A stretch of DNA of 64,000 bases from Amyloporia xantha (lineage: Eukaryota; Basidiomycota; Agaricomycetes; Polyporales; Adustoporiaceae), in NCBI GenBank assembly GCA_036971615.1, contig JAYKKR010000011.1, positions 124,001-188,000 of the forward strand, in the 5' to 3' direction. Below are positions 1 to 64,000 of the stretch, piece by piece. Made by a program: the position numbers and the translations under genes. Position 1 is the stretch's first letter. Each line of letters begins with the position of its first letter. The notes below the pieces were generated by a model. That model was not told where the DNA came from. It ran no database searches and saw nothing but the letters and a program-made list of their open reading frames with translations.

Positions 1-2212
1 TCACGTGGATTCATTACTGAGTCCTCGTCTTCAATGGTAGATGGATGCTCACGAGGTGGGTCTTTGTCTAACTGGGCTGTCCTCTCTCCGTCGACAAGTC
101 GCGATCGCTTCGCGCGGTGGTCTGGCGTGCTAGGCGTCGGCGTAGGTTCCGTGCGGGTGGGCGTGGGGCCACCGGTCGTCGTTGGGCTGATAAGCCTTCC
201 TGGCGTGGTCTCGCTCTGGGTCGAAGCTGCACCCGGAGTTGCTGGTTCCTTGGAGGAGGCGGGTGTGTCTTTCGAGGGAGTCGGCATGGCAGAGGGTGGT
301 TATATACTCGCCGGTGGGCACAGGTAGGGTGGGTGGTCACGGTAGTAGTTAGTGGGGTGGTGGAAGTGGGTTTTCGAAAACACTCGCCTTTCAACCCGTT
401 CAGGGAGTGGCCCTAGGGGTATTCGTGTGGTTCGTCGTATTGTCTGACGTTCCATTGTGCCGCTGGGGTGGCCTCTGCATTGTCGCTTTGATGTCGCGCT
501 TTGTTCAGGTGGTCGTGGCGTGTGGCTCGGGGTTTGGCGCTGGCGTGCAGTCTGCGTCGGGGTTGTGTTCGACATTGGCCGGGTGACCTCTGAATCTTAG
601 AGTGCCCTTGCGCGGCTCTCAGACTTGTGTGTCTGTTGAATAGCAGAGGTGTTGAGGTGACCTCTTGAAGCTGCAAAAAGGTTATTTTGCCGCGTCGTCA
701 TTCGTGGCGTTGTCGTCGTTTATTCGCAATGACAGACAGAACGAACTGGAGATAGTGTTATTGCTCGTAAGGTATGAGGGTCTACCCTGTGGTAGCTATG
801 TACATAGGTGGTGCGGGGAGCTTTCCTCAGGGGTGGGTCCCTCGCCGCTCTCTGCGGCGGTGGCCACTCACTGCGAGCCACTCGTCGAGTTGTCATTCTC
901 GACTGGTGTCACACTGACACCATTTCCCCTCGATTTAACGAGACGCGGACGGCTGTTTGTTTCCCTGCATCGCAGGTACTCGTCCCTTGGGCCACGAAGA
1001 GGCCAGCCGCCGAACGCACCTGGGGTGGTGGTGGTTCTAGTCCAAGGGAACACCAAGAACTTAGAACTTAGAAGGGAACGAGGTTACTTTGCTTGACGAT
1101 CACGTGTCCAAGGAAGCGACCACTGTGGCACGATCGAGAGCTGAGATTGGCCCTTATCAATTCTCTCCCTCCCTAAATTCCCGGGAGACCCCCGCACGGC
1201 ATGAAGCCACTAATCAGTGATCAGATCTGGTACCAGCGTCTTGGTATTTTGCAGTCGCCATGGTCGGACTTCCAAATCCTTCTTGTGGCGTCGTCAGCAG
1301 CCGTCCTTCAAGGCTGTTGAAAGAGTCGACCGCATGAGAAAAAGCATCATAACTACATAAATAGCTGGATATTTATTTACATCGACAACGGAACATTACA
1401 CAAACGCCTCAGATACCCCACCGTGATCAGATGTACGAGCTCGGGGAAACGGCTTAAACCGGCGGAGTGTGAATATTTATGCATACGCTGTGTGGATCTG
1501 TCATAGAGTTGCCATATTTGGGAGGTCGAAGCTATTTCAAGGTAGACGCCACATGGCCCATCATGCCGACCAGTGGCAAGGGCAGGGCAGCCTGCGCAGG
1601 GAATTTCGGGAGGGAGAGAATTGATAAGGGCCATTGTCTTCCTTCTCATCCTGTGGCGCACGGCTACCGCCGAGGTAATGACCACGGCATTGATATTGCA
1701 TTATAGCCTCTACGACTTTCGTCATATGACGCGGAAACTGTGATCTAGAAAATAGTTATCTAGTCAGTGGCCTTGCCCACCACGTCGGAGATCCCACCAG
1801 AACTCGTTGCTTCGCTACGACCTATCAGAAGATTTAGCATTATGTTCATTTTTCGCAAGACAACGGGTAACGTACTTTCAAATTATGAATCCTGCTCGGA
1901 AAAATAATCTTCTTGTTCGTCATGCTACAACGGGGGTGGGGAAGACTTTGACTGGCGAAGCGTACCCCTGACGCCACGCGGACGAGGCCACAGGCTATAG
2001 TCCAAGCACGCCTCTCGTCCAGGTATGAAAACACGGCTCATGGGGCGAAATGAGCATCTATTCATACATTAGCGCAAAACTCTTTTTCCTACACACATGC
2101 CTTCTATTTCTTCTTCAGCCACACAATGTAGTTTCTACTCGGCAAATCCACTTTCTGATCCAATCATCAAGCATTGTAGAGCAACTAGCCCCCGTGCAGC
2201 ATCTGATTCTAC
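1..2212. other. No gene recognised
   Basis: I find no protein family, RNA gene or clear repeat here. Short open frames exist on both strands, but they overlap one another, are rich in Arg, Pro and Ser, and show neither exon-intron logic nor family motifs. The first kilobase is GC-rich and the remainder is close to neutral. It may be intergenic sequence or old degraded repeat. Confidence 0.5.
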
Positions 2213-2487
2213 CACTGGATGCGGTTTAGAATATTTTCCAGTGTGATATGGTGAAAATATTGTAAAGTAAGTCAAAATACTTTTAGCATAATCGACTCTT
2301 GAGTATTTGGAAAATATGGAAAATATATTGTATAGGCTAGAAGATATTGTAAATGTGCTCGAAAGATTAGGATATCAATTGAAAAATATTAGAATTTTGT
2401 TTGCTGTAAAGGGCAAAACTTATTCTGATCATGTTTATAATACCTTTAGAATATACTTGTCAGAAATATTCTAAACCACATCCAGTG
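2213..2487. mobile_element. Small non-autonomous DNA transposon (MITE)
   Basis: The left end begins CACTGGATGCGGTTTAGAA and continues to ATATTT. The right end is its inverted complement with one mismatch (C versus T at the tenth base), giving a 24 bp terminal inverted repeat. The trinucleotide TAC lies immediately outside both ends (2210-2212 and 2488-2490), consistent with a 3 bp target duplication. The 275 bp interior is strongly AT-rich and non-coding. A 3 bp duplication fits PIF/Harbinger-type MITEs, although TAC is not their usual TWA target, so the superfamily is inference. No transposase is visible in this window that would move it. Confidence 0.75.
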
Positions 2488-4548
2488 TACCATGGAATCA
2501 CCAGGTCTGTATACTGTCTCATTGTCCTCGTCACATCCCCATTTTCTGATTTTTTTGTAATGTAGTGGTCTCGCCTTGCATCGAGTTCGGGTTACACCTG
2601 AACTCATCTTTGCGTGGAATTCCACTGAGCAGTATCTCGTCGTGGACCGTGGCCCCAATGTTGAATCGGATTGATGGAGACAATCAGCACGTCCATCACT
2701 GGCTCTCAATGACCATCCGGTTGAGAGCACAAGTTTGTATTCCATGTCGTCGTTGTTGCATGTTCCAATCATTTTGACCAGAAGCGCTTTGGTTCGACGC
2801 CCTGTGGGTCGAGAAGCGTAGTTAAAATGTGCACCTGCCGAAGAAGTTTGCGCGAGGCGCACAGGAGGCTCTTGAAGTTGGTTAATCTGTTTTGAACCGA
2901 TGAATGCATCTCTGACTCGACAGTAACACAGAACTCTGGAAATAAGACGAAGATGTGTACATCAGTACCACTAAGCATGTCAGACATCTGGCATGCCATT
3001 ATATACATGTCGGCCAACGTGATGTCACTTGTACCATATCTCCATATGTATCCGGCTATATTTTATGGCCATCCTATCCAATAACAGTTGTGCAACTAAT
3101 ACCGAGTGACTTCAGTTCCCGGCATGCGCGATTACGCGGGCTTATGTACAATCATAGGCACCGGAGTCGATCCCTCCCAGTGTTTTGCACATCAAAAACC
3201 CCAAACTGAGCGCAGATGAGCGAAAACCCCAGGGTTGGACTACTCATTGTAAAACTTTCATCTATGCCGCCATTTATTAAGAATCAGGTGCACTGTGCAC
3301 AGCTTGGCCTGACTTGACCAGCATGACCAGCATAAATGGTCATGTGAAGAGCAAACTTCTGTAAACCGTAACTCGTAGACTGCAGCACTCCACACGCGCT
3401 GACAACCCATCAGACACGTACCCATATGATCCCATAATAATATAACAGGAGTGCGGGGTTCGGGTCGAGTCGTTTTTCATTTGAGTTTGACCATGAAGGG
3501 GAACCTCTTTATCACCTGTCGAAGCATCGCAGAAGGATATGGATGTATCGATGTGTATCAAGTATCAGATAAACACAGCGCGCGTGAAATGGATCTGCAG
3601 GAATGATGAATCCCTACGTGAATGAGTGATTCCAGTAGCTCGCCCGCAGCCTAAATCATTATTGTGTGCATGAGATAGCCATGTAATACCTCGTTAAGGC
3701 ATAACTCTCCTAATATCTGAGCGTACCAAATGGCAGGCCTATTGACACTGATGTAGGTGAAGTGGCGACTATGATGCCCTCTCGAGCGAGGGCAAAAAGG
3801 ATGCCACGTTTGACATTCCAAAACGAGCCATATGGAATTTGAGCTTTGAAGGAAATCAGATATCAGACTGTACCAAGAACAGTCAGACCGATGCAAGTCG
3901 ACAGAATTGGCTTTTTGAGGTAACTGCAAGGTCGACTTAAGTGCGAAGGGGAGCAGAAAGCTGCGCGAATCCTGTTTGATGAGGAGACACGTCGATCGTT
4001 GAGTGTACGTCGGACACTTTCTGTCTACATGGTGTAGGCATAGTGGGAGACAAATCATGGACGCGTTGGTGCTGTGATGTACACCGGACAGCAAGAGACG
4101 AGAGGAGACGAGAAGAGACGTGACTTGGACGTGACACTGGTTGTTCGGCAGGAAGCAGGCCAGCACGTGGCCGGAGATGGTCGTTCTGGTCTTCCTCAAG
4201 CTTCAGCTGTCGACACAGCTGTCATCCTGACATCTCCACTCGTCCAGGCTGGTGTAGTAAGCGGAGGTTGCAAGACACATCGGTATGATTCGAAACGGGC
4301 CAAATCTCACCTCGAACAAGCTGCCTAAGTGACGATGGCGCGTAGCTCAAATTGCTGTATTATTCGTATGCTTGCTTTGTTTTGCTTTGACCGACCATAC
4401 TCATATGATCAGACATGCATTATCTGGGGCACTGCTTGTAAGCTCCGATAACACCCTTTCATAGAGGAAGACATATCTCGTGAAAATGTTGTGAGTTTTG
4501 TAGACGTCTCGGCAGGAATCATACTTGGACCCTGCTGTGTAGCTCGTG
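2488..4548. other. No gene recognised
   Basis: Open frames of up to about 180 codons occur (for example minus strand 3651-4199), but their composition and lack of any familiar motif give no reason to call them genes. No repeats or RNA genes are seen. Confidence 0.4.
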
Positions 4549-7500
4549 CATCAGGAAAAACACTTTTTCTCTGGGGTAACCTAGGGTGCTCTGAGATATA
4601 TGAGGTTTCTCAGAGTAGCTCAGGTTATCTCAGAGCATCTCAGGTAAGCCTGAGTCTCTCTGAGATATTTTAGATTTCTCAGAGCATCCTAGGCTAGCTT
4701 GTGTTTCTTTGTGAGACTGTAGAATATTTATAAAGCTATAATACATTATTTATGAACAGTATAATATGTAAAAAGATTGTTTTCTCACTTGCTTGTATAA
4801 TAAATTCCTGGTATCTCTGATATGCATTATTTGAGCTATGTTTTCTACTGGCTATGAAATAGCTATCATCAGCAAATGTCAAATTTGACTTATCCACTTA
4901 ATCACACTTTTTTCGACTTTTTGTCCTGTTTAAGACATTTAAGACTGGTTTAAGACCATTTCAAAGTGAAGGGATTGTATTAATTTTGTCTTAATGCACT
5001 TAATTCTCTTATTAAGACAGATAAGTGCAATATAAGTACATTAAGGCAAATTTGACATTTCCTGATGATGGCATCCTACTATTTACTATCATTCTATTCA
5101 CTTTCTATGTTTTATTAGAATAATTTAGCTCAAATACATGTGAAGGTGATCTGTCGTACTGGTTAAAATGGAGATATTGAAATAGAAAATGTACATTCAT
5201 ACAGAATAACCACAAAGAGCTGCTGAATAGCAGGAATATAATGGTGAGAGAAAGAAGGGTATTATAGATATTATGTGGCATGAAAAAAGGGAAATCAGAA
5301 GTGAGCAAAAGTAGGAGTATAATACGTGTACTCACCTCTGTGCAGCCACAGCCATCTCCTCTCCTTTATTCATATTTACTCCATACATCCACAGAGTCTT
5401 TCTTTCACTGATGGTTAACAGTCAAAAGTCAGAGGTCAAAAGTCAGAGGTCAAACAGAGTAAGACGCATCTCAGAATTGCAAATCTTGACTCTGGCCAAT
5501 AAAAGAGACCGCAGCTAGATGAGTGTGGAAGTAAAGGAGTGTTAGATGGTTGAATAATGTGATATATCAGTGCAGGAATAGATAGAGAAGGGTGCATATG
5601 AAGAATGGGAGAATGAGGAGGAGGTCGTTCAACATGCAGCCATAGAACAGAAACCACTGGATGCAGACCCACCAATGTATATATCGTCTGAAAGCCTGTA
5701 ATTAGGGCTTTTATTCTATCCAACAATCAAAGGAAACCGTCCATGGGTTCCTGAGATATGGACAAGACGAGGTTTTTGGTAAAAAGGGGCAACAGAGGAG
5801 GAAGGAGTGGGCGGATTCGGATGAGCAAGGGCTCGTCTGGAAGGGCTTAACAATGCGAATGGAATGGTATAAAAGCGAAAGGATAACTCACATTGGATCC
5901 CTAGTTATCTCCCAATCAAAACTGCAAAAAAGCGCCCATTCCATCCAAAACCCTTCAATATCTCCCAGAACTCCTTCATACCTTCACAGAATAGGCTGGG
6001 ACAGCCCTGAGGCTCTTCTCCAAGAGTGAAGAATAATAAAGAGAGAAGGAGGACTCACATGAGTTACCAGATAGTGCAGAGCAGGGACAGAACAACTGTC
6101 TATGCTCAGTCAAGTCCCAGTGAACTAGACATGCCCCAAAGCCACAGGTACTAAGATAGAGTCCCTAGTCACAGCATTTTAGATCCAAGATAGTAGAGCT
6201 AATAGATATCAAGCAGTAGCAGCTAGGAGAAACAGCTGAGGAGAACTTGAAGGGCAAATGCGCCCAAGTCCCTGCTAACCCTAAACCTGGGTTCCCAAAA
6301 CAGGTGTCAGTCTGCCGCGTCAAACTCTGACCAAATTAAGCAGTCATGGTCGTTGCGTCTCTTCTTCCTCAACAACCACTCTGCTTCGTCTCCTTCCTTG
6401 CCACTTCACATTTCTGCTTGGTTTCTGTTCACTCATTGATTGTTCTTCTCATCTCTGGGCTATATCTGGTGACTTCTAATCTGTGGCTGTCTCTCTGGCT
6501 GGTTTTGCCTCAGGTATGGTGATGTGCTGGCAGGGCATATGAGTCGTTATAAATTGTGGACACAGGTAAGTACATATCTTCTTCCTATTCTCATTTGTAT
6601 CTATGAATAACTGACACTATTTCTATCTCTAATCACAATCCAAATCACCAACATTAAAGGTTGGCTGTTGGCTGTCATCATGCGACAGCAAAACAATGTA
6701 AGTCTGTCCATACTTCCCTTTCAGGCTGACATGTCCATTGCATTCAATAGATATGACATGCTTTGTGCATGAATTCATGCTTTTGTAAGACTTGTAAAGG
6801 ATGGTGAGTCGTCATCTATAATTTTGAATTTTGATGAGAATACATACTCCTAACATGTAAGTCGTTCATTTGCTTCTCATTTCTTAGCTGTTCTAAATTA
6901 TTGTATCTACAGACTTGTGCGACATGATAAAAACTGATTCTGATTGTGACGATGTCAGGTAAGTTGTTCACTTCTATCTCAGTTCCTTTGTTGATCGCTT
7001 TGTTGATTCTTAGAGTATTATTGCCCATGCTACTCAGCTTCAGTTTACTGTGAAAATACTACTTATGTAAGTACCTTGTCTTGCTCCTTCAACTAATTGG
7101 ACTTTACCTGAATTCTTCTATTAGATTCTCTTATATCTTGGCCACACAACAAAATATCTTCATTGATCTTATGTACGTCTTTCAGCTTTGTGTTTTATAT
7201 TACTGTATACTGAATAAGAACATTAGTTTGGTAATGTGGAGATTTTTGTCTTGAGCTATCACATTGGACATAATTATTATGGCTGCTAGTATTAGATTAT
7301 CTTAAGCATGTATATTATTTGTGAATATACTGCTATGTTCTATTATAATACTGTAACCTTGAGAGTGCTCTGATACAAACTATAATAAGGTGTGAGAGAT
7401 GATAAAAGACTACATAGGGTCATCTAGGAGTACTCTCAGGCTACTCTCAGGTTACTCTGGGTTACTCTGAGAAAAAAATCTCATGTCAACTAAGTTTAAG

Positions 7501-7600
7501 AGCACTCTGGCTACTCTGAGTACTTTGAATACTCTGAAGTCTCTAGGATGCTCTTGGATGCTCTCAGAGCAGCCTGGGACTAATATGGTTTTTCCTGATG
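4549..7600. mobile_element. Coding-poor 3 kb DNA element with terminal inverted repeats
   Basis: The left end CATCAGGAAAAAC (4549-4561) is the exact inverted complement of the right end GTTTTTCCTGATG (7588-7600). Just inside each end lies a cluster of short direct and inverted copies of CTCTGAG/CTCAG (about 4575-4700 and 7420-7580), a typical subterminal repeat arrangement. The flanks TAGCTCGT and TGGTTCGT agree at 6 of 8 positions, and both differences are transitions, which would suit a decayed 8 bp target duplication of hAT type. The AT-rich interior lacks a long ORF. Around 6520-7090 it contains several GTAAG-type donor-like sequences spaced by short segments, so it may hold remnants of an intron-rich gene that I cannot reconstruct. 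Confidence 0.55.
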
Positions 7601-7638
7601 TGGTTCGTTTTCACTGATCCAATTATCACTTACACGGT

Positions 7639-8725
7639 TTGCATCTGCTCCTTGGTCTATATTCTGCTAGGTATCTGTCGTGGCTGTTCTTGCGTTACCC
7701 ACTGGAATGCACTGTCTGGTACACTCGAACTCTCAGACGGACTCGGTCGATGAAGGCTTCAATTCGCCTCAAAAGGGTTCTCAAGGCCTGCTTTAACTGT
7801 ATATCGGCCTCCCAATCTAGACCACTTCATGCGCTTTGCTCTATGGTTCACTTTGGTATCCCATTCGAACTTCCTTGAACTACAGCTTTGTCTGTTCTGC
7901 GAGGCGGGCGCTGTTCAGCTCTTTAGCATTGGCAAAGCTATGGAGAGCCTTTATAAACTTATCGTCATCTGTAATGGCGTCCTCAGCAGCTCACGAAGAG
8001 TCGTTCTTACCTGTATTCTCCTGAATTCCTGCCTTCTGTATCATGTCTTTGGCTTCTGGTTCCTTTTACACTGTCGCTCCGTATAATGTGGTGCCTATGG
8101 TACGCAGCACGGTTCCACTAGAACCACTACCAGAGGGCCTGGTTCAAAAATACTGTCGTGCGTCGAGAACTCAGGTGCCGGAAATATTCTTCCAACTTCA
8201 AGGATGGCCTTGTGCGGCCGGGATCCCCATTTTACATCTTTTGGCGCATGCCAACAACAGTATGCCCTTGCAAGTTTTACATGGACACAGTGCTCTAGGT
8301 CGCGACTGGGGCTGTGGAGTAATTGTGGTACATGTTCAGGTATTTCCTCTTATTGTTTTCCTCAAAATCGTCTCTTTTCTGAGCAACTCTTGGTAAATTA
8401 GATCCCTTGTTTACCTTGGAGTGGGATACATGTTAATCGCGCAATTTCCATTGACGGTGGTCTCACCCGGATGCGTCTGGCAACAGAAATCGCTTTTGTG
8501 GTTCTACAGGGAGCAGAGGTTCGAAGCCTTTGTTTTCTTAGGTCGATCTCCCCACTGATGATGACAACTTCAAGACGTGTCGGCAGCTGGCTTATCGACT
8601 GGCAGAAGCGGGCCAACCTTATCCTTCAGAGGTTGACATCAATCTCCTCCATTTGACCTCTGTAAGACAAATTAGTGGAAGCCTGTATGTGGCGCACTTC
8701 CACATGGATCACTGCTAGGATGACG
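7639..8725 (+). pseudogene. Exon-like fragments of an unrecognised gene
   Basis: Two stretches read like coding exons. One runs from 8043 to about 8340 and ends at a GTATTT donor-like site. The other begins after a TTTTCTTAG acceptor near 8540 and stays open to a TAG near 8726, encoding a balanced segment starting VDLPTDDDNFKTCRQLAYRL. They cannot be joined cleanly in one frame, and neither shows a family motif. Base composition is higher in GC than the TIR element that ends just upstream. This could be a decayed gene or one whose exons I have mis-set. Confidence 0.25.
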
Positions 8726-8726
8726 C

Positions 8727-9404
8727 CTGGCTAGCTGCATTCGCGCTTGTTTCACCTGAGCTATCGTGTCAGGCTGTTATGTCATTGATGTTTCTATTGT
8801 AGGCCCTATCATCATACAACCTGTATCCATAGTATCTCTATATTTTTATCGGTAGTACTCCTGTCCTGGATGCTTGATGGAAACCGGCTTGCGAGGATGG
8901 TGTGGCGTTCGATAGGTTTGCTAGCCCGCGCGGTAACGTGACCGTGTTTCTCGGCTGAATCCGCCGGTCGTGCCACTCAGCAGCCTCAGCTACTCTGCCG
9001 GAGTTCAGAGTCTTGAACCAGCAGAGATCTCCGCCTTTGAGCGCGACGCAGAAGCGGTATCGATCCCTTTCCCATTTGATTGTCTCAGTACTGTCGCATT
9101 GCACATATATCGCTGGCTTCTCAGACTTAGCAAGTAACATATTGACGCTGGGGTAAATAATCTTACGCAGCTTCGTAAGTCAGACATATTCCAGGTTGGG
9201 CAGATCATCTGATACAATTGTTTTGTGTGTTACGATATTCGCAGACACGCATCCGAGCGATTATTCACATATTCCATCGCGCTGGTATCTCCAGTGGAAG
9301 TAGGGAAATATGAATACTGCATCCCCTTACATCTTCCGAGAGCACCTCGCAATTGAAAGCAACGTCCGAAGCACCGCAGCCTCTCAAGAAAGTGGCTCAA
9401 AGGT
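8727..9404. other. No gene recognised
   Basis: There is a minus-strand ORF of about 100 codons (8838-9140) without recognisable features. The segment may contain the promoter or an upstream exon of the CENP-B-type gene that follows. Confidence 0.3.
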
Positions 9405-10465
9405 GTGTATTGTGTACCTGTATTGCATATTGTGACTAATGGCATAGACAAGGATCAGCCCACCTATCCATCCCTGGCATTTGATGTCCACCGCGCTGCC
9501 CTTTTACCGTCTCCTACTGGACTCCGGTCGAGTGGGCCAACGCAATATCTTGCTGTGCCATATAATCCATCGGACTGTAACACAGATCCCCGTAATGTTC
9601 GCGAATCGGTTGGCTCACAATATAGAGCGTCTCGTTCTCCCTCCCCCGTGACCTCGGCACGCCTTTTAGCTCAGCGGATCCGAGGAGCAGACTTCCACCC
9701 CAACCCCTTTGCACGCTCATTTCACGATAAGAAGATAACGCGGGTGAAGCATCGAAAGGCACGGGTATCAACCTCAGATCAGAAGAAAATATGCTTGTAT
9801 AGACGAGATCATCCAAAAGTAACCCAGGATGAGATTGCTGCTGTCTTCGGTGTCAATAGAAGTACAGTCAGTAAGATTCTACAAGAACAAGAGAAGTGGT
9901 TGCATCCGAAAACTGTGACGTCGGATACTTATGCGAGAAAAAGGTACCCATTGCGATATTGGTGAAATATCTAAAAACTGACGATCATCTCCAGCAAACC
10001 TCACTTCCGTCTTCTCGAGCTTAGTCTGGAAGACTGGGCATGCAAATGTACCTCCAATAATATCGAGATCACGGACGCCACTATACGTGAACAAGCGAGG
10101 CTATTTGTGAACGCGATCTATTCAAATAACGTCACATTCAAAGCTAGTCGCTCTTGGATCAACCGTTTCAAGGAGCGCCACGGTATTGTCAACGGAGGAG
10201 TATACACGAGGGGAACAGTTATGGAAAAAGCAATTGCATTTGGATTGGACTATGACATAGAAAAGCTCGATGGTCCGTTTGGACTCTCACTCTATTTCCG
10301 GAGAATCTCGATGGACCTGAGGGGCTACCATTATCGCGATATAAGAAGGCCGAGAAATACTTGATGACTGTCAACGATCTGCCAGCAATCGACTACGCCG
10401 CATATTGTGCGACTATCCCTGATTCACCGACAGTTTATCCGTCGGATTTGGAAGAAGCGTCCTAG
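9405..10465 (+). CDS. CENP-B-type helix-turn-helix DNA-binding protein
   Basis: Exon 1 (9405-9943) encodes a Ser/Pro-rich leader and then, at about residues 125-165, a helix-turn-helix with the hallmark run QDEIAAVFGVNRSTVSKIL, typical of Psq/CENP-B N-terminal domains. A 51 nt intron (9944-9994, GTACCC..CCAG) leads in phase to exon 2, which supplies the second CENP-B domain: DATIREQARLFVNAI followed by a WINRFKERHGI motif. These paired domains bind DNA in CENP-B, Abp1-like factors and pogo/Fot transposases. No DDE transposase domain follows, so this is more likely a DNA-binding factor or a domesticated relic than an active transposase. After about 10300 the coding frame shifts by one base and then stays open to the stop at 10465, so a small intron or an indel lies there. 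The start codon is uncertain and upstream exons are possible. Confidence 0.7.
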
Positions 10466-11033
10466 GTATCACACAATGACGTAGACAAGGCCACTGGTAC
10501 GAGGTGATCAAAATTGTTGACAAGTTCTTACTCATGTTTTGTATACTAGCTACTCATGTATGTGCGGACGTCATTAGTAGTTCTCCGTTCGATGATGAGT
10601 ATGTTTAGCCCTCCTCGCACATGCATGTCCTTCTCTCATTCTTTAGTCAAATATCTTTATTTGTATGTTGCAATGTAGCTTGAATACCATCTTGCATAAA
10701 GGGATAGGTCTGTTAAACGGATTTGAATTGAGTCGTACGAGGGATCCAATCTCTGTCAGTTACATCGCTTATGTGGTAAGCTGAAAGCCAAACGGCTTTC
10801 TGTTCGGATGGGTCCACAGCGAACTTGGTGAGTATCCCCTCAAATCGGTCCTAACCCTCTCCAAATCTCGGTGGACGTTTGGCTAGACCAAGTCAGGTCG
10901 ATACACCGCAGTGACATATAGCCAATCCACAAACCATCCTCGCCTTATCTGCAAGATAAAATTGTCCGCCTGGGGCGAGCATAGTAACCTAACCCGGAGG
11001 AATGGGTGCGGTATGACCCAACTGCACAGACCA
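10466..11033. other. No gene recognised
   Basis: Intergenic sequence downstream of the CENP-B-type gene. I see no ORF of note, repeat or RNA gene. Confidence 0.4.
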
Positions 11034-11530
11034 TCAGTCTGATAGCAGGCATCGGGTGCAGATCATATAGCGGAAACCGTAACTGGCCTCAATCGCAAGC
11101 ATTTGCTCGCTAAGCATCTCATATTGATACTGCTCTGCGAACCACGTTTCGTCAAGCTTCGTCTTGCGAAGAGGAGTGGCCATTTTGACAGACTCACCAA
11201 AGAAATGCTCCGAATTTTCCCTCTTTGTGCAGCACCGAATATCACTTCTCGCCCGGTCTTCTTTCAACAACTTATTGGATGGGATGAAATCTAGAATCGA
11301 GACCGGCGACATGACTCAATAGCCGTGCATGACATCTTCCGGAATGTCGAATTTAGACCCCAATCCTTCCACACAACTTCAATCGGTTTGACCTTAGCAC
11401 TTGATTCGGGATCATGAGTGATACACGTGAGACATCGTGCCACCGCAAGGAGTTGGTAGTCCTGTGAGTTATGACCTAAAGAAGAATTGCGCGTACTTGT
11501 CATGTCGAAGTCAGTAGCCATCACGGACAA
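11034..11530 (-). CDS. Possible two-part hypothetical gene
   Basis: Two overlapping minus-strand ORFs lie head to tail: 11530-11291 (79 codons, including VKPIEVVWKDWGLNSTF) and 11312-11034 (92 codons, including KLDETWFAEQYQYEMLSEQML). Their amino-acid composition is protein-like and the junction needs one frame change or a small intron near 11300. I recognise no family. It could be a small gene with an intron, a decayed gene or chance. Confidence 0.25.
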
Positions 11531-11934
11531 ACAGAGAGGTGTCGAAAACGGTGCACCAGATGCAAATGCTATGGTCGCATCTTGGAGTAGTCACGATAAT
11601 CATAAGAAGATGTTTCGTATTGGATGACCTCGCTCACCGCATTGTACTGTGGAGCGGGCAGCTCATATGATATACATAGATCGCATCCAATTCAGTCGCC
11701 GCTGAATACCTGATGGCGTATACTTTAATTGATGACCTTTCACGTAAACGTGATAATTTCTTCGGGAAAATGAAGCGACGAAGCATAAAATGTGACAGTA
11801 GACATTCAGGAAACGGTTTGTATCTCAGACTTGTACATTATGTTATTTGAGATTTCAATGATTGAGTAGCATCTCTTTTATTTGAGATCACATGCTTTAT
11901 ACCTTGCCAATCTCAAATATTACTTCCCTCTTAT

Positions 11935-12490
11935 TCTTAAGCTTGGCTTAGCTTGGCTCAGCTCATGTCTCCCCCTCTCTTCTTTGAGCTCAGCTCAGCT
12001 CCTGTCTCTCTTGACTCAGCTCCTGTCTCTCCCTCTCTTCCTTAAGCTTGGCTCAGCTCCTGTCTTTCTTGGCTCAGCTCATGTATCCCCCTCTCTTCCT
12101 TAAGCTCGGCTCAGCTCCTGTCTTTCTTGGCTCAGCTCGTGTCTCTCTTGGCTCAGCTCGTGTCTCCCCCTCTCTTCTTTGAGCTCAGCTCAGCTCCTGT
12201 CTCTCTTGACTCAGCTCCTGTCTCTCCCTCTCTTCCTTAAGCTCAGCTCAGCTCCTGTCTTTCTTGGCTCAGCTCCTGTATCCCCCTCTCTTCTTTGAGC
12301 TCGGCTCAGCTCCGGTCTTTCTTGACTCAGCTCGTGTCTCCCCCTCTCTTGTTTGAGCTTGGCTCAGCTCCTGTCTCTCTTGGCTCAGCTCATGTCTCCC
12401 CTCTCGTTCTTGAGCTTGGCTTGGCTCCTCTTGAGCTCAGCTCAGGTCTTGTCTTCCCCTCTTATTCTTGAGCTCAGCTCGACAGTACTT
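11935..12490. repeat. CTCAGCTC-type minisatellite
   Basis: About 550 bp are built of imperfect tandem copies of a pyrimidine-biased unit of roughly 20-35 bp, such as GGCTCAGCTCCTGTCTCTC. Variants include AGCTTGGCTCAGCTC and TCCCCCTCTCTTC. GAGCTCAGCTCAGCTC runs recur. The array does not encode a convincing protein, although it leaves a Leu/Ser-rich frame open on the plus strand. Confidence 0.85.
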
Positions 12491-15136
12491 CTCATTTTAC
12501 TGACTTTCAAAGTACATCTTAGATAAGAACTAGCATTGGCAAAATCCATTACCATTTTTCTTACTGACTTATCATCTCTGACTCCCAAATTAACAAATAT
12601 TCAAGACAGCCAATCAACATGTCTGTTCTTAACCTTCTCCTGATTTCTGTTGATATATTTCTTTGAGTTCCTACTCAAAAGGAAAAGTTTAGTTTTTTTG
12701 ATGCATAAGTGTTTAATAAGCACTCATGAGTTGTACATCAAAGTGAGAGGAATTATGTATATATATATATATATGTTATCTATATACACATAATCACCAA
12801 TGTCTTTGTGCCATTAGCTATTATAGCTGAATTGCTGAAGGGTATAATAGGAAGGGCCCTCCGGGCAAACCTGGACACTTCTGGTAATACCCCAGAACCA
12901 GAGGCAAACAACTGAGCGTCCACTAGTAGTCAAGTAAATAACAGAAATTCTATCAGTCAAGTTGGATAACTTGGTGTAACTCGAATCTCTGAGTCTTATC
13001 GAGTCTACAAGATGTGCCTCATGGCTTCAGTGATTCCTCAAGTTGGGGCCAATCAGCCAATCAGAAAGCTCACCTTGTGGTTAATTTTTCAAAGAAATGT
13101 GTTACAATCATGGCAATGAATATAGGATGTCCACTTCCCACCACCCAGTGGCATACTGACCCACACTGATGTAGAGGTGCAAACGCAACCACCGTGACAG
13201 TCTGCAGGACAGAAGAAAACACCAACTGAGGAGACAGGGCACAAATGTAATAACACATTTCAATCATGTAACCTCAAATATAGTTGGACAAAAACAAGAC
13301 TAAGTATTCCTACATAAAATAGCTGACATCATACATATCATGACTAAAATGAGCAGACATATGAAGACCACTACAATCAACCATATACAGCAAGAGGAAT
13401 ATCACCGAAGATGGAAATGCATGTTCTCACGAATACAAATTTGATATCTGTCTCAATTGTATAACATTATGTAATTGCTTTTCTTTTTCTCCCCACAAGA
13501 CCTGAGACACTTTGTGTCCAGGAAAACATTTACATAATATAATTCCTAGCATCACTCATGACTGATTTAGTGACTGTCTGATACCAGCTACTATACAGGA
13601 TAGAAGCTGCAGTACTCTGCAACAACACCACAACATGACACCTTTGAATACTAATCCTGATCATTGTGAAGCCTACCAGATGTGAAGACCTCAAGATTTT
13701 GTCTCTGCTATTTCAAGTTGGCTGCTGCCTCACTCCTTCTTGAACATTTGATAACACATCTCTAGTTTTCACTTTCTGTATTTTTGTAAATATTTGACTA
13801 CAACACCAATTCTACATGATGTTTTCTCTTCATAGGTGCCAATCTGGCAAACACCACTTTCTTAGCCTACTTATGTCCTGAATTTTCTTGAGCAAAAGCT
13901 TTAAGAAAAAAATGAGGTAAGAGCTTAAGCATAAATTCATCACACTGGGGGTGATGAATGATGTCCCAACTCCAAAAGGGCATGCAAATATGGACAGAGC
14001 AGGTTAAATTTGTCAGAAAGTTTGGAGGCCTGATATTCCATACAAAGCTTACTTGTTAGCTAGAGATCCAGGAGCATTGTATGTTCTTGTAGCATGTCTG
14101 GCACTCAGCATATTCAATCAGTTAGGACTGTATTTGATGTATATATGAAGTCCAGACATCCATCCTTACCCATAGTGTCATCAGATGAGCTGAGTTTGAG
14201 TCTCGTTTAAGCCTTATTTTACCTTAATGTACATTCAATTCAAACTTAGTCCAAACTTAGTCTGTATTCATCTTGTTCATACCAGCTTTTCAGTGTAAAT
14301 GTCCACAGAAATGCAACTTTTATTATAGGACCTCAAGCATCTGGTGATTCCGGCCAGTAAAGCAGGATCATATGCTCTAAGAATACTGTAAAAACTTAAT
14401 GAGATTTTAGTACTCTCAGTAATCCTCAGATTGCCTTTAATTTCACAGAATTCTAGTGTAGAATATCAAAACATCATCCAGGGACACTTCTTCAAAAAAA
14501 GATGTAAGAGAGCAAATGAGGAATTATACTCCTAATTCTATTTTCTAAATTCTGACAGTAAGTCTGCTAGACGTGGATGATGTCATCTGAAACACGGGTG
14601 CACCTACGCCTGAGTTCAATCATGGATATTTCAGTAAAGCCCCACTGACATGTTCACTTGCTATCCAAACTTGACCCATACTTAATTAAGACTTACTCCA
14701 GACTTAATCTGGCTCAATACAGATGAAGTCCAGATATAAACAAATCTCTAGAAGGACTTACAGTATATATAATGTAAAGTCATGTGAGTCATGCACCTTA
14801 TACAAGGATCAGTAGTCTAGTGGTCATATTGTTAATGGGTTTACCTGTGTGATTACTTATGATGGTAATGTATTTGCTCAATTTCACCCAATATAATTTT
14901 ATTCTTCTTCTGATCAACTTTTTGGATCATCAGGAGTAAGTCTTCTGCTACTTTATCTCAGATCAGGACTCTTGGTATAAAGATATCCCATAGAAATAGA
15001 AAGTGTTGCATCATTGATGAAACAAGATAATGCACCTATCACATTAATGTTGAAAATATAATCTGTTATAAGTGACATTCCTACATGATCATAATCACCA
15101 TATTGCTGTATGCAAGTAAAACTTTCATACATGTCT
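12491..15136. other. AT-rich island without a resolved gene
   Basis: This stretch is visibly AT-rich, with a short (TA)n run at about 12755-12773. It holds no long ORF. Several minus-strand donor-like and acceptor-like sites and short coding-like pieces exist (for example 13267-13070), so further intron-rich exons may be hidden here, as in the adjoining Ulp1 gene, but I could not chain them. Confidence 0.4.
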
Positions 15137-17172
15137 TTACAACACTAACTTCTCAATTTCTGTAATAAGCTTCATCCGTATATATCTGACTTGGTTATGC
15201 TTCCAGTCCATGTCACATTCATGGCTTGAATATTCATTCTCATTACAAGTCTGGAGTTGTATCTGAGCTAAGTGTATATGCTATTTGATAAATGTTTACC
15301 CACATTGATCAAGTTTTGATACATGGATGGGTTTTCCAAAAATGTTTGCACAAAATGTAATAGGTATACACCACAGTCATGATTATTTGACTGCTTGGGG
15401 ACCTGCACATAATAGGTATATGGATGTAAGTGCTGATGATCTTTTATAGTGACAAACCAGAGCAGTTCTTCCTATCATATCTCCAAGCCCAGCATCTCCC
15501 TTTTTATGTTGAGCTTCACTTTTCAGATACTCCATAAGGTTTGTAATTATGGTAGAGTGATTTGTTCCCAATGAGTCAAACACCAAAATTTCAGTCCTGA
15601 TCATAAGCATAATTTTAGTACTCCAAGGTTGTAATTGACCACTGATAAATGAGACGGGAATATATGTTTCTCTACCTGAGATCCTTTGAGAGTTGATGAG
15701 AATGAGACGGTTGCTTATAAGATTTTCTATCCTTATTCTGCCATCCTGGTATGAAGAAAGACTGAGAACAGTTCTAAAGATCTTGAATGACTTTTACCAC
15801 ATACCTGATTTTTTATTTTTATGTCTGAAGAATAGAAACATTGACATGGATCTTACACAGATTCATATTGAAATGACTTACTGTGGATCTTTCAATATCA
15901 AAATATCATTGGTACTATCCATAATATCAGACTCATCACTTGAAGTATCTGGATACAAGGGGCATAATTCTTCTTCAATCCCCCAAGAGGGTACATATTC
16001 ATCTTTAGTATCATTTTGCTTGTTTTTGTTTATAGTTAGTGCAGATGCTTTCAGATCAAGGGTTTTGTCACTATGCTCAGTCATGAGCTTGTCAGGCATC
16101 AGCTATCATAGTGTACCAACCTGCTGGTTAAAAACTTGACTTTATCCTTCTCCTTCATGGTAAGGAATTGTGGATTGCAAATGATTGCAGAAAACCAATG
16201 GAAGCTAAAATTTCAAGATATCAACAGATGACTTCAATATCATGCAAATCAAAAACACTTTTCATTTATAGGCACTACCAAATATCTTTTTTCAAAGATG
16301 TCAACTTTTGATGTCCAGTCTTTCACATGTTGGTATTGAATTTTATCACTGTCAGAAGAAATATGTACTAAAGATGTCCAACATCCTGCAGCACTCACTG
16401 TTGAGATGTCAATTTTGTGTAAAAAAATGAATTGAACATGTAGGTCTGTGCAGCAATTTCTGGATCATGTATATTCAATTTTTCCCAAATATTCCTGCAA
16501 TTGTCATATATTTATTTATCATATTGAATAACTTTCAAACTTACTTCAGACCAAATTCAATCAATGTATCATTTAGCCATGACTGTGGACGCAGGCGCTC
16601 AAGATCACTCTTATAAATTGTGACACCTCCAAGAGCTGGTGTTGGATATATCAATAGACTGTCAACAGGAGGCTGAAAGTTAGTGAGGAATTTCAAACAG
16701 AGCATGTAGACAAATACATGTTATCTGATCTTTGTTCTTCCTGGCTGTTTTGACTATGACTCTGCTGGAAACTGCCAGTGGCAGGCTGTGAGTGATGAGA
16801 CGGCCTCAAATTATTGGCAAAATCCACAATCAATTCCTGGGTGGCTATTCAATTCAACTTCAACCTACATTCTGCTTCTTGAATATTCTACTAGATGAGG
16901 CTAGATAGCCATGATGTTTCAAGATAAGCTTCCAGGAAATATGTGGTTAGATGATTGACTCAACATGATTCTTCACTGACATCCTATTGATGAAGTAGTT
17001 ACTAATTGTCACAGAACCCAATGCATTTTACTACATACCCTGTTCCAGCGACACGATGTGCCTCAGTGCGGTCATCTGGGATCATAGTTTGAGGTGGCAC
17101 TGTAGTGCCAAAACCTCTCGAACGAGTATTTCCTCTTATAGATTCTGGAAGGTGAGAGGTATCCAAAGGCAT
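15137..17172 (-). CDS. Ulp1/SENP-type SUMO protease (peptidase C48), intron-rich
   Basis: No single ORF shows this gene, but phase-consistent splicing does. ATG at 17172 opens a Ser/Thr-rich N-terminus. A segment with LRPQSWLNDTLIEFGLK (about 16660-16545) begins the protease fold, then FNSFFYTKLTS, then exon 16348-16259 with KDWTSKVDIFEKRYLVVPIN. Exon 16204-16121 follows, carrying the catalytic His in HWFSAIICNP. A linker comes next (exons 16070-15882, 15824-15805 and 15745-15676), then exon 15596-15458 with the catalytic Asp in ILVFDSLG. Exon 15402-about 15300 has the oxyanion Gln and nucleophile Cys in KQSNNHDCGVYLLHF. The last exon ends at the TAA at 15139-15137. Most introns are 50-60 nt; the last is only 32-41 nt depending on the donor chosen. 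All four key residues are present and I see no frame break. The long insert between His and Asp recalls the Ulp2/SENP6 branch. Such enzymes cleave SUMO from nuclear proteins, and related proteases also occur in transposons. Exons between about 17030 and 16870 are not settled. Codon use is far more AT-rich than in neighbou­ring genes. Confidence 0.85.
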
Positions 17173-17429
17173 GTCGACTGGGAATCAGCTTCCTGGACTA
17201 CTGTAGCCGTCGTACACGATTGAGGTTCGACGTTGAATGTTCAGTTCAGAGAAGGGCTGCGGCCGGGCCAAAGAACTTTAAACTTGAGCGTCTATAGATT
17301 CGTTACTTGTGCACCCCGACGAACCCCCCACAGCCATTTTCTGACCTGGTACAACACACCCAATTCGGACCAAAAATCGAACCTCGTGCGAAGGAGGCCG
17401 AATATGCTTCAAAATGGGATCGGACCTCC

Positions 17430-18751
17430 AGGGCGTTCCTCAAAAGTGCCACTGTGCGCTCGGTAATTACCAGTGTTACAATCGACAAATATATATTGTG
17501 CTCTCTGCGCCGCTTGTTGAGATACAGGCAGATATCACTAATTCGCTCTATGCACCTACTAGGCAGACGGCAGATGCGATCATTAGGCATGCGACGCGCA
17601 TTATAAAGAGTATGGCGGAGTACCGCCGACAGCTGCCGGACAACTACAAATGGTTCTTCAGCGGTTCAGACGATTGACCACCGGAGCAGCGAACGAGGCT
17701 TGTGCAGGACATCACGGAGGATCAGGGCTTGACCCTGTTGAAGATTGGGATTACCAGGATCCCGCTCCTCCGTGCTCTCTTCAGCTCCAAGGAGCTTGAC
17801 TATACACATCGGTACTCTGCGCTTCGATGGTACGTTTCACCGATGTTGCTCGCAGCTGTTGAGGTGGCTGACACTTTCCTACAGCTATCCGTACCTCGCA
17901 CAAGATCATTGTGGAACACAATCAACTGATACGGTTCCCCGACATCGCGTTCTTTGTCTCGCCTATCTCACTCCATATCGCAGCCATGGTCGTATCATAT
18001 GGTCACGTTGCCACCCCATCGACCACTAAGTCGCTCTCGAGGACGTGTGGATGGCACTGGATCTGCTACCCAGCTTCCGTTGGCGATGGGAGCGCAAGGA
18101 TGTCAATGGTGGCCACCCTCTCATTGCCAAACTCGCCGAGAGAGTGCACAATGTCAACTTGCACCAAGTCGCGCCCACCACCGCCCCCATGCATATATCG
18201 GAGATGGACTGGGATACGGACAAGCTGCTCTCTCCGAAGAATGGATCTCAGGGGGCACCTGATAGCTGTAGCCCGTCAATGGGCCCTGCGCAGTATTCTG
18301 GCAGTACGATCTCACACGGTGCTCAGACTTCTGGGGGCAGTTCGTCCGGGAAAGGCAGTCCCGGCCGCAACAGTATAAATGGCGCCCCAGGTACACCGGC
18401 AGATAAGAAGCTTGCGGAGGTGCCCGCAGGTTTGTTCTATCCATTCTATCCTGAGAATCAGAACGTTGCCGCAAATGCTGCGGCAGCAGTGGCTACAAGC
18501 GGGAACAATGGACAGGACTTCAATCATCTACTAGCGGCTGCCACGTCTCAGCCTATGGGAACATACGGATACCAGTCATCACAGGAGTCGTACATGCTGG
18601 AAGAGAAGGATACCGTTCTCAGCTCGTCTGCTGGGATGCAGATGTGGGTGAGTACCCTCATAATATATCCGCGTGTGACATGTTTGAATTTGAATATTCA
18701 CAGAATGGACAGAGACCGATGGCTCAATTTGGAATGCCGGTGCAGCAGTAA
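17430..18751 (+). pseudogene. Decayed C-terminal part of a fungal-specific transcription factor
   Basis: Coding-like segments such as LVEIQADITNSLYAP, QDITEDQGLTLLKIGITRI and FPDIAFFVSPISLHIAAMVV resemble the middle domain of a large basidiomycete regulator of the Zn2Cys6/fungal-specific transcription factor type. I recognise the family only generally. The long final exon from about 18025 encodes VWMALDLLPSFRWRWERKDV, a disordered Gly/Ser/Asn tail and, after a 57 nt intron, ends FGMPVQQ at 18751. No Zn2Cys6 cluster is visible, because the 5' side abuts the start of the Ulp1 gene. TGA at 17675-17677 stands where a Trp codon is expected after FSGSDD, and a one-base frame break near 18025 precedes VALEDVW. 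It is therefore 5'-truncated and interrupted. The decay matches that of the neighbouring chitin synthase and SEC27 copies. Confidence 0.65.
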
Positions 18752-18859
18752 AATGGGATAACGACGACCGATGAATGATACGCTGTGTGTAAGACCGCCT
18801 CTGATTATTTTGGATGTATTTTCGTTGAAATTGCTGTCCTCTCGCTGCGAGTACTGTAT

Positions 18860-21800
18860 AGTTGTAAGTAACAGTCATGAGGTCCTGCGTACTGAGATAA
18901 TTCCGCAGCGCATTGATGAGGTCGTCGTCGCTAGGGTCAGGGTTCATACTCGGGCCGGCAAATGGATTGACCGAAGTCGCAAGCGAAAATGTAGACATAG
19001 GTCGTTGCATCATTCCCATGGGTGGTGGATGCGCGAATCCAGACTGTGAACCACTTCCTTCCACCTCACCGCCGAACATAGTGAGGTTCGTCATGATGGT
19101 ATTGCGGGGCGCCGTCGGCATCATGCCATACACGCTGGCCGTGTGCTGCTATGGCAGAGGTGCAGGCATCGCCATGTGGCCATAGGCAGAACAAGCGACG
19201 GACCCTGATCCGCCGCCCGCCGGCATGAAAGGCAGACTGTACTGCGACATTACTGGCTGACCGCCATAATGCGACAAATTTGACTGCGATGGCCTTCCGC
19301 GAAGATTCAGGTTGGAGCTTTTGTGACCGAGTGCATTGGTGTCTCGGTAGTAATCACTTGCCTGCGATTCTTTGTGGAAGCTACGCGGCGACTGCGATCT
19401 CGATGGAACACGGGATCGTACTTGAGAATGTGGCTTGCTGCTATACCCAGTTTCGTCGGAATGACGCGAGCCTGTTTCTCAAGCTTCCGCCTCGTACTCT
19501 GTTGGAATTATTCAGCTGACAGTCCTTCAGGAAGTAACTAGGCGCAACATACCGCTGAACTTCTTCAGAGGGATCATCGAACCGTCGAACTTCTCGTCAT
19601 CATTCATGATGACTTTCTTGTTGCTCCTTCGCTAATCACAAGACGCGTGTTTCCCCAACTAAAGTCATCCATGCACCAGACTGAGTAGAGGGGCAAGAAG
19701 AAACTGTACACAAGGTATCTGTAACAATATCTTCGCATGAGACTCAATGGACGTACGAAAGGAGATAGACAACCATCCATCCGATTAACATGAATTCCCG
19801 CTTGAGGAGGAAGATTATAGCCTGTGGAGTCGGTTAGAATCACATCGACATGCAACTTCTGGCATGCTTACCTGCAGACCGTACACGGCAGCTATCATGA
19901 CGATCGAAATGAGAGGGACGGCTGCTTTTCCTGTGGCAACAACAATGATCAGATAGAACAACTCTGAAAGGCGTCATTGAAGGTTCGACGTGCGTGGCGG
20001 GTAAGATCTATAATTCCATGAGTTAAGTGGAATTGTGTAGCTCATACATGACACGTACCAAAGTTCCCAAAAGATCAATGAACACGAAGAATCGCATGGA
20101 GAAACAACAGAACCCGAAGAGTTCAGGGAGGAAGACGAGCTCGCAAAGATTGTGCACAGTCGAGTTGATCCATCGATGACGCTAAGAGAACAGAACTCGC
20201 CAGGGTTCCGGTGCTATCGTACGGGCTAGCACGTTCGGAGTGAACTTCGTCCGGAAGGTAGGGAAATTCTTGAGTAGAAGGGTCGTCAAGTACCGATCTT
20301 CACCGAGCGAATACAGGTTCTTCTGATGCAACGTGTCGACATTAGGTTCGGAATATTCCTCGATGATGCGATTGGAGATGATGATTGGGCGAACCTTGTC
20401 TGCTGTCCGGATGCGATACATGGAGAAACATCGAGGCAGACAAGGCACAGAGCCAAACAGACTCTCGAATGCCTTGGACAGATGGTGCGAAAGATAATAT
20501 TCATAGACCTGATGAATTCTTTAGCAATGGCCAGGGTGCTAGATCTGAAAATGAGAGGCGACGTATCTGAATCATCGTCCACCAGGACCCTTCTTCATTG
20601 TTAAGTCTCGTTTCCCCACAAATACCAATGATACTCGAGTCGTCCGCTCCACCGCGGCCGCTACTAAACGATTCAGCGAATCAAGTGTCACCGCCCATGG
20701 CATAGTATAAGCTGCGTTTATGAGAATATTGAATATGCTTACTGTATCGGCGTCGATAGTAAAAATGTATTCATAGAATGCGGGGTCGATACCAATGGCG
20801 TTTCGCATCTGACGGAATATCTCCAGCTCCATGGGTGGCATGGGTACGTCAAAGTGCACTCGGTTGAGGTACTGCATGACGAGAATCTGACTATCACGCT
20901 TGCCACGATTGCCGGGTTTTGTGCGTTCCGTAGGCTTTCCAACTTTCACAACCATATATCTCGGATACGTCAAGAGCGGACGTGGGGAGGACAGCTATCA
21001 AAAGACTCACGGGACGATATGACCCTCAAATTCATATAAGCCCGAGTAGATTTTGCCATAATTGATCGCCTTCAAGCCTTCACCAACAGACTTAAACAGC
21101 AGTGGCTCAAAATCGAGCTTAGGGTCAACGCCAAGAATGTCCAGTACAATACGCGGAGTCGTCCGATCGTTACCAGTACCAATGATGTTACCATCGCAAG
21201 TGATGAACATGAGCTTGCGCTTGTCATCACAGTTCAACGCTGCCAAAGAGTCCAACGTCCGGCGTAGTGATTCCTCGCCTTCCGTGTAGCAGGGGACTTG
21301 ACATATGACAAACTTGTCTAGCATCTCTGGAGTACCCGAAGGAGACAATTGCAAGGCAGCCAGGACTGTACACAATAATTAGGATGAGGTGTTTTTAAAT
21401 ACGATGAATCTGCTCACACTTCACTCCCATAGAGGCCATGATCAAAGCCGAGAAGACCAAGAGCATGTTCTGCACCTGACAGCGGGGCGTGTCTCGGAAA
21501 TCGAGTTCTCCGAAATAGAAGAGGTTCTTGATGTCATTGATGTTTTCGTCAAGATATGTCGCGTTCATATTAGCAAGGACACCTTGAATGGACTTTGAAA
21601 TGTCCTGGCCAGGCTGCTTCTCACACAGATCGGTCAAGTCCGTGTCGAGGAGCTGATACGGACCCTGATCGTCGTTCATATACAGCGTGTGGAAATAGGC
21701 TGAGAGGTCGTAGACGCTGTTATCCCAGATTGCCCAGAGACTGAACGCAATAGTAGCGAAGGAGTCAGCTCATGCACATCGGGACAGCGAAGTGTGCTGC

Positions 21801-24800
21801 TTACCGTTGATCGATTGTAGGCTCGGGTTCGTCAGCATTAGGCGAATCCTGCCCTCGCCGTAAACTAATTTCTTGTCATACAGGAAGGCACCTATGTGGA
21901 ACTGATTCATTTTTGGCTGGAATATGGCGGTGTACCAATTGTTTGCATACAGAGCACTGAATTTATGTGACTGTAAAGCGCCCGAAGTATGTATCGCCGT
22001 CTCCGAGTTGGTAGGGGGTGTCAGGGAAAGCTGCAGATTGTTCACAAGCCTAGGACAAGCGAGAGTGAGAGGTGGCGGGAAGTAATATGTCATGTCTTGC
22101 CCGGCAAGCTGTTCAAGAAGACTGGCGCTGTTGCTTGGCTCGCTCTGCATATCGCTATGGTGTCCTTGAACGAAATTGCTGACATCATACACCTGTCATT
22201 GGACGGCGACGTAGAAATCGTCGGTTCCTGTGTGCTCGACGAGCTGGGTTGTGTTCCACGCTTTGTCATAGTCCGGGAATAACAGGCGGCCGATATAGAA
22301 GAGGACGATACCATTGAAGAAGAGGATCAGGAAGAAGATCGCATTTTTTCCCGCCATGCAAGTCGAATGTCTGCACGTTTCACGCGTCCGACTTTCCTGA
22401 GACAGAAGCTTGGCATCCAGAAGGTCATCATCCACACAACGATAAGCCATTATCGCCGAGTGCGACCTCCACAGTGTTCGGCGCCTCTCGAACGATCATC
22501 TCACCAGCCTCCGAATGCTCCAGAAGATGCCCCAGAAGAGGTGTCGCTCCGTAGCTCCCGCCCTTCTTGTCCACCTCCGAGCCCCAGACCTCGCCATCTG
22601 GTTCGCTGTACCCTGGTGTTCCGTCGAGCTTAGGAGTGGACAGACCGACCTGCCCATAGCCACCGTTCGAGTTGGGCTCGCGGCAGGAAGTTCCGTTGGT
22701 CCCTGTTCGAGCCGACAGGAAATTGTCGTCGCTCCCTGTACCGTAGTAGATCCCGTGAGTTGCGAAAGGGCCTTCCAGATGCGTGTACTCGGTAGCATCA
22801 TCAGGTAAGACGCTCTCTTCGTCATCGCCTCCCTCTCTTGAACCCTTTCTCTGCTCCTTCTCCGCTGCTCGTAGGACGTCTTCCGCCATCTTCCAAGATG
22901 CATAGGTCACCCAGATCGGGCGATGGCCCACGACATAATCATCACCCTCTTGCCCGCCGTTCGCCTGTGCGCACTGCCTGATCCTCTCTGCCTCTGAGCT
23001 ACGCATCGTCGGCACATACACAAAATGTGGCGTGCTCGAAGTCAGCGATGAAGTCCGTTTTCCGTCGAGATACCAGATCCGGTAGAAGTAGAGCGCGAGT
23101 TTGAGCCTTGACTCTCCGCTTATCGAAAGACTTTGACGAGCCCGAATCGTTCGGTCGAATACATGATACTGTCCATAGACGAGTCCTATCAAGGCTGGCC
23201 GTGATTTCGGAGAGCTGGTGGTTGAGCGGAGTGGTGATAGGGTAGACTTTCGACGGATCCAAGTGAGGGTGCTCCTCTTTCTCCAAGGACAAGGCACCGT
23301 CACGAGAGAGTATCCCTGTTGGCTGGCGAAGAGGACGTGAGGAAAGTTGAGCTTGAACGATGATGCTTTCATCCTTTGTATGTCTCTCTGTGGCCAGGCT
23401 AGGTCCAGACATGAGCTTCGCGACAAACGAATCGGTGGAGTTGCGAAGAAGAGCGACGAAGGCCGAATCGAGGATGTCGGTGTCCTTCTCCGATGAAGTC
23501 TTGAATATCGTAAGAGCAGGGACCCACGAAGTGGTTTATTCCGGACATCTGACTCGGTGAAGACTCTGGCGGACTCGCAATGAAGGACGCATGAACGCCA
23601 AACTTTCCGACGAGATCCTGCAACATTTCCTCGTCCCTCTTCTCCCCGCTCTCGCCTGACTTGAAGAATGAACACACCTTGTTCATAACCCAACATTCCC
23701 CCTGGCTTCTTACTTGCCCTCTCGCTTAGCTGAGACCCACGCAGCAGCTCAATACAAGCCGAGTTGTCCATTGTCGTGATCGGGGGTAAGGAGATGCCAT
23801 CGCCGGTAAGCTGACCGCTGTATCTAACCGAATCCTCGAACACGTTACGGAGCGCATATGGTTGGATCACCTCGTTTGAGAAGTTGATGCAGAACTCATC
23901 AAATCCTGCTTGACCATGAGGCAACAGGAGCGGTGCTGGACCACCGAAATATACGGAGGCTGAGTCGGGAGGTCCCTTCGTCTGGAATCCAGGCTGGTCC
24001 AACAATACGATTTGAGATGGAGGTGGTGGATCCCGAGGACTCGGCGCAATCCTGTTATTAGCGGTTTCGACGACGAGGGCGAACAGAATCGCGTAAAGGT
24101 CTCGCATAAGAGAATCGCGCTGGGCTGCACTCTGTTGTGCATTGAACATAACAGTCACGTATAACACCTTCCGAACATAGCTTGTCTTGTTCGAGAGGGT
24201 CTCGCTCAGTTCATCCGAAGGGACACCCAATAGCCGCGCCACTTCCTCGAGGAGCAATGGATTAGCGACGTATGCGGAAACATAACACCCATCCGACTCG
24301 GTGAACTGCGCGTTTCCTAGAAGCAAGATGGCTACGAGAAGACTGAAGATGGAGGAGATATGCTTGGATTTGAAACCAAGAGTCTTCATTGCCACGCGTA
24401 AATCGTCCATGGCAATAGAGTCGTCGCTGAACGGGCCGGAAGGCAGTCGGTAGCAGCCCAACGAGGTTAGTCCGACGGATCTTCCAAATTGAACCGGGGG
24501 CGTTCCTCCGGAGTTGCTCCAGCCAAGAACTAGCAAGGCGCTTGGTACGCCCGTTCGTCGTACGAGACGGTTCGGGCGGGACTTGTCGAGGCCAAACGTG
24601 AGGACCTTCGCCGAACTGATGCAACCGTGCTCGCTGAAGTGCAGCTGGAGATAGCGACCTGGCGCGACACATTAGGATTAATTAAAGTCTTCGCATTGCC
24701 AAACGAGTCGAGAAGCGGAGTGAAAGCGTTGATCTGATTCGCTAGTGTCTTCTCCTTGTTTGAATGAGCAGATGATCTTAGGACTCGGTTCACGAGCTGT

Positions 24801-25340
24801 GAGCTAGAACTCTTTCCAAAGGTCATGAGCCTCTTATGAATGTCGTGAGTCAATCGCACACCTCTTTACGAGGCGTGTGGAAACTCACAGAAACATGGTC
24901 GACTACGAGTCATTTCTTCCCATCAGCAGGTGAGCCATAGCAGCAAGGTCAGAAAGGTGCATTGGCAAGGGTGGTAGACCACCTGGCAGAGGCAGACTGG
25001 TGTCCTGGTAGCACTCTCGGTAACCCTTTGCACCGGCATCGTTCACGTTAGCTAACGTTTCCAGGGATTGATTATATGTGCTGGTTCTTGTGGTAGGCCT
25101 GCTTGGAAGCGTGCCTGGAGAGAAAACGGCATGAACAGAAAAGTAGACTATCGCAGACGTTGAGCCCGAGACAAGATCCTGAGCTCTCCGGAGCTGATCG
25201 CCTGAGATGCTTATGTGGCCATAGACGACGAAATGAAGGGATCGAAAGAGCGTGTTCGCCGCACTGCACGAGGAAATAAATAAATGTGAGACAGGTGGCA
25301 CCAAATCCTGTAGAGATGTCTCGGATGCATGACCGGGATG
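18860..25340 (-). pseudogene. Chitin synthase with myosin-like head (class V/VII type), decayed
   Basis: The order of domains is that of the motor-head chitin synthases, which make chitin at the hyphal tip membrane. N-terminal motor-like sequence runs over about 25340-23000 (ETLANVNDAGAKGY, SFGNAKTLINPN, LYAILFALVVETANNRIAP). It is followed by TDATEY/SARTGTNG linkers, membrane segments, and a cytochrome b5-like part with VYDVSNFV near 22190. The glycosyltransferase core follows, with [35 protein letters not shown] and [19 protein letters not shown]. The C-terminal membrane segments precede DDFSWGNTR, and a tail ends in a DEK_C-like PSDDDLINALRNYLSTQDLM near 18880. Breaks are many. The QRRRW catalytic motif reads stop-R-H-R-W (TAG at 20184-20182). 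The P-loop GxxGSGKSS is reduced to FGKSSSS. A splice donor after WWTMIQ (about 20575) reads AT instead of GT. Single-base frame breaks occur near 24665, 20650 and 19608. The DEK_C domain is cut short. It cannot encode an active enzyme as given. Confidence 0.85.
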
Positions 25341-27430
25341 TGGCACCTTGACAATGGCGAGACGAAGCCCACAAACCCAAGTGCCCGTTCACCAGCGGCT
25401 GAGACTGCCCAATACAGCTTCCCGCTCTTCCTCGAAGAACGCCATTAGCGAGGGCTAACGCCAGCTTTCGTTTTGCTCTCAGCTCTGACCGCCACGCCTG
25501 CACGGCCTCCTTAACTTTGCTAGGAGCACATGTCCGGGCGAACATAGTAGCCTCGGCGGCTCGGTGCGTCTTTACCAGCGGGTCAGCCCATGGCTTAGGA
25601 TCATCCAGCTTCAGGGGCGTCGCAAATGCAGGGTTGTTTCATCCCTTTTCTCCTTTGAATAGACCTAATCAGGGAGAGTTCCCTTGAAGCGCTATCATGA
25701 CGTCTACTTACCGGCTGTCGCCATCGACTCAGTCAAAGTATCTCTATTGCCGACCGCAAGGAGAAGAGTGTTCTCTGAACATAAGAGCGCTGAGTTCTCC
25801 AGCCTTTGCGAAATTCTTTTGGGCAAGATTGATCCGCCATGCGGCTAATGACAGATCGCCAATCGCTTTGCGCTGAGCCTCTGCCTTCATATCAGGAGCG
25901 AAACGTGTAGTCTCTACAGCTGCATCCAAATCATCCAATCGAAGGGAAAGGTCGAATTTTTGCTTTGAGTCAGTCATGACCCAGAGCACAATGTTCGTCA
26001 GTCCTTCGCGAAGCGTTAGGTGTGGTTAAGAAGGGAAGCACACCTGAAATACTCACCTGTACCCTCTGAGAATGAAGCAACCTCGTTACTCTGCTCCTCT
26101 GGAATTGTGGTTAGGATTTCCGCATCAGTTTCTCAAGTCTTCTTCCAGCGCCGCAGTCTGATACTCCCCAAGCTTGATGCCAACTTATAGCAAGACATTG
26201 AAGTCCTTGTCCACAGGGTAGAAACGGCTGTGCGCTAGGATGTTCCCAAATAAGTACAGTAATATATGAACAGGCGATGTGAGCTAAGGCCAGAGAATGT
26301 GTCACGTACGTCTCGAAGTATTTGACTCGGGTGCTATCGAAATAGTTTCATCTATTCAATGCACTGGTATAGATAAAACAGGCCCCAATCCATGTTGCTC
26401 TCCTCACACTGTGAGCATATCAGTAATGGCGATATAAATGCAATCGAATTTCCAACCCATCAAGAATCTTAGTGTCCAGCTGGAACGCCTCTTCGACACC
26501 CTCGTCTTCAATTTCCGCGCCTGTTTCCAAGTTTACACACGTCTCAATCGAAACGCAGACCATGAAAAGAATCGTCTTTTCGTGATAGGAACCGACGCCT
26601 CAGTGCCAGACCATGATACCTTGAGTAACTACCTCATAGTAACTTGCACTCACAGTAAGGATATAACCTACTTTGGGTGTCTGCCTCGATTCTCCGCACA
26701 ATCTCTCCTGTTTCGCGATCCTAAAGGAATACAAACTCACCGCCTCTAGCCACTGGTAGCGTTCCACCGTGTAGTGTGTCGATGCTCCGAGAAGGATTTT
26801 TATATCCCGACATCGCTACACTCTCGAAATTCTTGTGGACACGGACTTCCAATCTGTCCTCGAGGGTAGCATACATGTCGGAGTCTGGGCCCCATCCAAA
26901 GGAGTTGCCATTACTAAACGCCTTGTTCCGCCATGCGAGAGCTGTATATACAATGTATCCACCATCACCTAGAATTGTGATGAATCTCCCGTTGGGTGAG
27001 TGATTGAGCGATGTCGCGTATAGTTTCGTCATACCGAGCTCTTTGATAGAAAGAGGCACACTATCCCCTTAATTTCTCTCAGCGAAACTCTCCTCTTGCA
27101 TGACTCCGGTATTGGCTGACAGCACTTCATGGTGCATGTATGAGTTGGCCGGACAGCTCCATGCTGTATGCTGGCTTGTCTGTCCGCGACTAAGTCACAC
27201 AACCGAGAAACAAATGCTACATGGCCTTACCTTTACGACCACAAATCCTCATCATAACCAACCGCGACTGCATTAAAGCTCTTACGTGAGAGCAACACAC
27301 AAGGCACATTGTAAGGCATAGCACAAAGTGCTGTCTAGTCGATGCGCCCCCCTATTCCACATCTTGACTGTGCCGTCTTCTCCACCGCTGACGACAAGTG
27401 GCAGGTAAGGGTAAAACTTAATGTGTTCAA
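25341..27430 (-). pseudogene. SEC27: Coatomer beta-prime subunit (SEC27/COPB2) fragment, decayed
   Basis: COPI beta-prime coats Golgi-derived vesicles. Only its middle and C-terminal parts remain. There is a last WD40 blade, PLVVSGGEDGTVKMWNRG, near 27400. Then comes the post-propeller domain with SIKELGMTKLYATSLNHSPN and YIVYTALAWRNKAF (about 27059-26720). Next are a GVEEAFQLD piece near 26490, a KFDLSLRLDDLDAAVETTRF solenoid segment (25970-25900) and DPLVKTHRAAEATMFARTCAPSKV (25590-25510). The N-terminal WD40 blades are missing. TAG at 26723-26721 stands where WDxETGEIVRRI should begin, and TGA at 26546-26544 where RFDR is expected. These are W-to-stop (TGG>TAG) and R-to-stop (CGA>TGA) changes. 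It lies in tandem upstream of the chitin synthase copy, same strand. Confidence 0.75.
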
Positions 27431-28823
27431 AACCGAACTATTACTTACCAGTGCGAGTTTAGCGGCGACCACAAACTTACCGAAGCGCCGGGAAAGAATG
27501 AGGTCAAAGCCAGCAACTGACGCGGGTTTTCAACATCGAACGCTGACAGTTCAGCGGCGGCCCGGCGAAGCCGCGTCGGGAATTGTCGAGAGAAGAATGA
27601 GCTGGTAAAGGCGAGTATATGAACCGGTGTGATGGGAAATGAGCTGGTGCGACTCGTCTTCCGTGTGATTGGGCTCGCGCTATATATCCAGAGCCCGCGC
27701 GATGTCTCTATTGAAATACTAAGTATATCTGACTTTTCTATACGCTTCATCTACTTTGGCACGCCCCCACTTCTGGCCAATTAGAGTCATGCTACTCACT
27801 TGAACACGTCGATTCTGACCACAGCCGTCGATTGGCTATCGATGGTACGTACCCCTGCACTTATGTCACTCGGAAGCTCATTTTCCTTTTGTCAGTGCTC
27901 TGCACATGTCAGGAGATAGACGAATGGTGCGTGGCGTGCAATTCTTGCATTCGTTGTGCACGCGGTGTCTGAGAAGCCATGAGCATCAGCATGAGCCCAT
28001 TTACTATTTTCTAGTGCAATATAGCGGACAGAGTCACCCGGCAATCCATCCACCCGCTTCATTTCACCTCCGCCACATTATTAGCCCGGTTCTCGGCTTA
28101 CTTTTACCGCTGGCCTAATGTCGCTGGCTGTAGGAGCAAGTCTTTTACACAGCGTGAGAACATTCACGGAAGCCGAAGAGGTAGGCCAGATGGGCGCAGA
28201 GAGCAGGTGAGGAAACGTAGTGGGCCTTGGATCTCAGACCGGCAGACAGGTATGATTATTCAGGCTGGTGTAATCTTCAGCATGGATGATCTGGAGACCA
28301 TGAGCAATTCAGGATTTTCGATATCAAAATGACTTTCATATTCTCATTCACGTGTATTATATTTCTCCTTCTGTAGACAGAAGCATTCCTGCTGTGCCCA
28401 AGAGGTCATATTACTCAGCAATGGATGGCCACTCTCATGGCTAGCAGGAGACGTACGTAGGCCGTGCTATGCAGAGTCTCAGGTGCACTACGGCGAGCTA
28501 TGGCTACGCACACTTAACGGGTCGACTGCCTGATTTGTTGGCGCTCAGTGAACGGAACGCTCGCATGCAACACTGTTTCACGTTCTTCCTTATTGAATTG
28601 AAGCCTTTTGGTAGCTATCGAGGAACTATAGCAGCTCTAGAAACAATTCCTGACTATTGTCCCAACCCGCACCATAGGCTCATTTACCAAAAAAGGCAGT
28701 TGTCTGCCGTCGAGTGGGAGCGACCCCTACGTGGTGCGTGTACGTAGGCCTTTCTCTCGATACAGGCTCAATGACTGTGTTGGACTGTCAATAATCACTG
28801 TCGAAGGATTAATCACGCTATTG
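27431..28823. other. No gene recognised
   Basis: This is the breakpoint side of the SEC27 fragment. ORFs of up to about 100 codons (such as 27750-27445 minus) show no WD40 character or other motif. No repeat or RNA gene is seen. Confidence 0.4.
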
Positions 28824-29312
28824 CTAGCGGATAATTGGCGGGCAGCGCAAAACTAATGAAACACCGTCCCTGGTGAATATTGACGTTTCGCAAGGTTTAC
28901 TGACAGTCCATGCCGAGAAACTGACAGTCCACGGATTCTTCCCTCTGTCCCCTCCCAACTGATGGATCGGGTTGTCCATGCTCATTATGATGGATCCAGA
29001 AAAGGACAATCCAGACTTAGATCCCAGAGCATATCTTCGGCCAACAGCTATCTTTCTGATCCCAACAGTCAAATCGAATACTGCTTGCCTCATCTGAGTC
29101 GAAGGTAAGATTGAATGGATATACACCTTTGGCGTGACAATGATCACACCCAGATTGAATATATACCCTTCTGATCGAAATTGCACTCTTCCATCTGGCA
29201 GAGAATCGAAGATGGCCACCTCAACAGCGACCATCCCGATGCGCAGATACGTGGCGGGTGAAGACTCATTCAAAAAACTGAACGATTGGAGATGAGTTGC
29301 CCAATCAAACAC
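28824..29312 (-). CDS. Hypothetical protein ORF, 162 codons
   Basis: An uninterrupted frame starting at 29312 encodes a protein with a balanced, moderately hydrophobic first two thirds (for example ATYLRIGMVAVEVAIFDSL and GYIFNLGVIIVTPKVYI) and a less convincing end. There is no family motif, signal peptide or clear membrane segment. It could be an exon of a larger gene, since minus-strand coding-like sequence also occurs at 29630-29364. Confidence 0.3.
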   Translation of the reverse strand: MFDWATHLQSFSFLNESSPATYLRIGMVAVEVAIFDSLPDGRVQFRSEGYIFNLGVIIVTPKVYIHSILPSTQMRQAVFDLTVGIRKIAVGRRYALGSKSGLSFSGSIIMSMDNPIHQLGGDRGKNPWTVSFSAWTVSKPCETSIFTRDGVSLVLRCPPIIR

Positions 29313-29922
29313 GGTGTTATTGTGGTTTTGCTTTCGCAGAATTCAGTTCGCCCATAGCTAGTATCAGATAACTTCCAAAGAGAGACGTAGGAGCCCAACG
29401 TAGCTCTTCGATCTGGGATGATAACCATGACCTATGCAACAAAATCGCATCGGACCTATGGTTCGCTGGCCATGACTGCAATTACGCAGCTCTACTCGTA
29501 CGTGCTTGCTCAAACTCTCCAATACATCTCTCAATGTGGAATACGAACAGAATTGACATCGCAATTTTTGATAAACATACATTAACTCGAAGAATGTAGG
29601 TTTATGGGTAGCGTTTATGATAGCAGACAACGTATCAACGATCTACCCGAGGGTAAACAATACAAGACATTCGAAGAAAGTATACAACTGGACAAGCAGA
29701 CTGAGTAGCAATTTAAATCCTTTGTTACATCGTTGTACACCGAAGCAGATAGATCACGCTATAATACAAAAGTTGTTTGCGACCTTCACAGTGAAATCGG
29801 ACATCTTCATCCGGAGTGATGCATGGCCATAAACGTAACTCTGAAATGAGATGGTCCTTCTTCAGCTACACCTCGGTGAATGACATAGGACTCACACGTA
29901 GTAGGAGAGTCAGCGTTTACAT
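29313..29922. other. No gene recognised
   Basis: AT-leaning sequence with one 88-codon minus-strand frame (29630-29364) rich in Cys, Arg and Leu and without a recognised motif. Nothing else is seen. Confidence 0.3.
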
Positions 29923-30917
29923 TCAAGAAATCGATTCGAGGAGCGGCGTCGGAAGATGCCGCTCTGTGTTCCGCTGAGTGAGATTCGGGTGCCAGCACTG
30001 CCATGCAGATGAAACAGTGATGTTCTCGGTGTGGGTGCAGATCACTCGGAGATCATACATCTCTATAAGCAGTCTCGGCAGTTTGGTCAGGATTACATCC
30101 ACCACGGCCTCCCTTGAAGTAGTACTGGCTGACGATAAATGGAGAGAGTAATGCACGTCAAAGAGGACGACGAGTTTCGGATGGGCTGCTGCCTGACGAG
30201 TCAAATGAAGGCCGATATTTTCCCAGTGCAGTTCCTCCAGAGTGTCTGCTCGACTCAAAAGGAGTACAATCTCGATGGAACCCATCCTAGTGGACTGTAG
30301 ATGCTCGAGCACGTTTGGCACCCATAGTCGTGAGTCAGAATTCCAAGTCTCAACTATTATCCGCAGTGTCATGAGTTTCGTGTTGTGGGAGAGGTCTAAA
30401 CCAAGCGGGGATTGACCTTCAAAAGAACGGATCAGCTCAATCATAGGCTGTCATAATGAACAAAGCTCACCTGTGGCAGGATTGGATCCAGTTTCGGGCA
30501 AGCTGGGGGCAATCACAACACGTTCCAAGTACTCTCCTGCTCTCCGTAGTAAATATTGTACATGTGCACCTTGTACAGGGTCCTCCCACCAGGCCTCCAG
30601 ATCATGAAGCTGCATCTCAAATAAGGCACCATTAATGAACCAAGCTGACGCAAGAGGGATATGCGCCGAAGACTAAGCGACCGGATGTGTTTTCTTGGGG
30701 TGGACATGACGGTTACAAGAGCTTTATGGCGGTAGGACCAGAACACATCGTAAAAGTGGACGGTGGACAGGCTAGGGCATGCAGCCAGTAAGAGGGGTAG
30801 ATCATTGCCTGTAAATGCTGTGTCCTGAAGGACCAGCGTGTGAACCGTGGAAAACCGTTGCTGGACACACCTTTCAGTCACTGTACCCCTGACTCCTAGG
30901 ACATATATGCCTGACAA
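29923..30917 (-). pseudogene. Broken F-box/LRR-like protein gene (N-terminus missing)
   Basis: Leucine-rich-repeat-like segments occur in order: FSTVHTLVLQDTAFTGNDL, LLLAACPSLSTVHFYDV, IRSLSLRRISLL, then EYLERVVIAPSL. A phase-matching intron (about 30470-30416, GTGAGC..GAAG) leads to LDLSHNTKLMTLRII and TLEELHWENIGLHLT. This pattern matches the LRR half of the very numerous agaricomycete F-box proteins, which act as SCF ubiquitin ligase adaptors. The F-box itself is not present, because sequence upstream of 30917 changes to GC-rich non-coding DNA before the satellite. A one-base frame break near 30650 separates LLRQL from FINGALFEMQL. Family assignment rests on pattern only. Confidence 0.45.
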
Positions 30918-31054
30918 TGTAGCCTGACCCTAGTGGCGCCGGACGCCGGCCGACGCCCCCGCTGTGACCTACGAGACAGCATCGCCCGACGCGCGCTGCA
31001 TTCCCCACAGGTATAGCGCGGCCGAGGTGTACCACTATCACATAGAGCTAGGCC

Positions 31055-31640
31055 CGGCCGATAAGATATTTTATCGACTGTCCTTACTCTAAGCGCGGCC
31101 GCTCGTAATATGCTTCCCTACGGTGCAAGACCGCGCGAGACCACCGCGACCGACCCGTCTCGCGCCGTGGGCCATACTGCAGGCTCGCGCGATGCCATTT
31201 CCGCATCTTGGAAATAAGATCGGCCGATAAGATATTTTATCGACTGTCCTTACTCTAAGCGCGGCCGCTCGTAATATGCTTCCCTACGGTGCAAGACCGC
31301 GCGAGACCACCGCGACCGACCCGTCTCGCGCCGTGGGCCATACTGCAGGCTCGCGCGATGCCATTTCCGCATCTTGGAAGTAAGATCGGCCGATAAGATA
31401 TTTTATCGACTGTCCTTACTCTAAGCGCGGCCGCTCGTAATATGCTTCCCTATGGTGCAAGACCGCGCGAGACCACCGCGACCGACCCGTCTCGCGCCGT
31501 GGGCCATACTGCAGGCTCGCGCGATGCCATTTCCGCATCTTGGAAATAAGATCGGCCGATAAGATATTTTATCGACTATCCTTACTCTAAGCGCGGCCGC
31601 TCGTAATATGCTTCCCTAAGGTGCAAGACCGCGCGCGAAG
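31055..31640. repeat. 166 bp tandem satellite, about 3.5 copies
   Basis: The unit starts CGGCCGATAAGATATTTT and recurs at 31055, 31221, 31387 and 31553, always 166 bp apart. Copies differ at only a few positions (for example CTACGG versus CTATGG, GAAATAAG versus GAAGTAAG). Each unit holds the near-palindrome GATAAGATATTTTATC, a GCGGCCGC octamer and a block with CGCGAGACCACCGCGACC. The fourth copy breaks off near 31640. No coding potential is seen. Confidence 0.95.
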
Positions 31641-31995
31641 CGCGACCGGTCAATGTCGTGCCATGGTGCTTGGAGACCTTTTAAAATATTAGGTATCATA
31701 TTTACCGATCCTGTTGCAAAATGCGGAAATTGGCACCAAGCGGGTTTTCAGCATGTCGTGAGTGCACGCAGCGTGAGGAAGCCCCTTAATTTACAACACA
31801 ATAACCAGACCAATCCGCACTTAGGCACGGTCGGGATGTAGTCCTATATGGTGTGCATACTATAGGGCGCAATGTAGCTATTATACACTGCAAAATCAAG
31901 TACTGTTATGGTTTGCCTTAGCATACATGCACAGCGCGGTGGAGGCGAAGTTCACATTGAGATTACAGTGAAAATGAATAGGGCTAAATTGAGGT
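31641..31995. other. No gene recognised
   Basis: A short spacer between the satellite and the 3' end of gene A. I see no motif in it. Confidence 0.4.
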
Positions 31996-33220
31996 CTACT
32001 TTGGACCACCATCCTCGTCCTCATCCGGTGAGGGACACCCATCCACCCACAGCCTTCTCTCTACTTCGGAAATCGTCCTTGCTGTCCTCCTTGTTCTCAG
32101 TAGCTGCTGAATCCCCCGCACCAGAAAGAGGATGTCCTCGAGCGCCTCAATGTCGCGGTTGACCGCGATCAACTGCTCGCGAGAGTGTCTGCGCACATCG
32201 CGAACGTAAGTGGCCTCCCTCACAGAAGGAAACCCTATGTGAAGATAAATAGCCTGTTAGGATAAACTGCAAGATTACACACCTTGTCCAACAGTCTCCT
32301 TTATGTAGCTATATCGAGCGGGGTCAGAAACAGAAGGCGGGCGCGCGACAGCGTCGTCACGCGGCAAGGGTCTCCGAGCCTCAGTCGCGGGTGCAACATT
32401 GGATTCCTCTTCGTTATGTGTGATTTCAATCGAGATTTGTTCTTTGAGAGTGTTCCAATCTTTCTTACCTTTGCGTTTTCCTTTCGCGTCTGCGTTGGCA
32501 CGCGCAATATCATCCAGCGCGTCATTCGAATCGACATTAACGACATCGTTCAGGTCGATCGGAGAACGCGCGCGAGCATGCTCCTCTGCATTATATGAGT
32601 GGTAGTACTTGTAGTACTTGTGCCATAGCTGTTATTTCAGACATACCTCCATTACTGAGGTCACCGCTATCCTGATTGAACATGTCTGCCAGGTCCACCG
32701 GTGATCGGTCACGAAGAACGGCTCCTACATGAAGCAAGTTAAAACAAGCTGGGCAAACAATTCCCCTCACTCACTATTGTGAGCTACATAGTCGCCAGCG
32801 GGAGGAATGTCAGTATCCTGATCGAGGATGTCGAGCTCAATGGGGCTCCGAGAGCGTTCGGAGACTTCGCGCGGATGTTAGATGAGATCACAACATCGAG
32901 CGACCCGAAACATTACCTGGCTCGAGATCAAATATTTCCACATCAATCGGGACCGCGCGCGGGTGTTCATGTTGTTGTCTTGGAGCGCCGAATCGACGCC
33001 TTTGAGATTTAGGTGAAATGGACGAAAGAAGCTCCCGAAATGGGGCTGGAAATGGCTCTACTTACCAGTGTTCGATTCCAGGTCGCTAGATTCCGACATG
33101 AATGCGTCGAGGGTCACCGGAGATCGTTCTCGATCAAACACAGCTACAAAACATCAGTATCAGTCATGCGCGAGACGCGTACTCACAGTTATCTATGTCA
33201 GAGTCCATCGCCCGCGCCAT
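31996..33220 (-). CDS. Gene A: protein of repeated RSPIDL-motif exons
   Basis: Spliced by phase, the gene starts at ATG 33220 (exon 33220-33187) and continues with a series of small exons separated by about 45-65 nt introns. Exon 33143-33066 encodes RERSPVTLDAFMSESSDLE. Exon 32999-32917 encodes AVPIDVEIFDLEP. The next encodes RSRSPIELDILDQDTDIPP, the next RDRSPVDLADMFNQDSGDL, and the last begins RARSPIDLNDVVNVDSNDA. All junctions are phase 1, so each exon is a duplicable module carrying R-x-R-S-P-[IV]-x-L plus an acidic tail. After the repeats come a KGKRKGKKDW basic patch and, beyond one more intron near 32230-32280, a helical end (RDVRRHSREQLIAVNRDIEA) stopping at 31996. The motif resembles PxDL-type corepressor-binding or SUMO-interacting peptides, but that is inference. 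One exon is a base short. A paralogue, gene B, lies at 60016 in opposite orientation. Confidence 0.65.
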
Positions 33221-33472
33221 TTGTCCGCGCGAGATGAGGTCGGTTGGGAAGACGAGACACTGAGTGGAATACGACAGTCGCGATCAATGCAGATTGCTCA
33301 CGATCGCCGCGAAAACGTGACGAGTTGATCGAGCGCTGCTGACATAACCCGTAACGCATTCAGTTCCTCGAAGGTCGCGCGCATCAAAGTCAGTTCTAAC
33401 CTCCATCTCCTCCATAACCAGCTATTCACCTGATTCACTATCTCCGTTTCATCTTCAGTCCTCTCCCACAGC
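33221..33472. promoter_or_regulatory. Divergent promoter region between gene A and P1
   Basis: About 250 bp separate the start codons of gene A (minus) and P1 (plus), so both promoters must lie here. The paralogous pair P2/B has the same arrangement with about 355 bp between starts. I see no clear TATA box. Confidence 0.5.
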
Positions 33473-36310
33473 ATGTCTGACACCACCATCCGCCAATTGA
33501 CCATTGATACCGCGACCGCGCGTCTGGGTGCCGCGCTTGCCTGCGCTCCCCTCCCTGAAGCACCGGAGTACATGCGTTATGAGCAAATGGTCTACACCGA
33601 GTTTGTGAGTACAACGATGAGCTCGCTGTCAAACAACTAATATGTTCATCCACATTAGAAAAAGGGCTGGCACGCCTTCCGCGACACGCCCAAAGATGTG
33701 AAAGGTCGCTTCGCGTCCCAGCATTGTTGTTCAGTGCGGTGCTGGAGTACGTGGCGTCTAGGAACGGCGCCGACCTTCGCCGCATTCGGGTCGATGACCC
33801 GCGGATTTCTGCCGAGCGGAAGAAGGAATTTGTTGTGCCTGCCCCTACTCGGGAGGTCGAGCTGGGGAAGGACCAGTGGTGGACTGTAAGAGGTAAGCAA
33901 CATTTTTGTCATTTGTCTAGGGAACTGACTGAGACTTTGTATTTACCAGCGGAAGCTCCTGTTCCTGCCGCTGCATCTGGCGGACCAACATCGCCGAGCG
34001 CGCAACCTGAAGCGTCAAAGTCCCGCGCGAGTGGCCAAAAGCGGAAGTCGTCCGCTGATCAGGACACGGAGCCCGCCCCCACCAAAACTGCGAAGCCATC
34101 CCGTCAGGCCGACGCCGCGACCGAATCCCGCCCGTCCCAGCAGCGCGCGGTATCCCAGTCTGCGGCGAGCACGTCCTCACAGCCACCCCCATTGGCAGGC
34201 AAGGGCACTGTTTGCGTCGCGCAGCCATCGCAAGCAAAGCCCAGCCATCAGTCACTCAAGAACATAGGCAAGCATAACTCCCGCGAAAATCGCACCCACA
34301 TTCCCTACGTCAGCGTGCCCCGTATGGCTGCCCAATCGAGCAGAACCACTGTAGCTCCTGTCGACAAGTCCGGGGCCACGGGGGCAAGGAAGCGGTCACG
34401 GCAGGAAGCAGAGGATGCGGATGAGGAGGATACGGACGATACGGACGATGAGGGGGTCATGACAAGGATGATGGTCCCGACGAGAATGACGAGGAGGTGG
34501 ATGACGACAGTGAGGAGGAAGCATCCCCGTCGCAAAGGAAAGGCAAGAAAATGGCAGGAAAGGGCATTCCTCGGAGGTCGACGCGGGGAAAGGAGGGAAC
34601 CGACAAGGAGGAGACCGAGAAGGAGAAGGAGATCCGCGCCAAAGCCGCTGCCGAGGTCGCGAAGATTGAGGATGCAGCCAAGGACGCGACTGTATCAGTA
34701 AGTACTGTCATCGCGTCACCTTCACGCTACTCACCCATCTTTTTGCTAGCTGGTACCGTGCACGCTGTGCATCGCGAATAAGCAGCCTTGCAAGGTCGCG
34801 CCATCATCTTTCGCGCGCTGCATCCGCTGCGCGCGGAGCAAAGGCAAATGCTCTTTGGCCCCTCGGACACCCACCGGCAAGGCAATCAGCGGCCGCAAGA
34901 ATGTCACGGAAACCGCGACAGCATTCCAGGAGTACGCCCGGCAATGCATCAAGGATGGCATCAAGCCACCGACCAACACGGTCTACTCGCGCGATGCAGG
35001 CTTTTTGCATCAAGATGAAAAGGGCCACAATGTCCTTCCCGATGGGCAGTTGTACGAGGTGTACAAGGTGAACTTGACGAAGGCGCCCGGACCTAAGACG
35101 TCCGCGACTACGACCACACCCAAAGTCGTGCAAGCGCTGCCGAAGAGCAAGAGGGCAAAGCGCGACCCGAGGTTGAAACCCACCCCACCCCCATTGACGT
35201 GGAGCGAGAAGGGTTGACAGCCCCGGCGAATCCAGGACCCAGTCGGGCGCCCGTCGCGAAGACACCGGGCGTTGGGCAACCCCTTCGCGCAACGCGAGCT
35301 CGTCGCGGAAATCTCAGATCACCTTCAGCAAACTGAACGCTAATGAGCCTGACGAAGAGCAGGAAGAGGAAGTCGACGAGCTCGAGAACGACACTCACGG
35401 CAGTGTTCACCCCAGCGATCGCGACATGGAGTGGGATGCCGAGCCGCGAGAACTAGCCGCGAAGGAACGAAAGTTAGCAGCGAAGGAGCGAGAGTTGGCC
35501 GCGAAGGAGCGCCTCCAGGCACGGCAGCTCCAGAAAGCGGTTCGTGCTCTCGAGGACAAGTTTGCTTCACTGGACGATGAGCTCGACCACGAGCTGCCGT
35601 CATTGGCTTCGAGGGTGGAGATCCGCAGCGTGTTGGAAGACGCATCCGTGAAGCTGCAGGGATATTCCAAAGACCGCATCAAGGATGCAGTGGCTCCCGT
35701 GAACTCGAAGATCTCGTCTCTTTCCAAGCGGCTTTCCGAGGTCGAGATTGCGACAGGAGGTAATCTGCAGGCACGGATCAAGCAGCTCGAGGAGCGCCAT
35801 AATGGCATGGACAAGTACGTGAGGACGCTGGGCAGCAACTACAACACGCTGGGAACGATTGTGGAGTCCTCGAGCCAGCGCATTAAAGTGCTCGCGGACA
35901 CCCTCAACGCCGTCGAGCCTGCAGAGCTTCGCGACTCTGTTGTCAACCTTCGCGAGGAGGTGAAGAAGATGCAGCAGAGCCTGGACGCGTTTTCAGTCGA
36001 AGCATCCCTGAGCGCCATTTCCGCGCAGATCAACGGATATGCAGGTGAGATGGAGGAGATGCGCAGGCAGCTCAATGATGTGGCTAGGACGCACGCCTTC
36101 AGGCCCGGGCCCCTGTTCCCCGTACATACCCCCACCGCGGCCCCCCTTTCACGCCTACTCAAAGTAGTGCATCTGGGAGCTCGCAAGACAGCAGCGCGGG
36201 CGCACGCGCTTGCGGAAATGCCTTCGGCTCGACCCTCAACAAGGGCGCAGGAGGACCACAGTGAGGAGCGAAGCCGCGGAGGGTATCAGGGTGTCGCGGA
36301 CTGTCCGTAG
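33473..36310 (+). CDS. P1: nuclear-type protein with internal Zn2Cys6 cluster and coiled coil
   Basis: Exon 1 (33473-33604) begins MSDTTIRQLTIDTATAR. A 54 nt intron leads to a conserved block with KKGWHAFRDTP, SRNGADLRRIRVDDPRIS and EVELGKDQWW. A disordered Ser/Pro/Ala region, an acidic run (ADEEDTDDTDDEG) and a Lys/Glu-rich helix follow. Next, past an intron near 34700-34750, come six cysteines spaced C-x2-C-x6-C-x9-C-x2-C-x6-C (CTLCIANKQPC then CIRCARSKGKC), exactly the Zn(II)2Cys6 pattern of fungal DNA-binding domains but in mid-protein. The last 300 residues form heptad-rich coiled coil (AAKERKLAAKERELAAKE, LREEVKKMQQSL). A regulator or chromatin-binding role is inferred. Single-base frame breaks occur near 33707, 34465, 35197 and 35300, so as given it is interrupted. 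Paralogue P2 is at 56883-59661, inverted. Confidence 0.6.
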
Positions 36311-36449
36311 AGTAGCCGCTGTAGTTTTAGCATATACGTATCGCCCAGCCGCAACAGAATGGGACTTCAACAGTCCCACATGAAATATATTAGCTAACTC
36401 AATCTTTACAAGTCGTGTGATTGTAAACGACGCAACTGCATAGGTGAGG

Positions 36450-36510
36450 AATCCACCGCGACACGTCCGAAATCCACCGCGACACTTCAGAAATCCACCG
36501 CGAACTTGCA
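36450..36510. repeat. Three 21 bp tandem repeats
   Basis: AATCCACCGCGACACGTCCG starts at 36450 and recurs with small changes at 36471 and 36492. Read on the minus strand the units encode RWISEVS, RWISDVS and RWIPHL inside a 109-codon frame (36728-36399) that I do not otherwise recognise. Confidence 0.8.
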
Positions 36511-36761
36511 TCCGCGACCGAATCCTCCAAGGCACTAGAAAGCTGCTCTCTGAAGGTCATGACAGCAGCACAGAACCTACTTGCTTCTGCCCGCGACAAT
36601 GTTTGCCGTTCACTCGCGACAATTGCTCGCGGGGTGCCTGCCTCAGCCACTGGGCTCCTATCCACTTTCAAGTCGACCCGTGCAATTTCGCTGTTGACAC
36701 CCTCCGGCTTCCCGCGTCGCCGCGACACTTGCTTTCAGAATTGGCTGATATCCTTACATTC

Positions 36762-37331
36762 TGTCGCGACTTAGAGTCAAGCGACAGGGGAAGAACAAAC
36801 TTAAAAGGCCGAGGGCGTTCGACTGGGTCTTACCGAAGCGATGACGAGCTATGCTCAAGTCTAAGGCTAGGGACAAGATAAATAGATGTAAGTAAAGGTA
36901 AGTATGTACAGGCAGGCTTTGGCTTACCTAGGGACAAGAGGTCGAAACTGAAGTCCCCAGGCAGAGGCGTACTACTTATATACTACAAGAGTTCAGGGCA
37001 GGCTATCTACATGGTCCGTGCGCAGGTGGTCTGTGCGCAGCCTGAGTAAGCAGGCTATGAGTCATAAGTGATGTCGTGAGCGGAGCCCGGCGGGGCCCGT
37101 GGTCGGCCGGCACCGTGCTTAAGTAAATGTCCGTAAAGGGAAGGCGGGACGGAGTCCGTGGGAAGGGAACATGTGACCTGTAATGGTCGACGCGTCTAAG
37201 TTCATGAACAAGGAGCTTGTGATGTGTACAGTAGAATGGCCGTTCGAATAAGAGGGGAAAATAACGATGAGTAAAAGGGGAAAATCGTCCGTATATAGAA
37301 AGGAAGAAACGCTCGATGTCAACTCGTGACA
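36762..37331 (-). repeat. 3' LTR of the gypsy element
   Basis: This 570 bp LTR matches 43058-43627. In the transcribed (minus) direction it starts TGTCACGAGTTGAC and ends GTCGCGACA. A TATATAAG lies at 36974-36982. Confidence 0.97.
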
Positions 37332-37345
37332 GTACCCCCCTCCTA
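37332..37345 (-). other. Polypurine tract of the gypsy element
   Basis: On the minus strand, TTAGGAGGGGGGTAC directly precedes the 3' LTR. This is the expected position and composition of the plus-strand DNA primer. Confidence 0.8.
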
Positions 37346-39943
37346 ACGCCGCATGACCTCATGCGCGCTTCCTTTCCCCATCTCCCAACCCGAACGGCAA
37401 CGTGCTTCGGTCATTGCTTCAGGAAGTGGACGAAACTGCAAGCCAGCAAAGATAGCGGCATTGAGTCGACGAGGCGCACTAGGGTGTCTACGATGGAAGA
37501 TCTCGATGAGTTCTTTCGCGTTTGCAACGTTACGCGCCGGTTCCCAAGACGTATGGGACTCATCGTATCCCTTCCATTTGACGAGGTACTGAAGCTGGCG
37601 GCGGAATATTCGTGAATCCTTGATTCGCTCAACTTCGTACTCGTCTTCACCTTCGACCTCAATAGGTGGCGGTTCGTCCGGTTCTCGACCCGGGATCTCA
37701 CTACGCGTATGTTTGCTGAGCAAGGAGACGTGGAAGACCGGATGAACTGGCACCGATTTGGGCAACTTCAGTTCATAGTCTAAATCGCCGACCTTCCGTG
37801 TGACAGGGAAGGGACCAAGGCGTTTGGGACTTAGCTTTTTGCTCGGCTGTTTCAGCTTCAGATTACGAGCGTCCAGCCACACCTTGTCACCAGGTTTGAA
37901 CACCGGTGCCTCCTGCACATGCCTATCGTAGTACGTTTTCATACGCTCAGCAGACAGCTCGAGCGCAGCGCGCGTGTCATCCCGTACTTCCTGCAACAAT
38001 TTTAACCTTTCTTCTGCAGCGGGCACCTTCGACATGGGGTTCAAGCGGATTTGGAGATCGGGGTTATACGCCTGGTTCAAGAAGAAAGGGGAATAGCCAG
38101 TTGCAGAGTGAACTCGATTGTTCAGTGCAAACTCTGCAAAAGGCAACTGTTTCGCCCAATCATCCTGGCGATGGCTGACATAAGCCCTAAGGTACTGCTC
38201 GACCTCCTGATTCCACCGCTCCGTCTGCCCGTCTGTCTGAGGGTGAAAGGCAGTCGACATGGCTGGTTCGATATTCATCCCCTCGTAGATCGCATGCAGA
38301 TACTTTGACGCGAATTGGGGACCTCGGTCTGATATGACCTTGGCCGGGGCCCCATGATGTGAAAAGACATCGCGTATGTAAAGTTCCGCAGCACCTTCGG
38401 CGGTCAGAGTCTCATGACATGCCGAGAAGTGCACCATCTTGGTGAAGCGATCTGCCGTGACCAGGATTGAATCAAACCCATCGGACTTCGGAAGACCCAC
38501 GATCATATCAGTGGTGATAACCTGCCAAGGACGCTCCGGAATCTCATTCGGCTTGAGCGGTCCCTGTGGTTTAGCGGGGAATGTCTTGGTACGGTTGCAT
38601 GTGTCGCAGGTGCTTACGTACTCGTTGACGAACTTGGACATTCCCGGCCACCAATAGTTTCGTGATACTAACTCGAGGGTCTTGGCCCGACCAGGGTGAC
38701 CAGCTGCAGGCGCATCGTGGTGGATTTTGACGATATCACGCCGAAGTTCTGCATTTTTTGGGACATAGACGCATCCTCGAAATAGCAGAAGTCCTTGCTC
38801 GGCATTCCACTCTGTGAAGTCACGCTGCAGGCGGGGCGGGCCTAGATTCTGAATCTTTTCCAAGGCATCCGCCACCTCCCGGTCCTTGTCTGAACATTCT
38901 CGAATGCGCTTCAGCAGCGATCGATCTGCCACAACTGCTGCATGCCCACGCTGCGTGGAGGAAATGCGGAACTGTTCCGGCTTCAGGACAATCTGATCCA
39001 CGTTGTCATCGTCATCTCCAACCTGGAGGTCCGGGCGACGAGACAAGGCGTCAGCCTTTCCATTCGACTTGCCCGACTTGTGAGTGATGGTGAAATCGAA
39101 GCGGGACAGATATAGAGCCCATCTCGCTTGTCGTCGTGTGAGATGCTGAGCTGTGCGCCAATACTCGAGGTTCTTATGATCCGAAAGGATCTCGAACGTG
39201 TTAGGACAACCCTCGAGGTAGTGACGCCAGTCCTCCAAAGCTTCGATTATCGCTAGCATCTCCTTGTCGTAGATCTCGTAATTACGTTGGGCGGAATCCA
39301 TGCCCCGAGATCGGTAAGCCACCGGATGCCACTTGCCATCCTCCTGCTTTTGCGAAAGTACGCCACCGGTTGCGTACCCAGAGGCATCTACCTCTAGCCG
39401 CGTTTCCCGGTCTTGGTCATACAGTGCTAAGACAGGTGTGGTGCTAAAGCAGCGTTTCAGCTCCTCGAATGCAGACTGCTCTTCCTCACCCCACTGCCAG
39501 GGTACGTTCCCAGTTAGACGATCAAGGGGTTGCGTGATCTTTGCAAAATCCTTGATGAAGCGACGATAGAAGTTGGCAAACCCTCGGAACTTCTGGATGT
39601 CTTTAACATTCCGAGGGGTGGGCCACTCCATGACTCCGCGGATCTTTGCAGGATCCATCGCCACTTCACCATTCCCTACGATCATGCCTAAGTAGTCTGT
39701 TTTAGGAACGTCCCACTCGCACTTCTCCGGTTTCAGAAAGAGATCATTTTTCTGAAGGCGACGTAATACTTCACGGGTAACTTTCTCATGCTCCAGCTTA
39801 TCCGTGGAGAAGATGAGAATGTCGTCGAGGTAGACCGTGAGTTTTCCTTCTGCAATGAGATCTCCAAAGATGTCATTCATCATTGCTTGGAAGGTCGCAG
39901 GAGAATTGGTGAGACCGAAGAACATAACCGATGGTTCGTACAA
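37343..39943 (-). CDS. Gypsy Pol, part 2: reverse transcriptase, RNase H, integrase, chromodomain
   Basis: The frame opens inside reverse transcriptase at YEPSVMFFGLTNSPATFQ and carries the YLDDIL catalytic motif. RNase H follows (LEVDASGYATGGVL, YEIYDKEMLAIIEAL, LSDHKNLEYW, KADALSRRP). The integrase zinc-binding HHCC lies at HHDAPAAGHPGR to CDTCNRT. Its catalytic core follows, with D in TTDMIVGLP, D in VISDRGPQF and E in GQTERWNQEVEQYL. After a GPFPVTRKV tail domain, a C-terminal chromodomain (YEVERIKDSR, YLVKWKGY, SWEPA) would target insertion to marked chromatin. About 865 codons. It is joined to part 1 only if one base is missing in the given sequence near 39944, where the coding frame jumps from AAFVTNRG to LYEPSVMFFG. 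Confidence 0.95.
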   Translation of the reverse strand: MYEPSVMFFGLTNSPATFQAMMNDIFGDLIAEGKLTVYLDDILIFSTDKLEHEKVTREVLRRLQKNDLFLKPEKCEWDVPKTDYLGMIVGNGEVAMDPAKIRGVMEWPTPRNVKDIQKFRGFANFYRRFIKDFAKITQPLDRLTGNVPWQWGEEEQSAFEELKRCFSTTPVLALYDQDRETRLEVDASGYATGGVLSQKQEDGKWHPVAYRSRGMDSAQRNYEIYDKEMLAIIEALEDWRHYLEGCPNTFEILSDHKNLEYWRTAQHLTRRQARWALYLSRFDFTITHKSGKSNGKADALSRRPDLQVGDDDDNVDQIVLKPEQFRISSTQRGHAAVVADRSLLKRIRECSDKDREVADALEKIQNLGPPRLQRDFTEWNAEQGLLLFRGCVYVPKNAELRRDIVKIHHDAPAAGHPGRAKTLELVSRNYWWPGMSKFVNEYVSTCDTCNRTKTFPAKPQGPLKPNEIPERPWQVITTDMIVGLPKSDGFDSILVTADRFTKMVHFSACHETLTAEGAAELYIRDVFSHHGAPAKVISDRGPQFASKYLHAIYEGMNIEPAMSTAFHPQTDGQTERWNQEVEQYLRAYVSHRQDDWAKQLPFAEFALNNRVHSATGYSPFFLNQAYNPDLQIRLNPMSKVPAAEERLKLLQEVRDDTRAALELSAERMKTYYDRHVQEAPVFKPGDKVWLDARNLKLKQPSKKLSPKRLGPFPVTRKVGDLDYELKLPKSVPVHPVFHVSLLSKHTRSEIPGREPDEPPPIEVEGEDEYEVERIKDSRIFRRQLQYLVKWKGYDESHTSWEPARNVANAKELIEIFHRRHPSAPRRLNAAIFAGLQFRPLPEAMTEARCRSGWEMGKGSAHEVMRR

Positions 39944-41442
39944 CCTCGATTAGTTACAAACGCAGCCTTCCATTCGTCTCCGAGTTTGATCCGTACGTTA
40001 TTATACCCCCATCGGATGTCGAACTTGGTAAAGATCGAGGCGCCTTTGAGTTTGTCGACAAGTTCCGAGATCAAGGGCAGTGGGTAACGATTTTTGACCG
40101 TGATCTCATTAAGCCGTCGGTAGTCCTGTACGGGTCGAAGTGATCCATCCTTCTTTTTGATGAAGAAGAAGGGAGAGGATATGGGCGACTTCGATTCCCG
40201 TATATAACCTTTGGCCAACTGTTCTTTAAGGAACTTGTCTAACTCGCCTTGTTCGTTGTGCGACAGTGGGTATACCCTCGAATGGAACGTTTTTGCGTCA
40301 GGAATCAGCTCTATAGCATGATCATAAGGCTTATGCTCTGGAAGTCGTTCCGAGGCTTCTTTGGAGAAGACCTTCAAGAACTCGTGAAACTTTTCCGGCA
40401 CCATTTCCTCGACGCTTTTGACCTCTCGCTTCTTGTACTCCTCTTCAGCAAGGACTTGTGAATAGGTATGTCCTGCTGCGACATACAGTTGTGGAGCACC
40501 AGGGAGGTTGACACCACGCTCCCAGGCTTCAAGAAGGTCGTCTTCGTTCCATTCGACCGTTGGATCCAACTCTGATTCCTCCTCAGGCGATACCTTACTA
40601 CGTACCTTACCCTTGGTTGACCATTTGGCTTTCCGCAAACGTCTCTGCGCCGTGGGCCTGTCCCCCGTATCACGCGTAGACGCTGCATGTTCCGTCTGGC
40701 CAACCTGCCGGGCTTGACACGCTTCAGGACACCTATCTAATTGGAACGAGCCACTTTCCCAATCGATGTTAGGATTATGCTCGCGAAGCCAATCGAGCCC
40801 GATTATGACGTCTTCAGGTCCGATGTCTGTTACCGTAAATACCATCTTCTCGATATGGTCTCCTATCTGCATCTGTAGCACAGCTACGTCTGTGATGCTT
40901 CCGTTTTTGTTGAGCGATCCGTCGATGTTATACAGTGGAATGGGGCGCCCCAACTTCCGTGTTCGTACGTTGTTCTCTTTTACGAACCGCTCGTGAATAA
41001 ACTTCGTGGTGGCACCGCTGTCCACCATGGCGATTACGTCTTTCTGCCGTTTTTCGCCGATTATCCGTACTGGAATATGAAAATGCTGCGAACCATGATC
41101 TATTTCATATACATTTGCAGATTGTAGTACAGAAAACCGATTCGAGGAGGGCCCAGCGCGCACGGCAGCGAGCGTGGACCGGATCAAAAACGCTCCTCTT
41201 TCATCGCGCGATACTGCCCCAGTTCCTCCCGCATGGACTTCACCTCGTTGGCCAACGCAGACACAGACGCTAACATAGCCGAGAGATCTCCCGGTGTCTG
41301 CTGCACAACTTGTGCCTGTTCGGGCTGAGCGCTTGGCGTTGCTGCGCTTGCAGCAACCGTAGCTCGCACACCCTGGCGCGGAGTGTAAGGTTTGTCCTTG
41401 CAGGATGGACAGTCCTTCCGACGATACCCCGGCTTCCCACAA
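39880..41442 (-). CDS. Gypsy Pol, part 1: protease and N-terminal reverse transcriptase
   Basis: The protease active site is MVDSGATTKFIHERF at about residue 140. The linker to RT holds EFLKVFSKEASERLP. RT begins with EQLAKGYIRESKSPISSPFF, FIKKKDGSLRPVQDYRRLN and the first catalytic aspartate in FTKFDIRWGYNNVRIK. The frame overlaps the end of gag in a different register, so Pol is presumably made by frameshifting or from a fused reading. The first 80 or so codons upstream of GAFLIRSTLAAVRA are probably just the overlap with gag. The frame terminates early because of the one-base break near 39944. In intact relatives it would continue into part 2. Confidence 0.9.
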   Translation of the reverse strand: MWEAGVSSEGLSILQGQTLHSAPGCASYGCCKRSNAKRSARTGTSCAADTGRSLGYVSVCVCVGQRGEVHAGGTGAVSRDERGAFLIRSTLAAVRAGPSSNRFSVLQSANVYEIDHGSQHFHIPVRIIGEKRQKDVIAMVDSGATTKFIHERFVKENNVRTRKLGRPIPLYNIDGSLNKNGSITDVAVLQMQIGDHIEKMVFTVTDIGPEDVIIGLDWLREHNPNIDWESGSFQLDRCPEACQARQVGQTEHAASTRDTGDRPTAQRRLRKAKWSTKGKVRSKVSPEEESELDPTVEWNEDDLLEAWERGVNLPGAPQLYVAAGHTYSQVLAEEEYKKREVKSVEEMVPEKFHEFLKVFSKEASERLPEHKPYDHAIELIPDAKTFHSRVYPLSHNEQGELDKFLKEQLAKGYIRESKSPISSPFFFIKKKDGSLRPVQDYRRLNEITVKNRYPLPLISELVDKLKGASIFTKFDIRWGYNNVRIKLGDEWKAAFVTNRGCTNHRLCSSVSPILLRPSKQ

Positions 41443-42683
41443 CCATAACAGGAGCCGTTGAACTTCCCATCGCCAACAGCCGCGATAGTAGAAGAAGAAG
41501 CGGCGGTCTGTTGGCGACCTTGTGACGTACGAGCCCCACCACGAGCGAACATATTGAGATCCGGACGGCGCGCGCGGCTTATGTCGAGGATCTGTTCGAC
41601 GGCGAGGACTCGTTTCTCGGCACTGACCCAGTCGTCGAAGGGCTCGAGCTCAATTTTGCGGTAGATGCGCGAGGGGATACCGCTAAGGTACTTGTCACGG
41701 AGTTCTAGCTTTCCGTAGCCGGAACGGTCCGCCGGACCCTTGAATTGAGCGGAGAACTGTGCGGCAGTTCTCGAGTCGCGCAAGTTACGAGCGCAGATTT
41801 TGGTGAGCTCGACTTGTGCGGCGGCTGCGTCATCGATATGTCCGAAGCGGGCGGTGAAGGCATCGGTGAAGGCTTTACGCGTGGCGAAAGGGGTGCGGCC
41901 AGCGACGTAGTCCGCCAGGAAAGGAGTGCCCCATTCGCGGGCTTTTCCGTCAAGAAGACTGATCGCGACCTGGACCTGTAGCTTGACGGAAGCTAGGTCC
42001 GTATTGTAGTCGAGATACTCCGAGAGTTGGGCGAGGTACCGTTTACATTCCACAACGCTCTCGCCATCGTAGCGTTGGGGAAGGAGAAGCTTCGCAATGC
42101 CTTTGTCTACAGCCATTACCGTCGCGGGGGAGGTCGTAGTTTGCTGTAAGGGCGGAGGCGGTGGTTGTTGCTGCGAAGCGGTCGTGTGACGCGGGGTAGG
42201 ACGGGTGGTTTGACGGCCGCGCGGCGCCGACGACGGGGCGGAGGTGACGGGCTGAGATACGACAGGGACTGTCGGCTGCGTAGACTCGGACTGCGCGACT
42301 CCTCTTTGGGTTCCCGCAGGTGGATTCGCTCGCGAGACAGGGGGAGTAGGGAGATGGGAGACTCCTCCTTCTTGACTTTGGCTGCGGCTAACGCTGCCGC
42401 CAGGTCGAGGAATAGATGAGCCAGGGGTGGCAGGTCGAGAGGGAGCGGGGGTGGTGTGTCGTGAGAGTGAAGCGTGCTCGCTCCTTGGTCCTGCGGGGTG
42501 TTGGACACGCCGGATGGGAACAAACCGATTATTCGGGGAGGGCTCAGTGATGGAGCGCGGGGTTCGATTTGGACACGGTTGTCGGGGACAGTCGAACCAG
42601 TTGTTTTCCTCGAAGTAACAGTCGGTTTGGTCCTGGGTGTCGAAGGCGTGAACGAGTCCGTGACAGTGGAGTTCTTCTGCCAC
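41184..42683 (-). CDS. Gypsy Gag with altered zinc knuckle
   Basis: The 499-codon frame has a disordered Pro/Thr/Ser-rich N-terminal third. A Ty3-type capsid domain follows (LLLPQRYDGESVVECKRYLA, AREWGTPFL, FTARFGHIDDAAAAQ, LRDKYLSGIPSRI), then a nucleocapsid knuckle, and a C-terminal short coiled coil (LANEVKSMREELGQYRAM). The knuckle reads CYGCGKPGYRRKDC. Its spacing is C-x2-C-x4-Y-x4-C, so the zinc-binding His of the CCHC consensus is replaced by Tyr. That could weaken RNA packaging or be a mutation in this copy. The start at 42683 leaves a leader of about 370 nt after the 5' LTR. Confidence 0.92.
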   Translation of the reverse strand: MAEELHCHGLVHAFDTQDQTDCYFEENNWFDCPRQPCPNRTPRSITEPSPNNRFVPIRRVQHPAGPRSEHASLSRHTTPAPSRPATPGSSIPRPGGSVSRSQSQEGGVSHLPTPPVSRANPPAGTQRGVAQSESTQPTVPVVSQPVTSAPSSAPRGRQTTRPTPRHTTASQQQPPPPPLQQTTTSPATVMAVDKGIAKLLLPQRYDGESVVECKRYLAQLSEYLDYNTDLASVKLQVQVAISLLDGKAREWGTPFLADYVAGRTPFATRKAFTDAFTARFGHIDDAAAAQVELTKICARNLRDSRTAAQFSAQFKGPADRSGYGKLELRDKYLSGIPSRIYRKIELEPFDDWVSAEKRVLAVEQILDISRARRPDLNMFARGGARTSQGRQQTAASSSTIAAVGDGKFNGSCYGCGKPGYRRKDCPSCKDKPYTPRQGVRATVAASAATPSAQPEQAQVVQQTPGDLSAMLASVSALANEVKSMREELGQYRAMKEERF

Positions 42684-43057
42684 GATGGAGGGAGGAAGGG
42701 GAGGTGCGCGTACGTAAAGAAGACCGTTTGACTACGTATCTACGGCGCCCAAGAGAACCCCGAGTGGTTCGCAATTCACGTGGGACCCAGTACAGCCTTT
42801 GATTATTTCGCTGCAGGAATCTAGACCACGCGTTGGTCAACCCAACAAGAGACGCCCACTGAAGTGCAGCCTCTGAAAGCTCGTTCCACTGCGAGGTGGC
42901 GATGTGTCTACGTGCGGGGGATGGCGACACGAGCACCGAGTTCCCGACTTTGTATCGTAACGGTAATCGAAGTATAGTAAAGGTGCGCACCACCCAACCT
43001 ATAGAAAGGGATAATGGAAAGTGTGAACGCCGGCGGCGATGGGGAGTTTCGACCTAA

Positions 43058-43627
43058 TGTCGCGACTTAGAGTCAAGCGACAGGGGAAGAACAAACTTAA
43101 AAGGCCGAGGGCGTTCGACTGGGTCTTACCGAAGCGATGACGAGCTATGCTCAAGTCTAAGGCTAGGGACAAGATAAATAGATGTAAGTAAAGGTAAGTA
43201 TGTACAGGCAGGCTTTGGCTTACCTAGGGACAAGAGGTCGAAACTGAAGTCCCCAGGCAGAGGCGTACTACTTATATACTACAAGAGTTCAGGGCAGGCT
43301 ATCTACATGGTCCGTGCGCAGGTGGTCTGTGCGCAGCCTGAGTAAGCAGGCTATGAGTCATAAGTGATGTCGTGAGCGGAGCCCGGCGGGGCCCGTGGTC
43401 GGCCGGCACCGTGCTTAAGTAAATGTCCGTAAAGGGAAGGCGGGACGGAGTCCGTGGGAAGGGAACATGTGACCTGTAATGGTCGACGCGTCTAAGTTCA
43501 TGAACAAGGAGCTTGTGATGTGTACAGTAGAATGGCCGTTCGAATAAGAGGGGAAAATAACGATGAGTAAAAGGGGAAAATCGTCCGTATATAGAAAGGA
43601 AGAAACGCTCGATGTCAACTCGTGACA
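43058..43627 (-). repeat. 5' LTR of the gypsy element
   Basis: This 570 bp LTR shows no visible difference from 36762-37331. It should carry the promoter for the minus-strand transcript. Confidence 0.97.
43270..43278 (-). promoter_or_regulatory. Candidate TATA box in the 5' LTR
   Basis: The minus strand reads TATATAAGT in the middle of the LTR, the usual place for the U3 promoter. The same sequence is in the 3' LTR. Confidence 0.5.
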
Positions 43628-43632
43628 CATTC

Positions 43633-43974
43633 CCTGTGCGGGAGATTCGCATTATATGCCCCTAGCTATTGACTGGGAGAAACACTCAAAATACCTCAGT
43701 TAATAAAGGCTCACAAAGGCTATTTTTGCAAACACATCCCGCCCGACACCTTTGTCGCGACGATTGGACACAAACTCGGACAGCCTTCGCGCGTTACAGT
43801 AGTGCACCTCTTGAGGGAAAATGCGCCCACGACAGGCTTACGCTTGACGCTCCCGTACGTCAATGTTGTAACTATCTCGCGACCATCACAATACGTATAT
43901 ATTTGCATTTCTACACATGAGGGAGACTACGCGACCAATGGCGGAATATCCGCGGGAGTGAACGAAGCAGCAAA
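43633..43974. other. No gene recognised
   Basis: A spacer between the retrotransposon and the 3' end of W1. Nothing is recognised. Confidence 0.4.
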
Positions 43975-44719
43975 TCAGGGAACCTCCTCCCGAATTGCAT
44001 ACAGCACGCGCGTGCCCTCGCATTGCCTCCCTCCTGCAGCGAGCATTCTGGCCGCAATGTATTGGCCGCCTTCGGAGTGGTCAATCGTGATTTTGACTTG
44101 ATCCGCCTCTGCGGTCTCCCTGTCGATGAGCTCCTGAAAATTGCAATGTCAGAACAACGAGGACAATGTGATATTTGAAACACATGAACCTACCAATGTA
44201 GGTGAATCCCACCACTCCGGATTGTCGTCGTCGCGGTCGGGCCACTCCCACCAGATTGTGTCGAGGTGGTGCTCCGAGGATAGGATTTCCTCAGGAGGCG
44301 GCGCCACTTTATACGCGATTGGTACCGCGGCCAGCTTGTGAATGTCGAGGTCCCACTCGACATCGAACCGTGTGTGCGCGACCGCGGCATGGATAATCTG
44401 CGGCAACCTCACCTCCTTCCCCAGCGGGCGAGCACAATCTCGCCAAGGTTCGCAAGACTGTCGCGCTGTGTGTGGTTAATCAGCGCGATGAGCTCAACTT
44501 GTCAATGATAGTGACTAACGAGTTCTTTGATAAGGGCGACCTTCCAGCGATCATACTGGAGGTCCGTCCGGGGAGATCACCGGATGCAATCCGTTCATTG
44601 AGCCTCCGTATGGCCTGCTCCATCCGCCACGCGCGGTAGCGGAACATGCGGGTCGCGGTCTTCTCGAGTTGATGGGCGGATGCTTGGGCAGACATTTGAG
44701 CCGGGAGGACAGAAGACAT
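43975..44719 (-). CDS. W1: small W-rich protein of unknown function (copy 1)
   Basis: Start MSSVLPAQMSAQASAHQLE at 44719. An N-terminal helix carries MFRYRAWRMEQAIRRLNERI and SGDLP. After an intron (about 44518-44455) comes IIHAAVAHTRFDVEWDLDI and then the signature SSEHHLDTIWWEWPDRDDD followed by NPEWWDSP. A second intron (near 44200-44140) leads to the C-terminus (QVKITIDHSEGGQYIAARML), stop at 43975. The clustered Trp and Asp residues are unlike any family I can name. A one-base frame break occurs near 44575, after SGDLP. The gene has a tandem paralogue, W2, 1.5 kb away, and both stand next to the KDZ/TET genes, so they may be passengers of that element. Confidence 0.55.
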
Positions 44720-44799
44720 TGCGAAATGGGAAGAGGGTGAAATGAAGATGGAGCCCTGCCCCCGCACACCTCGCCGAATATTTAGCATCTCCCACCTGG

Positions 44800-45084
44800 T
44801 CACCTCGTGGCCAAAGTGGTTCCCATACACGTGTCAACCGCGCGTTCGCGAAGCAGGGGAGGAAGAGCGGTGATGCGCATGAGAAGCAGCGACATGTCAC
44901 AAAAGGCCTTGGGCTTGGGCAGATGACCTGCCTGCAGGCTTCGCTGCAACTGTCCCAACTCGGTAATAAGATTACTTTGGCGCGGATGGTTCGCGGCAAT
45001 CCAAAAGGGTAAAAGCGGCGCCGCGAGGTCTTGAGGATATATTCGATAAGAGTTGCCATGATGCGCGCACTCCCCGCCGATCAT
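44800..45084 (-). CDS. X1: small hypothetical protein, 94 codons
   Basis: An open frame from ATG 45084 starts MIGGECAHHGNSYRIYPQDL, then LAAPLLPFWIAANHP, a helical middle and the end ALPPLLRERAVDTCMGTTLATR. The last 25 residues recur in the decayed copy X2 (VLRDLAVHTWVGITLATR) at the same distance from W2. That conservation supports a real gene, or an upstream exon of W1. Function is unknown. Confidence 0.45.
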   Translation of the reverse strand: MIGGECAHHGNSYRIYPQDLAAPLLPFWIAANHPRQSNLITELGQLQRSLQAGHLPKPKAFCDMSLLLMRITALPPLLRERAVDTCMGTTLATR

Positions 45085-45458
45085 CGCAGAAGCGACCGCG
45101 CCAAATGCGCGTTGAGTCGTGAGTGCGACTTATGGATCTGATAATCATTGCGAAGCTCGGCGTATGAATGTGCGTCATGTCAGGCACTTCATGAACATTC
45201 TCTGATGTCCATGAACATGCTCGGCAAATGCTGTGCATGCTATTGTCCCCGATGTGTACGGAATTCGCTATAGGCTCGGCGAAACGCGGTCGTCCATCGC
45301 TCTGACCGCGACCAATGGCCGCGAGCTCACCGCTGATGTGAGAGTTGGGACGTACGGCCCGCCTTCGTGCTATGCATTCCAACGATCCTCAATCTCATGG
45401 ACACCGGGTGATCTTGCAACAACATTGTATTGAGACGCGAGAAAATACAACAGACGTG
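45085..45458. other. Spacer between the duplicated X-W units
   Basis: A 136-codon minus-strand frame crosses this spacer, but it does not resemble the sequence upstream of X2, so I do not call it. The region may hold the X1 promoter and an upstream exon. Confidence 0.3.
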
Positions 45459-46221
45459 CTACAATAAAGTCGACCCTCCAGCCGCGGTGGCAGGCGCGTC
45501 CTCCTTGACAGCACCGAGCACGCGGAGAATTCCCTGCTTATCGCGCGTCCTCATCGCGAGCATCCTCTCCGTGATGGTTGAAAGGTGCCTCGCAAGCTCC
45601 TCCGCCTGACGCAGGCAGTCGACGTCGAAGTTCTCCGTGACGACGTAGTCCTACAGTGTGAAGAATGAGACTGAATAACTTACGGAGGAATATTGAAAGA
45701 ACTCACCCCAGTTGGTGAGCGCCACCATTCAGGTTTCGAGTCATCTCGGTCGGCCCACTCCCACCAGATGCTGGACAGATGATCCTCCGAAGTCACCATG
45801 TCCTCCGGGGAGGCGCGATAGGGAGCGCAATAGGGATCGCGGCGAGCGCGCGGATGTCGATCGTCCACTTGACGCCGAACATTGTCTGATCGATCATGGC
45901 CTGAATGACTTGGGGCAAATCGATTGCCTTTCCGCGCCGCGCGAGGACCAACTCTCCCAGGCACTGTCGAGTTTCTCGCTGTGCACGAGGTGGTCAGCAG
46001 CGTCATCATGTAACCAGATGGTGGTGACTCACAAATTCAAATGTGAGTGCCTCTCGCCACCGAATGTACTGTAAGTCATTGCGCGGGAGATCCCCAGAGT
46101 CGAGACGCTCATTCAACCTGAGCAGTGCTTCCTGGATGCGCCAAGTGCGATAGCGGAACATCCGCATCGCGATGCGTTCCATGTGCTGGGCAGACGCCGC
46201 GGAAGATGTTGCGGCCGGCAT
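45459..46221 (-). CDS. W2: small W-rich protein of unknown function (copy 2)
   Basis: Exon 1 (46221-46034) starts MPAATSSAASAQHMERIAMR and has the same MFRYRTWRIQEALLRLNERL, SGDLP core as W1. The 54 nt intron ends at 45979. Exon 2 holds VIQAMIDQTMFGVKWTIDI and SSIWWEWADRDDSKPEWW. After a further intron (near 45715-45655), exon 3 encodes DYVVTENFDVDCLRQAEELA and ends at TAG 45459. Identity to W1 is moderate, so the duplication is not recent. A one-base frame break near 45815, within a CCTCCCC run, separates IALPIAPP from EDMVTSED. Confidence 0.55.
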
Positions 46222-46302
46222 GGCAGGGAACAAAGATGAGAGCGATTGAACTGGGGCGCTGCCTCCACACACTTCGTCGAATATTTAGCATATCGCACCT
46301 AG

Positions 46303-46520
46303 TCACCTCGTGGCCAAAGTTATTCCCACCCACGTGTGTACCGCGAGGTCGCGAAGCACGGTGGATAGAGCGGTGATAAACATGATAAGCCGCGCGTCTC
46401 GGTAACGATTGCTTTATCTTGAGCAGAATGACTATGGACCGGGCTTGAGCCATCCGTCCTGCCTCGTTCATTGCAGCTATGAAACCGCGACCTCGCGGGA
46501 CAATCATCACGGTAGGGCGC
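46303..46520 (-). pseudogene. X2: decayed copy of X1
   Basis: Pieces similar to X1 appear in two frames: AGRMAQARSIVILLKI, then FITALSTVLRDLAVHTWVGITLATR with the stop at 46303. The sequence TTGGCCACGAGGTGAC and a CTAAATATTCG follow in both copies, so the W1 and W2 upstream regions are also conserved. X2 overlaps the 5' end of the KDZ gene on the other strand. Confidence 0.4.
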
Positions 46521-49500
46521 GGTGTTCGCTACGGTACAAGACTCGAGAAGCATACGACGCGGGGAGTTGAGTATGTATTCAGGGACAATCGCGAAGGGGA
46601 GCGAACTCCTAGCCGATCACCCTCGAAATCTCCAAGAAAAACGCCAACTCGAGCGAACACCGCGATGCCGTCACCGGATGATATCCGCGAAGATCCGCCC
46701 ATTGAAATGCCCCCTGCGGCATAAGGTAAAACTGCTTTGAATGGTTGTCGAGCGGGATTGCTGATGGCGAGATGTGTCACAGGGCCAGAATGACTTTATG
46801 CGAGACTGGCTTCCCCACCGCGAGGCTTATCTCGCCTGCCTGTTGGAGCGAGAAGCACCGCCACTGAACAGACAATGTACTAGATGCCATTCCGCGGAAG
46901 GTGATTGGCGCTGCCTTGAGTGCTACGGATGCCCCGTGACATGTCAAGAGTGCTGTCAGATCTCGCACAGTACGATGCCACTCCACCGTGTCGAAAAGTG
47001 GAGCGGCGATTTCTTCTCGCCCGCATGGCTGAATGACGCGGGCGTGCGTATCTGGTTGGGCCATCAGGGCAAGCAATGCGCGCAGGCTGCGGAAACAGAG
47101 TCGCGCGAGCACGCGAGTCCTGAGCTTGAAGTCCGCGACCGGCCTGAGTCCCCTGTCGCGCCGCGACCCGTATTTACACCTGCATTCGCGCGCGACGGAA
47201 ATCGTGGTTGTTGTGGATGTCACTGGCGTGCACGAGATCGGAGTCGGGTGGTGCTCTTGTCCGAATGCAACTAGCCCGGACAAACAACTGCTCGCAATGG
47301 GCCTTTACCCGGGGAGTACATTGCGCCCAAGAACCGCGTTCACGTTCAGAGTCCTGGACGACTTCCTGCTAACCAACAAAGAGTGCAAGACCTCCGCGAT
47401 GAGCTACTATAGTAAACTCACGCGCGTAACGAACAATGCATTTCCGGATAGGGTACCGGTCGGTCCTTTGTCCTCTCGCACATCCATTCGCACTGATGTT
47501 CTTGAATAGGACCGCTACCGCGAGCTACTGCGACTTTCGCGACAATGGCGGAACCTCAAGTATCGTAAATGGCACGGATATGGCCATTCAGTGACAGCGC
47601 CCATACCACCAGGCGGGCTGGCCATCTTCTGCCCAACCTGTCCCCAACCGCGTGTCAACATACCAGATAACTATCGCGAGGACCCAGAGCAGTGAGTTTT
47701 CTGTTCCTCAACCGGATTCGGGACATAAACACCTCTTTGTCCAGGTGGAAGTACATGCGCTCTGTCGTCATGGATGGCAACTTCAGCGCGGAGCATTTGC
47801 GCATGAGAAACCCGAACGACGATGTGGCACTCAGCGATGGCCAAGGGTTCATGGTAGGCGAAAGGCTATACAAGGAGCACCTAAAGGTGGCCTTGGAGTT
47901 CAAAGAGGTCCGTCACAGACCTTGTCGCGGTGGAGATACGCTCACATTACGCGCGGCTGATGGCTATAGAAGTCCGATTGTCACGACCATCGCGCGGTCA
48001 ATCAGGCCAACGCAGATCGGCATAATCTGGAGGCTACAGGGATTGGCGCGGCGGCCTGCGCTCGCCATGGGTGCTTTGTTCCACATGCCGTGGTAGATTT
48101 TCAGAAAGGCGAACAGTAAGCACCGTCGCGACGGCTGCGCGACCGCGACTGATCATATTCAACTCACAGTCAAATGAATATGGACTATGCGCTGAACAGC
48201 GTCCTCGCGAGCCTCGGGGGATCAAAACACTCCTGGTAATGTACGACATTATGTGCCAGTACAGCAAGAGACTGCACATCCGATTCAGTGGAAATCCATA
48301 CCTAAAAATGCCCCCGGGGCTGACAATACGGAGCGGCATTGGACTGTTCCACGTTCATGGCCATCAAGATAGTTGCTTCCCTCGATACTCTCCCAACTTC
48401 ATTGAGGGCGCGGGGCAAATAGATGGCGAGGTAATTGAAACCTTATGGGCACCCCTCAACAACATATCAGGAAGCACCCGCGGGATGTCCACGGCGCATA
48501 GGAAGGAGGTCATTGACGACCATATGAACGACTCCAACTGGAAGAAGTTGACGGGCATGGGTGCGTATTTTGTCGAGAAGGGTGTCGCGGCGGTGACATT
48601 ATAGTGCACTCTAGGGAACTCACTTGTCCGAAAGTGGAAGAAGGCCGCGGCCGGACGACAGGAGAGCGCCGAGGTGCTGGCACAGATGGAGGCAACCGCG
48701 AGCGATGAGCAGCTTGAATCCTGGACCGCGCAGGAGACCCGCGCCATGGGGAACCGCGACCGCGACGTGAAAGAGATGGATGTGTATGACGTCCAGTTGA
48801 AGAAGGGCAAGTGCCATCACGTTTTGCTGCTTCCTCGACCACTAGTAATATTCCTCACAGCGCCAGGGAAAGTCGCGATCCAATTAGATCTCACCCGCGA
48901 GGAGACCAATGCCGGCCGCCGTCAAGGAGTGGCCCAATGGCTCGCGAATGGAATGAAGATCCAGGAGACACAGTAGGTCATATGCATTGAACGCCGGACA
49001 ACACGTTGATGCTTCACAAAACAGACTCAACATACGTGCGTTGAAGAAGAAGTTGGGCGTCATCCATTACTCGCAGATCAGCTGCAACTTGAAGAGAAGA
49101 GACAAAGGCTACAAAAGCGAATCGACACCTTTCAGGCATTGACATCGACATTTCTGCCTGGCCTGGACGATGAAGACGCCGATTGTCTTCGTGCACCGTA
49201 TGATGGTGCAGAGTGGGTGGACCTTGAAGAGGAGATAAATCCCTGGACGAGATGGGTGAAGTCGAGAACGAGGCGCGATTTGAACCTGAGGAGGCCGCGC
49301 TCTGGCTGCCGTCTGAGTTAGGTAACGATGTGATGCATCGCCATGATCTCGGTGAGGTCGCGGAGGAGGAGCTGCGTCTCCGCGAAGGCCAAGCAAATGA
49401 TGCGCTCCACCTGATTCGTCTCGCGATTGGCTTCCGCTCTGTACTCTACCGTACTGGAGTGAGAGCCGCGACGAGCCAACGTCTGAAGTTGCGCTCTTGG

Positions 49501-50043
49501 GATGATGTCGCGGTGGTGAACAAAACAGTGAATGAGAACGCGCGGATATACACCCAGGCGCGGCGCGCGATGGAAGGTCTTGGAGCAAGTCCCGCGACAC
49601 TGCAGAAGTATCAGCGCTTGGTCCGCGAAAATCTCAGATCCATCACAGCACTCATGGATAATTCCCTTCGCGGAACCCGCAACACTGGTCTCTCCTGGAT
49701 TTGGACAGTAGACTTGCATGGAGATGGTGCACACTCAAATTGGATGGCAGAGTGTAAGTCTGACATTTAATTCCGATGACTCTTGCTAACCTCACAATCA
49801 GTGCACCGAGTGAATTGGCTGAGAGCACGCGCGCGCCGCGACAGATGGCAAGAGGAGTACACCATTCTGGTCGCGGAGATGGGGTGGACAGAAGTCAGCT
49901 TCCGTAAACGCGCGCATGCATGGTGGTCGCGCGGAAACGTCCCGTACATTGGCCCGGGCCACAAGTGCTATGCCCTGCGACAAGCCGCGATGTACAATTC
50001 CTTGGGAGACGCGCTCAGTGCGCTTTGTGCGACATGTAAATAG
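46479..50043 (+). CDS. KDZ transposase with CxC2 cysteine cluster
   Basis: N-terminal basic leader MKPRPRGTIITVGRGVRYG. The CxC2 cluster is next (CTRCHSAEGDWRCLECYGC, CQECCQISH, then IWLGHQGKQC). The KDZ core follows: VVDVTGVHEIGVGWCSC, PRTAFTFRVLDDFLLTNKE, the first catalytic Asp in RSVVMDGNFSAEHLR, RHGCFVPHAVVDFQKGE, the second in LLVMYDIMCQYSKRLHIR, then HGHQDSCFPRYSPNFIEGAG and the Glu in GEVIETLWAPLNNISGSTRG. A MSTAHRKEVIDDHMNDSNW helix and a long coiled-coil tail follow, ending ALRQAAMYNSLGDAL and a stop at 50043. Introns are 46736-46782, 47453-47509, 47692-47744, 47908-47969, 48116-48169, 48561-48614, a GC-AG intron near 48810-48859, and more. One-base frame breaks lie near 47195, 48222 (a G5 run), 49055 and 49243, and exon 1 ends in a TAA before its donor. 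It is therefore dead as written, or the assembly has indels. The enzyme would move DNA-type KDZ elements. Confidence 0.93.
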
Positions 50044-50123
50044 TAATGTATCACGCTGGTTTTATTCCCGAAGTAAGAGTTTACATTGGCACTGTGACAT
50101 CCCCTAACGGCCCAATTTATACT
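50044..50123. terminator. 80 bp convergent gap between KDZ and TET genes
   Basis: The stop codons of the transposase (+) and the dioxygenase (-) face each other only 80 bp apart. The two transcripts must share or overlap their 3' ends here. No distinct polyadenylation signal is recognisable. Confidence 0.4.
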
Positions 50124-51380
50124 CTATTTGTAGTACGATGTTTCCATCCAATGAGGTGCAGCCACTCCCATTGCGGTGTGGATAGCGTCTCGCATGAAAT
50201 ATGCATAACATACGCGATCCCCTTGACACGGCGGAACAGCATGCCGCAGCACCTTGCCACATAGCGCAATCACAGATCCCGGTGGGTAATGGACTGTCAG
50301 TCCAGGTCCGTCCATCTCGAAATGGAGGTCGCGGTAGGAGCCGAATGTCGCGAGGAGGTCATACCACGGCTTCCTCGAGTTGCTGTCGCGGTGGCGCGGT
50401 GTCTCGCGGTTGGATATTATCTGGACCGCGTTGAACGGTGTCGCCCATCCCTGCATGCTGTCCCTCAACGATGGGTCCTGCATCCAATCTACGCATGGTT
50501 TCGCGACCCGCCGCGTATAATGCGGGATGAACTACTGCTAGGACCGCAGATAGGATAGCGGAAGTCTCCGCGATCGCAGCCATCCATTGCCGCCCGCTCA
50601 CCAAGTTGGCGCCTTGCAGACTCGCGGATGCATTGAGCGCATGTGGAGGCCCCTGCAAATAATGTTTATTCCATTATTTCCTCCTGGCAGACATCATCAA
50701 CTCACTACATGACCCTGCTGATACCATGCCGGGGATATATTCACACATCCTGGTGGTATTGAACATGTGGCTGGGTCGCGGAAAAGACTTCCCATCTGAC
50801 GCCAACCCTTGGCATTTGCTCGCGGCCCACTATGCCTGAGCTGCTGAGTTAGAACTCCTGTCGCGATGTCCATTTCACTCTGACCTCGATGTGTCAGTTT
50901 AGTGTATCCACACAAGAGGTCTACCAAGTGAATACCTGACGTTGCGGTGATAATAAAGCGGGAAGGAACCAACCGATGATGCGGTCATGCGCGTCGGTCA
51001 GAATCGACGGCTGGTTAATACACATAACCTTGTCTGGAAGTATGCGCGCCCACTTTGCTTTCAACGCGTCTTCCAGCTTGGTGTTCTGGCCGTTCGCTTG
51101 CAACCCTAAAGCATCCGAGTATCTGTCAACATCCCAAGGGATGCGAACTGGCCAGACATGAGCAAAGATTTACACTCCGAAGCAGAATTGTTACGAAACC
51201 ACGATGAAGGAATGCGCGCGCCAGTTGGTCGGCAATCGCGCTGCATTCGCCGACAAGATACGTGCTAATATTCAACGCCACAGGAGGTGGCGGTGCCACA
51301 CCGACATCGTGTCTCAGCAGGTGCAGTCTTCTACGGAACATGACTTGCATGAAAGCCGCAAGCTCGTCCGTCAAATCCAT
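50124..51380 (-). CDS. TET/JBP-type 2-oxoglutarate/Fe(II) DNA dioxygenase
   Basis: The family oxidises 5-methylcytosine or thymine in DNA. ATG 51380 starts MDLTDELAAFMQVMF. Several short introns separate exons with KLEDALKAKWARILPDK, ATCSIPPGCVNISPAWY, and HALNASASLQGANLVSGRQW. The catalytic core is WATPFNAVQIISNRE, then HRDSNSRKPWYDLLATFGSY with the iron-binding H-x-D. LTVHYPPGSVIALCGKVLRH follows with the distal iron-binding His, and GDRVCYAYFMRD with the arginine expected to hold 2-oxoglutarate. The protein ends WMETSYYK at 50124. All active-site residues are present. One frame break is seen, at a CC pair near 50484 between TMRRL and MQDPSLRDS. The junction of the first two exons is also unsettled. 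The gene is convergent with the KDZ transposase, the partnership reported for basidiomycete KDZ transposons and TET/JBP genes. Confidence 0.85.
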
Positions 51381-51830
51381 GTTTGCTAACTGTAAACTGC
51401 TCGCGGACCTTCAGGACACCGGTCGCGGTTGTGTCTCGATGCTCACCCAAATTCCTTCCGTGCGTGATATCGCGCGCAAGCTTTGTAGCGTCCCCGCCCA
51501 AGTTCGCAGAACAACTAGGACATCGGGACCACGCGGTTCCAGCATGTATGTCCTCATGACGACCACATCCCTGTTTAGATCTCATATTGGACCCGGCGCG
51601 GATGTCCGGAACTCAGCGATTCGGTGACCAATCATAGCGCAATGATATTAGGCCCCGCAGTTGGATGTGACTGTCGCGGTCAGTCGACATGAAACTGCAA
51701 TCCGCTTTGGGACTGGTCGCGGTTCGTGAGTTGAGGAGCGCCTGGCAAAGCGCTTCCAATTCCACAACAGGAACTTGTCACTAAATTTCAACACTCATCT
51801 GCTCACGCGACAAACCATAAAACGAACAGT
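51381..51830. promoter_or_regulatory. Divergent intergenic region between the TET gene and Q
   Basis: About 450 bp lie between the starts of the dioxygenase (-) and gene Q (+). Minus-strand frames here do not continue the dioxygenase. Promoters for both genes are expected. No specific box is identified. Confidence 0.4.
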
Positions 51831-54800
51831 ATGAGTCTTAAAGGCATCCACACCAGCTCTTTAGGTGATGAGCTCGAGCTTTTCAAGCCTGCGGACAGGA
51901 ACGCGCGCAAAAACATCATCGACACGACCTTGATAAAATTACAGGGAGAGCATGCGACTCTTGCAAAGCAGGACAAAGGTCAGTGATGTCAGTTATAGTG
52001 GATAATCTTCTTTACACTTTGTACACTTTTTTGTCTAATCTACCCCATACCTGAGTGCTTCACACTCTTTAATCCTCTGGATTATCCCAAGATTTCCCCC
52101 ACTGTCAGGCTACCTTCATTATGCAGGATCATCCAGAGGATAAGCCTGAGAATAATCCAGAAGATTATCTAGAAGATAATCCAGAGGATTATCCAGGAAA
52201 AGAAATCAATTATGACACCAGCAGGGATTGAACCCCAGAATTCCCACATTTCCATAATAGGCAAGTAGACAGGCAACCTTACCACTACACCATAAGTCCT
52301 TGTATATAGGTCTAAGGTTTAGTCAATATATACTATAGTCTCCCCAAGGGATGCTATATATCTGGACTTCAACAAATTTTGACTTATTGGCTGTTTCTGT
52401 ATTGAGCCATATACAGCTAGATTGTGCCTGGATTAAGCTAAGTCAAGAAGCTGGATTAGCTCTTCTTCTATAAAATCTAATCCAGCTGTATATGGCTCAA
52501 TACAGAAACAGCCAATAAGTCAAAATTTGTTGAAGTCCAGATATATAGCATCCCTTGGGGAGACTATAGTATATATTGACTAAACCTTAGACCTATATAC
52601 AAGGACTTATGGTGTAGTGGTAAGGTTGCCTGTCTACTTGCCTATTATGGAAATGTGGGAATTCTGGGGTTCAATCCCTGCTGGTGTCATAATTGATTTC
52701 TTTTCCTGGATAATCCTCTGGATTATCTTCTAGATAATCTTCTGGATTATTCTCAGGCTTATCCTCTGGATGATCCTGCATAATGAAGGTAGCCTGACAG
52801 TGGGGGAAATCTTGGGATAATCCAGAGGATTAAAGAGTGTGAAGCACTCAGGTATGGGGTAGATTAGACAAAAAAGTGTACAAAGTGTAAAGAAGATTAT
52901 CCACTATAAATGACAAAGATGCAAAGGTGGCTTACGACGTGTATGTTGGCTGCAATTCTCTGCGCAACGAAGGCTGACAATAGGGTAGCAACTCTCGGCA
53001 TGGTTTCGCAACGGTGCTCGAGGCAGCGGGCGAAAGAAGCCAATGAGATGGGGGCGGAAAAGATCAGGCCCTGAGCAATTCGGGCTTGAGAACAGAGAAC
53101 TCGTTAAGGCGGCTTCGAAGGAGATCACGAATGGAGACGGTATAGGCAACAAGAATATCGGCGCGTGGCCAGCCGCGCAAGCTCGGCTTTGGAAGGCACT
53201 CAGCGCAGATGAGCAAGCTGGATATATCGCGAGGGCGAATGCCCCGTCTGAGGCCAAGCGGCCTGCAAGCTTGCCGTCGCGGAAGTATGTGCCTCTCCGT
53301 TTCGGTCGCGCGCGTCGGAGCTAAAAGTTGTATAGAGTCATTCAAAGGAAACTGGTGCAGCGCCTCAAAGCATTTACGACTCAAATCTATTGTGACTACG
53401 GTGTACGAATGGTCACGTTTTCCGCGGTTCAAGTGGGACCTGAGGAAATCTTGGTGGATACGTGAGGTTGTACTTTGGCGCGACAATTTAATACTGACAT
53501 GCATAACAGGCACGATTACAATAAAGATTTAGAAGGGGCACCCCCATTCACAGACATGCCTAACTGGGATGAAGACACACAAACCCAATTCGGATTATAC
53601 AGTCGCAATGTGTTCCTGGATGGAGTGGTAGCAGATCAGTCACAAAGTGCAGCCATGAGGAAGGTGCGAATAAGGGAAGCCATGGACGTGGATGCGGAAG
53701 GCCTTCCGCTGATTCCAGTGCCAAAGGCAGATGAAGGCCGCGAGAAGCTGGACGACTTGAAAGCCATGCTCCGCGAGTTCCTGAACATTCATTTTCGTGA
53801 GCTCGTATTTCCGCTTGCACACGTGGTCTCTAACGTTTTGGCAGAGGCCGCGACCGGCAACGCAAAAGCCCGCGCGCCGTGGACCCATATCACGCAGAAT
53901 CCGTCGCTTTATTTCGAAGACGAAATGACGCCGGACGGGATGGGTCTGCGCGATCCTTCGCACATGACGGATGGACCCCTCCAGGAGCTTGCTACAATAC
54001 TGGCGCGACCGACAAGTAACCAACGGCGGCCACTCTCCCTTCCGGTTCAAGGCGTATATGGTCAAGCGCGATGATGCCGGCGATGCGATAATGGCGCGGG
54101 CCGAATACAGCGAGGCCTATATCGAGGAGCGGAAGAAGCCCGCGCGAAAGCATAAAAAGAACAAAGGGAAGGCGAGCAAGAAGGCGCGAGGAAAGCGCCC
54201 TGCCCGCGCAGTCCCCGGACGCGGTCGTGATGATGACTCTGAAGATGATGAGGTTGATCGCGACTTTGGAGACGAGAGCGACGATGCCTCCGGTGATGAG
54301 AATGACCCCCTACTCATTTGCGAGAAGCCAACAAACTGGGCTTTGAAATCGCGGACACGTCGAGACAAGTTCCTCATGGCAATTGGAACGGGCGAGGTCT
54401 ATTTTGAAGTGGTTCACAATTTGCAGAACTTTATGGTGAGTGGCGCGCGGTCTCATATCATACCGCGACTAACCCTGAATCTGCAGCGCGGCACTAAACC
54501 TGTTCCCCAGCCACTGTGCCAACAGGGCTGGACGTCTTGGGAGTATACGGAAAGATACCTCCCGCCGCATGTGCACAGTGATCCGAATGGGCTCGACGAG
54601 ATCCTCCAATGGATGGATGATGCACCTTATCTGGATGAAGAAGGTAACCTCCCGCGCGATAGCGCCGGGTACAGCGATCATTGAGCAGTTCATTCTCATC
54701 GCGGGACTAATCACGCGCGAGTTTGACGTTGTTCAATTTGGGTGGGAGGAAGAGGAGGACGCCGCACAGTCAGGCATTCCTGCACATGTCGTCGGCACAC

Positions 54801-56491
54801 AGATCGACTTTATGGACGTGGTCAATCGAATCGACCCAATGCTGAGGCTCCTCTGTGACGTAATGAGGGAGTCGGAGGCGCAGGCAGCTGCCCTGCCCGC
54901 GGCACACACGCTCACCACTGGTGGAGAATCATCGCGGTCCAATACGGTGCAACCGCCATCACCTAACATTTCGAGCGGTGACAAAGGTGGCAAATCTCAG
55001 GATGCAAGGTTCACAGATTCAGGAGCTACTGAAGAGCCTACCGCGGGATCCTCCACACAGCGCGAGCACCTTCACCATGAAGGAAAGTTGGGTCGCGAGG
55101 ACGCGCGACAGTCCTTCTCCGCGCGACAGTCCTGGAGACCGCGATCAAGGGGAAGGCAGCCTCGAAGATGCCGATGACGATTCCAAGTTGAGACAGCTCA
55201 ATGAACACCTAGCAGCGACACAGAGGGCGCTAGATGCTATGAAGAAGTCGAAAGAGACGGCCAAGGCTGCCGTTCGAGCAAAACCTCCACCTGTTGCGAA
55301 GAAACAGCTCGCGCGTGTAGATCCGGACAACGCGCAAGGGATTCAGGAGGCCCGTGCCTCGAATATAAAAGGACAACCAGAGCGGGACAGAGCGGGAGGA
55401 ACTGGCTATAATGAAAGAGAAGGAAAGGTTACAAAGGGAGGCCGAAGACGACCGGGCATGGGCGGAGGGATTAGCGCGAGAGGCGGCCAAAAAGGAGCGC
55501 GCTGCTGCACACCAGAAGAAGGTCGCGTCCCGCGCGTTGAAAGAGCAAGAGATGGATAAGCAAACAAAACAAAAGGCTGTCGACCACATCGCGCGGATCA
55601 ATTTGGATCGTCAAGCCATGAAGGAGAAAGCCATTGAGGACAAGCGGGCGCGCGTGGCCCTCGCGCAGGCGGGCCCTTCGCGACCCCCTCAAGAAGCAGC
55701 GGTGCCAGGGGCAGGTGGGCAACTGAATGCAGACTCCAATGCCATGGTTCCGACCAAGCGGACTGCAGCTCAGGGCCCTGGAGAAGCGCGGCTCGCCTTG
55801 CTTAACAAAGTGCGAGACCGTCTTGGGAGCCAGCCGCCTGTCGCGGCAACCATAAAGCCCACCACCCAAACTGCACCGCCCGCGCTGGGAGGAATGGAGT
55901 GGCGTACAGCTGTCGCGGGGCCAAGTGTGGCGCGGCCCGCGTCCTCAGCCGCGACCGCGATATCAAGGGGCCAGCCACGAGAATACTGCTGGCCCGTCAT
56001 CCATGTATGTTGATAGAACTCACGGTTCAAGCGACAAGGACAGTACCAAATCCGACGAGGATGGGTCACCTTCGCGACCTGCTCCCGGCGCATGGACGAG
56101 GGCCAAGGCGCAGAAAGAAAAGCAGGCCATGCTTCAAGCGCCTACAGGAGGATCCGTGTCAGATGCGATAGGACAGCCGCGTGCGACACGCGCAACGACG
56201 CGGAAACAGGATAAGACTGGGAAAGGTGATGCAAGGCCAGATAGCCAAGACGGTCAGGTGAAATCCAATGCAAGTCCTGCCAAGCGCGTGCCCGCGCAAG
56301 CACGCGCGCGTGCTACGGTTCGCGCCACCGGCCGCGCGAGAGGTCGCGGTCGCGGTGCCGGGGGCAGAACGCCTGCTTTGCCCGCTCTCGAGGAGGAGGA
56401 TGAGGAGGACGAGGGGAAAGATTCAGAGGAAGATGATAATCCTCGTCCTAGGAAAGTGGCCAAACGTGGCCATGGACAAAGAAGAAGATGA
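51831..56491 (+). CDS. Q: large charged, probably nuclear protein of unknown function
   Basis: Exon 1 (51831-51978) starts MSLKGIHTSSLGDELELFKP and ends at a GTCAGT donor beside the SINE foldback. The gene resumes near 53022 with RSGPEQFGLENRELVKAASK and an HMG-like helix (ARLWKALSADEQAGYIARA). A conserved block follows: FTDMPNWDEDTQTQFGLYSR, DDLKAMLREFLNIHFRELVF, YWRDRQVTNGGHSPFRFKAY. Next come basic and acidic runs (RKKPARKHKKNKGKASKKA, DEVDRDFGDESDDASGDEN), then PTNWALKSRTRRDKF and WEYTERYLPPHVH. The second half is low-complexity coiled coil (KERLQREAEDDRAWAEGL) and a Gly/Arg/Ala-rich tail with EEEDEEDEGKDSEED and KVAKRGHGQRRR, stop at 56491. Nuclear targeting is inferred. I recognise the general agaricomycete family but not its function. 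A one-base break near 53985 separates LQELAT from LLQYWRDRQ. Exon borders are approximate. Confidence 0.6.
52218..52304 (-). ncRNA. tRNA-like Pol III head of the minus-oriented SINE copy
   Basis: This is the mirror copy of the tRNA-like head, with boxes at 52282-52292 (A) and 52225-52233 (B) on the minus strand. The two heads would transcribe toward each other's outer flanks and yield complementary RNA. Confidence 0.7.
52604..52690 (+). ncRNA. tRNA-like Pol III head of the plus-oriented SINE copy
   Basis: A and B boxes match the consensus TRGYNNARNGG and GWTCRANNC at tRNA-like spacing (about 48 bp between them). The T arm is readable, but the anticodon arm does not fold convincingly, so this is a SINE head and not a functional tRNA gene. 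Confidence 0.7.
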
Positions 56492-56882
56492 GGCCTGTGA
56501 TACCCATGCAAGGCGCAGCGGCGTCACGCGGTCGCGGTTGTCCAGTGTCAGTTGCTGAGTCGCGGTTATTTAGTGGCGATTGTTGAGTCGCGGACGAGTT
56601 TTGACCAGATATCTTAGAAGGCACCCGATAAGTATTGCCTGTGGCGTCTGCTGTCTTATTTGTGATGTTCCACCTAATGGGCAATCTAATGCATTGTAAT
56701 TCCAGACCTGTACAGACTTGTGTTAATCAGAGACTATTGCTCCACTCTTTCACAACTTGAGTCGCGCGCAGAAATTGGACTGGAATTATAATCATTTATA
56801 TAGTAGTTTTTGGGACTGTTGAAGTCCCATGCGCTCGCGAGACTATGGTATGTACATCTAAATATTCGTCGTAAAAAGAAAT
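56492..56882. other. Convergent spacer between Q and P2
   Basis: No gene is seen. A short imperfect repeat GTTGCTGAGTCGCGG / TTGTTGAGTCGCGG occurs at about 56551-56595. The P2 frame can stay open to 56734 in another register, but similarity to P1 ends earlier. Confidence 0.4.
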
Positions 56883-59661
56883 CTATGCGGACGATGTGCC
56901 GCGCTGTGAGTCCTCCCCCTGCTGTTCTCCACCAGTCGCAATTTTGTGAACATCCGCGGCCTGGATTGAAACTCGCGTCACCGCGGTCGTGCTTGGATCC
57001 CGTGTTTGAACACTGTCCTGGCTGATGTTGCTCGCGAGGGCGGCGGTAGAAGCCGCGCGAAGCCGCGCTTTGGAACAAGGGCTCTGGCACATAGGCCCGT
57101 CGAGCGCTGAGGTCCAGGACTTGCTTGCGGATGCCCTCCATCTGCCCCGCGTACCCGTCAATCTGCGCAGAGATGGTGTCCAGCGAGGCTTGCATGCTCG
57201 ATGCGTTGAGGGACTGCTGCACCTTCTTGAACTCCTCGCGAAGGTTGATGATTGACGCTTGGAGGTGCTCGGGCTCGATGGAGGCGACCGCGCTGTTCAG
57301 TGCGTTGACCTGCGCACTTACCGTCTCGACGCGCGTGTCGAGATTCTCCATGGACTCTTCCATGTTCTCCTGTTGCTCCTCCACCTGCAAGACGCGCGCC
57401 TCGATAGCGCTCCCAGCAACCTCGACCGCACCCATGCGCTCGGTCAAGCTCTCGAGCAGGACACGCGCCTCGCCCGTGCCCCCGCAACCTCCACTGCCGC
57501 CAAGCGCTCCGTCAAGCCTCGCGACATCCTCCTCATAGTCTCCAAACGATGTTTGGACCTTCTCCATGAGGAAGTCCCTGAGCTGCACGGCAACTTCGGT
57601 GACCGTGTCTTCCATCTTCTCCAGGGGCACTATGGCAGCCTCATGCCTCCTCGCGATGTCCTCGAGCATGGCGACCTTTTCTTGCAAGGCCACGACCGTC
57701 TCCTTCAGCTGCGCGGTCTCCGTTTGGTCCTTGGCGAGCTGCTCGTGGGAGGCCTCGGAGTGTGTCTCGCGCGCGCGATGGGCCTCCTGGTTGGTCTCCG
57801 CAAGACCGCGGTCCTCCTCTTCGCGCGCAATGGGACTTTGCTGCGGCTCGTCGAACCTTTCGAGTTGGTGATGCTCCCACTGGTTCTCCTGGTCCTTGAG
57901 GTAGACGTAGGCGGGCGGTGTGGGGTCACGGCGAGATGGCGCGGTCTTGGGCTTCTTCGCGCGGCTGGGCCCTGCAACTGGCTCTACTGGGTCCTCGGCG
58001 TCGATGTCGAGCGGCGGTGAGGTGCGCTCAAGGCGACTGTCTCGTTTTGGCCGCGTCTTCTTCACCGCACCGCGAGTTGGTTTGCCGGCGGTTTTCTTCG
58101 CCTGAGCCAACTCGGCCTCATACTCCTCGAATAGCTGGCCGTTGGGGAGTATGTTCTTGTTGTCACTGTTCTGGTGCAAGAAGCCCAGGTCTTTCACCCA
58201 GACGGTCCATGCCGGCGGCGCAACCTTGTCGCGGATGCATTTCTGCGCGTATTCTTGAAACGCTTTTGCGGTGTCCGTCGCGGTCTGGTGGCCAGTGATC
58301 GCCTTGCCGTTGGGTCGCCGAGGAACCAGAGAGCACTTGCCCTTGTTGCGCGCGCAGTACATGCAGCGCCCGAAGTGTGATGTCGCGACCATGCACACCT
58401 TTTGGCCTGCGCGCATACACCACAGCTGACGACCTACAGACCAGCAGGTGAGCGTAAAACAATCGCGACGATGCAATGACTTACAGATTTCACTGCTACT
58501 GCAGACGCCTCTTCGATCCTTGCAGCCTCTGCAGCGGCCCTTGTGGTGTGCTCAGGCTGCTTCTCCTTGGTGCGTGCGGACCGGCGCGGCGCATTCTTGC
58601 CTGCGGTCGTCTTCTCGCCGTTGCGCGGAGGCGGCGCGTCCTCCTCGTCCTCGTCGTCGTCCTCCTCCTCGTCCTCCTTGTCCCCATTCTCATCGTCCTC
58701 CTCTTCTTCCTCGTCGCGTCCACCCACCACTTCCACCTCCACCTCTTCCTCACGTGCCCGCTTCTTGCCTTTTGCATTTGACGGCTTCTTTTTTCAGGTA
58801 GCGGCGGCACCCTCACACAATCCAGAACGATTGGACTGTCGTCCGAGTCGACGAGCGGCCTCTTCAGGGATGGCCGGACAACCGGGCGCTTCATGCGAGG
58901 GCGCATTTACTGGGGGCAACGCGAACCGCGGTTTTGTCCTCTTGGGCTGCTGTGTTGTCTCCATAGAGGCCGCGGTGGGCTGCGCTGTGGGTGCCGCTGG
59001 TGGGGGTGTGCGCGATTGGGTGGCAGCGTCTGCCTGAGCGGAGGGCTTTGCTGCCTTGCTCTTCGCGGTCTCGCTGTCCTGGTGCGCATCCGACTTCCGT
59101 TTCTGGACAGGGACGCGCGACGTCGATGCTTCCGGCGTCGGAGCTTGCGCAAGCGTCTCGCGCGCCGCTGGAGGAGCTCCTGCTGTGAAAGATGTTAGCA
59201 TTTGTCAGTGGCCTCGACAACTGACATGCACTGTGCTTACCTCTCTTGGCCCACCACTGATCGTTCCCCAGCTCCACCTCCTGAGTTGGCCCAGGGATGA
59301 CGAAGTTCTTCATGCCGCTCGAGGAGATGCGAGGATCGTCGACTCTGATGTTGCGGAGGTCGGCGCCGTTGCGAGAGTCGGCGTACTCCCTGAGTGCGCT
59401 GCACAGCAACATAGGCACGCGCAGAGACCCGCGCACATCCCGGGGAGCGTCGCGGAACGCGTGCCAGCCCTTTTTCTAGAAATGAAAAAGATGTTAGCTG
59501 TTCTCATATGAGTGGCTGCTATGTACTCACAAACTCGGAGTAGAAGGACTCCTCGTAGAGCACGTAGCCTTGTGTGCCCGGGGCGGGCGCGCAGCGAGCG
59601 CTGCCGCCATACGCGCGGTCGCGGTGTCGATGGTGAGCTGGCGGACGACGGCGTCGGACAT
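56883..59661 (-). CDS. P2: paralogue of P1 (Cys-cluster, coiled-coil protein)
   Basis: ATG 59661 opens MSDAVVRQLTIDTATAR, followed by the same blocks as P1: KKGWHAFRDAPRDVRG, SRNGADLRNIRVDDPRIS and EVELGNDQWW. A disordered part, an acidic run (DEEEEEDDENGDKEDEEE) and a basic patch come next. The cysteine cluster (CGVCAQAKRxC, CMYCARNKGKC) precedes LVPRRPNGKAITGHQTATD. Then comes a long coiled coil (TAQLKETVVALQEKVAML, LREEFKKVQQSLNASSM) and a Ser/Thr-rich end near 56883. Its Cys6 spacing can be read only across a frame break near 58410. Other one-base breaks lie near 59600 and near the C-terminus. P2 is divergent from gene B, just as P1 is from gene A. Function is unknown; DNA binding is inferred from the cluster. 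Confidence 0.6.
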
Positions 59662-60015
59662 TTTCAGTGAGAAGCGAGGTTAGAAAAGCGAGAGAGGCTG
59701 GAGTGGCGGTGATGGTAAGAGGAAGACAGAATGAACTTGGACGCGCGCGACCTTCAAGTGCTGAACGGGTTGCGGGTTATGTCAGCAACGCGTCAACGCG
59801 CGCTCAGGTGATCGCCGATTTTCGATCGTCTTGTCACGTGGGCGCCTGAATCGATCGCGACCTCCTATCCCAAGTCAACTGCTACGCGTCTTTGTACTCT
59901 CATCCAGTCTTTCCGCTGCAAGTAGGTGCTAATACAAATTCCTGTGCAATGTTCATAAGCTCATGAAAACAACTTAGCATTCCCACCTCGTCGCGACCAC
60001 AAACACCGCGATCGA
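59662..60015. promoter_or_regulatory. Divergent promoter region between P2 and gene B
   Basis: About 355 bp separate the two start codons. The layout mirrors the A/P1 gap. No clear promoter element is identified. Confidence 0.45.
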
Positions 60016-60730
60016 TGAACATGGACATGGAGAACCGTGAGGACCTCGTCCACAGCTGTGATGAGTACTGACAACCCATAGGCAAATCCAATCGAAGGCG
60101 CGCACAGATCTCCCCGACGTGCTCATGTCTGAGGCCCGCGGAACTCTTATGACTAGAGGTGAGTACAGTGATCGCGATCTCCACTTTGTGGCTGATGTTA
60201 ATACGACTGATTTCCGATCTTGAAGACCGCGATTCAGTGCCCCGAGACGAGAACTCGGGTGGCCGCGCACGCACCCCGATTGATTTGGATTTTTTGATTT
60301 GGATCCAGGTATGTCCTCATATCCACATGGAATGGGCACTTATCTAGCATTGGCGTGAAGATTTGAACCGCGCGCGAACCCCAATCGACCTCGACCGCGA
60401 CCTCGACCTCCACCGCGACCTCGACCGCGACCTCGACCTGGACCGCGACCTCCGCGACCTTGACTTCGACCGCGACCTCGACCTTGACCGCGACCTCCGC
60501 GACCTCGACTTCGACCGCGACTTCGACCTCGACGTGCCCGACGCGGCCGCGGGAATTGTTCCAACTCACAACAATATTGTCCATCAGAGTGTGTGAGGAA
60601 GTTCCTCTTTTGGATTGAACTGATATTGATTGTAGCATTCTACCGTGACCGCTCACCTGTCGGCCTAAAAAGCGTGTTGAAGGAGGCTATGGAGGTTATG
60701 GAACGCCATGGGAGTGAAGGCAAGTGTGTT
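60016..60730 (+). pseudogene. Gene B: 3'-truncated paralogue of gene A
   Basis: The exon series matches gene A one for one. Start MNMDMEN at 60016. A second exon holds ISPDVLMSEARGTLM-like sequence. A third (from 60226) has GRARTPIDLD and ends in a DLDP block. A fourth (from 60362) has NRARTPIDLD, expanded by a DRDLDLD repeat, and ends DVPDAAAGIVPTHNN. A fifth (from about 60647) carries YRDRSPVGLKSVLKEAMEVM. Junctions are phase 1 as in gene A. One-base breaks sit in a C4 run near 60100 and in a T6 run near 60291. The 3' exons of gene A (RSPIDLN exon and helical tail) are missing, because the palindromic element begins at about 60790. Confidence 0.6.
60385..60540 (+). repeat. CGCGACCTCGAC coding repeat
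   Basis: Tandem and interrupted copies of CGCGACCTCGAC within an exon of gene B encode alternating Arg-Asp-Leu-Asp, an extremely regular charged stretch. Gene A lacks this expansion. Confidence 0.9.
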
Positions 60731-61249
60731 CCATTTGATATCACCAACTTATGTATACCTGGTGCACCAACTGACGGATAGGCCTACGAACGCTTATGCA
60801 CCAGGCAGCGTTTCTCCCTGGCCTCTGGTGCATCGTTTCCTGGGCTATCTCCGGACCCTCCGGGGCCTCCTAGTGTTCGCCGTAGGGTCCCCTCGGCATC
60901 GCGGCTTATTACCATATGTAGTAAGTATCTATTAGAAAGGCCTTAGGTGATTTAATCTACAGCGAAATTTCTATTTTGGTTGCCACAGACTCATTTGGGC
61001 ACTAAAAACTGTATTAAAATAGCAAAAAAAAAATCATATTTTCATTTTCAATTCAGTAGGTACAATGGTACGAGAATCTATATACTGTAGGTACGTCCGG
61101 CGAGCGTGCGCGGGCGAAGGGTAGACGGGCGGCGCAGCGTGCACGGGCGTAGCAGCGTACGCGGGCGGAGGGAACGTGCACGGGCGGGGCAGCATGCAGG
61201 GGCAGGCGCAGCATACAGGGGCAGGCGCAGCGTGGACGGACGGGCGCAG

Positions 61250-61800
61250 CGTGCAGGGGCGGCGCAGCAAGTGCGGATCGAGCGAGTGCGGACGGGGCAC
61301 CGAGCGCGGACGGGGCACCGAGCGCGGATCGAGGGAGGGCACAGCGAGCAGGGACGGGGCAGCGAGCGCAGATTGAGTGCGGATTGAGCGAGCAGGGACG
61401 GGGCAGCGAGCGTGGATCGAGCGAGCGCGGACGAGGGATCGAGCACGGATCGAGAGAGCGCGGATGGGGACGGGGCAGCGAGCGCGGATTGAGCGCGGAT
61501 TGAGCGAGCAGGGACGGGGCAGCGAGTGCAGATCGAGCGAGCGCGGACGGGGCACCGAGCGCGGATTGAGCGAGCAGGGACGGGGCAGCGAGTGCGGATC
61601 GAGCGAGCGCGGACGGGGACGGGGCAGCGAGCGCGGATTGAGCGCGGATCGAGAGAGCGCGGATGGGGACGGGGCAGCGAGCGCGGATTGAGCGCGGATC
61701 GAGTGAGCAGGGACGGGGCACCGAGCGCGAATCGAGCGAGCGCGGACGAGGGATCGAGCGCGGATCGAGCGAGCGCGGACGAGGGATCGACCAGCCGCGC
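61250..61800. repeat. GC-rich minisatellite in the left arm
   Basis: Imperfect tandem units built from GAGCGAGCGCGGACGGGGC, GCGGATTGAGC and AGGGACGGGGCAGCGAGC. Long Arg/Ser/Pro frames cross it on both strands, but they are products of the repeat and not genes. Confidence 0.9.
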
Positions 61801-62071
61801 TAGCGAGTGGGTGGACGGCGGGGCGAGCGAGCGGGGAGTAGGCGAGCGAGGGCGCTGACGGGCAGCGCAACGTCGATGAACGTGCTGGGGCGAGCACCGG
61901 CTGGAGCCCGCCGATGCCGTTGAGGGAGCGTCCTAGCGACAGGGCGGGGAGCATCGGAGCGACGGGGAGGGGAGCATCCTAGCAACGGGGAGGGTGCATC
62001 AAAATAGGTCAGTGGTGTGAATACTACGGAAGGAAAAGAAAATGTACTCACTTTTGAACACTGCTCACAGG

Positions 62072-62116
62072 CAGCAGCGGGACGACGACGGCGACGGCGT
62101 CGTCGTCGTCGTCGTC
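62072..62116. repeat. CGA/CGT trinucleotide tract
   Basis: A run of GACGACGACGGCGACGGCG followed by repeated TCG. Its inverted counterpart lies at about 62828-62872. Confidence 0.85.
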
Positions 62117-62959
62117 GAGCAGAGGCTAGGGTGACGCGTCACAATGGGCAGTCCGGGAAGTGCCGGACTGCCCAATGTGGAAGGCGTCTTATTCGTCTTG
62201 TATTCGTCTTAAAAATAGCTGAGGCACTCAATAGTGCCTCAATCCTCCTAGAAATTCATATGAGAACATTAAAGTAGTATTTAAATAAGCTCACCAAATT
62301 AGAGGGATGCACGATAAAGAGTGCATGTACAGGAAGAGTCCCGAGTCGGCCGAGGCCTGGCGCAGCCAATCAGGTGGCGCGCTCAGCCAGGCGCGACTCG
62401 AGGCTCGAAATGTTCGCTAGCCTACTACACGGCTGTTTCGAGCATTGTTGCTGCAGCTGCTTTCCTCCTCTCACCAAACTCAAATAAAGTTCACATTTAT
62501 ATACTATATATCATAGGGTACTTGATATTTACTGCTGGCTGGGCTAGTGCTTATGCCATTCACAAAAATATCCCAATTTTCGGCCATTCTGGACCCAAAT
62601 CAGGTATGTTTGGCTTATATCTCTCTGAAGAAGTGGAGGAATGTTTCCAAAACACTTGTATAGACTACTATATACATTAATAGTGCTCCCTATGTCTTAT
62701 GTACGAAATATATTTGCTCAAAATGGTTGTACTCGCTGTTTTACATGTGTAGGACTTCAGCCACATGCCCAAATCGGGCATTTCGGCTGTTCCCGCAGTG
62801 CGCGCCAACAGTGCCGCGTCACCGTAGGTCGTCTCCTCGACGTCGTCCACGACGTCGACGACGTCCCGCTGCTGCCCACGCGCAGCGTAACTTGGTAAGT
62901 TTTTCAGCTTTGTTTCGTATTCTTCAGTTGCTGACCAGCTGTCTGCAACTGCAGCCCGA

Positions 62960-63690
62960 CAGTGTTTGCTCCTGCAAGGCCGACTCCCCTGCCAACACCC
63001 CTGCATGCTCGACATCCGCCTCGCGTTCCACACCCACCCGCTGCACGCTCATCTGCCCCGCTGCACGCTCCCCGACTCCGCTGTCCGCTGCGCGTCCCCT
63101 CTGCGCGCTGCCCGACCCCACTGCGCACTGCCCGACCCGTCTGCGCGCTGCCGCACTCGTCCCGCACTGCCCGACCCGTCTGCACGCTGCTCGTCCCCCC
63201 GTATCCATCCCGCCCGTCCGATGCCCGTCCATACGCTACACGCCCGCCCGTACGCTGCCCGCCCGCCCGTATGCTGCCCGCCCATCTGCACGCTGCCCGC
63301 CCGTCTGCTGCCCGTCCCGCTGCTCGTGGCTGCACGCCCCGCCGCTCGTGGCTGCATCCCCGCCGCGCCCGCTGCCTCCGCTGCGCCCGCTGCCTCTGCG
63401 TACACGCTTCCCCCGCCGTACCCGCTGCCCCCAACCGCCGTACCCGCTGCCCCCACCCGCGCTTGCTGCCCCCATCCGCGCCCGCTGCCCCCACCCGTGC
63501 ACCCACTTGCGCCCGCTGCCCCCGCCCGTACACCCACCCGCGCCCGCGCACGCTGCCCCTGCCCCTGCCGGTACGCGTTGACCCCGCCAGTACGTGCTGC
63601 CCCTGCCGCGCACGCTGCGCCGGTACGCGCTGCCCCCGCCGTACACGCTGTCCCGCCCGCACACGCTGCCCCGTTCCCTCCGCCCGAGCA
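62960..63690. repeat. GC-rich minisatellite in the right arm
   Basis: Imperfect units such as CGCTGCCCCCACCCGCGCC and CTGCCCGACCCGTCTGCGCG. Open frames of up to 280 codons on both strands are low-complexity consequences of the repeat. Confidence 0.9.
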
Positions 63691-64000
63691 CGTTCGATGG
63701 ATGTAGTTACCGTATATAGATTTCCCTACCGCTGTACCCGTAGCTACTGAATCGAAAATAAAAACCTGTTTTTATTACCATTTTTGGACAGTTTTCGGTG
63801 CCTAGGTAAGCCTGTGGCACCCGAAAATATATTGCGCTATAACAGTAATGACCCAGAGCTATAGCTACCCGATATAGTAATAAGCCGCGATGCCGAAGGG
63901 ACCCTACGGCGAAAGGGAGGAGGCCCCGGAGGGTCCGGAGATAGCCCAGGAGCTGATGCACCAGCGACCAGGGAGAAACGCTGCCTGGTGCATAAGCGTC

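Follow-up and report, generated by a model that had tools for sequence, protein, structure and literature searches.

DNA transposons of the KDZ superfamily that carry a TET/JBP gene, TET+ Kyakuja among them, have already been described (Kojima 2025, PMC12730594, citing Iyer et al. 2014), and Kojima 2025 states that the function of TET in such transposons has not been experimentally validated. Why fungal transposons carry a TET/JBP gene, and how such an enzyme would be confined to the element instead of acting genome-wide, is a puzzle. The window analysed here, a 64,000-nt stretch of an Amyloporia xantha contig, holds an element that shares with Kyakuja a mobile unit combining a KDZ transposase with a TET/JBP gene, target duplications of 7 bp (here in most of the compared copies of the window subfamily, S1) and one terminus beginning with CA (PMC12730594). 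Unlike the 5'-CA..TG-3' termini without terminal inverted repeats (TIRs) reported there for two Laccaria families, its termini read CACACC...GGGCTC and form TIRs of 76–95% identity, and its genes A, P, Q and W and its end arrays are not mentioned for Kyakuja in the accessible part of Kojima 2025. Because termini and TIRs differ, the element is a Kyakuja-like TET+ KDZ element and not a filed Kyakuja; elements of this general kind are known, and the one with mirrored A-P modules is a new variant.

Two further systems invite comparison. KDZ1–KDZ3 of Cryptococcus neoformans are likewise large KDZ transposons with TIRs, but are 9.2–11 kb long with 139–241-bp TIRs and 4–8-bp duplications, and TET/JBP or an A-P module is not mentioned in the accessible part of that report (PMC12810828). 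VANC of the VANDAL elements resembles the present case in joining an element-encoded protein to short motifs in the element's own tandem repeats, and in having variable, repeat-rich parts, to be compared with the repeated exons of gene A; however, VANDALs are plant elements for which binding and hypomethylation were measured, whereas here we infer both, and the present unit includes a TET enzyme (PMC5735166).

Termini, duplications and empty site of the transposon

The block in the window is almost certainly a large DNA transposon of the KDZ superfamily with a TET/JBP gene, present as a copy that is complete but decayed (Table 1). It spans window positions 30866 to 66484, with the right end 2.5 kb beyond the window, and the PF12851 match thus lies within a complete transposon. 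TIRs, target duplication and an empty site together delimit the unit as is expected of a KDZ-superfamily element. The comparison with an uninserted allele that the sequence-only reading had proposed yielded such a site, which may be an allele or a segmental duplication, on another contig, where a single TGCTGGA stands in a match of 400/400 bases and the flanks are 99.8% identical over 2,452 nt and 99.7% over 1,510 nt. Sharp ends are common to all seven S1 copies compared at their ends, and five of these (window, C22, C60, C26, C25b) have a 7-bp target duplication, with no matching duplication seen in the other two (C41, C25a). In two other subfamilies, a single copy of each (C12, C1) is flanked by the 7-bp duplications CATAATC and CTGGCCG. 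The inverted repeats are 76–95% identical over 100 nt in four copies (76% between the KDZ-side and TET-side termini of C22); a search of the same genome for the empty site of C22 did not find it.

Table 1. Features of the window copy in window positions (C3, contig of the window)
Feature	Position	Strand	Description
Left target-site duplication	30859..30865		TGCTGGA; single copy at empty site C12:3073252-3073651
KDZ-side terminus	30866..30965	+	CACACCTTTCAGTCA...; imperfect terminal inverted repeat with TET-side end GAGCCC...
Subterminal array	31055..31638		166-nt units with CGGCCG sites, from repeat scan; enrichment measured on C22
Gene A	31996..33221	-	Short exons repeated around R-[ST]-P-[IV]-x-L; no Pfam match in last exon; diverges from P1
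Gene P1	33473..36310	+	N-terminal domain, basic/acidic linker, Zn2Cys6-spaced cysteine cluster (34750-34974), coiled coil; frameshifted here
Nested Ty3/gypsy-type LTR retroelement	36762..43627	-	Identical 570-nt LTRs; inserted inside transposon
W genes	44186..46528	-	Tandemly duplicated gene; scanned pieces without Pfam match above cut-off
KDZ transposase gene	46765..49767	+	Upstream cysteine/histidine-rich part; PF18758 at 48026-48601, E 1.4e-28
TET/JBP dioxygenase gene	50127..51410	-	PF12851 at 50127-50531, E 2.3e-14; core exon 50127-50673
Gene Q	51871..56583	+	Long acidic/basic protein, mapped from C22 reading frames; no Pfam match above cut-off
Nested foldback (palindromic) element	51981..52913		437-nt arms, 55-nt loop
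Gene P2	56886..59661	-	TET-side paralogue of P1, faces inward; frameshifted in window copy
Gene B, first part	60019..60741	+	Paralogue of A; resumes at 64048; last exon C3:188476-188679
Nested element	60742-64047 (60742..64000 in window)		139-nt inverted ends; splits gene B
Right target-site duplication	66485-66491 (C3:190485-190491)		TGCTGGA; beyond window

Three nested insertions, namely an LTR retroelement, a foldback element and a TIR element, bring the window copy to 35.6 kb, and its sister copy C22, which is free of them, measures 23,808 bp. Decay is evident in the genes as well, with the TET/JBP gene frameshifted relative to C22 and gene Q broken up by the foldback insert. The KDZ domain has 174 matches in the genome; no piece of A, B, P, Q or W that was scanned against Pfam exceeded the cut-off, and neither did the cysteine-rich piece upstream in the KDZ gene. 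The sequence-only reading had suggested that the paired genes could be the ends of a composite mobile unit of about 29 kb, or else a fixed partner set reading or guarding oxidised-methyl DNA. That they stand at the two ends of a mobile unit is borne out by the sharp ends, duplications and empty site, and the block it delimited is real, but the unit's ends lie outside that block, its size differs (35.6 kb; 23.8 kb without inserts), and a composite transposon, with two mobile units around a cargo, was rejected since the A-P modules lie inside the unit's termini.

Paired end modules

The mirrored gene pairs form the end modules of the transposon, one inside each terminus; each is a divergent A-P pair with P facing inward and A outward, and together they enclose the KDZ and TET/JBP domains as had been proposed. 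The paralogy seen in the first reading is confirmed by inverted repeats between P1 and P2 in the window repeat scan (33462-33540 with 59594-59672; 33632-33700 with 59434-59502; 35910-35988 with 57203-57281) and by 69% identity between a P1 (C60) and a P2 (C25) over exons 1–2, where both are intact. Genes A and B, on opposite strands, are paralogues as well; both carry the repeated short exons, and their last exons, that of B lying 0.5 kb past the window, are 60% identical.

Across the genome the A last exon occurs at 43 loci, and at 40 of them a P within 2.5 kb runs divergently. S1 has 35 P loci, made up of 15 inward-facing pairs and five singles, and every pair is heterotypic by label, joining a KDZ-side P1 to a TET-side P2. 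An independent check on the last exons found the A type (94–100% to A) on one side and the B type (44–62%) on the other in 14/15 pairs, the fifteenth being without one of the two, and the 29 fetched P loci sort into P1 or P2 by DNA identity in agreement with the labels. Since the same inward-facing pair recurs 15 times in the genome and 40/43 A exons are divergent to a P, the mirrored arrangement is not due to chance.

P loci were not scattered, in line with the proposed association with KDZ/TET loci: in this genome, a TET match lies ahead of P within 12 kb at 84 of 105 loci vs behind it at 5/105, and within 20 kb at 94/105 ahead vs 19/105 behind. With 98/105 P loci having a TET match within 30 kb, and no transposase match in the scanned pieces of A, B and P, A-P modules moving on their own were rejected. 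Inverted pairs at such loci are seen in S1 (15 pairs) but not in three other subfamilies (one copy read through each), where P stands at one end only; the mirroring is therefore a subfamily trait, and the pair was rejected as a general mark of TET/KDZ loci.

The second S1 module may stem from an A-P module that was duplicated to the opposite end, the interior being inverted with respect to the termini. That the mirrored structure is instead a fusion of two elements, each bringing one A-P module, is quite possible, if somewhat short of an even chance. There are two terminus types, CACACC and GAGCCC, and CACACC lies on the KDZ side in S1 and on the TET side in S2 and S3 (in S4 by homology); dS between P1 and P2 above 1 also suits a fusion, whereas the identity of exon 2, 73% between P1 and P2 vs 57% between P2 and the P of S4, is what a duplication within S1 would give.

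The P protein and the terminal arrays

Fungal Zn2Cys6 regulators have the cysteine spacing C-X2-C-X6-C-X8/9-C-X2-C-X6-C with a coiled coil after it, and Zn2Cys6 proteins read a CGG type of site. In P, a six-cysteine cluster of this spacing stands between an N-terminal domain that matches nothing in Pfam and a coiled coil, and CGG-type sites occur at the element ends; unlike those regulators, P has about 350 residues of other sequence before the cluster and stays below the Pfam cut-off, although Zn_clus is its commonest match (4/5 members, E up to 10; best E 0.02). The six cysteines are invariant in 5/5 proteins from four subfamilies. A PDB search with P returned one zinc-cluster protein (LAC9) at an E of only 5.9, and a PDB search with the predicted structure of the exon-2 domain (mean pLDDT 69) gave no match at E ≤ 0.001. 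In a literature search on Zn2Cys6 with CGGCCG, the hexamer turned up only as a primer sequence.

In one copy of each of four subfamilies, TCGGCC is rich at both ends, with counts on either strand (left 1.1 kb/right 1.1 kb/interior) of 7/15/6 in S1, 22/23/5 in S2, 13/18/7 in S3 and 6/10/8 in S4 and at most three in each interior 1.1-kb stretch sampled; as array copies are tandem duplicates, these counts are non-independent and enrichment p-values are too small. In the S1, S2 and S3 copies a CGGCCG palindrome lies some 82 nt from each terminus, and the S3 arrays retain TCGGCC without the full palindrome. An element carrying its own arrays of a short motif, here at both ends and in four subfamilies, shows the VANC-like pattern. 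Observed/expected CpG is 0.90–1.34 at the ends, 0.92–1.09 inside and 0.82 in the host flank, and no clear CpG loss was seen in the one copy per subfamily.

Between P1 and P2, dN/dS is 0.20 over exons 1–2 and 0.25 over the zinc cluster, with dS above 1, and the coiled-coil part is less constrained (0.43). Among the S1 P loci examined, exons 1–2 are clean in 10/12 P1 vs 4/17 P2; the P1 of the window copy and that of C22, beyond the 12 counted, are frameshifted too, and a frame change in the acidic linker is required in each of the three P1 copies that were followed to their end (window, C22, C60). Several P2 frameshifts are common to copies at different sites, and for these recurring shifts mere sequencing error was rejected. 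Copies without an intact P2 have thus moved, so that P2, and with it the mirrored state, may be unnecessary or may be provided in trans.

Candidate roles of P

As a whole, a decayed TET/JBP KDZ transposon with mirrored end modules, whose P steers enzymes to the end arrays, is the probable explanation. The role of P within it, that of a zinc-cluster protein binding the end arrays and bringing the KDZ transposase and/or TET/JBP there, has roughly even chances. P would be an element-encoded DNA-binding protein, dimeric through its coiled coil, that occupies the arrays of both ends and delivers one or both enzymes to the element's own CpG-containing ends, which would thereby stay unmethylated and usable; plant VANC anti-silencing offers the comparison for such a protein with its end arrays. 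The stricter form, a self-targeting demethylation system encoded by the transposon, in which P on the TCGGCC arrays brings the element's own TET/JBP, host silencing is erased on the element and not elsewhere, and each end has its own specialised P, is rather unlikely. A candidate DNA-binding partner encoded near the ends, a defined array motif and the presence of both the insertion and its empty site in one assembly make the question directly testable.

Possible too, and held tentatively, is that P is a transposition accessory only, binding the arrays and pairing the ends for the KDZ transposase, like TnpA of En/Spm, with no role in TET action or methylation. The concentration of sites at both ends, the palindrome placed alike at both termini in three subfamilies and the presence of P in all four subfamilies examined would each suit this role, but TET/JBP is carried in the same unit as P and the motif contains CpGs. 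It is unlikely that the A-P modules do nothing for the element and are carried along as passengers, in effect diverged long terminal inverted repeats with captured host genes: though P2 is not clean in 13/17 loci examined and P is one-ended in three subfamilies (one copy read each), the low dN/dS (0.20–0.25) over a dS above 1, the retention of P with invariant cysteines in four subfamilies and the one P1 and one P2 kept in each pair all argue against it. A host locus with an inverted duplication, later invaded by KDZ/TET transposons, has only the paralogy itself in its favour and is practically impossible, as the P and A genes sit inside the target duplications, the 15 pairs are spread over the genome and the empty site without A-P modules refutes it.

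A protein database search with a full P2 returned a single match, on a 2.3-kb metagenome contig, at 95% identity over 58%.

Mirrored gene pairs and the ends of the element

The sequence-only reading had described two mirrored divergent pairs of paralogous genes, A(-)/P1(+) and P2(-)/B(+), that enclose KDZ transposase and TET/JBP genes (31996–60730). This arrangement is real: scanning the window for repeats identified inverted repeats between the two sides, and a search using the last exon of A returned the last exon of B (60% identity) directly beyond the window. The P genes have a common layout (N-terminal domain, basic/acidic linker, six-cysteine cluster, and coiled-coil end), and A and B are series of short exons in which R-[ST]-P-[IV]-x-L recurs. 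The window copy is decayed, with frameshifts in P1, P2, and TET relative to other copies. Searches covered one genome (46.8 Mb, 60 contigs; contigs, and the transposon copies on them, carry C-numbers), in which the window is C3:124001–188000.

The pairs had further been proposed to mark the ends of a mobile unit, and sharp ends, target duplications, and a sequence spanning the empty site were all found. Six copies of the window's subfamily (S1) were compared with each other at both ends, and the window copy with all six at its left end and with three of the six at its right end. On the side of the KDZ transposase, homology begins sharply at CACACCTTTCAGTC (window 30866); on the TET side, it begins at GAGCCCGTTCAGTC. 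The right end of the window copy falls outside the window, at 66484 in window numbering (C3:190484), and is directly followed by TGCTGGA, the 7-bp sequence also found just before the left end. Matching 7-bp duplications occurred in 5 of 7 S1 copies (the window copy; C22, AACACGC; C60, TCAACAG; C26, ATCAGAG; C25b, CAAAACC), with no match for C41 and C25a. The KDZ-side flank of C41 (L047) and the TET-side flank of C25a (L053, C25) have TAGCATG in common, reflecting either an exchange between the two copies or mis-assembly inside near-identical 24-kb repeats; related repeats span the junction of these flanks when joined (C22:374717–375027, 89%).

A genome-wide search with 200 bases of the left flank, including one TGCTGGA, joined to 200 bases of the right flank matched C12:3073252–3073651 at 400 of 400 bases, the other matches being to the original flanks and to three related sites (74–75%). 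The C12 sequence follows the flanks of the window copy for 2,452 nt (99.8%) and 1,510 nt (99.7%), meeting exactly at the junction, and matches again at the same offset between 6.5 and 8.5 kb further left. At this site, C12 and C3 represent alleles or the outcome of a recent duplication, and on either view the element inserted cleanly. The same search of the genome with the joined flanks of the C22 copy returned no empty site.

TET/JBP genes in KDZ transposons are already established, and TET+ Kyakuja elements are described as lacking TIRs and having CA..TG ends and 7-bp duplications, the function being stated as without experimental validation (Kojima 2025, PMC12730594). For Kyakuja, portions of the main text and the legends of that account make no mention of A, P, or end arrays. 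A study of Marasmius oreades reports TIR motifs of KDZ elements.

A C22 copy without nested inserts measures 23,808 bp, and its blocks are 99.2–99.6% identical to the window copy, arrays apart. The window copy (35,619 bp) includes three inserts left over by this alignment, of which the LTR retroelement has identical LTRs, indicating that it inserted into the transposon recently. The pol reading frame of this retroelement shifts frame in the RT region, the foldback element is multi-copy in the genome (paired arms at, e.g., C55, C6, C2, and C16), and the TIR element contains long low-complexity tandem-repeat frames.

Coordinates of repeats, inserts, and transposon copies (window numbering unless a contig is named)
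Feature	Position	Description
Inverted repeat	33462–33700 vs 59434–59672	two pieces
Inverted repeat	35910–35988 vs 57203–57281	
LTR retroelement	36762–43627	Ty3/gypsy-type; 570-nt LTRs
Foldback element	51981–52913	near-perfect palindrome; 437-nt arms, 55-nt loop
TIR element	60742–64047	139-nt inverted ends, 88% complementary; splits gene B
Tandem repeat	11894–12456	58-nt period
S1 copy without inserts	C22:165798–189605	
S2 copy	C12:238277–256295	18,019 bp
S3 copy	C1:1236759–1254678	17,920 bp
S4 copy	C10	about 18.1 kb

Genome-wide association and pairing of P1 with P2

Six-frame searches gave lower bounds for P, A, TET, and KDZ, with at least 114 TET/JBP and 174 KDZ exon-level matches in the whole genome. 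The P exon-2 search returned 113 rows, merged into 105 loci, with a TET match within 12 kb ahead of P at 84 loci and behind P at five (94 and 19, respectively, within 20 kb); regions no more than 12 kb from a TET match make up about 5.5% of the genome. Seven loci had no TET match within 30 kb on either side. The A last-exon search returned 50 rows, or 43 loci, 40 of them divergent to P within 2.5 kb; one of the other three is the window's B, kept from P2 by the TIR element. P loci in this genome are not scattered independently of TET loci.

The 35 P loci of S1 consist of 15 adjacent inward-facing pairs and five singles, for a count of 20 elements. Of the singles, two are near contig ends, and the missing partner of a single at C12:2.47 Mb was revealed by a zinc-cluster search. 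Ten pairs are spaced 17.7–17.9 kb apart and five are longer; at C31:166979–204085 the coordinates suggest an S4 element (P 190662) nested in an S1 element, whose pair is stretched to 36.9 kb. Every pair combines a P1 on the KDZ side with a P2 on the TET side. Because the labels had been assigned by hand, they were checked: DNA-identity classes agreed with them for the 29 fetched loci, and 14 of 15 pairs were flanked by an A-type last exon on one side and by a B-type exon on the other; the remaining pair (C51) lacked one exon.

In exon 2, P1 matches P2 at 73% identity (P2 versus the S4 protein, 57%). Their synonymous divergence (>1) with dN/dS of 0.20 (exons 1–2), 0.25 (zinc cluster), and 0.43 (rest of the last exon) indicates that both were long under constraint. 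Among 29 of the 35 loci, exons 1–2 were clean in 10 of 12 P1 and 4 of 17 P2, and several P2 frameshifts are common to different copies, both of which speak against the pair being strictly required; among the other six loci, frameshifts also occur in the P1 genes of the window and C22.

The cysteine cluster and the end arrays

The P cysteines (spacing C-X2-C-X6-C-X8/9-C-X2-C-X6-C) are conserved without exception in five sequences representing four subfamilies, S1 and three other TET+ KDZ subfamilies (S2–S4). The commonest Pfam match was Zn_clus (4 of 5 members, below cut-off). Zinc-cluster (Zn2Cys6-type) proteins recognise CGG triplets. In one copy per subfamily, TCGGCC was concentrated at both ends (left 1.1 kb/right 1.1 kb/whole interior: S1, 7/15/6; S2, 22/23/5; S3, 13/18/7; S4, 6/10/8), with no more than three in each sampled interior 1.1-kb stretch. 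The palindrome CGGCCG fell within the terminal 1.4 kb at 16 of 23 (S1), 29 of 31 (S2), and 13 of 17 (S4) sites (Fisher p = 6e-12 to 2e-30, tandem copies treated as independent); in S3 it was not enriched at the ends, with one copy left about 82 nt from each end. The S1 arrays are tandem units of 166 nt (KDZ side) and 86 nt (TET side).

The simplest mechanism we infer, for binding, recruitment, and an effect on methylation alike, is that P would bind the end arrays and may recruit the transposase and/or the TET/JBP enzyme to them. Such an action on an arrayed motif of its own element would resemble VANC of Arabidopsis VANDAL elements, described as binding a short motif in its own element's tandem repeats and causing hypomethylation (PMC5735166). 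CpG observed/expected ratios of transposon interiors were 0.92–1.09 in the copies read, not below the host flank (0.82). A Pleurotus MSH4 study describes a CxC2 cysteine-cluster region preceding all intact KDZ transposons there. Titles and abstract beginnings of the open-access matches listed held no report of zinc-cluster proteins in KDZ elements; PMC9765290 contains both terms, but in unrelated places.

Other subfamilies and the mirrored state

In the one copy read of each of S2, S3, and S4, P is at the TET-side end with no detectable P at the KDZ-side end, and the mirrored state is, as far as read, specific to S1, which carries a second A–P module. A adjoins P in S4; the last-exon search found no A exon in S2 or S3, where A is therefore absent or too diverged. 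Chimeric joins within 24-kb repeats of the assembly are possible. The CACACC end lies on the KDZ side in S1 and on the TET side in S2 and S3 (homology fits the TET side also in S4), so the S1 interior is flipped relative to its termini.
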